From positions 1 through 64,000 of the forward strand of contig CAUDNR010002369.1 of the NCBI GenBank assembly GCA_958430865.1: a stretch of DNA of 64,000 nucleotides, read 5' to 3'. The DNA comes from Entrophospora sp. SA101 (lineage: Eukaryota; Glomeromycota; Glomeromycetes; Entrophosporales; Entrophosporaceae). The notes under the pieces are model-generated. The model had not been told where the DNA came from, ran no database searches, and was given only the letters and a program-made list of their open reading frames with translations. Position numbers and translations under genes: made by a program. Below, piece after piece: positions 1-64,000 of this stretch (its first letter is position 1; each line of letters opens with the position of its first letter).

Positions 1-363
1 CCAAGTAGTTATAAGCGACTTTGTAGGGAACACTTTGGCACAACTGTTGCTGCTGAATTTGCTTTAGTCTGCATACTAGTTGAGCGATAATCTTAAAATA
101 AGTGTGAAGAAAAGAAACGTTTTCAACCTGGCATAGAATAACCAATATTTAAGCTAGTCTTTTCTTTTAACTGTTGTTAAAAGCCCTAGACTGGCTCTAA
201 AAAATTTATTATGGTTGAAAATCGCTTGCTACATGAAAAACAGAGATATTTTTTTTTTGAAGTGGATGATAATAATTTTATTTGTGTAACGTTTATATTG
301 AATGACACTTGATCTGCAATGTCCCACGACTAATAACATATATGAATTGATCGGCAGAGCAAC
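1..363. other. Window edge, no gene recognised
   Basis: The first 90 bases are open in frame 1 and end in a TAA at about 88-90, so they could be the last 29 codons of a gene lying to the left; nothing in that peptide is recognisable. The rest is AT-rich. Bases around 305-345 resemble a stretch at 9125-9165 (a shared 'gatctgcaatgtcc' core followed by a near-copy of 'gactgataacata'), so this is probably dispersed repeat DNA. Confidence 0.3.
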
Positions 364-505
364 ATACCGATATGGTAAAATCCCAGACTGAAATATTCTG
401 ATTCATTTTTTATGGTAAAAGATCGTCACTAATACCGATATGGTAATTCCAGACTGCATATGGTAAGATCATCTCACATACCGATTATGGTAAAATCCCA
501 GACTG
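364..505. repeat. Three imperfect short direct repeats
   Basis: A unit of about 27 bp that begins 'ataccgatatggt' and ends 'cccagactg' occurs three times, at 364-390, 432-456 and 478-505, with small indels and with shorter 'tatggtaa' echoes between the units. No coding potential is seen. It may be the subterminal repeat of an element whose ends I could not place. Confidence 0.5.
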
Positions 506-663
506 TAATAAATATAGATGAAATCAACAGTAGTGAAGATATGAATGAATTGGATGATGATATAAACAGTACTAAAAAAAAATTTAAATGCTGATAATAT
601 TATGAATTAAGTTAATAATGATGTTCTAGATATTAATATACAACTGCCAATCAATTATCCAAA

Positions 664-1439
664 CAACTTGAAGAATTAAACATTATAGCAAGTGAAAAGA
701 CTGTGAGGCGAACTTTACACACTAAAAATATTTATGGTAGAAAGGCTGTAAAGAAGCCATTAATTTCTGAAATAAATAGGAAAAAAAGATTATTTTGGTG
801 TCATGCAAGAAAAAATTGGGGAAATGAATGGGATAAAATTATATTCAGTGATGAGAGTAGGTTCTTACTATTTCAAAACGATTCAAATGATTGGGTTTGG
901 AGAATGGCAGGAGACAAATATAAAAAAATTATTTAAGTCCAACAGTAAAACAATCTGATGGAATTATGGTTTGGGGTTGTTTTACAAGAAGAAAAATGGG
1001 TCCGTTAGTATTAGTTGAAGGTAAATTAAATGCAAGTAATTATAATAACCTTCTTGCAGCAAATTTATTACCTTTTATTGACGAATTAAGTGCAGAAGAT
1101 CGGTGTAATCATGGTGATGGTGTATTTATCTTTCAAGAAGATAATGCACCATGTCATAAAGCAGCTGCTGCAAACATATGGAAAGAAAATAATAATGTCA
1201 TGGTTCTCCCCTGGCCTGCTCAAAGCCCAGACCTCAACCCTATTGAAAATTTTTGGCAGGATTTAAAAAGAAGACTTAGATTAAAAAATTATAAATCAAA
1301 AAATAAGATTGAATTATTTGATTTATTGAAAGAGGAGTGGTTTAATACTAATCCAGAAAAAATTAATAAATTAATAGATAGTATGCCACGAAGGGTTGAT
1401 GCTGTTTTAAAAAGTGGAGGAAACCCGACAAGATATTGA
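664..1439 (+). pseudogene. Tc1/mariner-family DD34E transposase relic
   Basis: Two reading frames together make most of a Tc1-type transposase. The first (about 664-936) carries the first catalytic aspartate in 'IIFSDESRF'. The second (about 935-1439) has 'IMVWGCF', the second aspartate in 'EDNAPCH' and the glutamate in 'DLNPIENFW'. I count 34 residues between the second D and the E, the DD34E spacing of Tc1 elements. The frames are offset at the seven-A run near 921-927, so a homopolymer frameshift breaks the gene. The N-terminal helix-turn-helix part is missing or unrecognisable. The transposase would cut and paste its own element at TA sites; this copy cannot make the full enzyme. Confidence 0.85.
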
Positions 1440-1929
1440 TTTTTTTTTAATAAAATACAATTAATTTAAAGTAGTTTCATATATTTTTTGATGTCTTTTA
1501 TGTTTCAAATTAGTGAGCAGTTTGAGGTTGAATTGTTTTGTGAATTTTTTTACGTTTTATTTTTTCTCTCGTTAATTAATCTACCAAATGCTCTGAAATT
1601 TTAGAAGTAACTAGATTTAAACATGAGAAACATTTTTTACTTATATCACAAAGGTCATTAGAACTTGCTAATGTGGTCAATTTTTGAGTTAAAGATTTTT
1701 AAAAAAATTCTGGAATTTTATTGTTTATCTTTTAAAGTTTGTAAAACAACAATGGTTTAATTGTATGCGGTAAAACTTCAGTATATTATAGTATTTGATA
1801 TGAAGATTAATTTTTACTTAATAAGCAAGTGTGATTGGGATAGTAAAATTTTTAGTTTTTGTCATGTCACTTTATTCAATTATTTGCAATGATCTGCAGG
1901 TGTCCCTATACTTTTGTCCAGTGAGTGTA
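664..1929 (+). mobile_element. Tc1/mariner element, 3' part with terminal repeat
   Basis: About 470 bp after the transposase stop, the sequence at 1902-1929 ('ctatacttttgtccagtg' followed by agtgta) reads in reverse complement as a typical Tc1-type terminal repeat starting after a TA. I did not find the matching left repeat in 1-663, so the left limit given is only the start of recognisable coding sequence. Bases 1440-1900 hold nothing else recognisable. Confidence 0.6.
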
Positions 1930-2255
1930 GATCTAAGTTTATATGCTAACCCTGCTGATTTTGATGATTTTGATTATTCATCTGAATAAGAGAATATAAA
2001 TTTTAAAAATAAGAACAATTTAGAACAATTGAATAAGCTTACAACTATTTTAAAAAATAAAAAATTACCCTGCAGATGAATGCTTTCAATATTTAGCAAT
2101 TTATAAATAAATAATTTGTTAATTTAAATAAAGATTTAGGTAAGATAGAAGCAAGTATTTGTGCAGCAAAAGAAGTTTATAATAAAGATAATAAAGTTTC
2201 ATATAAGGCAACATGTATTTGTAAATGGGCATTGCATTGGTTTAAAAATGAAGTA

Positions 2256-4926
2256 CAGTTGACTCTGGCTATACTGAACTCCCTGTCATGAAAATTTTCA
2301 TTTGTTATAGACAGAGTTCGTTATAACCAGCTAACATCTTTGTGTCACATTGCGTGATGGATTTTTTCCAGCAGTGATTGTAGGAAAATTTTATTCTATT
2401 TTATTACCTTGGCAAATATTAATTTTCATTTCTTGATATTAAAGTTTGTAAAAATACAAATTATTTTTATTATCTTATATAATAAAATACATAATACAAT
2501 AATGAATATAAGATATACAGTACATAATTAGATAAATAGATAGGCTATCATCAAAATGAATTTTAAATGAGATGTTATATGATACATTTAAAATCAAATA
2601 TGACATTGGATTTGAATAAAATAAACTGAATCTACTCAATTATTTTATCCTCAAAGTAGTGGTGGAGGCCAGGTTGTTTAAGATTTTTTTGAATGGCTAA
2701 TCCAATCCGTCTATTTAATCTTCTCAAAACCCTTATTTCATCATCAACCTCACCAAATTCCAGTTCTTGCTGGTACAAATATTTTAAAACTATATCTACC
2801 GACTCTCTAGCTACTGCGTTACTTATGATTTCGATTTTTTCTACTAATTCATTTCCTCTTTACTACTCTCCTCCCCTTCTTGGTTTACCATTTCTATTAT
2901 ATTTTCATCAGTGAGGCTCATCCAATCCTCAATGTTAATATATTCATTTGCTGAAAGATCTTCACCATTTGGTAACTTTTCAAGCAACATTTCCAAATCT
3001 TTCTCTTCATCCTCATCATTGATACTGGAAGGTTCGACAATTGTTCTTTCTGGAAGAATACCAGTCTTTAACCAGCAGTTGCATATTGTTTGTGATGATA
3101 CATTAGACCATGCATCTGCTGCATTTATTAAAGCATTGTATATGGTATAATCAGCAAGTGCATTTGCTGTGCCATCTTGAAAATCATCATATGCTTTAAT
3201 TCAATTTTGAACAAATAGAGTTTTGTATTTACATTTAAAGGAATGAATGATCCCAGCATCACAAGGTTGAAGAAAAGTTGTAGTATTTGGTGGAAGAAAT
3301 TCAACTTTTACACTATCCAATTTCTCTGCAGTTTCTTCAAGGATAATATGTACTGGTGCATTATCAATTAGCAATAAAATATTTCTATTTTGTTTTTTCA
3401 TATTTTTGTTAAGTGTTAAGAGAATTTCATTAAAAATGCTAACTTGCATCCAAGCAGTCTTATTCCAATAATAATAAATGAGGCAAGTTATTGTAATTTA
3501 AGTTTTGCATTGCCTGAGGTCTCCGATATTGGTGAATAAAACTAAGTCTCATCTTCTCTGTTCCCAAAGAGTTTTCAGCACAAAAAATTGTAATTCAAGA
3601 TTTATCTTTTTTGTGGCCTGATAGTTTATTACAAGCTAAAACACATGAAGGTTCCATCTTCCAAAAGAGACCGGTTTCATCACCATTCCAAATGTCTTCA
3701 GGACTATAAGCACCAAGAGTGTCTGTAGTGAAATTCATTCATTTTCTAATTGCTCAACAGATGGTGCACTTGCAGCTTCACCTTGTTTTGTGAATTGACG
3801 AAGTCCATGACAATTTTTAAAACCTGTCAACCACCCATCTGATGAATGAAAATCATTGATTGAAAGCTGAGCTGCAAAATATTTTGCTTTCTCTTTTAAA
3901 ATATGGCCAGTGATGTCTTGTTGTGCATTAAGTGCATTATCAACCCAAAGACTAAGAGCTTCTTCAAGTTGTGGCCACTTAGGTACACAAAATTTCTTCA
4001 AATCATCCCATTCACTTGTAATGGAAAGCCAATGTTCTTTCTCTTTTAAGATATCAGTAACTGTTGCTTTCCCAATATTGTATTGTATGGCAAGCTCTGC
4101 ATTGGATTATTGTTTTTTACCTCACAAAGTTCATGTTTTTGGGAAACAGAAAGACTTGTTCTTTTTTGAGTTGACATATTCATTAATAATGTATTAATAA
4201 TTTATTAAGTATGAATTGGCTAGAAATTGAGAGTATTTATAATAATGTATTGGCATTACTAATCATGCAAATTCTTTACAAAAAGCCATGACATAATCAA
4301 AGTTAATGATGAAATTAAATGTGACGAAATGGGATGTATACACTAGAAAATGATGGAAGTGATGAAAGTGGTGAAAGTTGATGCAAGTGTGATGAAAATG
4401 ATGAAAAATGATGATGAATGTTTAAAAATTTGTTTCAAAAATACCTCACACTTGATGAAATATTTTTTGGACATAATAATGATTATTAACATTAATACTA
4501 ACTGACAACATGTAAAAAAAAACTGAATATGCAATATGATATTAATTTGGCAAGATTGATTACATAATGTTACCAGATTAGATAATAATGATTTGTCAAT
4601 AAATATTACATCATGTTATACTATTATTAATTTGTTGAACTATGGCGAATGTTACATTTTTGATACAACAAGGTTATTTTTTTTGATGCCTTAAAATGTT
4701 TATTATTTTATCAGAAAACGAAATTTTTACATCATGTTACACATGATATTATGTAACAGTTCGTTACAGAAAGAGCAAATCAAATATGAAAATTCAAAAA
4801 GATGAGTTTGGATCCATTATAAGCAGATTTATTAATAAAGTTGTTATAAACAGATTTATTAATTATAAAAATTCGGTCATGGAGATTTTGGTTCGCTATA
4901 TCCAGAGTTCGGTATAGTCAGGATCA
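2256..4926 (-). mobile_element. pogo/Tigger-like DNA transposon
   Basis: The left edge begins 'cagttgactctggctatac' right after a TA at 2254-2255. The right edge has the inverted counterpart 'gagttcggtatagtca' at about 4906-4921. An additional internal copy of the motif lies near 2313-2325. Such CAGTTGACT-type ends with TA target sites are characteristic of pogo/Tigger elements. The insertion interrupts the host transposase between the codons for 'WFKNE' and 'KIKSLIDDED'. The right-hand terminus is degraded, so its exact end is uncertain. Confidence 0.75.
3165..4177 (-). pseudogene. Tigger/CENP-B-like transposase relic
   Basis: Read on the minus strand from ATG at 4175-4177. The N-terminal Psq-type helix-turn-helix begins 'MSTQKRTSLSVSQKHEL' and continues, after a frameshift near 4105, as 'YNIGKATVTDIL'. 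A CENP-B-type DNA-binding domain follows (3735-4001; includes 'WVDNALNAQ' and 'DGWLTGFKNCHGL'). The DDE catalytic core has 'NGDETGLFWKM' (about 3660-3695) and 'LLLIDNAPVH' (about 3345-3375), then 'LPPNTTTFLQPCDAGII', typical of this superfamily. At least three frame or stop lesions separate the pieces, so the gene is dead. Such enzymes normally move TA-flanked elements. Confidence 0.85.
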
Positions 4927-5247
4927 AAAAATAAAATCATTAATTGATGATGAAGATGTTATTAATGGTAGTCTTGAGTTTATCAGACTAAGTGGAGGAC
5001 AACACCTTTAGAATATAAAGAATTTGTTAACTCTAAACTATTGATAGAAAATAAAAAATCAATCAGATAATACTTCTTGTGTTTGGCTTAAAAAACTTGG
5101 ATTAATCCCACAATCTAAGAAAAAAGGCATCTACTATTATGGCCATGAATGAGAAGATGTGATATTTTATCATAAGATTTTTTTAGAGAAAAAAATGAAA
5201 GAGTTTGAACTAAGGTTGCGGGAGAAACTCCTCCAGAAATCAATCAA

Positions 5248-5390
5248 CAGAGTTTCGACAGGTTACACATTAATTGTTTATTAGAGTTTCGGCAGAGTTT
5301 CGCATTTGGGGTTTTCGCCAATCATCAGAGTTTCGACAGGTTACACATTAATTGTTCATTAGAGTTTCGACAGAGTTTCGACAGTCATTA
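5248..5390. repeat. Two direct copies of a roughly 78-bp unit
   Basis: A unit beginning 'cagagtttcgacaggttaca' starts at about 5248 and again at about 5325; each also contains internal 'gagtttcg' echoes. The duplication lies inside the host DDE transposase reading frame, between 'KEFEL' and the 'EQYMPKF' block, and probably arose by slippage. Confidence 0.65.
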
Positions 5391-5647
5391 AGAGGTTTCG
5401 CCCACAACCTTAGTTTGAACAATACATGCCTAAATTTGTTGGAGATGAAATGGTACAACTTAATCCAGAACTTCCTGATGAACAAAATTTACATATTTTT
5501 GTTACTCATGATGAATCATTATTTTATTCAAATGATGATTGTCCAATAGTGTGGGCACCTTTAGGAGAACCACCTCTTTGAAAAAAAGGACAAGGTAGGT
5601 TTTTAATGGTGAGTGAATTTTTATTGGAAACAGTTGGATGTTTAAAA

Positions 5648-7438
5648 AAAATTTTTTTTTTCCCAAGTTGAAGTTTATTTTTATTAAAGTATAATTGTGT
5701 AAAATATAATAATAAAATACAAACAATTAAATAAAAAAAATAAAACTACTGCCCCTGCTACTATTAATCCAAAGAAAAAAAAATTTGGAGTGCATGGGAC
5801 CAACTTGCCATTTAGTAACTCAAAAATCGAACCATCTAGGCCTACTTAAAGTTAATGCCTATGCACCTAACTGGTATTCTCGATTCAATGGCTAGTTAAC
5901 TATTACTATAAAATCCAACCACTCGCCTCCAAATCTAAATGTAATATCCCTCTTTTACCCAATTCTAAATTGTCATTAAGGATATTATGATTATTAGATA
6001 TTGTAGATACATAATTTAATGGTTTCTTTTTATGTTTTTGCTTTCTATCTATACCAGCAGAATATTCATTGATTAGCATGTGGTTTCCATATTTCTTCTA
6101 AAATTTCTTTTTGAAGTTCATTGACAAAATTAGTTATAATTTTTTTAGTGTGCATTCTATTATTGAGAAATTTATTGATTGAGTCAGATAAAAATTTTGG
6201 AACAATGCCTTTGATTAAATCAATTGCTGTTAAAGATGCATTATTCTGATTGTTAAACCACAGGTGATCATTCCAAATCTTTTGATGATAATTTTTTTCC
6301 TTTATTCTTTTTTTGAACATTTTTTATAAGTTTGCTTTTTGCATTATATAATATTTCTTTAATTTTTTGTACATTTTGTGTACAGTTCCAAATATGTTCA
6401 AATGTTTCAAGTTAGTTTTTACATAAAGGACACTTCCAATTGTTATATAGATCTGGTCTTCATTTTTTGATGTGTTCAACTGTTGGAAGTTCTTCAATTA
6501 ATAACTTAATTTTTGAAATTTTCTTGTTTGAAGCAGTAAATGATGTTTCTGTTGATTTTTCAAAGGTGTTGATAATTTCAAAAGTCAGTTCCCAATCTAT
6601 TAAAGTTTGGCAATATTTTTTGTTTCTATATAAATTTAGCCAGGTTTCAAATCCCCCATTGTATGAAATATTTGTAATAAGGTGTCGTAAATGTTGTTCT
6701 ATGATAATATTATTCCATTTAGGTATATATTTAATGATTGTAAAAATTCAGTTGTAAATGAAAAAGGAGGGAAATCATGTGTGTGTGCATTTTTGGCTAA
6801 TGAATCTACCATTTCATTAAAATGATTTCCATTGTGTGCTTTGACCTTAATAAAGTTAATATCAATTTTTTTTATTTCTAAAATTTCATGAAGTATAATC
6901 CAAACAATGTTGTTGTGTTGTTTAAAAATATTGCGAGGAGATGTAGAAAAAGTTGTAGAAGTTAATTGTTCATATTGATCAATAGTACATTTACTATCAG
7001 TATAAATTCTAATATTTGCATTTGGAGGAGAGACTAATAGTACTGCTACCACTGCTATTAGTTCAGATCTTGCTGCTGAGGGCTAAGACCTTAAACTTGC
7101 AGTAAATTGTAATTGTGGTGCTGCTGTATGTGTTTGTATATAAGCACAGACCATAGATATATCATGTGTTCCCAAATTTGTCAAAGAACCATCTGTATAA
7201 TTCCAGGCTTTTATAAGGTTCTAGAATTATTTGGTGCTGTAGTAATTGATTTTGTATAATTGGATTGTCCACAAATTTTATAATGAGATTATTATCTGGT
7301 TGTCTTCTAGTAGGCATATGAAAGCTTGGTTTAATTATACCTAGATTAACTTCCATGACAAATTTTGCTTTTCCATATAAGTCAGCTATTGTATAGTTAA
7401 GACTACGCTCATAAGCAGAAATTTTTTTTGTATTGATG
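5648..7438 (-). mobile_element. 5'-truncated LINE retrotransposon, inserted by target priming
   Basis: The insertion is framed by an exact 18-bp direct repeat, 'acagttggatgtttaaaa', at 5630-5647 and 7439-7456. The element runs on the minus strand. Its 3' end is marked by a T run on the plus strand (a poly-A tail) just inside the left repeat at about 5650-5660. Long target duplication, poly-A tail and 5' truncation are the marks of target-primed reverse transcription. It encodes only the C-terminal part of the LINE protein: RNase H and the downstream region. It splits the host DDE transposase at 'LLETVGCLK/LTPEQ'. The copy in arm B keeps only the 5' part, 55889-57013. Confidence 0.85.
6699..7356 (-). 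pseudogene. LINE RNase H domain, arm A copy (broken)
   Basis: Minus-strand frames 7162-7356 and 6699-7052 together match the RNase H of I/Tad-type LINEs. The second has 'IYTDSKCTIDQY' and 'MVDSLAKNA', which carry the third and fourth acidic residues of the DEDD site. Two lesions break this copy: a one-base loss near 7205, which takes the TDGS motif out of frame, and a TGG-to-TAG change at about 7087 that arm B does not share. RNase H would remove the RNA strand during reverse transcription. Confidence 0.75.
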
Positions 7439-8554
7439 ACAGTTGGATGTTTAAAATTAACACCAGAACAAGAATTGGCAAATCCAAATATTCCAAAAGA
7501 AGCTAGAAAAATTTTAAAACCTGGAAAAAATGAAGAGGGTTGGTGGACAGCTGACCAATTGTTAGACCAAGTAATTGAGTATGCTATACCAATATTTGAA
7601 ACAATTCATCTTGAAGCAATTGCTGTCTTTGCATTTGATAATAGCACCAATCATGGATCCTTGCCAAAAGATGGATTGAATGCTGCACACATGAATGCCA
7701 AACCTGGAGGTAAACAACCTTGCATGTGTTCAACATTTTATGGAGCAAATAATACTCCACAGATATGATTTTTTCTGCTAATCATTCAACTCATCCAAAT
7801 TTACCTAAAGGAATGTGTGAAATTTTAAAAGAAAGAGGGTTATGGATAGATGGGTTAGTTGCTGACTGCAAATTATGTAAAGGAAAAAATACCAAAATAA
7901 TTGATTTGAAAAGAGTAGATTGTTGCATGAGACGCATTATAGCATTACAACCTGATTTTTTATCACAAAAATCAACTCTTCAAGAGGAAATTGAAAAAAG
8001 AAGTCATAAATGTATATTTTATCCAAAATTTCATTGTGAACTCAATTTTGTTGAGATATTTTGGGAGCTGCAAAACATTATACAAGAAAGAATTGAGATT
8101 ATAAGTGGTCAAGTTTACAAATAGTTGTACCAGAAGCATTAAACTCAGTATCCTTGACAACAATTCGTTGTTATGCACAAAAAAGCTGGAGATATATGAA
8201 TGTTTATAGAAAGGAATTTCAGGAAGATTAGCTGAGTTTGCAGTGAAAAAGTATAGATCACACAGTAGAGTTCCTGATTCTGTGTATGATGAAATTAAAA
8301 TTTAAGTATTCTTTTATTTTAATCTAATTTCTTGTTTTGAAACTTTTAAATTTATTGTTTTCCAAATTAAGAAAGATCTTCGACTAAAAAATGAGACTAA
8401 ATTTTTTTATGTTATAAATCGATTCCTTTTTTAAAGCTGATTTGAATGGTAATATTTTCATTAAAATCTGACAAGTGGATCACACGATATTTAGGTTTTC
8501 ATAATTTTGAGTATAGACGATTTGCACTGTAAAATTGAAATGGTGCAACTTCAC

Positions 8555-8991
8555 TAACTAATTTTGTCAATGAACTTCAAAAAGAAATTTTAGAAGAAAT
8601 ATGGAAACCGTGCTGTGAAATAATGCCAATTGATGAACAATTTGTATTTACAATATCTAATAATCATAATATCCTTAATGACAATCTAGAATTGGGTAAA
8701 AGGGGGATATTACATTCAATTAGATTTGGAGGCAATTGGTTGGATTTTATAGTAATAGCCATTGAATTGAGAATACCAGTTAGGTGCGTAAGCATTAACT
8801 TTAAATAGGCCTAGTTGGTTCGATTTTTGAGTTACTAAATGGCAAGTTGGTCTCGTGCACTCCAATTTTTTTTTGGATTCATAGTAGCAGAGGCAGTAGC
8901 TTTATTTTTATTATTAAATTGTTTGTATCTTATTATTGTATTTTACACAATATACTCTAATAAAAATAAACTTTAACTTGGAAAAAAAAAA
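8555..8991 (+). mobile_element. LINE 3'-end fragment with poly-A tail
   Basis: From 8555 the sequence matches the 3' part of the LINE at 5648-7438 in opposite orientation, starting with 'actaattttgtcaatgaac' and ending in an A run at 8982-8991. The flanks repeat: 'gtaaaattg' plus 'tgcaacttca' occur both before (8529-8553, with a 6-base difference) and after (8992-9010), so this is an independent insertion with its own target duplication rather than a break product. Confidence 0.75.
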
Positions 8992-8999
8992 GTAAAATT

Positions 9000-9097
9000 G
9001 TGCAACTTCAAACTAATAAATTCTCTAATTCATTGTTGCTCAGGTTCTAAAGATTGCAAAAATAGTGATTTTTTTCCTTAGTAGTTTGAAGTTGCAC
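9000..9097. repeat. 16-bp perfect inverted repeat (stem-loop capable)
   Basis: 'gtgcaacttcaaacta' at 9000-9015 is the exact reverse complement of 'tagtttgaagttgcac' at 9082-9097, with a 66-base loop. The left half overlaps the LINE fragment's target duplication. It is probably the terminal or subterminal structure of the host DDE element. Copies occur in arm B at 51780-51877 and 54230-54327. Confidence 0.7.
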
Positions 9098-9115
9098 TTT
9101 TTTTTTTGATGTCTT

Positions 9116-9542
9116 TATATGATGATTGATCTGCAATGTCCTGTGACTGATAACATAATAATAACGGGGGGAACTCATTCGTAGAGACGATTTCCAAATT
9201 TGACTAAAATCATGATTTTAATAATATTTATAGATGAGTTGATTTTATATACAGTACATGGGAAGAAGAATATTGGAACATAGTTTTTCAAAATACTACA
9301 TAAAAAAGGTCATTTTTTAGTTTTAGATCCTTATAGTTGTGCATACAAAATTGAGAACTTTTTTAATTTTAAAACGAAATTTGATTAAATCACATTTAAT
9401 TTAATTATTATTATTATCACATGAAAGTAAACGTCTTTATAATGTTTCCGTTTTAAGGATAGACTCGATCATTATAATAGTTTGATTTGAATTTTTATTT
9501 ATATTTTATATGGTTGTTGTACACATTAAATTATTTAAATTG
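9116..9542. other. 3' flank of Tra1 copy A
   Basis: AT-rich, with no gene. It would hold the Tra1 3' UTR on the minus strand. Bases 9411-9487 recur in direct orientation at 34073-34149, just after the assembly gap. Confidence 0.5.
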
Positions 9543-12500
9543 TTATAACCATTGCATCCATATAACCTGGATAATATGAAAAAATTTAATATGGCTTATC
9601 AAAATTTAATCATATTGATAATAAAATTTTCTTACCTCCATATTTGCTAAATTTTGTGGGTTACTTGCCATTGCTATTAAGTCCGAAATTGAGCTATACA
9701 TTGACCTATTACCATTCTGATGCCAGAATAGATAAAAACAATATTGGAATGATAAATCAATCAACCAAATAGCAATACACAAAAAGAACTAATCAATTAA
9801 ATTACCTTATCACAATTACTATCAATATTCCCAATCATCTTTGCCTTATTAACAACTTGATCAACAGTTTCTAAGACTTTCTGTCGAAGCAGTTGATCAT
9901 TAGGGTGTTTTTGACTTATATAATGCCATGTGATTAACTCATCACGAATAAAAATACTCAAGTATTGGCCTAAATCAAACTATATTATACAAAAAGCTTT
10001 AACTTTTAAAAATATAGAAATACAAGAGATTATTCAAAAAAAATTTTTATACCTCTGGTTCAGTCAAGCATCGACCAATAGCAAGCATTGCTAATAATAA
10101 AAAGATTGAATAGCTAATTAAAAACAGTACGAAATACCTTGCCAAACAATTAGACATACCTGAAGAAAAAATTCCTTCTATACCAATTGGAGTCATAAAT
10201 TGTTGTATACTGCGAGTAAACCGGAAAGGAACAGGTTCCTGGTTTTGAAACATTGGAGCTCCTTGTGCAAAACCTAATTAAAAATTTTTAAATTAGATGA
10301 AATAAATTGAATGCTATTAATAAAAACATAGATGATTTTATAACTTACTCGGAATTAATTCACTGGACCAAATGTTACCAGTATTTCGAGATATCAGAAA
10401 TTTGTGTGGATGTCTTTGACCAACACAAATTAGATATGTCATAAAAGATACAGATGCCATTTGTGAAGTAAAATGTTTCTTAAATGACCAAAGTTCCTCA
10501 TGTGATTTGATAGTTTTGGCAATGAACTAAATTATAACAATCATTAGTAATCAATATATTTTTTATATAAATATATAAACATATAATATAATACCTTTGT
10601 TAAAACGTCATTTGGTATATACTTTGATTGAATATTTCTTGCTATCTCAATTTTGAGATTTATAACATCTTTCCTCTAAGTTAATGAATAATTCAGTACA
10701 AATAATTGCATAAATTTACATGCCAAATCAATTATAGTTAAATTTCTTACTGTAATTGTATGACTTATATTGGATTTCATTTTATTAATAAAATAAATAA
10801 TGGGCTCATCTTTTGATATCTTGATATCATCACAATGATCTTCATATATATCTTGTAAAGAACAGTATGATGGATCATCCTGCACTATCCTAACTTGTGG
10901 AGCAAATGGAATTATTAGAGGAAGATGAAATGATAGATTTCGTTTACGGCTTTCTTTGTGATGTTCGATTACACTTAAAATAATAATATGATGTTGCTTT
11001 TAGTAAGAAAGTTTTAAACCTTTAAATAATGCATTTTTAAAAGGTTATTTTACTTACCTATTTAGGATTCTGAAGAGTTGTAACATTCGCTCTTCACGTC
11101 GACTATGCCTTGCTGATGGGTACTGAACTGCAAATGGGTGAAGACTACCATCATGTCCTCGTATAGTAAGTCTTCGATAACAAAAACCATGAGATCGAAT
11201 TATTTCAATTTCTGACATAAAACGATCAATACGAATAAAATCTGAATTATTGTTATCTTTAAGCTACATACATACACACGATCTAATTAGATAACAAACA
11301 AGTATAATGTTTACTGTTGACAATTAATTGATTTAAAGCTTACCAATAGATACTGTCCAGGAATTTCTACCTCTTCGAATTTTTGATGCTGAAATTCAAC
11401 CAAATAGGCACTAAAATATTCTAGATGTTGTTTACGTGGTTTGCTGTCCAATATAACCTCAAACTTGTCTCTCCATCTACGAAGATTTTCAACATATTGT
11501 GTGAAATTAGGTTTTCTTTTAATAAAATCATCTTCAAAGGCAGTCTAATAATACATATATATATATATATATAATTTAATTTAATTTAGACATAGCTGTA
11601 TCAATTTTAAATGGCCTTAACAAAAATAGGAATAACAAACCTTTATTGGACCAAGACTTAGATTATCAGCAAATCTTTTGACATTCATTTCAGTTGTGTG
11701 TGTAATTGATTCAATGTCATGATTTTGAGTCAATCTATTTGTTATTTGCTATTCACGAGACAAGAATTGGTATTCTTTTAAATTTATAAAAACTTCAAGC
11801 ACTCATACAGCAATAAAAGTAATAAAATAATACCTGTAAACCGTCATTTAAAAGTGCAACAATCAATCTATAAATATCCTCATCTGAATTTGGCTTAAGA
11901 CGTTGTTGAATTTGATCAACCATAGTCTCCATTGTTAAAGCCAATAAAGGAAAAGATGTTTTTAAAGTAGACATTATATCTTCAACATGTTCCCATGGTT
12001 GCTTTATTATGAGTTGGGGTTGTGGTGTAGTCGCAATATTTGGCAAGGTACGTTGATGATGAATTGGACTCATTCCAGGTGATTGTGTAATAGGCGATAT
12101 TCCTGTTTCAGCAACTGTTGGAGTTGTACCTTGCATATTACTTAAAGAATTAGCAGACAGTTTTCCATTAGACAAATAATTAATGTTTTGCATATTTTGT
12201 ACTGTGATATTGTTGGAAAGAGTTGGAGGCGTTGACATACTTAGAACATTAATTCCTTGTATGGCAGGACTTTGAGGTTGAGAAGACATTTGATTCGATT
12301 GATTGGTATTAACTCCAAGAATATTAATTTGAGCAGGAGGACTTCCTTGATTAGAATTACTCTGTCCAATATTTTGTGGGATTGGTTGTTGTACATTTCC
12401 AATGTTTGCAATATTAGAACCAATTTGTGATGTTGAAGAAATCACAGGAGTCACTAATTGTGTTGATGATGCTCCTGGATTATTAGCAATAGTTGATGAT

Positions 12501-15500
12501 AGTTGTGCTGCACGAGCTTGTGTTTGAGCAATGGCTACTTGTTTTTTCACCAACAAATATTCTTCTCTTGCTGTTCTTAATTGAAAATGTAATGCCTAAA
12601 AAAAAATTGTTACATTCATTAATAACTAATCATTTATTTATTTTCTACAATTGAAGAATATACAACTCACCTGAGGATATTGTTTAGCAATTTTCATAAG
12701 GATGCCACGAGCATGCTTTGCCTCTTTATGCATTAGGCATATAATAAGTTGGGGTATGAAAGTTATCCAATACCATACAGGAACTTCTGTTTTATTGAAA
12801 AATGTCTCAAAAACAATTGAAATCGTTCCTTGTGCATCATCAAGAGATAAAAGCCATAAGATACGAATTACTAGTTTTCTAGATTTAGCTGAATTATAAA
12901 GACTCGCAGCTTGTAAATAACAAGTTAAAGCATATACAGCCAAAACAATTTCATTAGGTTTCTCCTTATATTTGCGATCATTGTAATAACCCCATGCAGC
13001 CCAAGCTTTGGCAAGACGCATATCATTTGTTACAGATGTAGAAAATGATTCGTTAGCTTCTTGGTCCCGGTTAGACTTAAGATATATCATTCCTCGTAAA
13101 GTATGAAATTCTGCCTTTTGTTGTGTGCTAAAAAAGTTTAAATTTGTATTAACTATAACATCTAGAGCTTGATTCATTTCATTATTTTGATAATGGCATT
13201 TTGTTTGTTCTCTCAGCTTCAAAAACGCTTCATTAATCTCAATATTTGGCAAAGCATAAATCTTTTGCAAAAATTCTGTACAAACATCATAAAGTTGATG
13301 CTTTCTTGCAACATGTGCAAATCGGTTGATAATCCATGCAGTTTCATGATGTCCACGATGATTAGAATTTACTTGTATGTTTTGAAACTGTTCAAATGAT
13401 TTACTAATAACATTAAAAATATGTTTTCTAAAAGCAACAACATCACTCCAAATGTTAATATCATCCCACATGTTTGGTAATCTTTCTCTCCAACTTGAAA
13501 GAACATTTCTAACTTCATTTTGACTATCTGGGCTTTGAACATTACAATTTGATAAATTGGAAAATATTTTAGTTGCTTCATCAAATTCCACCATAAGTTG
13601 AAATGAATGCAATAATGGTATATGGCTTTCTGACACAATATTTGGAAGTGTATACCATTTTTGTAGTGCAAACTGATTGGCTTCTCTGATAAACTTTTTA
13701 TAATCATCAAAATTATGAGTATGATTTGAATTCATTAAAGCTATGAATGATTCAAATATTTTATATTGCGGGTTTTTGGATATTTCAAGTGATGATAAAT
13801 AAGAAATTTGTTCACTTAGTTCCTTTTCATTTGTCCAATTTACTAAATGGAATGCACAATTTAACAGTAAATCTTTGTTGTTTTCATCCTTTGCTAAATC
13901 ATAAAGAATATCCCATTGTTGCAATTTTTCTGCACATAATATCCAACGATCTTCCCATAATATGTATTCAGTTTCAGAACATATTGATCCTGAAGTATTT
14001 GATTTATTTAATGCGTTTTCATATTCTATCTGTGCTTGTAACCAATTTCCATTTTGTTCATATGAAATTGCAATATTGGTTTCAAGATATTTACAATGCC
14101 TCTTCCATAGACCATAAAACATATCATCCTCTGATAAACTGGAATAAATATCAGCCAAGGCATCTATAGTAAGCTCTTTGAATCTTTCATCATCTTTATC
14201 CTTTTCGGACGTTGCATTTTGCAAAATTGCCATTGCAATATGCCAAGCCCCATGTAATTTACCAAGGTATTTAATCAAGTGTGGCGGCAATTTCAGAACA
14301 GGTGAGCAATGTGATATTCCATCTAATATTGCTTGTATACAATTTGGTTGGAAATCTTTTTGAACATCATGATAATCTTCTGATAAAAGTGTCACTAATT
14401 TGTTGGTTAAATCTTGTCTTTCTTTATTGTTTATAGCTGACCAACAAATTGGGAAAAGATGGACCCATAAATCATATGCTATTTTATTGTCTAATTGGTG
14501 GAGCTGTTTTAAAGGTGATAATAGATCTCCAACACATAATTTTTTAACTTCAAATAAAAATTCCCTGTGTTTTTGCAGAAAATCCTCAAATTTTTGATCA
14601 ATGCTTTCTGAAGAATCTGTAAAAGATGATAAATCACCTAGTGTTGCGATTGATTTGATTTGTAAATTGTGTGTCATTTGAATACTTTTTTTATGAGAAA
14701 TTGCGCCGATTAAAAGATCCAAAGCCTGATGTATCCAGAAATAATCACCAAGTAATTCCCAATTTTGCTTATCAAGAATATAATGAAGCCGTGGTGGTAA
14801 AACTTTAGATAAGCTATGATCAAAGATCTCCATAAATTGATTACGAATTTTGGAATGTTTATAACAAGTTCCCATTAAAAAAGCCTTTTCTAATCTAACT
14901 GACAATTCACTCCTTGAAAATAAAGGATCGCTATATATTTTAATAACAAGTTCAAATACATTTTCAATCAAACTATTATCTTCCAATTTTTCATAGCACA
15001 ACATGCTAACTAATAATTTTGTCTTTTCTTCTATAGTAGGCAATAATTCTTTGTTTAATATCCATTGTTTCACCATGTTAAAAATAGTTTTTGCCAGTTC
15101 AATATCTTTTGAGTTTTCAATTAATTGTAAAAGAGATGCAGTAAAACTTTGTCTCATTTCATTGAGTTCTGTTATTCTTAAATTGACTAAATTTAATGCA
15201 ATTATAAGCACATTGATATAAGTGTCTAAGGATTGTTGATTAGTTATTAATTTATTAGTAGGACTTGTTTCTTGCGGAATTATTCTTTTTATAAGTGTTT
15301 GTATTGAATTAATTATTCCATTTAGAAAAGGATCGATGTTTTTTGGTATAGTACAACTGATAGCTTTTAATAACATCATTGCTTGATATAAATTGTTGGG
15401 ATCTTGAATAGCGTCTTGTATTGTATTATTAACTAATTGAGTAAAGGATCCTATTTCTGCACCTGGTGTAGAAGTGTTTGTTATAATTTCAATGGTTGTG

Positions 15501-18500
15501 TTAGTACTACTAGTAGCTTTAGTTGTAGTTGTTTCCATCGCTGATGGTGTTGATGTTGATGCAGGTACTATGTTTGTAATGTTTGTTTTAGTTGTAGCAG
15601 TCATAGTTTGTTCAGATTGTTGAGTTAATTCGTCTTCAACAAGAGGTGGAGTTATAGCTTTATATATGTGAATTAAAACAGGATTAAGACATCTTTGAAT
15701 ACACATAATATTACTTATAATACTACGTTCAAGTAATGGTTGTAGATGAACTAAATTTGTACGACAATATTCCGAGGGTTTCTTTTCCAAAATAACATTT
15801 AAAGCTTCTAAGTTATTACAAATACAGTCTATATTATTGCTAACTTCATTAAATTTCAATGCACGTTCAAAAGAATTCAATTTCACATTAACTTCAGGCC
15901 AGAACTCAGGCTGTAAAAGTTCCTTAATTAGATCAAGAGCTCTGTGTGCTAATAAATTTTTACTAATAGGGTCACTGGAAGCAGACACAAATCTGACAAG
16001 ATAATTGACAACGTTTTCGCGTAAATAATTGTTGGGAATGTAATTTGTATTGTATTCAGATAAATTCCTTGATTCTGAAAAACCATATTCTAGATTTTGT
16101 CGTTTTTTTGGTGAAAACTCAGTTTCCAACTCTAAGCGTCGCTTTCCAGGGCTCGCAGTAGGAGTAGATGATGCTGGGCTACTAATGTTTTGTTCATTCA
16201 TATTATTTTCATTGAGGCGACAACGTTCCCATTTGAGAATCAACTCAGCAAGATCTATTGTTAATAATCTGGTTTCAGGTGTTGCATTTTGGAGTAATCC
16301 TAACCTGGTTAATGTGTTGGCAATTTGTGGCATAAAATGTTCTCTGTATTCATAAAATAAATCAGGGTGTCTAACAAGTAATTGATAAACATTAATTAGT
16401 TGAGTCAGACCATATCCATCTTCCAAAAGAATCCTTTTTGTATACACAATCCAATTTGGTGGCGATTTCTTTTTTGAGTCTTTTTTTGATTCATCAAATG
16501 ACTGTGATTGAGGTGAGATATTAAATTTAGGTGCAAGCATATCCAATGCTTGTTTTACCAGCACCCTTGCCTCTACTTGGTGAGCTTTTAATAGTGCTGT
16601 ATAAGATTGAAATAGCATTTTTAAATTAACCTGGTCAAATTCTGCAAAACATGCAGCTAGAAACACAAATGCTGAATGTTTTGCTGTAATATCATCAACT
16701 CTTGACCAATTCCATCCAAATTTAACAAGTGGACTACGTGTAGTTATGAGATTTGGTACACTTTTAACAATAACTGTTGAAAATTGAAGAACTTCTATGC
16801 GTAAAGAATCCTCTATTTCATCATGGTTATCTGCCAGATAATGCCATAAAGATTGAATTTTATCCATTTGAGTAGTATCAATAATTTTTCCATGCTCCTG
16901 GTAGGTGTTAGAGACAGAAAGGCTTAAATTGTTTGACTCACAGTGTTTGGCAAAATCATATAATAACATTGGTGTAATTATTATCTTTAGTGATAGTGTT
17001 TTAATGTTAGGTGGAATATTTGGATCAGAAAATGTGTCTAGGAACTTTTTGAGGATTGCTTGCTTTTGTGTAACTGGATATTTTTTGGCAACTTCTTCAT
17101 GATAAAATCTTTTTAAAAATGTATAATCAATAATATTTTTATTTGAGAAAATAGAAACAAATTCAAAAAGCAAATCGATATCTTCTGGCTTTTCTTTCAA
17201 ATAAACACAGAAAATCTCTAATAAATATTTAGATTCATGCATTTGTTTTAAGTTTAAAGTATTTTCATTTTTTAGTCTATTGATGCGGCCTTGATCCCTC
17301 CAAGCTTCTTTTAAAAATATCAGGACAGGGGTTGATGAAATTTCTGATAACCATTTTGGATCAAATTTGATAATCTGTCTAATAATCAAAATTGTTCTGA
17401 TTAAAGTATCAACATAATTACTTGCATCTGAATGTTGAATACTTGAAACCTTTTCTATCAATTTTACTGGATTGTTCTTTATTTCCTCTCTAAGTTTTAA
17501 AGCTTCATCAGTACCCAATATGTTGATGAACAATTGACTATACTGATAATCCTTAATATTATTATAAAAGTACTCAACAGATTCTGTGGGGTATCTATTT
17601 AAAAATTTTGTAAGAGGTAAACGAAAAGGGCTTGATATGGAACGACATGATTTTTCTTCTAAATTTAAAACCATAGGTACCAAGTTTTCCAAAAAACTAT
17701 TTGCAGATGAAGGTAGTAGATGAAATATATTTAAGATTGCAACAATAACTTTAATATTTTCATTTTCAGTGAGTGACTTTCCTGCGGTGGACGCTAAAAA
17801 ATTTGAATCAGCCCATTGTTGGAGATGATCTAACAATTTTTTGCCTATCTCTGGTTTAAAATAACTTTTAAGCAATTCCAATAATCTTGCTAAGCAATCT
17901 AATGCAGACACTGTTAATTTTTTAGGATCCGAAAAATTAATTAAAATTGGTCTAACTCCCAATTGTAAAAGATCTTTAGACAGTTTGTGTTGCTGTTGAA
18001 TGACTTGTTGAAGAGCCTTTGTTCCTACTTCAATAATCTCTGGAATATTCATATGTAATGTTTTGAAAAAAATACCAATAATATGTGGTCTAGTAACATT
18101 TGGATTATTTCCAGAAAATAATTCATCAGGCAAAGTCATTGCTGCTTTCAATAATTTCAAACAGACAATACGAAGTTTATTCAAGACAGATGGATTCTTA
18201 TATAATGAATTACGACTCAATAAAGCCTGATCATCTTCAACATCGACTAAAAACACCACTTCACCAAGTATCCTTGTAAGATCTTCGTAATATTGAGATG
18301 TTAAGAATTGTGGCTGCAGTGTTAAACAATAGGTAATAGCATCAATACGACCTATTTGCATTGAAACTGGTAAAGCTCTAAGAGGTTGACCAAACATTAA
18401 ATTAATTAAAATGTCTTTAGCTTGGGAAAGTAAACAGGTAATAGTCCTTTGAGTCAATTCACTTAAAAGTTTAAATGCTGAATGTATTGTTTCTCTTACA

Positions 18501-21500
18501 GACTCATTTACATTGCATAATTCTGAAGTTAATGTGATTATAAGCTTATCAAACTTGATTTTTTTATCATTAGAATCTTGAATTTCAACATCACTATCAA
18601 TTGATGATGAATTTTGTTGGTTACAAATCTCAATAATACGTAAGAGAATTTGTGGTACATCCTCAATATTTCCAGCTGCAAATTCAGGAGAAATATCTTT
18701 CAATACAAAAAGAAGAGCTTTAACGAATTCTATCTCATGATCTAACATCCATTTAATGCCCATATTAAGTTGAGAACTTATTATAGATATGCCTAAACAA
18801 CCACCACTTTTATAAAACCATTCTTGTTGGTAACAGCATGAACAAAACCTTGAAGCTAGGAAAAAGAAGAAAGGACAATGGCTAATTATTTGTTTTGATC
18901 CAGAAATTAATAAACAAGCTTCATAAATAATTGTTATAGCTGAACTTGCCAAACTACGTAATTTAAGATTTTCAGATGTAATGGTTTCAATTAAAGCCTC
19001 TAACATTGCCTTGGTCTCAAAACTATATCTTTTATCATCAACATTAAAATTAAATCTTTCCTTTTTTGCTTTATTGAATTCAATTAATTCACCAATCTCT
19101 AAAAATGCAAAATGCCGACAAATATTTTGTAAGAATGGCCATGAATATTCTTTAAGTTCAGACAAAGACGAGGCAAAAAATAAAGCACATAAAACATTTT
19201 TCAATGTCTCCTCTTGTACGGCTTTCTTTTTTGAAATATTCTTTTCGCCATCTTTATTAGTTTTGCTTTTAATTAATTGTTGACTTGGAATATCATTAGG
19301 TGTCTCTATATCTAGATCCATTTTTTCATCACTTAGGCTTTTATTATTTTTTGATTCTATATTAATGGTTGGAAAAATTACTTTATGTAGATGTGCCCTG
19401 ATTAATTTCCCTATGTCTTCGCTACCTTCATCTAAATCAAAAAATAGTGGAATTAATGAAACAATAAATTTATATGCATGTATTTTATAAAAATTAGAAG
19501 CATTGGGATCTTGTAAAATATTTCCAGCAAGTTTTAGATATTCGTCTAGTTGAATTGAGTATGAAGCAGAACTTGAATTGAAAAAAATTTGCAGATCAAG
19601 AGTGCTTAGTAAAGAATAATTTGTATTAAGTTTTGGTGGATCTTTTAACATACGGCGATTTCGACCTCCAAGTTTACCCAAGATTTGCATGGCTGAATAG
19701 CTATATTTTTGATCATAAGGTGGTGGTTTAAGATGTCTCCAAAGTGCATGCATCAATTCATTAATTACTGGTGCTAATATAGGATCTAAGAAGTCTGGGG
19801 TTAAATTATCAATACAAAGTTCTAAAGTACGAAGCCCCTGACTAACTAAATCTGGACCTGCTTTTAATGCTAAAACCAGAGGTTTCATCAAATAATTAAG
19901 ATATGGGAGGAGTGAACTCAAACGAACAGGAACTGTAAGACAAAGCTCAACAAACAAGTTTTGCATTTGTTGCTTTTGTGTTAACGTTAAAAATTTGTTT
20001 AATCCTTCTAGTAGCATTGGTAACAATGGAGAAATTTCCCTGTACAAAATTTCATACTTGCCAGCTGCAAGGCACCTAAAAAGTGTTTTTAAAAGAATAA
20101 AATAATTAATTGGTTCTTTAGCCTTTGCAGAAAGTTTCATAGATGATGTTATAATGTTTGCAACATGTGGTTGAAGAACTGCTTCATTATGATTAGGAAA
20201 CTGGGTAAGCGGTTGGAAAATTGATTTGAATAGCCTAAGCATAACTGAAGAATATATTGTATCTGTTCCTCCAAGTTTGTCCAACCTATCCACTAAAAAT
20301 CGCAATAAAATTCCGGAGAAACTAAGAGATATGATATCATTGGTTGTTAGAAAACAATGAGAAATTTGAAGTAATGAATGGTTTTGTAACATCTGTTCAA
20401 AAAAAAAGTCCATTTGTGATGAAAAAATCTCTTGAAATATTATTGGGTCAACTATAACAAAAGCCAATCCAAAATGATCCAATGCTTCTTTTTCCAATTT
20501 AGTAATTCTATTTGCAGATTCAATTGTTAACAATTTTTCAGAAAGTTTTGGTTGAGACATATTATCAAGATTGTCAACATTAAAGTAGTCAAAACAACGA
20601 ATTCCTTCTCTAAATAGTTGAATAAAGATTTCAACTTGTTCTTGAGTGACTCCAAGTGTTAAAGAGTTAATTTTTTGTATAGTTACACTATTGTTACATT
20701 GTTTTAACCAATGAATAAGAGGTTTAATACCTGCCACAAGAGTCCTAAATAAAACACGGCCATCTATTTATTAATAAATATATTGATATCAATAAGTAAT
20801 ATAGAATTCAAATATTTAATTAATATATATATTGGATAAAATTTCTCTTCACCATTAAGAAGATCTATTTGATTTTCACTGGTCATATTTGAATGAATTG
20901 GTTGTGCTTGCTCAAAATCAAAATCATCAGTATTGGTTAATAAATTATTGGTTGTTAGTTGACTATTTATGCTATTATCAATGTTATTGTTATTATTAAT
21001 TGTTTTCTTTTTTTGATACTGACGAAGAATAGTAGGAAATAATATGTTTAAATTCTCAAATTTATTTGCAAAAGTATCTAATGTTTTAATAAGTATATCT
21101 CGAACTTTTATTTTAAAATCATAAAATAATTTCGATAAATAAAATAATATAAATAAAAAGATTATATAAATGTATTAATGTTATTTTACCATCAAAATGT
21201 TCATCTCTGTGAGAATTATTTAAAATGGATTCTATTAAATGTATTAATAATTTTGCACACATTGTTTGAATATTTGGTGTGAAAGTTGGATCATGCAAAA
21301 TGCATGAATATATATACACAATCTTTGAAAGTTGTTGAAGTGTAAGTTTATCTCGGATGTGGTGAAGTAAATCTGCCAACATGCTATATGCCAGAGGTCT
21401 ATAATGACAATAATAATATTATTAATAATAAAAGTTTATGCCATGATTCTAATAATGATGATGATGATAAAAATAAAAATAAAAATAAGTTACTTTAATG

Positions 21501-23171
21501 TATCAAAAACTGTAACCCCAGTACCAATAAGTACTTTTTCATTCAAAAGAATATCTAATTTATTAATAAAACCATTACGAAACTCTGTTGAAAGAATATG
21601 TCGTGTAGCTACCAAGAGCTCCTATAAATTTATTATATTTTGTCAATTATGGAAAAATACCAAGTCATCAAATATACAAATAAAGAAAATCTCGGTGCAC
21701 TACTTTTCTAGTAGCTGATGCTTCTGTAGGACAATCATGAAGAAGACGAATTATAAATTCTGGAACTTGATCTTGGTAACGAGATAATGCTGTAGTATAA
21801 GCTCTCAAAACATATGCCAAAAAAGCCAATGTCTAATTAAATAATATTTGAAAATGTATTACTATTAAAAAGAAACTTTTTTGAATGATTTATAAATTAA
21901 ATAAAATATAGTGGCTATTGTGTTGTAAACCATACTTTAACTTGAGCAACAATAAATTCTGTATATTTCACTTTATCTCTTATCCCTGGAGCAACACCAA
22001 CAAAAATTTCACCTCTAGCTTTTGCTGCTTCATGTGCCTCAGCTTGTGGTTGAGGTTGAAGACTTAATGTCTAGTTTTCAATATGAATTGGCCAATATAA
22101 TAAAATAATTAATTGATAATATGTTTATTTAGTTAAAATAAAAAAAGAGAATTATCAAGAATAATAAATAAGATAGATACTCTTATAATAAGTGGTAAAA
22201 AGCTTTGGATGTTTTCATTCACAACATTGCGATGTGATTGAAAAATTAGCACAACAATAATTGGACATTCTGTTAAAACCTTGAAACTGTGTAAACTATC
22301 GGCCAATACTTTATTTGGAGTAGATTCATTGGTTGTTACATCTGATACTGGGGATGAAGGACGTGGCGAAGGTGGGATAGGCATAGATGATTGCACCGGC
22401 TAGAAACATGTGATATTGTAAATAAAATAATCTTTTTTGAAAGGAACAATATATTTCTTAATTAAATAAAAAAAATTAAATCATATGTACCGTACTAGCA
22501 CTAGGCGTTGCAACCGCAGTCCCAGGAGTATCAAAGGCATCCCTTACTGCCTTTTCCATATTTGCATACATTTCTTTTACAATATCTAAAAATGGTTGAA
22601 CTTGATCTTCAAGTAAATTTTTATGACATCTATGCAATTCTATAATTATTTTTAAACATATCACAGCATTATCTTCATTTTCTTTTTTTAATAAATTCAT
22701 TACAAGTTTCAATAAGTCGGGTGCAAAGGGTCTAAGTGATTCATTTTGTGGTAGCCTATGTAAAATTTCTAAATAAAGGTTGCGTAATTTCTAAAATAAA
22801 AAAAAAGCCAAAATCAACAAAAATAATGGAATGTTAAAAAAAGATTTTATGTAATTACTTGTTCTTCTGAGTTACTATCAAATACTGGTGGCTCGTTTTG
22901 AAGAATATTGTTTAAAACTGGCATTAAATAATGTAAAAAACGAGGATAATCTGAATTTTGATACATTTCAACAGAATCTCTCAAATTTGTAGCAATGGTC
23001 AACTTGGTTTTGAAATCTTTGATTTAAATAGAGAGGGAAAACAAAATTAAGATTTAGTTTGAACTTGGACCAAAACGGCAAAAGAATTAAATAGTTTTTT
23101 TACAAACTTATTTTTGAATCCATTAGCCTTGAGGCATATAGATCAGGTGAAGAAAATTCATGGCTGGACAT
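9543..23171 (-). CDS. TRA1: Tra1/TRRAP pseudokinase scaffold, copy A
   Basis: Tra1 is the activator-binding subunit shared by the SAGA and NuA4 acetyltransferase complexes in the nucleus. My model has 22 exons, all GT-AG and phase-consistent, 3958 aa against roughly 3700-3900 in yeast and human. Exons, listed 5' to 3' (minus strand): 23108-23171, 22859-23016, 22491-22790, 22181-22399, 21936-22070, 21704-21832, 21494-21621, 21190-21398, 20853-21104, 12671-20763, 11834-12595, 11641-11748, 11344-11544, 11058-11263, 10751-10973, 10595-10675, 10349-10526, 10160-10273, 10053-10090, 9806-9979, 9636-9716, 9543-9566. HEAT repeats fill about aa 20-2600, FAT about 2600-3230, then an Asn/Gln/Ser/Thr-rich linker (about 3245-3420), the kinase-like region, and a FATC tail ending 'WMQWL'. 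The kinase is dead: the DRH motif reads 'GQRHPHK' (about aa 3792) and the DFG is absent. Start: ATG giving '[16 protein letters not shown]', followed by the conserved '[12 protein letters not shown]'. Confidence 0.93.
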
Positions 23172-23377
23172 GTTTTAAAGAATGTCGAATTCTATCTTGA
23201 AGTTAAATCGTTAATTTTTTTGTTATTATTAATAAGAAAAAAGAATTCAAATAAAAACAATTATAGAAGACACGTATATTTATTATATATTTTTTTTATT
23301 TCATAAAATTTAAAAAATATTGGGGATTCCATCATTTAAACACGTGACCATTGGCCAACGTGTAACCCTCCAAATGC
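23172..23377 (-). promoter_or_regulatory. Putative Tra1 promoter, copy A
   Basis: The 206 bp upstream of the Tra1 ATG include, on the gene's strand, a CCAAT box ('ggccaatggt', 23347-23356 in reverse) directly followed by a CACGTG E-box (23341-23346). The two touch, an arrangement seen in fungal promoters bound by CBF/HAP and bHLH factors. AT-rich DNA lies between them and the start. No experimental support is visible in sequence alone. Confidence 0.35.
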
Positions 23378-24100
23378 ACTTATGGAGGGTACAACTCTAT
23401 GCTCAGGCTTAAACATCAAACCACCCACCTTCTCAAAAGGGAGGTATGCTCGCACACTATACAACGATTCTGAACAGAAAATAGTTTGGACTGTTGCTAA
23501 TGATAGCAAAGATTGCTTGCAAATGATCTACAGTGCATATGTTCTAGACGTGAAATTTAAATGCATAAAATTAAAATTTTTCACACAACTCTGGATCATA
23601 TGTACGGAAGTGGAAGGTGAAATGCTTAATTATGACATTATAAGGTTGGAAGCATTCATCCAAAGCAAAATGGATGAGTCTTCATCAGAAGGTTTACTGT
23701 GCTAAACCATGTAGACAAATAGCTGACCATGGTGCTACAAAAGTGTTATCATTGGGATTAGCTCATAAGTCTTTTCAATTTTGTTTAAGCTGTTATTCAT
23801 TTAAGCAGGGTGAGGACAGGTGGCAGCTTTAGACCATCACATTAAATGGGATGCTGGAAAAGGATGGGGGACAGGCAAGTGTGGCTTGAACCCGTCCCCC
23901 GTCCTTTTCAAGTTTGGCCCATTAATACTAGAAAAGGACGGGCAATTACGAGGGACAGGCGTGGCGCGGTCGAGGTACAGCATCCCGTCCCCTGTCCTTT
24001 TCTATTATTCATGGAGAAGGACGGGTTACTGTGCCATTACCACTTTGACCTGTTGTTTTTTTTTTATTTGTGGGTGAAAGCTGTTTGTCATAAATATAAT
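23378..24100. repeat. GC-rich repeat region with internal inverted motifs
   Basis: A marked GC patch (23846-24030) in AT-rich DNA repeats the word 'aaaaggacggg' and its reverse complement 'cccgtccttttc' several times in both orientations, and a 'gggatgctg' also appears inverted as 'cagcatccc'. A 107-codon frame (23382-23705, plus) lies to its left; it starts with ATG but has no recognisable domain, and its bases at 23472-23545 resemble 58861-58975 inside the RING transposon. I treat the whole as repeat DNA rather than a gene. Confidence 0.45.
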
Positions 24101-24540
24101 TTTTAGTAACAGACCGCAAAATAATATCTCATCTCCATTTATTTCTTATTTAAAATCTTGATTTTTATTTTTTATTTATAATGGACAAGACAAAACTTGT
24201 GTAAAAATAAAATCATGAATACAAGTCATAATAACAAGTTAATTAATAATAATAATCTTTTGATTTGTTCATAAATCTATCTTATAAAATAAAAAATATA
24301 TATTAATATCACATATTTACAGTAATTAGGCAATCACCATCCCATGTATAGTGTTAACAACGGTTTGTATAGAAAATTTGTAATTAATTCGTTGCCCGTA
24401 ATTAATTTCGTCACCTGTAAATTAATTACGTAATTACATAATTAATTACCGTTTTCACTCTTTAAAAACGTTAATTACGAATTACGTATTTACGGTAATT
24501 AGCCAATTACCATCTCATGTATAATTATTATGATTTATTT
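24101..24540. repeat. AT-rich spacer with self-complementary words
   Basis: Between 24360 and 24530 the words 'taattacgtaatta', 'cgtaattac' and 'ggtaattag' recur in both orientations, and 'ccatcccatgtata' at 24340 is echoed by 'ccatctcatgtata' at 24511. No gene is seen. Confidence 0.35.
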
Positions 24541-26270
24541 GAACTTGAAAACATTCAAGAAATTATTCATAATTTAAAGAATTTTTTTAAAAATCCAAAA
24601 AGTTGTACATGTCGTATTTTTGAAAGACAAAAATAGAGGTTGGAATCGACTAAATAGTCAACTATTTTAATCAATTATTTAGTCAACTATTTTAGTCAAG
24701 TGCTAATACTGCTAATACTAATGCTAATACTATGCTAATATTATTATTGTCTGACCAATTACAATTTTTGTGTTTTATCATTCAAAATGGAAAATTTCTA
24801 TGCAGAAGAGTATCAATGCAATCAGTATGATGATGACAACAATAGTGGTGGTGTTGTTGATGATAATTTTACATGTGAACAAATAAACACTTCTGATACA
24901 AGGTCCATTAGTTCATTGGCTTCAAGTTCTGATGATTTAAGCGGTGGTTCCAGAAGACCTTTAAAAAAACAAATTGTAACACATGATTTTGCATGGATGT
25001 ATTTTGAAAAAGTGAAAGATTCAAATGGAAATTAATTTCATAATTTGCAAATTAAAAAAAAAAAAAAGAAAACAAATTATTATTATTAAAAAAAATTTTT
25101 TAATTGACTGATTAGTTGATTAAGAAATTTTGGCCAACAAGTAGCCAACTAAGGATTTTTTTGGACAATTCCAATCTCTAGACAAAGAGATATTAGAACT
25201 TGAAAAAATTAGATTTAAAAAATTCTTTCAAAAGATATTTTCAAATTATTAATTTAGCTAATAAAGAATTAGATTTATTTTTGAAAGCACAACTTTTAGC
25301 AATAGGAATAGAAAACAAAAATTGTAAAGAGCCCTCTGAAAATATTCCTCAGAGAATAAATTATAAATTTTGTTTTAATTCAGCATATTCTCTTTGTAAA
25401 ACAGCATTTTTAATGTCATACAATATAAGTGGCCATAGGTTCAAAATATTGTAGAACATTTACATAAATGAACAAAATTCATGCAAAAACAGGGAGAGCC
25501 CTTATACATAAAACTAAAGTCAATATTGATGAAAATTTAAAATCCATTGTAAGAAATTTTTTAAATCAATATTCTTTAATACATGGTTACCTTCACCAAT
25601 GAGGCATAGGAATGATTCTGGAGCATTTATTTATCTTCCTACTGATAAAAAAATTTATATCTGTATAAAGAATTTAAAATTTTATTTAGAAAATATTTTA
25701 AAAGTTGAATCAGAAAATGATTTAGAAGAAAAAAAATTATTTCTTACAATTCTTTTAGAAGATTATGGAATGAACTAATGCCTAATTTAAAATTTCAACC
25801 TCCTGCAAGTGCCAAATGTTTCAAAAATGACATTTTTTTAATTTTAATCACGTGCCTTTCCACATCAAATGCTGCGCCATTTACCGAAAATTTTAATGGT
25901 GATCTTTCCTGATTAAGAAATCGTTCGGATATAGTGCTTCATATCTAATAACATCAAATGCTGCGCTTATTGCCAAAAATTTTTAATGCTGATCAAGAAA
26001 TCATTGTGAATTAAATTATATAGAAAGTTTTTGGGAAGTAACTAAAGAATACACTAAAAATAATTGTAATTATTTATTTAAAGAATTAGAGAGAACTGTT
26101 CCTCTGGCATTGAACTCGGTTTCACTTTGTAAAATTGGAAAGTTTGCTAGAAGATGTTATAGATTTATGGATGCTTATAGATTAGGACTTTCAGGAAAAG
26201 CTTTAATATTTGCAGCAAAAAACTCATAGAAAATTGCCAGAATTTATGTTAATGGGATGCAGATATATTA
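24541..26270 (+). pseudogene. Second DDE transposase relic, arm A
   Basis: Plus-strand fragments: 'NIQEIIHNLKNFF' (24550), an interruption by a hAT-like element, then 'LDLKNSFKRYFQIINLANKE' (25203), 'PMRHRNDSGAFIYLPTD' (25598), and, after a rearranged stretch at 25850-26010, 'HCELNYIESFWEV' with the likely catalytic E, then 'VPLALNSVSLCKIGKFARR' (about 26000-26160). The last blocks correspond to 'HCELNFVEIFWEL' and 'VVPEALNSVSLTTIRCYA' in the 1930-8307 relic, so both belong to one family. Frames are broken by stops. Its 3' untranslated end matches the first relic up to about 26580. Arm B keeps this relic only to its base 26014. Confidence 0.65.
24634..25180 (+). mobile_element. hAT-like non-autonomous element with BED-finger remnant
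   Basis: Imperfect terminal inverted repeats: 'tagaggttggaatcgac' (24634-24650) and 'gacaattccaatctcta' (25164-25180). They are flanked by an 8-bp direct repeat with one mismatch, 'gacaaaaa' (24626-24633) and 'gacaaaga' (25181-25188), the target length of hAT elements. The only frame (24787-25035, 82 aa) ends 'THDFAWMYFEKVKDSNGN', which looks like the first half of a BED zinc finger cut off before its cysteines. It is therefore an internally deleted derivative that interrupts the DDE relic. Confidence 0.65.
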
Positions 26271-27388
26271 TCATTGAATGTTGAATGATTGTTATATGCA
26301 TCACGTGATAAAAGTTGATCTATATTAGTTTTCTGATTGGTCAAATTAGTTTGATAGGCGCGTGCCGAATTTTTTTAATTAGTAATAGTAATAAAATTAC
26401 TTAATTTTAAACCCCCATAACCTTTTATTTTACTAATTAACTTTAAAAAATCTCTCTATTACATTGTTGCTTATGTTCCAAAGATTTACAAAAATAGAAA
26501 AGATTTTTATGGACCAACAAATATTTCCAAAGTTATCATCAGGGCTTAAAGATTTGCAATTTTTTTTGATGTCTTTAGATATGGCACACCATATAACATT
26601 ATCTGGAATCTTTCTATGAGACTTATATTTTTTACAATATATTCAGCCTGTAACACTGTTAAGGGTAGGAAAATCACGTGTCAATTTATATGTAGGTCGA
26701 CAGCTCAAAAATCTGAATTAAGAGTAAGAATTAATAATGCTATAAATTACATAAATTACTGTATATTATTATTTAATTTTTTAATTTAAACATTTCTTAT
26801 AAATCTAATTTTCATGTTCTAAATGACCAAATGCGAAAAATATTTTGTGCACCAAAGTTACTATTGACACAACAAATTGCTCACTCTGGTGGACAATGTT
26901 TATACTGTTATGAAGAAAGAAGGATGATTTTAGAAAACCTTATTACTTTCAGCATTAAATAACACCGTTTTTCTTCCTTCTCGTGGTGGTAATTCCTCCA
27001 CATCATCAACAAGTAAAGGAATTAATGAGGAATCTTCTGATCTGAATCCACCACTCAAAATTTACCTTTGCATGAAGATTTACATTTATTATCCAAAAAC
27101 ATAACATCAATAAATCAATATGTTTCCTTCTGTTGCATCTTCTGTTACCAATGATAACAAAGATCAAAAGAAAACCTTTTCTTTCTACAAAACTGAAATG
27201 TGCTGCAGTTTGGAAAAAGATGTTTATAGGCAAGTATTTATTATTTTTGATACATTTATAACATTTATAAATTTTTATTAGTTATAAAAGTTATCAATTT
27301 TTTCTTTTTTTCCTATATAATAATACAGATATGGAAACAGATGCCAATTCGCACATTCTCTAATTTAATTACAACATGTTAATCATCA
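26271..27388. other. No gene recognised; transposon 3' end then AT-rich DNA
   Basis: Bases 26400-26580 are the 3' end of the DDE family. From 26820 a plus-strand stretch reads briefly as coding ('TQQIAHSGGQCLYCYEER', about 26868-26925) with a CxxC, but it soon meets a stop. I found no homologue by memory and no full frame. Confidence 0.3.
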
Positions 27389-27670
27389 CTATAGATGGGT
27401 GTCTAAACTAAATTATTTAGACAATGTCTAAAATATAAATTAATTTAGACATTCAGACAATCATGGTCTCAATTGTCTAAAATGCTGAAATTGAATTTTT
27501 TATTGGATAATTTACTGAACTTTGTGGATTTTGTGTATATACACGTGACTTTTAGTTGTATTTAAAGCAAATCATTACTATTTATATTAATTTAGACATT
27601 TAGACATTTTTGTCTAAATATTATTTTGACTTTAGACAATCCCAAAAACAATTTAGACACCCATCTATAG
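27389..27670. mobile_element. 282-bp MITE with 19-bp perfect TIRs
   Basis: 'ctatagatgggtgtctaaa' at 27389-27407 is the exact reverse complement of 27652-27670. The interior is AT-rich and repeats 'tttagaca' and 'tgtctaaa' in both orientations, so the whole could fold as a long hairpin. There is no coding sequence. The element is present once, in the unduplicated spacer. Confidence 0.75.
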
Positions 27671-28168
27671 AACATACCAATTGGAATGGACATAGAAAGA
27701 TCATTTTTACTAAAAGTATTGGTGTTAAAAAAACGATCAAATTTGATTTTTTTTCCTTTATGTAGTACAGCGTGCTATTTTTTAATTTTTCGGATATATT
27801 AATATATATACTAGATTATCTCGGCCAATCATTTACAAATTATTTGTAATACATTTAATTTTTGTCCAATCAAAAGTCATATTTAAAAATAAAGACTATT
27901 TTTTTTCCCATTAATTTTTAATTTTTTTTTAAAAACTACACATCAACCAACTACTTTTTTAATTCTGTTTGTTCAACATAATACTCTAAAATATACATAC
28001 ATCTCAAATTTAAATATAAATCATAGTTTTCAAAATATTCAAAATACTGTTAATTCGCTCTATAGAGTGATTAATATTTAGATTGTACATACATTTATAT
28101 TTTGTTTCTTTCGTACAATTAATTAAAATAATTAGTATTAATTGTTGTATATATAAATTTATGAAATC
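27671..28168. other. AT-rich 5' flank of the DEK-like gene
   Basis: No coding sequence recognised. It contains long A and T runs (27890-27960) and must hold the promoter of the DEK-like gene, but I cannot point to a specific element. Confidence 0.4.
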
Positions 28169-30010
28169 ATGAAGAGTGGTAAGTGATAATAATAACCATC
28201 TGTACAACTTTAGTACAAGAGCGGAGGAATAATAATTAAATAATTAAATATGTATTATTTATTAATCGTAAATATATAGAAATTACAACTATTACTGTTT
28301 CACAGCCTGTTGAGGATTCTGATAAAATTGTAGATCCTTCTGTTTCCACTACTACAAACATTAATGATAATAATGATAAAAATAATAAGACATCAACGGT
28401 GCAAAAAACCAACGATGACAATGATAAAAACAAGTCAAATTTAACTGAAAATAATAATGACGATGATGATAACGATGATGATGACGGTAAGAAATTTAAT
28501 AATATATGTATATCATAAAATAATAACAAAATAATAATATATTAACTGCTACCAATATATTATAGAGCTTCTTATTAATAAAAGACCAAAGAGAGCAGTG
28601 AAGCAAGTAGTTCCTTTTAGCTATGAAGCTAAAGAATCCAAGAGTCGCTCAAGAAAGAAATTAGAAAATATTGGCCAAGGCTCAGGAACACCTCTTGGTG
28701 AAATCCCCGCTGTTTCACGTAATATTAATCGTTTAAAATACAATGATGATGTATTGAAAGGTCTACACAAACTCTTTTATGGAACTGTTGGTATGAAAAA
28801 TGAGATTAAATCAAACATCCGCCGATTTTCTGGATTTTCTAATGCCACGCCTGTAGACGAAATTGTCATTAAGGAAAAATTGGAAAAATGGAAATTAATT
28901 GGACTGAAAAACATGTGTACTGTCTTTAACTTGAAAGCAAGTGGCGATAAAGGAACTATAATTGATAGACTTTATAGTTGGTTAATAAATCCAAAAGAAG
29001 TATCCGGTTCTGATGAGAGCAAGGCTCAGAGAAAAACTAAATCATCATTATTATCATCTAAAAAATCCAAAGCTCCTCGTAAGAAATCTGCTAGAGACAT
29101 TTTTATGAATGAAAAAAGATCATTATATAGAGCTATGGAAGAGCACAAATCTAAAAATCGTGTTGACATTGATAAGATTTTATCTGAGGCATGGAAAGGC
29201 GTATCTGCTGAGGAGAAAAAAGAATTCGAAGAAAAAGCAAAAGAAGAAAATATTAAGACCGGTAAAACAATTAATAAAAAGGTAGTCTATATATTTATTA
29301 GATTATTTATTACCCGTGACTGAGAATAATGTTAATAAAAAAATATTATTCACTCATTCAAACTAATTTAGCAATCATCTAAAAAAGTTAAATCTTCTGA
29401 AACAAAAAACAAAACTGGTTCTGATAGTGAAAGTAATGAAGAAGAAGATGAAAGTGAAGATGAAAACAATGAAGGCGAAGATAATGAAGATGATAAAGTT
29501 GCCGATGGCAAAACTGATGATGATGATAAACTTGCTAATAAAGATGATAATAAAGAAATTGGCAAGGTTGATAACGACAATAGCAAAATGGATATTGATA
29601 AAATTGTCGTGAAAACTCAAGACGATGTGAAAAAAAATAAAGAGTCAAATGGCGTTGATAAAGGTAATGATAAAGAAAAGTTGATGAAAGACGACGAAGA
29701 TCAAGAAATTAAAAAAGGAATAAGCGATGAAGCTGAAAAAGTAACCAAAGTTTCAAGAAAGCGCAAATCGGCAAATGATGACAAGGATGAAAAATCTGGT
29801 GAAAGTTCTAAAAAAAGTAAAGCAGCAACACCAGTAGAAGTTAGTCCCGGTGTCGAGAAAGCTTCTAAAAGTTCAAGAAAACGTAAAACACTAGGAGAAT
29901 CAGGAGAACTAGTAGAAGATCAAGATGAACAACACAAAAGTTCATCATCAAAAAAGATCCAAGTAACCGATCCTGCAATTGAAAATAAACGAAAACGTGG
30001 CAAAAACTGA
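28169..30010 (+). CDS. DEK-like chromatin protein with SAP and HMG-box domains
   Basis: Four-exon model: 28169-28178, 28280-28486, 28566-29281, 29372-30010; all GT-AG, phases agree, 523 aa. The 10-nt first exon gives M-K-S and joins in phase to 'EITTITVSQPVEDS'. An acidic Asp/Asn stretch ends at aa 72. A DEK core follows ('LHKLFYGTVGMKNEIKSNI', about aa 139-157, then 'RRFSGF'), then the DEK/SAP helix-turn-helix ('KEKLEKWKLIGLKN', 'LKASGDKGTIIDRL', aa 175-211), an HMG box ('ARDIFMNEKR', 'LSEAWKGVSAEEKKEFEEKA', aa 243-301) and a long acidic/basic tail ending 'KRKRGKN', probably nuclear localising. DEK proteins bind structured DNA and act as histone chaperones; HMG plus DEK in one chain occurs in fungi as far as I recall. 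The tiny first exon is the least certain part. The gene is in the unduplicated spacer, on the strand opposite Tra1 copy A. Confidence 0.85.
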
Positions 30011-30919
30011 AATTATAAAATATTAGCAGAAATCAAATTTTGGAAAAAAAAATTTTTTTTTTCATTTTTTATCAAATATTTTTTTTTTTTGATTTGTCGT
30101 TCGTAGTATTAATGTTATTATTATTAATAAAAAATATTTTTTTCGTTCTAATTTTTGATTATTTTTGGATTGAAAGTCCATTCACATCGATGGCTGGCTA
30201 TTGTTGTAAATGATTCGGCTGTGTGTCAATTAATCGAATAAAGATATCGTGTAAAATTTTTTAACAGGTTTATTATTATTTTAAATAATAAAACAAAATA
30301 TGGCACTAAAAATACAAGATAATAAATAAATAAAATTCTTTTTTTATGTCAAACTGTTTGATGATTGTGCACTAGGACCAGAAGAGAATGAAATTAAATT
30401 TCTCCATCCATATTATATGATTTTTAAAAATTATAAAGTTTATAAAATTTTAATTACTTCGATTCTTTCCAAAATTTATCAATTCTTTAATATTTGATGA
30501 CCAAAGATTGAAACTCGTATCAGTTAAATAATTATCTAGTAATTCATGTTCTTTAACCGATTCTGATGACAAGAATCTAAATATAAATCTTTTTAATGCT
30601 GGTGCAAATGAGTTTGCTGGTGGATTATTTAATTTCCTCAGTAATTATTGCTTCAAAATTAATTGAACTTTCAATCATACTTTTCAAAACATTATCAATT
30701 ACTATTTTATATTTCTTGTATGTTCAATCACTCCATTAGCATAATAGAGTTCATATGATATTTTTAAGTTTCAATCCTAGCTTCCATATATTCTTGAATT
30801 CATTGTTGTCACGAGCCAATGATGACAACCTGGCACCAACTGATGCTCGTTTAATAAAACATAAAATTAATTCCAAAAATGATAAAATTCTTATGATCTT
30901 AACAATTTAATATCACTAA
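30011..30919. other. 3' flank of DEK-like gene, then decaying minus-strand coding DNA
   Basis: The first 150 bp hold long T runs, consistent with a 3' UTR and polyadenylation area. Beyond 30400, short minus-strand stretches have a coding look but are broken by many stops; they may be the C-terminal end of the relic that begins at 33120. Confidence 0.3.
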
Positions 30920-33120
30920 TAAGCTTGTAATAATATTAGAATGACTCAAATGCGAGTTTTCTTTATTCTGCTCAGCATAGTATTTTTCATAACCAAACTC
31001 TTGGCAAGCTCCCCTTCAATATTTCGTAAGTTATAAATGATTTTTTGCCCTTGTACAACAGCCAAACTTCTTTGACTATAAACCAAAAAATCATTATCTC
31101 ATTCATAATTATTAAATTAATTTCTTTAAATTGTCCAATTTAATTTAATTTCTGGTGGATAATAATACATTTTAGTATCAATTACTACGTTATGATTTCT
31201 AGATCCTTGTAAAAATTTGATAGGTTCACATTTTCCGATTGGTGTTGTCAAAATGTTTCTCAAAAAACTGTTTTGTATTTCTACAAGATTTTCTATTATT
31301 GCGCGCATACATATGATCTTTGATCTTCTGGACCAATTAACCCAAAGATTATTGGTCTGTGTGTGTTCATTTCTGGTACATCTACCAGTTTTTTTGTATT
31401 GGTTACTGTATCTTCTTTGATCATTTGATTCCATAATAATGAAAATCATGAAATAACTTATTAAACACAAGTTCTTGTGATACATCATTTTCTTTTTGTT
31501 CAAAAATAGTTTATTGTTTAAAGGTTGTATTGTTTGCGGTCAATCTAGTTATCCGATAACTTAATCTTAATGATAAAAAGTTCACAAATTTTATAATGGC
31601 TGATAAATGTTTAACTTATCAATCATGGTGCTTGAAAATATTGTTAAAAATGGGATATGATCTTTGTGCTGGTTTTTCTAATGCTCCATAATAATGTGCT
31701 CTAAAATTATCAAAATTACTCTTGCCAATATATCTCCAAAGTTTAGGTAGATATGATTTCTGACAATTCTTATTCATTGATAATGTTTGATTTATCTCTC
31801 CAACGACATTACTGTCAAAATAATACATGCTCATTGACTCTTCTAATTTGAATAATGAACTTGGTTGTTGATTCAACAATATTTTTAGTAAATGGTACAA
31901 TATCTGCAAACCTTATTTCCCAATCTTCTCTTTGTTTTGGATTCCCATATGACAATTCATATGGTTTCAGCAATAGTGTTTAGTATTACATGGGATGATA
32001 ATGAGATATTTGTGTGAATGTGGATATAGATATAAATATGTTGTTAACGAGTAAGGTGGGAAAATTGTAGAAGGAATATGTCTCGAGTGTAAAAGTAAAA
32101 TCGAGGAATTTATTATCAATCTAAAGAAGATGATAAATTAACTAAACATTACATTTTCCTTGATACACCAGTTTCAGATGTAGCAGTATAATCTACAAAA
32201 GACGGACAAATCAATATAAATCCATGATTACATGTTTCCAATAAACCAATAATCTTAATGTCTTAGATGGCATAGATGAGTGTAACCCTATTATGTGCTA
32301 TGACTGATTTCATTTCTAAATTGTCTTTTATTAAAGTGTCTATCAACCTTTAAAATATGAAATTCATTATTTATTAAATTCTGTATTAATTTTTTATATA
32401 AAGGTTCTACATTATATTCATTTTGTAAAACTTTCTTTACTTCACTTTCCGCGTGTCTCATTTCACCAACCGACATTAGTAATTGTAATCTTGTAAATAT
32501 AAATCTAAAAAAGGCTATACCCGGTGTTAAAGTTGAATCGTTTTACATATCCTTTACTATTATTATCAGTCACCGTTTTTAAAAGCTATCTCGACCATGC
32601 GATAATTATCTAATGCCAATAAGGATTAAACAACAAGATATAGTCGTAATCAAAATCCCATTTTAGACCATAAAACCATTGTACACTATTTTGATTCAAT
32701 GCTAAATAGAAATTCTTTGAAAGAAAATCCTCGTTGATGTAATTCTCTCAAGAAATAAAATTTAAAAAATTTTATCAATGGATAATCTCTACTCAAACTA
32801 CCGTTTAAAGTGTTAACCGCTTCAAGCCCATAAAGCTCTCCTATATCAAAGAATAATAGTTGCCAAGGTTCAGGATAAATTTAATGATTGACATATAATG
32901 ACATGATAATATTAGGAACTAAGGATTCATCATCACATGAAGCTACAAACAATTTTCCAAGTTGTACAACATCTGATTTTCCATGGAGATTTTAATATTT
33001 CTAGGGTTTCTTGAAATTAATTCAAAAGTTTCAAACCAATTTCAGATAATAGTCATTATATCCATGTGAAATATCTTTTTCTAGTAATGGCGGAGGTGGT
33101 AATGTAGCTTTAATATTAAG
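30920..33120 (-). pseudogene. Decayed large gene, tentatively RNF213-like E3 ligase
   Basis: Reading the minus strand from 33120 down gives ordered fragments: 'LFVASCDDESLVPNIIMSLY' and 'PEPWQLLFFDIGELYGLEAV' (about 32980-32830); 'RHAESEVKKVLQNEYNVEPL' with 'HFNKRQFRNEISHST' (32291-32476); 'IIGLLETCN' (about 32255-32230); 'YYFDSNVVGEINQTLSMNKN' and 'LPKLWRYIGKSNFDNFRAHY' (31619-31909); 'IIENLVEIQNSFLRNILTTP' and 'YYPPEIKLN' (31126-31320); 'LAVVQGQKIIYNLRNIEGEL' (about 31075-31015). From memory the order and style resemble the C-terminal half of RNF213-type giant ubiquitin ligases, which are expanded in these fungi; that name is an inference. Many stops and frameshifts rule out function. Confidence 0.4.
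32001..32215 (+). pseudogene. RZ-type zinc-finger-like segment on the opposite strand
   Basis: The plus strand reads 'YLCECGYRYKYVVNE', a stop, then 'GGKIVEGICLECKSKI' and, one frame over, 'YYQSKEDDKLTKHYIFLD'. The C-x-C, GG and C-x2-C pattern resembles the RZ finger of RNF213/ZNFX1-type proteins, with a TAA where the central cysteine codon is expected. All surrounding relic fragments read on the minus strand, so either this is a small inversion inside the dead gene or the likeness is accidental. Confidence 0.35.
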
Positions 33121-33916
33121 ATTTCACATTATTCTTTATTAACATTTTGAATTCGTCTTACATATATTTTTTTCAAGTCAATATAATTCGTAAAATAATC
33201 CTAAAATTTAAGATATGTCCAAGTGGAAAAAAAGTCAAATAATAGTGCTGTTTTTATAATTTATTAATGATACTCTCCCTAAGTTTACAAAAAAAATTTT
33301 GAATGATAAATAAATAAATATATTTAAAAAGTCAATAGATTACATACCATTCTTCTAAATCTTTCCCCACTTCGAAACGAATTCATCTCAGATTCACTTC
33401 TTTTAATAGAGATATGAAATTCTTTATAATCAAAATGACACATTGAATAAATTTTGTAGCCGTATTAATCATTTCTTGAGCCAAGTCTACTTGAGGAACA
33501 AGTTTATCTATAATACCTTTGCTAAATTTTTATTCATCATCAACATTATTAATTGATGCAAAGGATTTGCCAAATAATAAAGTTTTACCACGTAAATCAT
33601 AAGTTGTTGAGAGTGTAAGTGGGACTCACTTTAATTTTTGATGGATAAGTCATTGTCACAAAACATTTATCTTTACCTTTGTCATTAAATACGTTGAAAT
33701 GTATAGATACCTATTCTGACTGCATTATTTATTTTAGCTCTTGCAGCTTATAAAAATTCTTCAATTCCATATGATGACTATTTACATACAGTGGTGTGCA
33801 GTGTTGGAAATTCGTCGATCTTATGATCTGCAAAAAAAAATTTGTGCACATATGAACACAAGAAATTTTTATTTAAATAAAATTCGTAAAATTACAAATT
33901 ATAGAAATAAATAGTT
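33121..33916. other. Degraded minus-strand coding-like DNA, unidentified
   Basis: The minus strand contains readable pieces such as 'LLFGKSFASINNVDDE' (about 33580) and 'GIIDKLVPQVDLAQEMINTA' (about 33505), split by stops. I do not recognise the family. The rest is AT-rich. Confidence 0.3.
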
Positions 33917-34042
33917 CTATGAATTAATTCTCCTATTTTTTTTATCTTCCCAATATTCACATGCTTTCTCAAAATTAAAGTCTTCAATTTCAGGTCCATT
34001 TAGTAAAATCATCAAATGATTATTTAATGTATCAAGATTCAT
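33917..34042 (-). pseudogene. Transposase C-terminal tail fragment (hAT-like)
   Basis: A 41-codon frame reads 'MNLDTLNNHLMILLNGPEIE' followed by 'FNFEKACEYWEDKKNRRINS' and a stop. The 'GP..E.F....A..YW...K.RR' ending recalls the very C-terminus of hAT-type transposase-derived proteins common in fungi. Only the tail is present, 20 bp before the assembly gap. The family name is from memory and tentative. Confidence 0.35.
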
Positions 34043-34062
34043 TTTGTTCCTTAATTTATTCT

Positions 34063-34072
34063 NNNNNNNNNN
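34063..34072. other. Assembly gap (10 N)
   Basis: Ten consecutive Ns. Everything to the left and right belongs to two separately assembled contigs. The relative order, distance and orientation of the two Tra1 copies across this gap are therefore not proved by this sequence. Confidence 0.99.
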
Positions 34073-34149
34073 TTATTATCACATGAAAGTAAACGTCTTT
34101 ATAATGTTTCCGTTTTAAGGATAGACTCGATCATTATAATAGTTTGATT
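34073..34149 (+). repeat. Displaced copy of the Tra1 3' flank
   Basis: Directly after the gap, 77 bp repeat 9411-9487 of arm A in the same orientation (and 51390-51466 of arm B inverted). The last 14 bp, 'ataatagtttgatt', are shared with the Tra1 exon that follows, so the join is at microhomology. Confidence 0.85.
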
Positions 34150-34863
34150 GAAAATGTATTTGAACTTGTTATTAAAATATATAGCGATCCTTTATTTTCA
34201 AGGAGTGAATTGTCAGTTAGATTAGAAAAGGCTTTTTTAATGGGAACTTGTTATAAACATTCCAAAATTCGTAATCAATTTATGGAGATCTTTGATCATA
34301 GCTTATCTAAAGTTTTACCACCACGGCTTCATTATATTCTTGATAAGCAAAATTGGGAATTACTTGGTGATTATTTCTGGATACATCAGGCTTTGGATCT
34401 TTTAATCGGCGCAATTTCTCATAAAAAAAGTATTCAAATGACACACAATTTACAAATCAAATCAATCGCAACACTAGGTGATTTATCATCTTTTACAGAT
34501 TCTTCAGAAAGCATTGATCAAAAATTTGAGGATTTTCTGCAAAAACACAGGGAATTTTTATTTGAAGTTAAAAAATTATGTGTTGGAGATCTATTATCAC
34601 CTTTAAAACAGCTCCACCAATTAGACAATAAAATAGCATATGATTTATGGGTCCATCTTTTCCCAATTTGTTGGTCAGCTATAAACAATAAAGAAAGACA
34701 AGATTTAACCAACAAATTAGTGACACTTTTATCAGAAGATTATCATGATGTTCAAAAAGATTTCCAACCAAATTGTATACAAGCAATATTAGATGGAATA
34801 TCACATTGCTCACCTGTTCTGAAATTGCCGCCACACTTGATTAAATACCTTGGTAAATTACAT
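34136..34863 (+). pseudogene. 728-bp fragment of Tra1 exon 10
   Basis: Identical, as far as I compared, to 45898-46625 of Tra1 copy B (offset 11762). It keeps an open frame of 240 codons (34144-34866) but has no promoter, start context or splice sites of its own. It encodes part of the region just before the FAT domain. At its right end it switches at 34863/34864 to the inner edge of arm B. Confidence 0.9.
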
Positions 34864-36336
34864 TAATTCACAATGATTTCTTGATCAGCATTAAAAATTT
34901 TTGGCAATAAGCGCAGCATTTGATGTTATTAGATATGAAGCACTATATCCGAACGATTTCTTAATCAGGAAAGATCACCATTAAAATTTTCGGTAAATGG
35001 CGCAGCATTTGATGTGGAAAGGCACGTGATTAAAATTAAAAAAATGTCATTTTTGAAACATTTGGCACTTGCAGGAGGTTGAAATTTTAAATTAGGCATT
35101 AGTTCATTCCATAATCTTCTAAAAGAATTGTAAGAAATAATTTTTTTTCTTCTAAATCATTTTCTGATTCAACTTTTAAAATATTTTCTAAATAAAATTT
35201 TAAATTCTTTATACAGATATAAATTTTTTTATCAGTAGGAAGATAAATAAATGCTCCAGAATCATTCCTATGCCTCATTGGTGAAGGTAACCATGTATTA
35301 AAGAATATTGATTTAAAAAATTTCTTACAATGGATTTTAAATTTTCATCAATATTGACTTTAGTTTTATGTATAAGGGCTCTCCCTGTTTTTGCATGAAT
35401 TTTGTTCATTTATGTAAATGTTCTACAATATTTTGAACCTATGGCCACTTATATTGTATGACATTAAAAATGCTGTTTTACAAAGAGAATATGCTGAATT
35501 AAAACAAAATTTATAATTTATTCTCTGAGGAATATTTTCAGAGGGCTCTTTACAATTTTTGTTTTCTATTCCTATTGCTAAAAGTTGTGCTTTCAAAAAT
35601 AAATCTAATTCTTTATTAGCTAAATTAATAATTTGAAAATATCTTTTGAAAGAATTTTTTAAATCTAATTTTTTCAAGTTCTAATATCTCTTTGTCTAGA
35701 GATTGGAATTGTCCAAAAAAATCCTTAGTTGGCTACTTGTTGGCCAAAATTTCTTAATCAACTAATCAGTCAATTAAAAAATTTTTTTTAATAATAATAA
35801 TTTGTTTTCTTTTTTTTTTTTTTAATTTGCAAATTATGAAATTAATTTCCATTTGAATCTTTCACTTTTTCAAAATACATCCATGCAAAATCATGTGTTA
35901 CAATTTGTTTTTTTAAAGGTCTTCTGGAACCACCGCTTAAATCATCAGAACTTGAAGCCAATGAACTAATGGACCTTGTATCAGAAGTGTTTATTTGTTC
36001 ACATGTAAAATTATCATCAACAACACCACCACTATTGTTATCATCATCATATTGATGGTATTGATACTCTTCTGCATAGAAATTTTCCATTTTGAATGAT
36101 AAAACACAAAAATTGTAATTGGTCAGACAATAATAATATTAGCATAGTATTAGCATTAGTATTAGCAGTATTAGCACTTGACTAAAATAGTTGACTAAAT
36201 AATTGATTAAAATAGTTGACTATTTAGTCGATTCCAACCTCTATTTTTGTCTTTCAAAAATACGACATGTACAACTTTTTGGATTTTTAAAAAAATTCTT
36301 TAAATTATGAATAATTTCTTGAATGTTTTCAAGTTC
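34863..36336 (-). pseudogene. DDE transposase relic, arm B (truncated)
   Basis: Reverse complement of 24541-26014. It lacks the last blocks with the catalytic glutamate region, because the arm ends there. It is interrupted by the hAT-like element at 35697-36243. Confidence 0.6.
35697..36243 (-). mobile_element. hAT-like non-autonomous element, arm B
   Basis: Counterpart of 24634-25180, with the same terminal repeats and 8-bp flanks. Four substitutions within 20 bp (36040, 36052, 36057, 36059) change the peptide from 'EEYQCNQYDDD' in A to 'EEYQYHQYDDD' here. Confidence 0.65.
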
Positions 36337-37499
36337 AAATAAATCATAATAATTATACATGAGATGGTAATTGGCTAATTACCGTAAATACGTAATTCGT
36401 AATTAACGTTTTTAAAGAGTGAAAACGGTAATTAATTATGTAATTACGTAATTAATTTACAGGTGACGAAATTAATTACGGGCAACGAATTAATTACAAA
36501 TTTTCTATACAAACCGTTGTTAACACTATACATGGGATGGTGATTGCCTAATTACTGTAAATATGTGATATTAATATATATTTTTTATTTTATAAGATAG
36601 ATTTATGAACAAATCAAAAGATTATTATTATTAATTAACTTGTTATTATGACTTGTATTCATGATTTTATTTTTACACAAGTTTTGTCTTGTCCATTATA
36701 AATAAAAAATAAAAATCAAGATTTTAAATAAGAAATAAATGGAGATGAGATATTATTTTGCGGTCTGTTACTAAAAATTATATTTATGACAAACAGCTTT
36801 CACCCACAAATAAAAAAAAAACAACAGGTCAAAGTGGTAATGGCACAGTAACCCGTCCTTCTCCATGAATAATAGAAAAGGACAGGGGACGGGATGCTGT
36901 ACCTCGACCGCGCCACGCCTGTCCCTCGTAATTGCCCGTCCTTTTCTAGTATTAATGGGCCAAACTTGAAAAGGACGGGGGACGGGTTCAAGCCACACTT
37001 GCCTGTCCCCCATCCTTTTCCAGCATCCCATTTAATGTGATGGTCTAAAGCTGCCACCTGTCCTCACCCTGCTTAAATGAATAACAGCTTAAACAAAATT
37101 GAAAAGACTTATGAGCTAATCCCAATGATAACACTTTTGTAGCACCATGGTCAGCTATTTGTCTACATGGTTTAGCACAGTAAACCTTCTGATGAAGACT
37201 CATCCATTTTGCTTTGGATGAATGCTTCCAACCTTATAATGTCATAATTAAGCATTTCACCTTCCACTTCCGTACATATGATCCAGAGTTGTGTGAAAAA
37301 TTTTAATTTTATGCATTTAAATTTCACGTCTAGAACATATGCACTGTAGATCATTTGCAAGCAATCTTTGCTATCATTAGCAACAGTCCAAACTATTTTC
37401 TGTTCAGAATCGTTGTATAGTGTGCGAGCATACCTCCCTTTTGAGAAGGTGGGTGGTTTGATGTTTAAGCCTGAGCATAGAGTTGTACCCTCCATAAGT
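36337..37499. repeat. AT-rich spacer and GC-rich repeat region, arm B
   Basis: Mirror of 23378-24540: the recurring 'taattacgtaatta' words (36350-36520), the GC patch with 'aaaaggacggg' motifs in both orientations (36847-37031) and the unidentified 107-codon frame (37172-37495, minus). No supported gene. Confidence 0.45.
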
Positions 37500-37705
37500 G
37501 CATTTGGAGGGTTACACGTTGGCCAATGGTCACGTGTTTAAATGATGGAATCCCCAATATTTTTTAAATTTTATGAAATAAAAAAAATATATAATAAATA
37601 TACGTGTCTTCTATAATTGTTTTTATTTGAATTCTTTTTTCTTATTAATAATAACAAAAAAATTAACGATTTAACTTCAAGATAGAATTCGACATTCTTT
37701 AAAAC
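37500..37705 (+). promoter_or_regulatory. Putative Tra1 promoter, copy B
   Basis: Same as in arm A: CCAAT box within 'ggccaatggt' (37521-37530) touching CACGTG (37531-37536), 170 bp before the ATG. The whole upstream block to 34863 is duplicated, so copy B would have the same proximal promoter but different distal surroundings. Confidence 0.35.
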
Positions 37706-40700
37706 ATGTCCAGCCATGAATTTTCTTCACCTGATCTATATGCCTCAAGGCTAATGGATTCAAAAATAAGTTTGTAAAAAAACTATTTAATTCTTTTGCC
37801 GTTTTGGTCCAAGTTCAAACTAAATCTTAATTTTGTTTTCCCTCTCTATTTAAATCAAAGATTTCAAAACCAAGTTGACCATTGCTACAAATTTGAGAGA
37901 TTCTGTTGAAATGTATCAAAATTCAGATTATCCTCGTTTTTTACATTATTTAATGCCAGTTTTAAACAATATTCTTCAAAACGAGCCACCAGTATTTGAT
38001 AGTAACTCAGAAGAACAAGTAATTACATAAAATCTTTTTTTAACATTCCATTATTTTTGTTGATTTTGGCTTTTTTTTTATTTTAGAAATTACGCAACCT
38101 TTATTTAGAAATTTTACATAGGCTACCACAAAATGAATCACTTAGACCCTTTGCACCCGACTTATTGAAACTTGTAATGAATTTATTAAAAAAAGAAAAT
38201 GAAGATAATGCTGTGATATGTTTAAAAATAATTATAGAATTGCATAGATGTCATAAAAATTTACTTGAAGATCAAGTTCAACCATTTTTAGATATTGTAA
38301 AAGAAATGTATGCAAATATGGAAAAGGCAGTAAGGGATGCCTTTGATACTCCTGGGACTGCGGTTGCAACGCCTAGTGCTAGTACGGTACATATGATTTA
38401 ATTTTTTTTATTTAATTAAGAAATATATTGTTCCTTTCAAAAAAGATTATTTTATTTACAATATCACATGTTTCTAGCCGGTGCAATCATCTATGCCTAT
38501 CCCACCTTCGCCACGTCCTTCATCCCCAGTATCAGATGTAACAACCAATGAATCTACTCCAAATAAAGTATTGGCCGATAGTTTACACAGTTTCAAGGTT
38601 TTAACAGAATGTCCAATTATTGTTGTGCTAATTTTTCAATCACATCGCAATGTTGTGAATGAAAACATCCAAAGCTTTTTACCACTTATTATAAGAGTAT
38701 CTATCTTATTTATTATTCTTGATAATTCTCTTTTTTTATTTTAACTAAATAAACATATTATCAATTAATTATTTTATTATATTGGCCAATTCATATTGAA
38801 AACTAGACATTAAGTCTTCAACCTCAACCACAAGCTGAGGCACATGAAGCAGCAAAAGCTAGAGGTGAAATTTTTGTTGGTGTTGCTCCAGGGATAAGAG
38901 ATAAAGTGAAATATACAGAATTTATTGTTGCTCAAGTTAAAGTATGGTTTACAACACAATAGCCACTATATTTTATTTAATTTATAAATCATTCAAAAAA
39001 GTTTCTTTTTAATAGTAATACATTTTCAAATATTATTTAATTAGACATTGGCTTTTTTGGCATATGTTTTGAGAGCTTATACTACAGCATTATCTCGTTA
39101 CCAAGATCAAGTTCCAGAATTTATAATTCGTCTTCTTCATGATTGTCCTACAGAAGCATCAGCTACTAGAAAAGTAGTGCACCGAGATTTTCTTTATTTG
39201 TATATTTGATGACTTGGTATTTTTCCATAATTGACAAAATATAATAAATTTATAGGAGCTCTTGGTAGCTACACGACATATTCTTTCAACAGAGTTTCGT
39301 AATGGTTTTATTAATAAATTAGATATTCTTTTGAATGAAAAAGTACTTATTGGTACTGGGGTTACAGTTTTTGATACATTAAAGTAACTTATTTTTATTT
39401 TTATTTTTATCATCATCATCATTATTAGAATCATGGCATAAACTTTTATTATTAATAATATTATTATTGTCATTATAGACCTCTGGCATATAGCATGTTG
39501 GCAGATTTACTTCACCACATCCGAGATAAACTTACACTTCAACAACTTTCAAAGATTGTGTATATATATTCATGCATTTTGCATGATCCAACTTTCACAC
39601 CAAATATTCAAACAATGTGTGCAAAATTATTAATACATTTAATAGAATCCATTTTAAATAATTCTCACAGAGATGAACATTTTGATGGTAAAATAACATT
39701 AATACATTTATATAATCTTTTTATTTATATTATTTTATTTATCGAAATTATTTTATGATTTTAAAATAAAAGTTCGAGATATACTTATTAAAACATTAGA
39801 TACTTTTGCAAATAAATTTGAGAATTTAAACATATTATTTCCTACTATTCTTCGTCAGTATCAAAAAAAGAAAACAATTAATAATAACAATAACATTGAT
39901 AATAGCATAAATAGTCAACTAACAACCAATAATTTATTAACCAATACTGATGATTTTGATTTTGAGCAAGCACAACCAATTCATTCAAATATGACCAGTG
40001 AAAATCAAATAGATCTTCTTAATGGTGAAGAGAAATTTTATCCAATATATATATTAATTAAATATTTGAATTCTATATTACTTATTGATATCAATATATT
40101 TATTAATAAATAGATGGCCGTGTTTTATTTAGGACTCTTGTGGCAGGTATTAAACCTCTTATTCATTGGTTAAAACAATGTAACAATAGTGTAACTATAC
40201 AAAAAATTAACTCTTTAACACTTGGAGTCACTCAAGAACAAGTTGAAATCTTTATTCAACTATTTAGAGAAGGAATTCGTTGTTTTGACTACTTTAATGT
40301 TGACAATCTTGATAATATGTCTCAACCAAAACTTTCTGAAAAATTGTTAACAATTGAATCTGCAAATAGAATTACTAAATTGGAAAAAGAAGCATTGGAT
40401 CATTTTGGATTGGCTTTTGTTATAGTTGACCCAATAATATTTCAAGAGATTTTTTCATCACAAATGGACTTTTTTTTTGAACAGATGTTACAAAACCATT
40501 CATTACTTCAAATTTCTCATTGTTTTCTAACAACCAATGATATCATATCTCTTAGTTTCTCCGGAATTTTATTGCGATTTTTAGTGGATAGGTTGGACAA
40601 ACTTGGAGGAACAGATACAATATATTCTTCAGTTATGCTTAGGCTATTCAAATCAATTTTCCAACCGCTTACCCAGTTTCCTAATCATAATGAAGCAGTT

Positions 40701-43700
40701 CTTCAACCACATGTTGCAAACATTATAACATCATCTATGAAACTTTCTGCAAAGGCTAAAGAACCAATTAATTATTTTATTCTTTTAAAAACACTTTTTA
40801 GGTGCCTTGCAGCTGGCAAGTATGAAATTTTGTACAGGGAAATTTCTCCATTGTTACCAATGCTACTAGAAGGATTAAACAAATTTTTAACGTTAACACA
40901 AAAGCAACAAATGCAAAACTTGTTTGTTGAGCTTTGTCTTACAGTTCCTGTTCGTTTGAGTTCACTCCTCCCATATCTTAATTATTTGATGAAACCTCTG
41001 GTTTTAGCATTAAAAGCAGGTCCAGATTTAGTTAGTCAGGGGCTTCGTACTTTAGAACTTTGTATTGATAATTTAACCCCAGACTTCTTAGATCCTATAT
41101 TAGCACCAGTAATTAATGAATTGATGCATGCACTTTGGAGACATCTTAAACCACCACCTTATGATCAAAAATATAGCTATTCAGCCATGCAAATCTTGGG
41201 TAAACTTGGAGGTCGAAATCGCCGTATGTTAAAAGATCCACCAAAACTTAATACAAATTATTCTTTACTAAGCACTCTTGATCTGCAAATTTTTTTCAAT
41301 TCAAGTTCTGCTTCATACTCAATTCAACTAGACGAATATCTAAAACTTGCTGGAAATATTTTACAAGATCCCAATGCTTCTAATTTTTATAAAATACATG
41401 CATATAAATTTATTGTTTCATTAATTCCACTATTTTTTGATTTAGATGAAGGTAGCGAAGACATAGGGAAATTAATCAGGGCACATCTACATAAAGTAAT
41501 TTTTCCAACCATTAATATAGAATCAAAAAATAATAAAAGCCTAAGTGATGAAAAAATGGATCTAGATATAGAGACACCTAATGATATTCCAAGTCAACAA
41601 TTAATTAAAAGCAAAACTAATAAAGATGGCGAAAAGAATATTTCAAAAAAGAAAGCCGTACAAGAGGAGACATTGAAAAATGTTTTATGTGCTTTATTTT
41701 TTGCCTCGTCTTTGTCTGAACTTAAAGAATATTCATGGCCATTCTTACAAAATATTTGTCGGCATTTTGCATTTTTAGAGATTGGTGAATTAATTGAATT
41801 CAATAAAGCAAAAAAGGAAAGATTTAATTTTAATGTTGATGATAAAAGATATAGTTTTGAGACCAAGGCAATGTTAGAGGCTTTAATTGAAACCATTACA
41901 TCTGAAAATCTTAAATTACGTAGTTTGGCAAGTTCAGCTATAACAATTATTTATGAAGCTTGTTTATTAATTTCTGGATCAAAACAAATAATTAGCCATT
42001 GTCCTTTCTTCTTTTTCCTAGCTTCAAGGTTTTGTTCATGCTGTTACCAACAAGAATGGTTTTATAAAAGTGGTGGTTGTTTAGGCATATCTATAATAAG
42101 TTCTCAACTTAATATGGGCATTAAATGGATGTTAGATCATGAGATAGAATTCGTTAAAGCTCTTCTTTTTGTATTGAAAGATATTTCTCCTGAATTTGCA
42201 GCTGGAAATATTGAGGATGTACCACAAATTCTCTTACGTATTATTGAGATTTGTAACCAACAAAATTCATCATCAATTGATAGTGATGTTGAAATTCAAG
42301 ATTCTAATGATAAAAAAATCAAGTTTGATAAGCTTATAATCACATTAACTTCAGAATTATGCAATGTAAATGAGTCTGTAAGAGAAACAATACATTCAGC
42401 ATTTAAACTTTTAAGTGAATTGACTCAAAGGACTATTACCTGTTTACTTTCCCAAGCTAAAGACATTTTAATTAATTTAATGTTTGGTCAACCTCTTAGA
42501 GCTTTACCAGTTTCAATGCAAATAGGTCGTATTGATGCTATTACCTATTGTTTAACACTGCAGCCACAATTCTTAACATCTCAATATTACGAAGATCTTA
42601 CAAGGATACTTGGTGAAGTGGTGTTTTTAGTCGATGTTGAAGATGATCAGGCTTTATTGAGTCGTAATTCATTATATAAGAATCCATCTGTCTTGAATAA
42701 ACTTCGTATTGTCTGTTTGAAATTATTGAAAGCAGCAATGACTTTGCCTGATGAATTATTTTCTGGAAATAATCCAAATGTTACTAGACCACATATTATT
42801 GGTATTTTTTTCAAAACATTACATATGAATATTCCAGAGATTATTGAAGTAGGAACAAAGGCTCTTCAACAAGTCATTCAACAGCAACACAAACTGTCTA
42901 AAGATCTTTTACAATTGGGAGTTAGACCAATTTTAATTAATTTTTCGGATCCTAAAAAATTAACAGTGTCTGCATTAGATTGCTTAGCAAGATTATTGGA
43001 ATTGCTTAAAAGTTATTTTAAACCAGAGATAGGCAAAAAATTGTTAGATCATCTCCAACAATGGGCTGATTCAAATTTTTTAGCGTCCACCGCAGGAAAG
43101 TCACTCACTGAAAATGAAAATATTAAAGTTATTGTTGCAATCTTAAATATATTTCATCTACTACCTTCATCTGCAAATAGTTTTTTGGAAAACTTGGTAC
43201 CTATGGTTTTAAATTTAGAAGAAAAATCATGTCGTTCCATATCAAGCCCTTTTCGTTTACCTCTTACAAAATTTTTAAATAGATACCCCACAGAATCTGT
43301 TGAGTACTTTTATAATAATATTAAGGATTATCAGTATAGTCAATTGTTCATCAACATATTGGGTACTGATGAAGCTTTAAAACTTAGAGAGGAAATAAAG
43401 AACAATCCAGTAAAATTGATAGAAAAGGTTTCAAGTATTCAACATTCAGATGCAAGTAATTATGTTGATACTTTAATCAGAACAATTTTGATTATTAGAC
43501 AGATTATCAAATTTGATCCAAAATGGTTATCAGAAATTTCATCAACCCCTGTCCTGATATTTTTAAAAGAAGCTTGGAGGGATCAAGGCCGCATCAATAG
43601 ACTAAAAAATGAAAATACTTTAAACTTAAAACAAATGCATGAATCTAAATATTTATTAGAGATTTTCTGTGTTTATTTGAAAGAAAAGCCAGAAGATATC

Positions 43701-46700
43701 GATTTGCTTTTTGAATTTGTTTCTATTTTCTCAAATAAAAATATTATTGATTATACATTTTTAAAAAGATTTTATCATGAAGAAGTTGCCAAAAAATATC
43801 CAGTTACACAAAAGCAAGCAATCCTCAAAAAGTTCCTAGACACATTTTCTGATCCAAATATTCCACCTAACATTAAAACACTATCACTAAAGATAATAAT
43901 TACACCAATGTTATTATATGATTTTGCCAAACACTGTGAGTCAAACAATTTAAGCCTTTCTGTCTCTAACACCTACCAGGAGCATGGAAAAATTATTGAT
44001 ACTACTCAAATGGATAAAATTCAATCTTTATGGCATTATCTGGCAGATAACCATGATGAAATAGAGGATTCTTTACGCATAGAAGTTCTTCAATTTTCAA
44101 CAGTTATTGTTAAAAGTGTACCAAATCTCATAACTACACGTAGTCCACTTGTTAAATTTGGATGGAATTGGTCAAGAGTTGATGATATTACAGCAAAACA
44201 TTCAGCATTTGTGTTTCTAGCTGCATGTTTTGCAGAATTTGACCAGGTTAATTTAAAAATGCTATTTCAATCTTATACAGCACTATTAAAAGCTCACCAA
44301 GTAGAGGCAAGGGTGCTGGTAAAACAAGCATTGGATATGCTTGCACCTAAATTTAATATCTCACCTCAATCACAGTCATTTGATGAATCAAAAAAAGACT
44401 CAAAAAAGAAATCGCCACCAAATTGGATTGTGTATACAAAAAGGATTCTTTTGGAAGATGGATATGGTCTGACTCAACTAATTAATGTTTATCAATTACT
44501 TGTTAGACACCCTGATTTATTTTATGAATACAGAGAACATTTTATGCCACAAATTGCCAACACATTAACCAGGTTAGGATTACTCCAAAATGCAACACCT
44601 GAAACCAGATTATTAACAATAGATCTTGCTGAGTTGATTCTCAAATGGGAACGTTGTCGCCTCAATGAAAATAATATGAATGAACAAAACATTAGTAGCC
44701 CAGCATCATCTACTCCTACTGCGAGCCCTGGAAAGCGACGCTTAGAGTTGGAAACTGAGTTTTCACCAAAAAAACGACAAAATCTAGAATATGGTTTTTC
44801 AGAATCAAGGAATTTATCTGAATACAATACAAATTACATTCCCAACAATTATTTACGCGAAAACGTTGTCAATTATCTTGTCAGATTTGTGTCTGCTTCC
44901 AGTGACCCTATTAGTAAAAATTTATTAGCACACAGAGCTCTTGATCTAATTAAGGAACTTTTACAGCCTGAGTTCTGGCCTGAAGTTAATGTGAAATTGA
45001 ATTCTTTTGAACGTGCATTGAAATTTAATGAAGTTAGCAATAATATAGACTGTATTTGTAATAACTTAGAAGCTTTAAATGTTATTTTGGAAAAGAAACC
45101 CTCGGAATATTGTCGTACAAATTTAGTTCATCTACAACCATTACTTGAACGTAGTATTATAAGTAATATTATGTGTATTCAAAGATGTCTTAATCCTGTT
45201 TTAATTCACATATATAAAGCTATAACTCCACCTCTTGTTGAAGACGAATTAACTCAACAATCTGAACAAACTATGACTGCTACAACTAAAACAAACATTA
45301 CAAACATAGTACCTGCATCAACATCAACACCATCAGCGATGGAAACAACTACAACTAAAGCTACTAGTAGTACTAACACAACCATTGAAATTATAACAAA
45401 CACTTCTACACCAGGTGCAGAAATAGGATCCTTTACTCAATTAGTTAATAATACAATACAAGACGCTATTCAAGATCCCAACAATTTATATCAAGCAATG
45501 ATGTTATTAAAAGCTATCAGTTGTACTATACCAAAAAACATCGATCCTTTTCTAAATGGAATAATTAATTCAATACAAACACTTATAAAAAGAATAATTC
45601 CGCAAGAAACAAGTCCTACTAATAAATTAATAACTAATCAACAATCCTTAGACACTTATATCAATGTGCTTATAATTGCATTAAATTTAGTCAATTTAAG
45701 AATAACAGAACTCAATGAAATGAGACAAAGTTTTACTGCATCTCTTTTACAATTAATTGAAAACTCAAAAGATATTGAACTGGCAAAAACTATTTTTAAC
45801 ATGGTGAAACAATGGATATTAAACAAAGAATTATTGCCTACTATAGAAGAAAAGACAAAATTATTAGTTAGCATGTTGTGCTATGAAAAATTGGAAGATA
45901 ATAGTTTGATTGAAAATGTATTTGAACTTGTTATTAAAATATATAGCGATCCTTTATTTTCAAGGAGTGAATTGTCAGTTAGATTAGAAAAGGCTTTTTT
46001 AATGGGAACTTGTTATAAACATTCCAAAATTCGTAATCAATTTATGGAGATCTTTGATCATAGCTTATCTAAAGTTTTACCACCACGGCTTCATTATATT
46101 CTTGATAAGCAAAATTGGGAATTACTTGGTGATTATTTCTGGATACATCAGGCTTTGGATCTTTTAATCGGCGCAATTTCTCATAAAAAAAGTATTCAAA
46201 TGACACACAATTTACAAATCAAATCAATCGCAACACTAGGTGATTTATCATCTTTTACAGATTCTTCAGAAAGCATTGATCAAAAATTTGAGGATTTTCT
46301 GCAAAAACACAGGGAATTTTTATTTGAAGTTAAAAAATTATGTGTTGGAGATCTATTATCACCTTTAAAACAGCTCCACCAATTAGACAATAAAATAGCA
46401 TATGATTTATGGGTCCATCTTTTCCCAATTTGTTGGTCAGCTATAAACAATAAAGAAAGACAAGATTTAACCAACAAATTAGTGACACTTTTATCAGAAG
46501 ATTATCATGATGTTCAAAAAGATTTCCAACCAAATTGTATACAAGCAATATTAGATGGAATATCACATTGCTCACCTGTTCTGAAATTGCCGCCACACTT
46601 GATTAAATACCTTGGTAAATTACATGGGGCTTGGCATATTGCAATGGCAATTTTGCAAAATGCAACGTCCGAAAAGGATAAAGATGATGAAAGATTCAAA

Positions 46701-49700
46701 GAGCTTACTATAGATGCCTTGGCTGATATTTATTCCAGTTTATCAGAGGATGATATGTTTTATGGTCTATGGAAGAGGCATTGTAAATATCTTGAAACCA
46801 ATATTGCAATTTCATATGAACAAAATGGAAATTGGTTACAAGCACAGATAGAATATGAAAACGCATTAAATAAATCAAATACTTCAGGATCAATATGTTC
46901 TGAAACTGAATACATATTATGGGAAGATCGTTGGATATTATGTGCAGAAAAATTGCAACAATGGGATATTCTTTATGATTTAGCAAAGGATGAAAACAAC
47001 AAAGATTTACTGTTAAATTGTGCATTCCATTTAGTAAATTGGACAAATGAAAAGGAACTAAGTGAACAAATTTCTTATTTATCATCACTTGAAATATCCA
47101 AAAACCCGCAATATAAAATATTTGAATCATTCATAGCTTTAATGAATTCAAATCATACTCATAATTTTGATGATTATAAAAAGTTTATCAGAGAAGCCAA
47201 TCAGTTTGCACTACAAAAATGGTATACACTTCCAAATATTGTGTCAGAAAGCCATATACCATTATTGCATTCATTTCAACTTATGGTGGAATTTGATGAA
47301 GCAACTAAAATATTTTCCAATTTATCAAATTGTAATGTTCAAAGCCCAGATAGTCAAAATGAAGTTAGAAATGTTCTTTCAAGTTGGAGAGAAAGATTAC
47401 CAAACATGTGGGATGATATTAACATTTGGAGTGATGTTGTTGCTTTTAGAAAACATATTTTTAATGTTATTAGTAAATCATTTGAACAGTTTCAAAACAT
47501 ACAAGTAAATTCTAATCATCGTGGACATCATGAAACTGCATGGATTATCAACCGATTTGCACATGTTGCAAGAAAGCATCAACTTTATGATGTTTGTACA
47601 GAATTTTTGCAAAAGATTTATGCTTTGCCAAATATTGAGATTAATGAAGCGTTTTTGAAGCTGAGAGAACAAACAAAATGCCATTATCAAAATAATGAAA
47701 TGAATCAAGCTCTAGATGTTATAGTTAATACAAATTTAAACTTTTTTAGCACACAACAAAAGGCAGAATTTCATACTTTACGAGGAATGATATATCTTAA
47801 GTCTAACCGGGACCAAGAAGCTAACGAATCATTTTCTACATCTGTAACAAATGATATGCGTCTTGCCAAAGCTTGGGCTGCATGGGGTTATTACAATGAT
47901 CGCAAATATAAGGAGAAACCTAATGAAATTGTTTTGGCTGTATATGCTTTAACTTGTTATTTACAAGCTGCGAGTCTTTATAATTCAGCTAAATCTAGAA
48001 AACTAGTAATTCGTATCTTATGGCTTTTATCTCTTGATGATGCACAAGGAACGATTTCAATTGTTTTTGAGACATTTTTCAATAAAACAGAAGTTCCTGT
48101 ATGGTATTGGATAACTTTCATACCCCAACTTATTATATGCCTAATGCATAAAGAGGCAAAGCATGCTCGTGGCATCCTTATGAAAATTGCTAAACAATAT
48201 CCTCAGGTGAGTTGTATATTCTTCAATTGTAGAAAATAAATAAATGATTAGTTATTAATGAATGTAACAATTTTTTTTTAGGCATTACATTTTCAATTAA
48301 GAACAGCAAGAGAAGAATATTTGTTGGTGAAAAAACAAGTAGCCATTGCTCAAACACAAGCTCGTGCAGCACAACTATCATCAACTATTGCTAATAATCC
48401 AGGAGCATCATCAACACAATTAGTGACTCCTGTGATTTCTTCAACATCACAAATTGGTTCTAATATTGCAAACATTGGAAATGTACAACAACCAATCCCA
48501 CAAAATATTGGACAGAGTAATTCTAATCAAGGAAGTCCTCCTGCTCAAATTAATATTCTTGGAGTTAATACCAATCAATCGAATCAAATGTCTTCTCAAC
48601 CTCAAAGTCCTGCCATACAAGGAATTAATGTTCTAAGTATGTCAACGCCTCCAACTCTTTCCAACAATATCACAGTACAAAATATGCAAAACATTAATTA
48701 TTTGTCTAATGGAAAACTGTCTGCTAATTCTTTAAGTAATATGCAAGGTACAACTCCAACAGTTGCTGAAACAGGAATATCGCCTATTACACAATCACCT
48801 GGAATGAGTCCAATTCATCATCAACGTACCTTGCCAAATATTGCGACTACACCACAACCCCAACTCATAATAAAGCAACCATGGGAACATGTTGAAGATA
48901 TAATGTCTACTTTAAAAACATCTTTTCCTTTATTGGCTTTAACAATGGAGACTATGGTTGATCAAATTCAACAACGTCTTAAGCCAAATTCAGATGAGGA
49001 TATTTATAGATTGATTGTTGCACTTTTAAATGACGGTTTACAGGTATTATTTTATTACTTTTATTGCTGTATGAGTGCTTGAAGTTTTTATAAATTTAAA
49101 AGAATACCAATTCTTGTCTCGTGAATAGCAAATAACAAATAGATTGACTCAAAATCATGACATTGAATCAATTACACACACAACTGAAATGAATGTCAAA
49201 AGATTTGCTGATAATCTAAGTCTTGGTCCAATAAAGGTTTGTTATTCCTATTTTTGTTAAGGCCATTTAAAATTGATACAGCTATGTCTAAATTAAATTA
49301 AATTATATATATATATATATATGTATTATTAGACTGCCTTTGAAGATGATTTTATTAAAAGAAAACCTAATTTCACACAATATGTTGAAAATCTTCGTAG
49401 ATGGAGAGACAAGTTTGAGGTTATATTGGACAGCAAACCACGTAAACAACATCTAGAATATTTTAGTGCCTATTTGGTTGAATTTCAGCATCAAAAATTC
49501 GAAGAGGTAGAAATTCCTGGACAGTATCTATTGGTAAGCTTTAAATCAATTAATTGTCAACAGTAAACATTATACTTGTTTGTTATCTAATTAGATCGTG
49601 TGTATGTATGTAGCTTAAAGATAACAATAATTCAGATTTTATTCGTATTGATCGTTTTATGTCAGAAATTGAAATAATTCGATCTCATGGTTTTTGTTAT

Positions 49701-51334
49701 CGAAGACTTACTATACGAGGACATGATGGTAGTCTTCACCCATTTGCAGTTCAGTACCCATCAGCAAGGCATAGTCGACGTGAAGAGCGAATGTTACAAC
49801 TCTTCAGAATCCTAAATAGGTAAGTAAAATAACCTTTTAAAAATGCATTATTTAAAGGTTTAAAACTTTCTTACTAAAAGCAACATCATATTATTATTTT
49901 AAGTGTAATCGAACATCACAAAGAAAGCCGTAAACGAAATCTATCATTTCATCTTCCTCTAATAATTCCATTTGCTCCACAAGTTAGGATAGTGCAGGAT
50001 GATCCATCATACTGTTCTTTACAAGATATATATGAAGATCATTGTGATGATATCAAGATATCAAAAGATGAGCCCATTATTTATTTTATTAATAAAATGA
50101 AATCCAATATAAGTCATACAATTACAGTAAGAAATTTAACTATAATTGATTTGGCATGTAAATTTATGCAATTATTTGTACTGAATTATTCATTAACTTA
50201 GAGGAAAGATGTTATAAATCTCAAAATTGAGATAGCAAGAAATATTCAATCAAAGTATATACCAAATGACGTTTTAACAAAGGTATTATATTATATGTTT
50301 ATATATTTATATAAAAAATATATTGATTACTAATGATTGTTATAATTTAGTTCATTGCCAAAACTATCAAATCACATGAGGAACTTTGGTCATTTAAGAA
50401 ACATTTTACTTCACAAATGGCATCTGTATCTTTTATGACATATCTAATTTGTGTTGGTCAAAGACATCCACACAAATTTCTGATATCTCGAAATACTGGT
50501 AACATTTGGTCCAGTGAATTAATTCCGAGTAAGTTATAAAATCATCTATGTTTTTATTAATAGCATTCAATTTATTTCATCTAATTTAAAAATTTTTAAT
50601 TAGGTTTTGCACAAGGAGCTCCAATGTTTCAAAACCAGGAACCTGTTCCTTTCCGGTTTACTCGCAGTATACAACAATTTATGACTCCAATTGGTATAGA
50701 AGGAATTTTTTCTTCAGGTATGTCTAATTGTTTGGCAAGGTATTTCGTACTGTTTTTAATTAGCTATTCAATCTTTTTATTATTAGCAATGCTTGCTATT
50801 GGTCGATGCTTGACTGAACCAGAGGTATAAAAATTTTTTTTGAATAATCTCTTGTATTTCTATATTTTTAAAAGTTAAAGCTTTTTGTATAATATAGTTT
50901 GATTTAGGCCAATACTTGAGTATTTTTATTCGTGATGAGTTAATCACATGGCATTATATAAGTCAAAAACACCCTAATGATCAACTGCTTCGACAGAAAG
51001 TCTTAGAAACTGTTGATCAAGTTGTTAATAAGGCAAAGATGATTGGGAATATTGATAGTAATTGTGATAAGGTAATTTAATTGATTAGTTCTTTTTGTGT
51101 ATTGCTATTTGGTTGATTGATTTATCATTCCAATATTGTTTTTATCTATTCTGGCATCAGAATGGTAATAGGTCAATGTATAGCTCAATTTCGGACTTAA
51201 TAGCAATGGCAAGTAACCCACAAAATTTAGCAAATATGGAGGTAAGAAAATTTTATTATCAATATGATTAAATTTTGATAAGCCATATTAAATTTTTTCA
51301 TATTATCCAGGTTATATGGATGCAATGGTTATAA
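37706..51334 (+). CDS. TRA1: Tra1/TRRAP pseudokinase scaffold, copy B
   Basis: Same protein as copy A, 3958 aa. Exons: 37706-37769, 37861-38018, 38087-38386, 38478-38696, 38807-38941, 39045-39173, 39256-39383, 39479-39687, 39773-40024, 40114-48206, 48282-49043, 49129-49236, 49333-49533, 49614-49819, 49904-50126, 50202-50282, 50351-50528, 50604-50717, 50787-50824, 50898-51071, 51161-51241, 51311-51334. Each phase was checked by hand; the 38-nt exon 19 ('[13 protein letters not shown]') and 24-nt exon 22 ('VIWMQWL', stop) are the smallest. The large exon product is identical to copy A over 2699 codons. Two Thr/Ser-rich inserts occur, one near 45265-45415 and one in exon 11. The first exon ends in phase 1 before an unusual GTTTGT donor. 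The 3' end of the gene from exon 20 on is duplicated again at 53399-53784. If both copies are real and transcribed, the organism would have two Tra1 genes as fission yeast does, but here they are not diverged. Confidence 0.93.
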
Positions 51335-51885
51335 CAATTTAAATAATTTAATGTGTACAACAACCATATAAAATATAAATAAAAATTCAAATCAAACTAT
51401 TATAATGATCGAGTCTATCCTTAAAACGGAAACATTATAAAGACGTTTACTTTCATGTGATAATAATAATAATTAAATTAAATGTGATTTAATCAAATTT
51501 CGTTTTAAAATTAAAAAAGTTCTCAATTTTGTATGCACAACTATAAGGATCTAAAACTAAAAAATGACCTTTTTTATGTAGTATTTTGAAAAACTATGTT
51601 CCAATATTCTTCTTCCCATGTACTGTATATAAAATCAACTCATCTATAAATATTATTAAAATCATGATTTTAGTCAAATTTGGAAATCGTCTCTACGAAT
51701 GAGTTCCCCCCGTTATTATTATGTTATCAGTCACAGGACATTGCAGATCAATCATCATATAAAGACATCAAAAAAAAAAGTGCAACTTCAAACTACTAAG
51801 GAAAAAAATCACTATTTTTGCAATCTTTAGAACCTGAGCAACAATGAATTAGAGAATTTATTAGTTTGAAGTTGCACAATTTTAC
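51335..51885. other. 3' flank of Tra1 copy B with 16-bp inverted repeat
   Basis: Mirror of 8992-9542. The inverted repeat 'gtgcaacttcaaacta' lies at 51780-51795 with its complement at 51862-51877. No gene. Confidence 0.5.
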
Positions 51886-52322
51886 TTTTTTTTTTCCAAG
51901 TTAAAGTTTATTTTTATTAGAGTATATTGTGTAAAATACAATAATAAGATACAAACAATTTAATAATAAAAATAAAGCTACTGCCTCTGCTACTATGAAT
52001 CCAAAAAAAAATTGGAGTGCACGAGACCAACTTGCCATTTAGTAACTCAAAAATCGAACCAACTAGGCCTATTTAAAGTTAATGCTTACGCACCTAACTG
52101 GTATTCTCAATTCAATGGCTATTACTATAAAATCCAACCAATTGCCTCCAAATCTAATTGAATGTAATATCCCCCTTTTACCCAATTCTAGATTGTCATT
52201 AAGGATATTATGATTATTAGATATTGTAAATACAAATTGTTCATCAATTGGCATTATTTCACAGCACGGTTTCCATATTTCTTCTAAAATTTCTTTTTGA
52301 AGTTCATTGACAAAATTAGTTA
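51886..52322 (-). mobile_element. LINE 3'-end fragment, arm B unit 1
   Basis: Reverse complement of 8555-8991, with the poly-A tail now a T run at 51886-51895. Confidence 0.7.
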
Positions 52323-52569
52323 GTGAAGTTGCACCATTTCAATTTTACAGTGCAAATCGTCTATACTCAAAATTATGAAAACCTAAATATCATGTGATCC
52401 ACTTGTCAGATTTTAATGAAAATATTACCATTCAAATCAGCTTTAAAAAAGGAATCGATTTATAACATAAAAAAATTTAGTCTCATTTTTTAGTCGAAGA
52501 TCTTTCTTAATTTGGAAAACAATAAATTTAAAAGTTTCAAAACAAGAAATTAGATTAAAATAAAAGAAT

Positions 52570-53398
52570 ACTTAAATTTTAATTTCATCATACACAGAAT
52601 CAGGAACTCTACTGTGTGATCTATACTTTTTCACTGCAAACTCAGCTAATCTTCCTGAAATTCCTTTCTATAAACATTCATATATCTCCAGCTTTTTTGT
52701 GCATAACAACGAATTGTTGTCAAGGATACTGAGTTTAATGCTTCTGGTACAACTATTTGTAAACTTGACCACTTATAATCTCAATTCTTTCTTGTATAAT
52801 GTTTTGCAGCTCCCAAAATATCTCAACAAAATTGAGTTCACAATGAAATTTTGGATAAAATATACATTTATGACTTCTTTTTTCAATTTCCTCTTGAAGA
52901 GTTGATTTTTGTGATAAAAAATCAGGTTGTAATGCTATAATGCGTCTCATGCAACAATCTACTCTTTTCAAATCAATTATTTTGGTATTTTTTCCTTTAC
53001 ATAATTTGCAGTCAGCAACTAACCCATCTATCCATAACCCTCTTTCTTTTAAAATTTCACACATTCCTTTAGGTAAATTTGGATGAGTTGAATGATTAGC
53101 AGAAAAAATCATATCTGTGGAGTATTATTTGCTCCATAAAATGTTGAACACATGCAAGGTTGTTTACCTCCAGGTTTGGCATTCATGTGTGCAGCATTCA
53201 ATCCATCTTTTGGCAAGGATCCATGATTGGTGCTATTATCAAATGCAAAGACAGCAATTGCTTCAAGATGAATTGTTTCAAATATTGGTATAGCATACTC
53301 AATTACTTGGTCTAACAATTGGTCAGCTGTCCACCAACCCTCTTCATTTTTTCCAGGTTTTAAAATTTTTCTAGCTTCTTTTGGAATATTTGGATTTG
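52570..53398 (-). pseudogene. Host DDE transposase 3' part, arm B unit 1
   Basis: Mirror of 7479-8307. It includes 'HCELNFVEIFW' with the catalytic E and 'FAFDNSTNH' with the second D. It is cut at 53398 by the tandem-duplication junction, so its upstream part is missing. Confidence 0.65.
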
Positions 53399-53784
53399 TG
53401 GCATTATATAAGTCAAAAACACCCTAATGATCAACTGCTTCGACAGAAAGTCTTAGAAACTGTTGATCAAGTTGTTAATAAGGCAAAGATGATTGGGAAT
53501 ATTGATAGTAATTGTGATAAGGTAATTTAATTGATTAGTTCTTTTTGTGTATTGCTATTTGGTTGATTGATTTATCATTCCAATATTGTTTTTATCTATT
53601 CTGGCATCAGAATGGTAATAGGTCAATGTATAGCTCAATTTCGGACTTAATAGCAATGGCAAGTAACCCACAAAATTTAGCAAATATGGAGGTAAGAAAA
53701 TTTTATTATCAATATGATTAAATTTTGATAAGCCATATTAAATTTTTTCATATTATCCAGGTTATATGGATGCAATGGTTATAA
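53399..53784 (+). pseudogene. Partial Tra1 3' end (exons 20-22) from the tandem duplication
   Basis: Contains the last part of exon 20 (53399-53521), exon 21 (53611-53691) and exon 22 (53761-53784), with introns intact. It is not connected to a promoter or to the rest of the gene, so it is a non-coding copy of the FATC end. Confidence 0.85.
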
Positions 53785-54335
53785 CAATTTAAATAATTTA
53801 ATGTGTACAACAACCATATAAAATATAAATAAAAATTCAAATCAAACTATTATAATGATCGAGTCTATCCTTAAAACGGAAACATTATAAAGACGTTTAC
53901 TTTCATGTGATAATAATAATAATTAAATTAAATGTGATTTAATCAAATTTCGTTTTAAAATTAAAAAAGTTCTCAATTTTGTATGCACAACTATAAGGAT
54001 CTAAAACTAAAAAATGACCTTTTTTATGTAGTATTTTGAAAAACTATGTTCCAATATTCTTCTTCCCATGTACTGTATATAAAATCAACTCATCTATAAA
54101 TATTATTAAAATCATGATTTTAGTCAAATTTGGAAATCGTCTCTACGAATGAGTTCCCCCCGTTATTATTATGTTATCAGTCACAGGACATTGCAGATCA
54201 ATCATCATATAAAGACATCAAAAAAAAAAGTGCAACTTCAAACTACTAAGGAAAAAAATCACTATTTTTGCAATCTTTAGAACCTGAGCAACAATGAATT
54301 AGAGAATTTATTAGTTTGAAGTTGCACAATTTTAC
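53785..54335. other. Tra1 3' flank, second tandem copy
   Basis: Copy of 51335-51885, including the 16-bp inverted repeat at 54230-54245 and 54312-54327. No gene. Confidence 0.5.
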
Positions 54336-54772
54336 TTTTTTTTTTCCAAGTTAAAGTTTATTTTTATTAGAGTATATTGTGTAAAATACAATAATAAGAT
54401 ACAAACAATTTAATAATAAAAATAAAGCTACTGCCTCTGCTACTATGAATCCAAAAAAAAATTGGAGTGCACGAGACCAACTTGCCATTTAGTAACTCAA
54501 AAATCGAACCAACTAGGCCTATTTAAAGTTAATGCTTACGCACCTAACTGGTATTCTCAATTCAATGGCTATTACTATAAAATCCAACCAATTGCCTCCA
54601 AATCTAATTGAATGTAATATCCCCCTTTTACCCAATTCTAGATTGTCATTAAGGATATTATGATTATTAGATATTGTAAATACAAATTGTTCATCAATTG
54701 GCATTATTTCACAGCACGGTTTCCATATTTCTTCTAAAATTTCTTTTTGAAGTTCATTGACAAAATTAGTTA
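54336..54772 (-). mobile_element. LINE 3'-end fragment, arm B unit 2
   Basis: Copy of 51886-52322. Confidence 0.7.
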
Positions 54773-55019
54773 GTGAAGTTGCACCATTTCAATTTTACAG
54801 TGCAAATCGTCTATACTCAAAATTATGAAAACCTAAATATCGTGTGATCCACTTGTCAGATTTTAATGAAAATATTACCATTCAAATCAGCTTTAAAAAA
54901 GGAATCGATTTATAACATAAAAAAATTTAGTCTCATTTTTTAGTCGAAGATCTTTCTTAATTTGGAAAACAATAAATTTAAAAGTTTCAAAACAAGAAAT
55001 TAGATTAAAATAAAAGAAT

Positions 55020-55888
55020 ACTTAAATTTTAATTTCATCATACACAGAATCAGGAACTCTACTGTGTGATCTATACTTTTTCACTGCAAACTCAGCTAAT
55101 CTTCCTGAAATTCCTTTCTATAAACATTCATATATCTCCAGCTTTTTTGTGCATAACAACGAATTGTTGTCAAGGATACTGAGTTTAATGCTTCTGGTAC
55201 AACTATTTGTAAACTTGACCACTTATAATCTCAATTCTTTCTTGTATAATGTTTTGCAGCTCCCAAAATATCTCAACAAAATTGAGTTCACAATGAAATT
55301 TTGGATAAAATATACATTTATGACTTCTTTTTTCAATTTCCTCTTGAAGAGTTGATTTTTGTGATAAAAAATCAGGTTGTAATGCTATAATGCGTCTCAT
55401 GCAACAATCTACTCTTTTCAAATCAATTATTTTGGTATTTTTTCCTTTACATAATTTGCAGTCAGCAACTAACCCATCTATCCATAACCCTCTTTCTTTT
55501 AAAATTTCACACATTCCTTTAGGTAAATTTGGATGAGTTGAATGATTAGCAGAAAAAATCATATCTGTGGAGTATTATTTGCTCCATAAAATGTTGAACA
55601 CATGCAAGGTTGTTTACCTCCAGGTTTGGCATTCATGTGTGCAGCATTCAATCCATCTTTTGGCAAGGATCCATGATTGGTGCTATTATCAAATGCAAAG
55701 ACAGCAATTGCTTCAAGATGAATTGTTTCAAATATTGGTATAGCATACTCAATTACTTGGTCTAACAATTGGTCAGCTGTCCACCAACCCTCTTCATTTT
55801 TTCCAGGTTTTAAAATTTTTCTAGCTTCTTTTGGAATATTTGGATTTGCCAATTCTTGTTCTGGTGTTAATTTTAAACATCCAACTGT
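55020..55888 (-). pseudogene. Host DDE transposase 3' part, arm B unit 2
   Basis: Mirror of 7439-8307, here complete up to the LINE insertion point. The frames 55559-55894 and 55203-55562 carry the same frameshift as in arm A, so that lesion predates the duplication. Confidence 0.65.
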
Positions 55889-57013
55889 CATCAATACAAA
55901 AAAAATTTCTGCTTATGAGCGTAGTCTTAACTATACAATAGCTGACTTATATGGAAAAGCAAAATTTGTCATGGAAGTTAATCTAGGTATAATTAAACCA
56001 AGCTTTCATATGCCTACTAGAAGACAACCAGATAATAATCTCATTATAAAATTTGTGGACAATCCAATTATACAAATCAATTACTACAGCACCAAATAAT
56101 TCTAGAACCTTATAAAACCCTGAAATTTTATACAGATGGTTCTTTGACAAATTTGGGAACACATGATATATCTATGGTCTGTGCTTATATACAAACACAT
56201 ACAGCAGCACCACAATTACAATTTACTGCAAGTTTAAGGTCTTGGCCCTCAGCAGCAAGATCTGAACTAATAGCAGTGGTAGCAGTACTATTAGTCTCTC
56301 CTCCAAATGCAAATATTAGAATTTATACTGATAGTAAATGTACTATTGATCAATATGAACAATTAACTTCTACAACTTCTTCTACATCTCCTCGCAATAT
56401 TTTTAAACAACACAACAACATTGTTTGGATTATACTTCATGAAATTTTAGAAATAAAAAAAATTGATATTAACTTTATTAAGGTCAAAGCACACAATGGA
56501 AATCATTTTAATGAAATAGTAGATTCATTAGCCAAAAATGCACACACACATGATTTACCTCCTTTTTCATTTACAACTGAATTTTTACAATCATTAAGAT
56601 ATATACCTAAATGGAATAATATTATCATAGAACAAACATTTACAACACTTTTATTACAAATATTTCATACAATGGGGGAATTGAAACCTGGCTAAATTTA
56701 TATAGAAACAAAAAATATCACCAAACTTTAATAGATTGGGAACTGATTTTTGAAATTCTCAACACCTTTGAAAAATCAACAGAAACATCATTTACTGCTT
56801 CAAACAAGAAAATTTCAAAAATTAAGTTATTAATTGAAGAACTTCCAACAGTTGAACACATCAAAAAACGAAGACCAGATCTATATAACAATTGGAAGTA
56901 TCCTTTATGTAAGAACCAACTTGAATTGTTTGAACATATTTGGACCTGTACACAAAATGTACAAAAAATTAAAGAAATATTATATAATGCAAAAACCAAA
57001 CTTATAAAAAATG
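55889..57013 (+). mobile_element. LINE fragment with RNase H, arm B (cut at outer edge)
   Basis: Counterpart of 6318-7438. A frame of 183 codons (56144-56695) extends left to 'KFYTDGSLTNLGTHD' and holds all four DEDD residues of RNase H: D in 'TDGSL', E in 'ARSELIAV', D in 'YTDSKC', D in 'VDSLAKNA'. Downstream, 'YPLCKNQLELFEHIWTC' (about 56900-56950) is the C-x3-...H-x3-C ending typical of I/Tad-type LINE proteins. Arm B lacks the TAG found in arm A but has its own one-base loss near 56075. The element stops at 57013; its poly-A end is absent. Confidence 0.75.
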
Positions 57014-57033
57014 AGCATAATGGACATTTGTTT

Positions 57034-57703
57034 AGCATGGTGGAAGTTTGATTTTATTGGATATAAAATGTGACAAAATAAAATTTAGGTTTTTACCAAA
57101 ATTAGAAAATTTTAGGGAAAATCAAGATTTATATGGAATGTGTAACGTTGATCGCAGCGAACAAAAAATTTATATATAAATATATATATACACATGAGAG
57201 TTTTATTCCTATATTACCACTACCACTACCACTGTCGTCTCATTCTTGTTCTACTGCTATTGTTACTGTTACTGCTACTGTTACTACTGCTTTTAATGTG
57301 CCATTATTATATCTGATGCCATTACATTAGAGAAAGTTAAATCTTTCAAAGAAATGTCCTATTTATTATTATGAATTGATTATAAAGTACTAATATTTAT
57401 TATTAATATATGCATGTCCATTCACCATATTATTATATTGTACACGGATAATTAATTGCATATATAACTATTAATAAAACAAGTATTAATAGATAGATAT
57501 AATAAGAACGTTACATCTACCTGCAGTCATTTCTTAAATTTGTAATATAAACGATAGCCTTTATTCATAATAGAGTAATAAATTATTTATCTGTAATTAA
57601 ATTGTAAATATAAATAGTTTAATAAATAGTTAATAGTACCATAAAGAAATACCTCTTTAGTATTAGTAAACTCCACAGGTATTGATGTATTAGAGATGGC
57701 ACA
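57034..57703. repeat. Left direct terminal repeat (LTR-like, 670 bp)
   Basis: Matches 62922-63591 at a constant offset of 5888 with only three substitutions that I found ('taaaatgtg'/'taagatgtg', 'cacatgaga'/'cacacgaga', 'gctactgtt'/'gctactttt'). It is preceded by 'tgttt' (57029-57033), which also follows the right copy. The ends (agcatgg... and ...ggcaca) are not the usual TG...CA, so calling it an LTR is an inference. Small frames inside (57133-57330) are Ser/Thr-repeat artefacts. Confidence 0.75.
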
Positions 57704-58664
57704 ATGTAAGGTTGTGTGGATCCCAGTGGATTCTTAAAATATATATTCAGAAGCACTTATTTCAATTATTATTGTTATTATTATTATTTAAAAATTTTAT
57801 TTTTCACAAAGCACAACATGTCACGTTAAATCGTTTGTAACATATATGAATTGATCAACAAGGGGTTTCCAATTTTTCTAGAATCGATTTCCAAATTTGG
57901 TAAAATACTTGACTGTAATTAATGATTAGATTTGTTATGCAAATAATTATTTACATATATGGAAAGAAATTTACCCATGAATAATTCATGAATTTTAAAT
58001 TTTAATAAAAAAAGTCCAATTCATTTTTTTGAGAATTTGAGAATTAAAATGTGTTTTTATTGCTTCACTAAAAAAAATTTGAATTAACAACCTGAACCAA
58101 TCAATTGCTTACTAAATTAAAGTTTTAACTTTATTACGCCAAAAACAATTTCATGTGGGCATTATCTAACTTTGAATATGACTTACACTCAAAATAATCA
58201 TACTTGCTGTGATACAACTAAATGAACTAACTCTTTCTAAATAAACATATTGTAATAATATAAAAACTGATCAATCTGTAATTCAGGAGTATGCAAGATT
58301 GAAAAACATAAACCAAAGAGGTCTTGGCCAATTAATTAATTAATATATATATTAAATATGATTATTTTTTTTGTAATACACAAATATTATTAATAAAGTT
58401 CAAAAAAGCTCACTGCGCATCCTCTGCTAAAATCTTGTTGTTAAAGATAGGTTTATTATTATTATAATAAATTGATCGGCATTTCTCTGATTCATAGGCG
58501 AATCATCAATTAATAATTTTTGTCTTATGTTGTTTAAAACTTTTTGGGGTTCAAGAGTCATTTTCTCAAAAAAATTTATTAAGTTCCTAACCATATTTTG
58601 CTGGAAATCACCCATATATGTCAGCGCCCTAACACAAAAAATTTTTACGGGTTCCTGATGGGGC
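57704..58664. other. Interior left part of the repeat-flanked element
   Basis: AT-rich, no convincing gene. Bases 57835-57905 share words with 330-350 and 9160-9210 ('taacatatatgaattgatc', 'cgatttccaaatttg'), which points to dispersed repeat DNA. A 62-codon minus frame (58427-58615) has no recognisable feature. Confidence 0.35.
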
Positions 58665-59074
58665 TAGCATAGTTAAAAATCTATTTTTGTATATTTTTTT
58701 GTTGATCAAGCTTATTCAAAACAACAGAGATGATCAACAATTTATATGTGAAGAGTATTGTAAAAATCGAAAAAGTACCCACTTAGAAAAATGGTATACC
58801 ACCACTTATTTACACCACCTCAAATTTTGTATGATGATACTAATAATATAGTTCTTTTCTGAGCAGAAAATAGTTTTTCCTGAGCGGAATTTAGTTTGGA
58901 CTTTTAATAGTTGAAAAGATTGCTTTAAATTTTGCTCAAAATGATGCAAATGATCGACAGTTTAACATGAAAACATAAACTAAAAATTTTATTACTTTTT
59001 TACAATATTTTTTTTTTTCAAAAAAATAAATAAAATAATCTTTTAACTGAATTTTCTTATTCTTTATTATTGAA

Positions 59075-61825
59075 ATGACCAAAGGTATAGGTAAAAAAAA
59101 TACTGGCCCTTGTGTAGTATGTGGTCAAAATGATCCTAAAATTGAATATAGAAGACTTACTACTAATTCAATAAAAGCAACATGTAATAGCCCAGTAATT
59201 CAGAATATAAATATAAAATTACAGATTAATGACCAATTATGCAAAAAACATTATAATGATTTAGTTACTTATAGTCGTGGTAAGCCTCAATTATCAGTAA
59301 AACAAAAGGACAATGATAGATCTTTTCACCATACTGGAAGAAATCCAAAAAAAGTTTGTTTAACACAAGAAGTCTATCAGGAACTTTATAACGAAGCTAT
59401 GTCTGTTGAACAATTAGAAAAAAAAATAAACAAATTAGAAGCTGATCTAGATAAATATATGGTTGAGCCAAATGAAAAAGGTAATAATTATAAAATTTAA
59501 AAATATATGGTGGTTATTTTTATACTTCATAATTGCATCCAATAAATATATTTGGTTTTTGAATGTATCATAAATTTAATAGAATCTAGTCAATTTTTTC
59601 AATTTTTTGGTAACCAAATTGCACTCATGAATGATGTGCTTTTTAAGTACCAAAAAGATGGTAACAAACCGATTTTTGAGGCCAAACAATTTATAGAGTT
59701 AATTGAAAGAGATGAGCCAAAACTCAAGGGGTTTTTTGATATGTTATATGAAGCTATGAATCCTGATAGAAAAAATAAAGAAACTAAAAAAATGCTAAAA
59801 CAAAAAGTAATGTTGCTTTGCTACCAGATGGTTGCACTTAGAAATAAACAATTTAGCAGTATTAAAAATGCAGTTGGTTTACATATGTCAGGAGCTGGCA
59901 CATCTTCTAAAGGTATAAACACACTGGCTAATATGGGGATTAGTTCTACTTATCAAACAGTATATAATAAATTAGAACAAATAGTAAAGGAACATGAATT
60001 GACTGTCCAGAGTTATATTAAGAAATTTTTTCAGAATCTATTAATTGTCAACATTGATGACTATCATAATTTACACAGTACAAGAGTGCCAAGTGTAACT
60101 TCTATATCACAAATTGCTCATATGGCAACAATTTTATTTAACAATAAAAATGTAGCTCCTATTCCATATTATTCAAATAATAATCATCCAATTCATAATC
60201 ATAATGGTGTTGATGCTTTAATTCTTAAAAATGCTCTTTGGGAAAAATATATGATTTCATTTGTTAATAGTTACAATAGTGAAAAAATTAATTGGCAATT
60301 TATTCAAAGTATTATAAACATGCCTGAAAATGAGCTTATAGAATCTTTGACTGTGCATTCATATGATCCAGATGTTTATGAAAAATACAGAAGAAAATTC
60401 ACCATGACAAAACTAGTTGACCTCATTGAATTGAATTTAAAAAATACCAATGATTATCTGCAAGCAATAAAAACATTTATTGGGTTACCTGAAATACAAG
60501 AATACTTGTATAATAATGTGATATTTATTCCAGCTGATTTTCCTGGCCAACTATATATTTGTCGAGCTATTGTTAAAAAACTAAAAAATGAAAATGAAAC
60601 AAGCATTCCAGAAAAAATTACTCATTTGTTTCCTTTCCTTGGTCCACTACATCTTGCTCTAAATACAAAAGAATCTGTTTTTTTGACCTTCTGGCCATTT
60701 TTTGATCAATTATATAGAAGTATTTTTAACAAGAAACATAAATTAGCTGCAAAGCCAAAACCTTGGAGAATAGATACATTGATGTATCTTGCTCATGCAG
60801 GCTGGGAATTAGTTAGAAGATTTGTGGTTGAAAAATTCAAATTCTCAAAAACTCCACAATATGTAACATTTTTTGATCTATTAGATAATTTGGTGCCTGC
60901 AACTTTGGATATATATAATATCCTTTTTCGACAGAATCACTTCCAAGAGTATGTCAGCACAGTATTTCGCTTGTGGACTGTAATGAAACGTTTCCACTGT
61001 CATAATTATGATAAAATTACACTGGCCTTTTTATCAGATATTCATTATTGGATGCAGATAGAACATCCTGTAATTGACACACTCAAGAACAACCTAAATA
61101 TATTTGATGAATACCCAGTGGAAAATTTCCACAGCCTATTGAGAAGGCAGACTACTGCAAAGGTATCTACTGCAAAATCATTGAGACGTGATGCACTTTT
61201 TATAGACCATTTTCATCATGAGAATTCTCTTGGAGCTGCCTTCTCACCAAAGCAAAATTATCCATACAGTAAAAAGGATTTAGATTTTTTGGTTAAGAAA
61301 ACTGCCTTGTTCTTGTTAGACTTTTTTGATGAAGTTTGGAAAAACAATGGATTAGTTGAGGAAAGAATGGAAGGAAAAAGAATAAAAAAGCCCTATTACT
61401 ATTTTCAAAATCTTAAATCAGGATTTCCTATTGGAGCCTTACCACTTGGTTTTCATACACCAGTGCCACCAAGTCAAGAGAATTTTTGTGATAGAATTGA
61501 ATGTACTAATAGGTCAATAGAAAGTAGTCATGTGTTAGTCTGTGGTCATGCCTATCATGAAAGTTGCTTCGAGATAATTAACAGAAGGTGCCATTATTGT
61601 TTCATGTATTTATCTAAAGCAATTGATGAGTTAACAAGCTCTTACAATCAAAGATTGCACATGGAAGAGGATATAAATAATGAATTATTTTCTGAAAATA
61701 ATATACAAAACACAAATCCAGACTTTGAAGATGCAGACCATATTATATCTCTACCTGGAATTGATAATCAATTGCAAAAAAGGATATTAGGTATATATAT
61801 TTCAAAAATTTATAATTATATGTAA
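59075..61825 (+). CDS. 882-aa RING-tailed transposase-like protein
   Basis: Two exons, 59075-59480 and 59583-61825, joined over a 102-bp GT-AG intron in phase 1; the join replaces the stop of the first frame and gives 882 aa. The N-terminus has a CxxC ('GPCVVCGQND') and a later 'CKKHYNDL' that may form a zinc-binding DNA-recognition domain, then a predicted coiled coil ('EQLEKKINKLEADLDKY', about aa 110-128). The central part has 'VNIDDYHNLHS', 'FLGPLHLALNTKE' and 'YPVENFHSLLRRQT', spaced as acidic blocks of a DDE-type fold could be; the likeness to DUF6589-like fungal transposase relatives is from memory. The C-terminus (about aa 770-807) is a RING-H2-like finger: C-x4-C-x12-C-x-H-x2-H-x2-C-x7-C-x2-C. 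No stop or frameshift breaks it, so it may be active. Catalysis is unproved. Confidence 0.7.
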
Positions 61826-61954
61826 TAAAATTGATCTAATTTATTATTTATACACCTACTAAAAGCCTTTGCAGAGAATAAGCAAATATTTTATGACCTC
61901 ACAAACATTCACAGACTTCCAATTCATAATATAGTTCAACTTTAATTTAATTTG

Positions 61955-62072
61955 ATTCGAAAAAATAATTAATAAATTAATAAATAAATAAATTAATAAA
62001 TTAATGAATTAATAAATTAATAAATTAATAATAAATAAATTAATAAATTAATGAATTAATAAATTTATAAAT
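61955..62072. repeat. AT microsatellite-like tract
   Basis: About 118 bp built of 'aattaataaat' and 'aattaatgaat' words in tandem, just downstream of the transposase gene and inside the transposon's TIRs. Confidence 0.8.
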
Positions 62073-62170
62073 AACAAAATTTTAAAAATATTTGGCTAAT
62101 TTTTATTGGATTATCAATTACGTGAAACAAAAATATTGATCAACCAATCACAAGATTTTTAACTATGCTA

Positions 62171-62921
62171 TTTGTGTATGTATCCATATATGTGCATCTT
62201 ATATCTATATAATTGTAGTAATAATAAAATGATTTTGGTATAGAACTAGCAATTTATCATAAAATATCAATATTAATATTCGAAATATTTCATTCATGCT
62301 GTCTTGACATCTTGCAACTATAATAATAATAATATTATTATTAACAATTATGAAAAGCAAAATACCAATCATTCGTTTACTATCTTGATGAGGATATTAT
62401 ATAGTTACCCAGCAAGATCTGCTCCACATATTGATTCCAATAAAAACATTTATAAACTAAAAGACACCACATTATATCAATACAAATAAAAAATGTACCT
62501 CTGGTTAAGTTATTAAAACGTCTTCAGAACCAAACCATATCATACCAAACAACAACACTCACATTTTGTCATCTTTGAAAAATAAATTGCATTTCCAAGA
62601 AAAGGATCAATCCGCGTCAAAAAAAAACACCAAGTGTCAATAATAAAATAAAAAACGTAAAGAAAAAGCCAAAAGAAGTAAAGAAAAACAAAGTTTTTGA
62701 AAATGAGCGAGTGTTTGTCATAAGAATGGTGGTGATTATTGCCACTTGTTGTCATCCTAGTTTATTTAAAGGAATGATTGTGAAAAATGGTAACCATATT
62801 ATTATGGTTGGCTCGGTCTAAAGACCTCCTATTGCTGCGCCACGCTCTCAAATTTCAAAAATGCAATAAAATTTTTTAAGAAAGGGTTGCACGTGATTTT
62901 GGTTAAAAAACTATTTTCCTT
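62171..62921. other. Interior right part of the repeat-flanked element
   Basis: AT-rich with no recognisable gene; short frames at 62304-62489 and 62540-62755 look random. A small GC-richer stretch near 62810-62850 ('ggctcggtctaaagacctcc') contains an inverted word pair but no RNA gene that I can support. Confidence 0.35.
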
Positions 62922-63591
62922 AGCATGGTGGAAGTTTGATTTTATTGGATATAAGATGTGACAAAATAAAATTTAGGTTTTTACCAAAATTAGAAAATTT
63001 TAGGGAAAATCAAGATTTATATGGAATGTGTAACGTTGATCGCAGCGAACAAAAAATTTATATATAAATATATATATACACACGAGAGTTTTATTCCTAT
63101 ATTACCACTACCACTACCACTGTCGTCTCATTCTTGTTCTACTGCTATTGTTACTGTTACTGCTACTTTTACTACTGCTTTTAATGTGCCATTATTATAT
63201 CTGATGCCATTACATTAGAGAAAGTTAAATCTTTCAAAGAAATGTCCTATTTATTATTATGAATTGATTATAAAGTACTAATATTTATTATTAATATATG
63301 CATGTCCATTCACCATATTATTATATTGTACACGGATAATTAATTGCATATATAACTATTAATAAAACAAGTATTAATAGATAGATATAATAAGAACGTT
63401 ACATCTACCTGCAGTCATTTCTTAAATTTGTAATATAAACGATAGCCTTTATTCATAATAGAGTAATAAATTATTTATCTGTAATTAAATTGTAAATATA
63501 AATAGTTTAATAAATAGTTAATAGTACCATAAAGAAATACCTCTTTAGTATTAGTAAACTCCACAGGTATTGATGTATTAGAGATGGCACA
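62922..63591. repeat. Right direct terminal repeat (LTR-like, 670 bp)
   Basis: Right copy of the 57034-57703 repeat, about 99.5 percent identical by my reading. It is followed at 63592-63596 by 'tgttt', matching the five bases before the left copy. Confidence 0.75.
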
Positions 63592-63596
63592 TGTTT

Positions 63597-64000
63597 AACA
63601 ATCTATGCTTGGTTTTACATCTAATGGCAGAGTTTTTTGTATTGGAAAAAAAGTTTTTTTTTTAATAAAGCGAAGTTACTATTTAAAATCTCTTAATTTA
63701 AATGAAAACACCCTTATATTAAACCTTCACTAATACTTGCGTTATCGATGATGTGATTCAAGTAGTAAAGATTGTGTAATCCTTCCTGACTATTAGCCAA
63801 AACTTTTATTTTATAGCCCCGATTGGGGAAAAATCCCTCCTTAATCAACCCTTTTACTTCTCCTCATTGACTAATTTTATTTTCTTTGAGAAATTTTAAT
63901 AATTTGCAATTAATATAGATGAAGAACATGTAAATAGATTATTTTTAAACTTAAAAAATGAAATAAAAGATTGGTAAAAATCATATTTTATTAAAAAAAA
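63597..64000. other. Window edge, no gene recognised
   Basis: AT-rich. A short plus-strand run near 63905-63976 reads 'INIDEEHVNRLFLNLKNEIK' and could be the end of a coding sequence, but no start or family can be seen. Confidence 0.3.

Follow-up and report, generated by a model that had tools for sequence, protein, structure and literature searches.

The mirror-image duplication of Tra1 in Entrophospora sp. SA101 is very probably a false duplication, an artefact of assembly, and the duplicated pair is almost certainly not a real feature. The window, the whole 64,000-nucleotide stretch analysed here, comprises the first 64 kb of the 85.5-kb contig C1367. The original prediction left a recent inverted duplication and a false join side by side; false duplication is now strongly favoured because of a third copy of the locus, inverted fold-backs, an abutted overlap, a hybrid of two Tra1 genes, and recurrence of the fault at unrelated genes. 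This call is based on the assembled sequence. Taken at face value, the contig would add to databases a recent duplication of a dosage-relevant chromatin scaffold gene.

The inverted block and its Tra1 genes

Self-comparison of the window confirms the predicted inverted repeat, with block copy 1 (7479-26014, minus strand) matching block copy 2 (34863-53398, plus strand) over 18,536 bp at 99.973% identity, with five mismatches and no gaps. In copy-1 coordinates the mismatches lie at 8485 and, clustered in 20 bases, at four sites within 24818-24837; they could be real. The lower block edge falls at 7479 because it is set by a seam in copy 2, and reading this position as a repeat edge was dropped, since copy 3 first differs from copy 1 only 73 bases beyond it and copy 2 only 229 bases beyond it. 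This leaves the odds on the explanation unchanged, as these are carried by the joints and the control genes.

Each block contains a full Tra1 gene, here called Tra1-A, as predicted. Spliced alignment to the E. candida protein P0002 places the gene at 9546-23171 on the minus strand in copy 1, with 3915 aa and no internal stop before a terminal TAA, and at 37706-51331 on the plus strand in copy 2, with an identical CDS, so that the two genes indeed run outward from the spacer. The alignment gives 23 exons, correcting the earlier count of 22. The large exon (12671-20763, minus strand, 8.1 kb, within an open frame at 12638-20767) encodes 2709 aa carrying the Pfam domains Tra1_ring, Tra1_central, and FAT, and also matches solved Tra1/TRRAP chains in the PDB. 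The HEAT central and ring regions, the FAT domain, and the matches to solved chains together place the protein among the Tra1/TRRAP pseudokinases and bear out its identification as Tra1; the related proteins P0002 and P0003 also list PF00454.

Spacer, inner joint and flanks

The spacer extends from 26015 to 34062, beginning with a dispersed repeat (26015-26593) that adjoins the upper block edge at 26014 and has matches on eight other contigs, and for its segment 27376-33177 contig C376 carries a 99.9% copy. The spacer is followed by the predicted run of 10 N at 34063-34072; no other N run occurs in the window. The central spacer is shorter than proposed, as 34073-34863 consists of scraps of the Tra1 locus. 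A 77-bp scrap (34073-34149, plus strand) exactly matches 9411-9487, in the 3'-terminal part of the Tra1 gene region of copy 1. A second scrap, of 728 bp from the large exon (34136-34863, plus strand), is 100% identical to 45898-46625. The two scraps are joined head to head, in inverted orientation, through 14 nt of microhomology, and the larger one meets copy 2 with 1 nt shared. Because the join at 34863 opens solely into a Tra1 scrap, the true neighbour of 26014 in a second copy is not readable.

The copy-1 flank (5652-7478) is repetitive, with 5786-7122 being 96% like contig C1382 and 5652-6172 being 95% like contig C1111. On the other side, 53399-57013 is an inverted match to 9928-6318 at 99.23%, which upholds the outer similarity to 57013 in the original prediction but not its continuity, as copy 2 is split at 53398|53399 by an abutted 2450-bp direct repeat. 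The copy-2 flank (55849-57013, plus strand) is 97.8% like the copy-1 flank and encodes an RNase H domain in the open frame 56039-56695. Another 18 bases beyond the outer end at 57013 comes an LTR-like pair: 57032-57707 and 62920-63594 are direct repeats of each other over 676 aligned bp at 99.4% and may bound an LTR element at 57032-63594. No LTR-element protein domain was found in this interval, and its 759-aa frame (59546-61825) matched COMPASS-Shg1 only below threshold.

A third copy and five suspect joints

A third, broken copy of the Tra1-A locus is present on the same contig outside the window, at C1367:65094-79260. Its segment C1367:68531-77419 matches copy 1 without a mismatch and copy 2 with a single one, and all 38 mismatches between copies 1 and 3 fall within the flank 5652-7478. 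A further inverted piece of the locus, C1367:65094-68543, is composite: 65094-65945 is exactly Tra1-B, the second Tra1 gene of this assembly, and 65887-68523 is exactly Tra1-A, with 59 identical bases common to both at the switch. Gene conversion was considered for this piece but is less likely than a hybrid assembly, which better explains two exact blocks that have 59 bp in common at the switch.

Five joints on the contig are suspect, namely 34136-34149, 34863, 53398/53399, C1367:65887-65945, and C1367:68531, and none of them is a run of N. A single bad join at the 10 N, one of the two readings left open earlier, is too small a picture. The joint at 34136-34149 is a fold-back through its inverted microhomology with a jump of 5.5 kb, and the joint at C1367:68531 jumps 3.0 kb through 8 nt of inverted microhomology midway along the large exon. 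The joints at 34863 (1 nt shared) and 53398|53399 (0 nt) link segments in direct orientation. At the latter, 50949-53398 is repeated as 53399-55848 on the plus strand with one mismatch, forming an unmerged overlap (50949-55848). A biological tandem duplication was rejected for this repeat, as it is absent from copies 1 and 3 and similar abutted seams occur at unrelated loci, with 220 bp on contig C459 and 101 bp on contig C376, the latter with one base shared between units. The seam scan took in 254,401 non-N bases; loci that overlap entered this figure more than once, and the whole contig stood in for 12 C1367 loci.

Control genes in the same assembly

Nine eukaryotic control gene sets from four families were compared within the assembly: Prp8 (C1330), Spt16 (C308), MCM (C1449, C25/C542, C1068/C2070, and C480), and Rpb2-type genes (C1447, C1359, and C459). 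PF08490 was left out as uninformative, having no match in this assembly or in the control genomes. Within-contig repeats occur in three of the nine sets, at 99.93-100% DNA identity: Prp8 on C1330, the Rpb2-type gene on C1359 with three copies, one of them inverted, and the Rpb2-type gene on C459 with an inverted copy beside its abutted seam. Two more sets have equal-scoring copies on two contigs, these MCM pairs being judged from equal scores alone. The remaining four are single, so the duplication fault is common but not universal. Contigs C1472 and C1732 carry repeats of 4790 bp at 100% and 3180 bp at 99.3%, respectively, and stand outside the count as a biased sample, chosen since spacer matches came twice there. 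The six Rpb2-family contigs comprise three eukaryotic and three bacterial-type; C459 carries a diverged Rpb2-like gene. With within-contig repeats in three of nine control sets, neither copy number nor local gene order is trustworthy in this assembly.

Origin of the duplicated pair

The assembled sequence itself shows redundancy, an unmerged overlap, intragenic fold-backs, an A/B hybrid, and recurrence of the fault in other genes. An assembly error is near-certain because one and the same stretch is present in triplicate, its joints are broken, and unrelated genes share the fault. A single Tra1-A locus would have been assembled several times into separate contigs, and these redundant contigs, some chimeric, would then have been lined up in a single scaffold, in either orientation. 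The inverted fold-back molecules may stem from phi29 amplification of single nuclei, contig ends would fall where the sequence runs into repeats, and the extra copies were presumably kept through merging of per-nucleus assemblies and scaffolding.

That the Tra1-A locus underwent a genuine and very recent inverted segmental duplication in the nucleus, accompanied by local assembly errors, would agree with two complete copies of identical CDS, and their near-identity suits a very recent event. Such a duplication should have continuous junctions and sound context for each copy, whereas the inner joint here runs through two inverted scraps beside the N run and the outer part is split by the unmerged overlap. 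Together with the third broken copy, the A/B hybrid, the fold-backs within the locus, and the recurrence of this pattern at Prp8 and the Rpb2-type genes, this makes a real duplication highly improbable. Still less probable are two nuclear haplotypes of one locus in a heterokaryon, placed side by side by the scaffolder: the flanks past the block edge diverge by 2-3% among the three copies, as in an allelic mobile-element region, but the blocks are identical except at five sites, the copies number three rather than two, and 1351 bp of the copy-3 flank are 99.7% like C1382 and may be another repeat copy. Even heterokaryon haplotypes would amount to a false duplication within one contig.

Comparison with known systems

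The favoured assembly artefact resembles published amplification chimeras. According to Lasken and Stockwell (2007, PMC1855051), more than 85% of chimeras from phi29 multiple displacement amplification (MDA) are inverted, 337 of 406 inverted ones join sequences less than 10 kb apart, and more than 70% of junctions have 2-21 nt of complementarity. Two of the four measured joints here (34136-34149 and C1367:68531) likewise are inverted, span less than 10 kb, and have 14 and 8 nt of complementarity, although they are read from an assembly rather than from reads, and the joints with 0 and 1 nt need another cause. The published SA101 genome (Claroideoglomus claroideum/luteum) was built from single nuclei amplified by phi29 MDA, and its authors describe spurious gene duplication in workflow 2, where the number of duplicated single-copy genes rises with the merging of nuclei assemblies (PMC6987183); their main text nowhere uses the word 'chimer'. 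The strain is the same, as the Tra1-B translation equals the SA101 database protein (3695 aa, 0 mismatches), whereas no row of Table 1 in that study fits the size and contig count of the assembly examined here (101.35 Mb, 2123 contigs). The exact Tra1-B match suggests that the DNA behind the present assembly was also phi29-amplified, and the assembly was probably made in the same way.

Tra1-B lies intact on contig C1777, so the description of Tra1 as normally single-copy needs care here, even with the identical pair judged false. Tra1-A and Tra1-B are 87% identical with a dN/dS of about 0.16, and both are intact in this assembly. A genome-wide two-version (hybrid) genome was rejected as their source: no diverged second copy was found for Spt16 or Prp8, and the Rpb2-family contigs give no clear support. 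Whether Tra1-A and Tra1-B are two genes in one nucleus or two genotypes is the question raised. Tentatively, Entrophospora may have two working Tra1 genes that split before E. candida and SA101 parted and that may divide SAGA and NuA4 independently, as in fission yeast. Like the fission yeast Tra1/Tra2 paralogues (PMC6868236), A on C1367 and B on C1777 are two intact Tra1-type genes in one assembly; in contrast to that pair, no SAGA/NuA4 division of labour is known for A and B, which share 87% identity. The identical Tra1 pair in the window is no counterpart to the fission yeast pair.

Inverted repeat and the Tra1 gene

Self-comparison confirms the inverted repeat in the sequence, with 7479-26014 (copy 1) matching 53398-34863 (copy 2) over 18,536 bp with five mismatches and zero gaps; one mismatch lies at 8485 and the other four inside 24818-24837. 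The original prediction of two full 22-exon Tra1 genes holds for the genes, which share identical coding sequence with no internal stop, but not for the exon count, as the gene in either copy (Tra1-A, 3915 aa) has 23 exons. Pfam Tra1_central, Tra1_ring and FAT regions, along with matches to solved Tra1/TRRAP chains, establish its identity. Among the matches listed (120 of 307 relatives), the closest protein belongs to Entrophospora candida (99%), the second closest to Entrophospora sp. SA101 (85%), followed by one further relative and Rhizophagus irregularis (59%). The two-copy observation is correct as sequence, and the duplication of Tra1-A in the window is very probably a false one.

Searching the assembly with the 8130-bp exon frame returned nine matches: two full copies, both in the window; a 728-bp scrap, also in the window; two further pieces beyond it on the same contig (C1367, 85,546 bp, with the window as its bases 1-64000); one match of 87% on C1777; and three short matches elsewhere (236 bp). 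A Pfam Tra1_ring search recovered the same six large places. On C1367, put together from fetched pieces, 68531-79260 matches 16367-5652, and 68531-77419 displays zero mismatches with copy 1. The Tra1-A locus is present three times on C1367, the third copy (copy 3) being broken.

Joints, block edges and flanks

Directly after the 10 N, from 34073, a 77-bp scrap of the Tra1 3' region joins the inverted 728-bp large-exon scrap with 14 nt in common, and the latter joins copy 2 with 1 nt in common. At 53398|53399, copy 2 ends and resumes 2450 bp back with zero bases in common. A fold-back at C1367:68531, midway through the large exon, shares 8 nt. The DNA fetched contains three abutted seams: one in the window, one on C459 and one on C376, where two overlapping loci both include it.

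A dispersed repeat of 579 bp starts at 26015 and, among the matches listed, occurs on eight other contigs. Below 7479, similarity lasts 73 bases in copy 3 and 229 bases in copy 2 before differences appear, with a divergence between copies of 2-3% over the whole flank. Flank parts recur on C1382 and C1111, with 1351 bp of the copy 3 flank 99.7% similar to C1382, and the copy 2 flank carries an RNase H frame. Contigs ending at repeat entry and reused several times would account for the identity and lack of indels among copies.

In the left flank, the open frame 924-1439 encodes a DDE_3 transposase domain, in a stretch with many genome copies. For a spacer frame at 28538-29323, on a stretch common to C376, the HMG-box match exceeds the cut-off and a SAP match is weak. 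A possible LTR element at 57032-63594, with direct repeats of 676 bp (99.4%), contains a 759-aa frame with only a sub-threshold COMPASS-Shg1 match.

A second, diverged Tra1

The C1777 match represents a diverged gene, Tra1-B (C1777:21850-35009; 3695 aa, 18 exons), which equals the SA101 database Tra1 protein with 0 mismatches; we regard the assembly as that of SA101 or of a strain very near to it. Both genes are intact, with identity at 3194 of 3672 aligned residues (87%), and Nei-Gojobori values of dS 0.41 and dN 0.064 (ratio 0.16). In a 12-protein tree, the large exon of Tra1-A groups with E. candida, with Tra1-B adjoining (support 100/100), the program flagging odd residue composition in four of the 12 rows, including these three. 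Tra1-A and Tra1-B may represent separate loci of the same nucleus or else different genotypes within the same culture. In fission yeast, the two Tra1 paralogues are non-redundant, one serving SAGA and the other NuA4 (PMC6868236). A hybrid piece at C1367:65094-68543, exactly Tra1-B to 65945 and exactly Tra1-A over 65887-68523 with 59 bases common to both, shows only that both genes were present in the assembled material.

Control genes

Nine eukaryotic gene sets from four families (Prp8, Spt16, MCM, Rpb2) served as controls, and three of them showed the fault seen at Tra1-A, with repeats inside a single contig. On C1330, a second Prp8 copy (99.93%, at least 2826 bp) follows a run of N, from which a fold-back scrap of 72 bases separates it. 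C1359 holds three copies, one inverted, with 100% identity across the 2.3-2.5 kb fetched, and C459 an inverted copy of 6124 bp (99.98%) with a 220-bp abutted overlap. Two further sets exhibited equal-scoring copies on two contigs (C25/C542 and C1068/C2070), and four of the nine were single-copy.

The Rpb2-like gene of C459, with 75% (102 aa) and 56% (116 aa) identity to Rpb2 of C1447, may be a paralogue or derive from a foreign eukaryote. The genes on C555, C1799 and C2074 we take to be bacterial-type RpoB. Mollicutes-related endobacteria of AM fungi decode TGA as Trp, and with that code the C1799 frame runs through 669 aa without a stop. DNA identity is 86% between C555 and C1799 and 65-67% between C2074 and either; the assembly may hold several endobacterial types.

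Assembly route and comparison with amplification chimeras

As described in PMC6987183, the published SA101 genome rests on phi29 MDA of 24 single nuclei, whose data were assembled singly or pooled, with single assemblies merged by Lingon and all assemblies scaffolded onto a Canu nanopore assembly. We can only infer the route of the present assembly (101.35 Mb, 2123 contigs), because its totals match no row of Table 1 in that paper. A 2026 paper (PMC13265396) describes palindromic reads as pervasive after MDA. According to PMC1855051, MDA yields inverted joins of less than 10 kb with short complementarity, and the two inverted joints on C1367, sharing 14 and 8 nt, fit this pattern.
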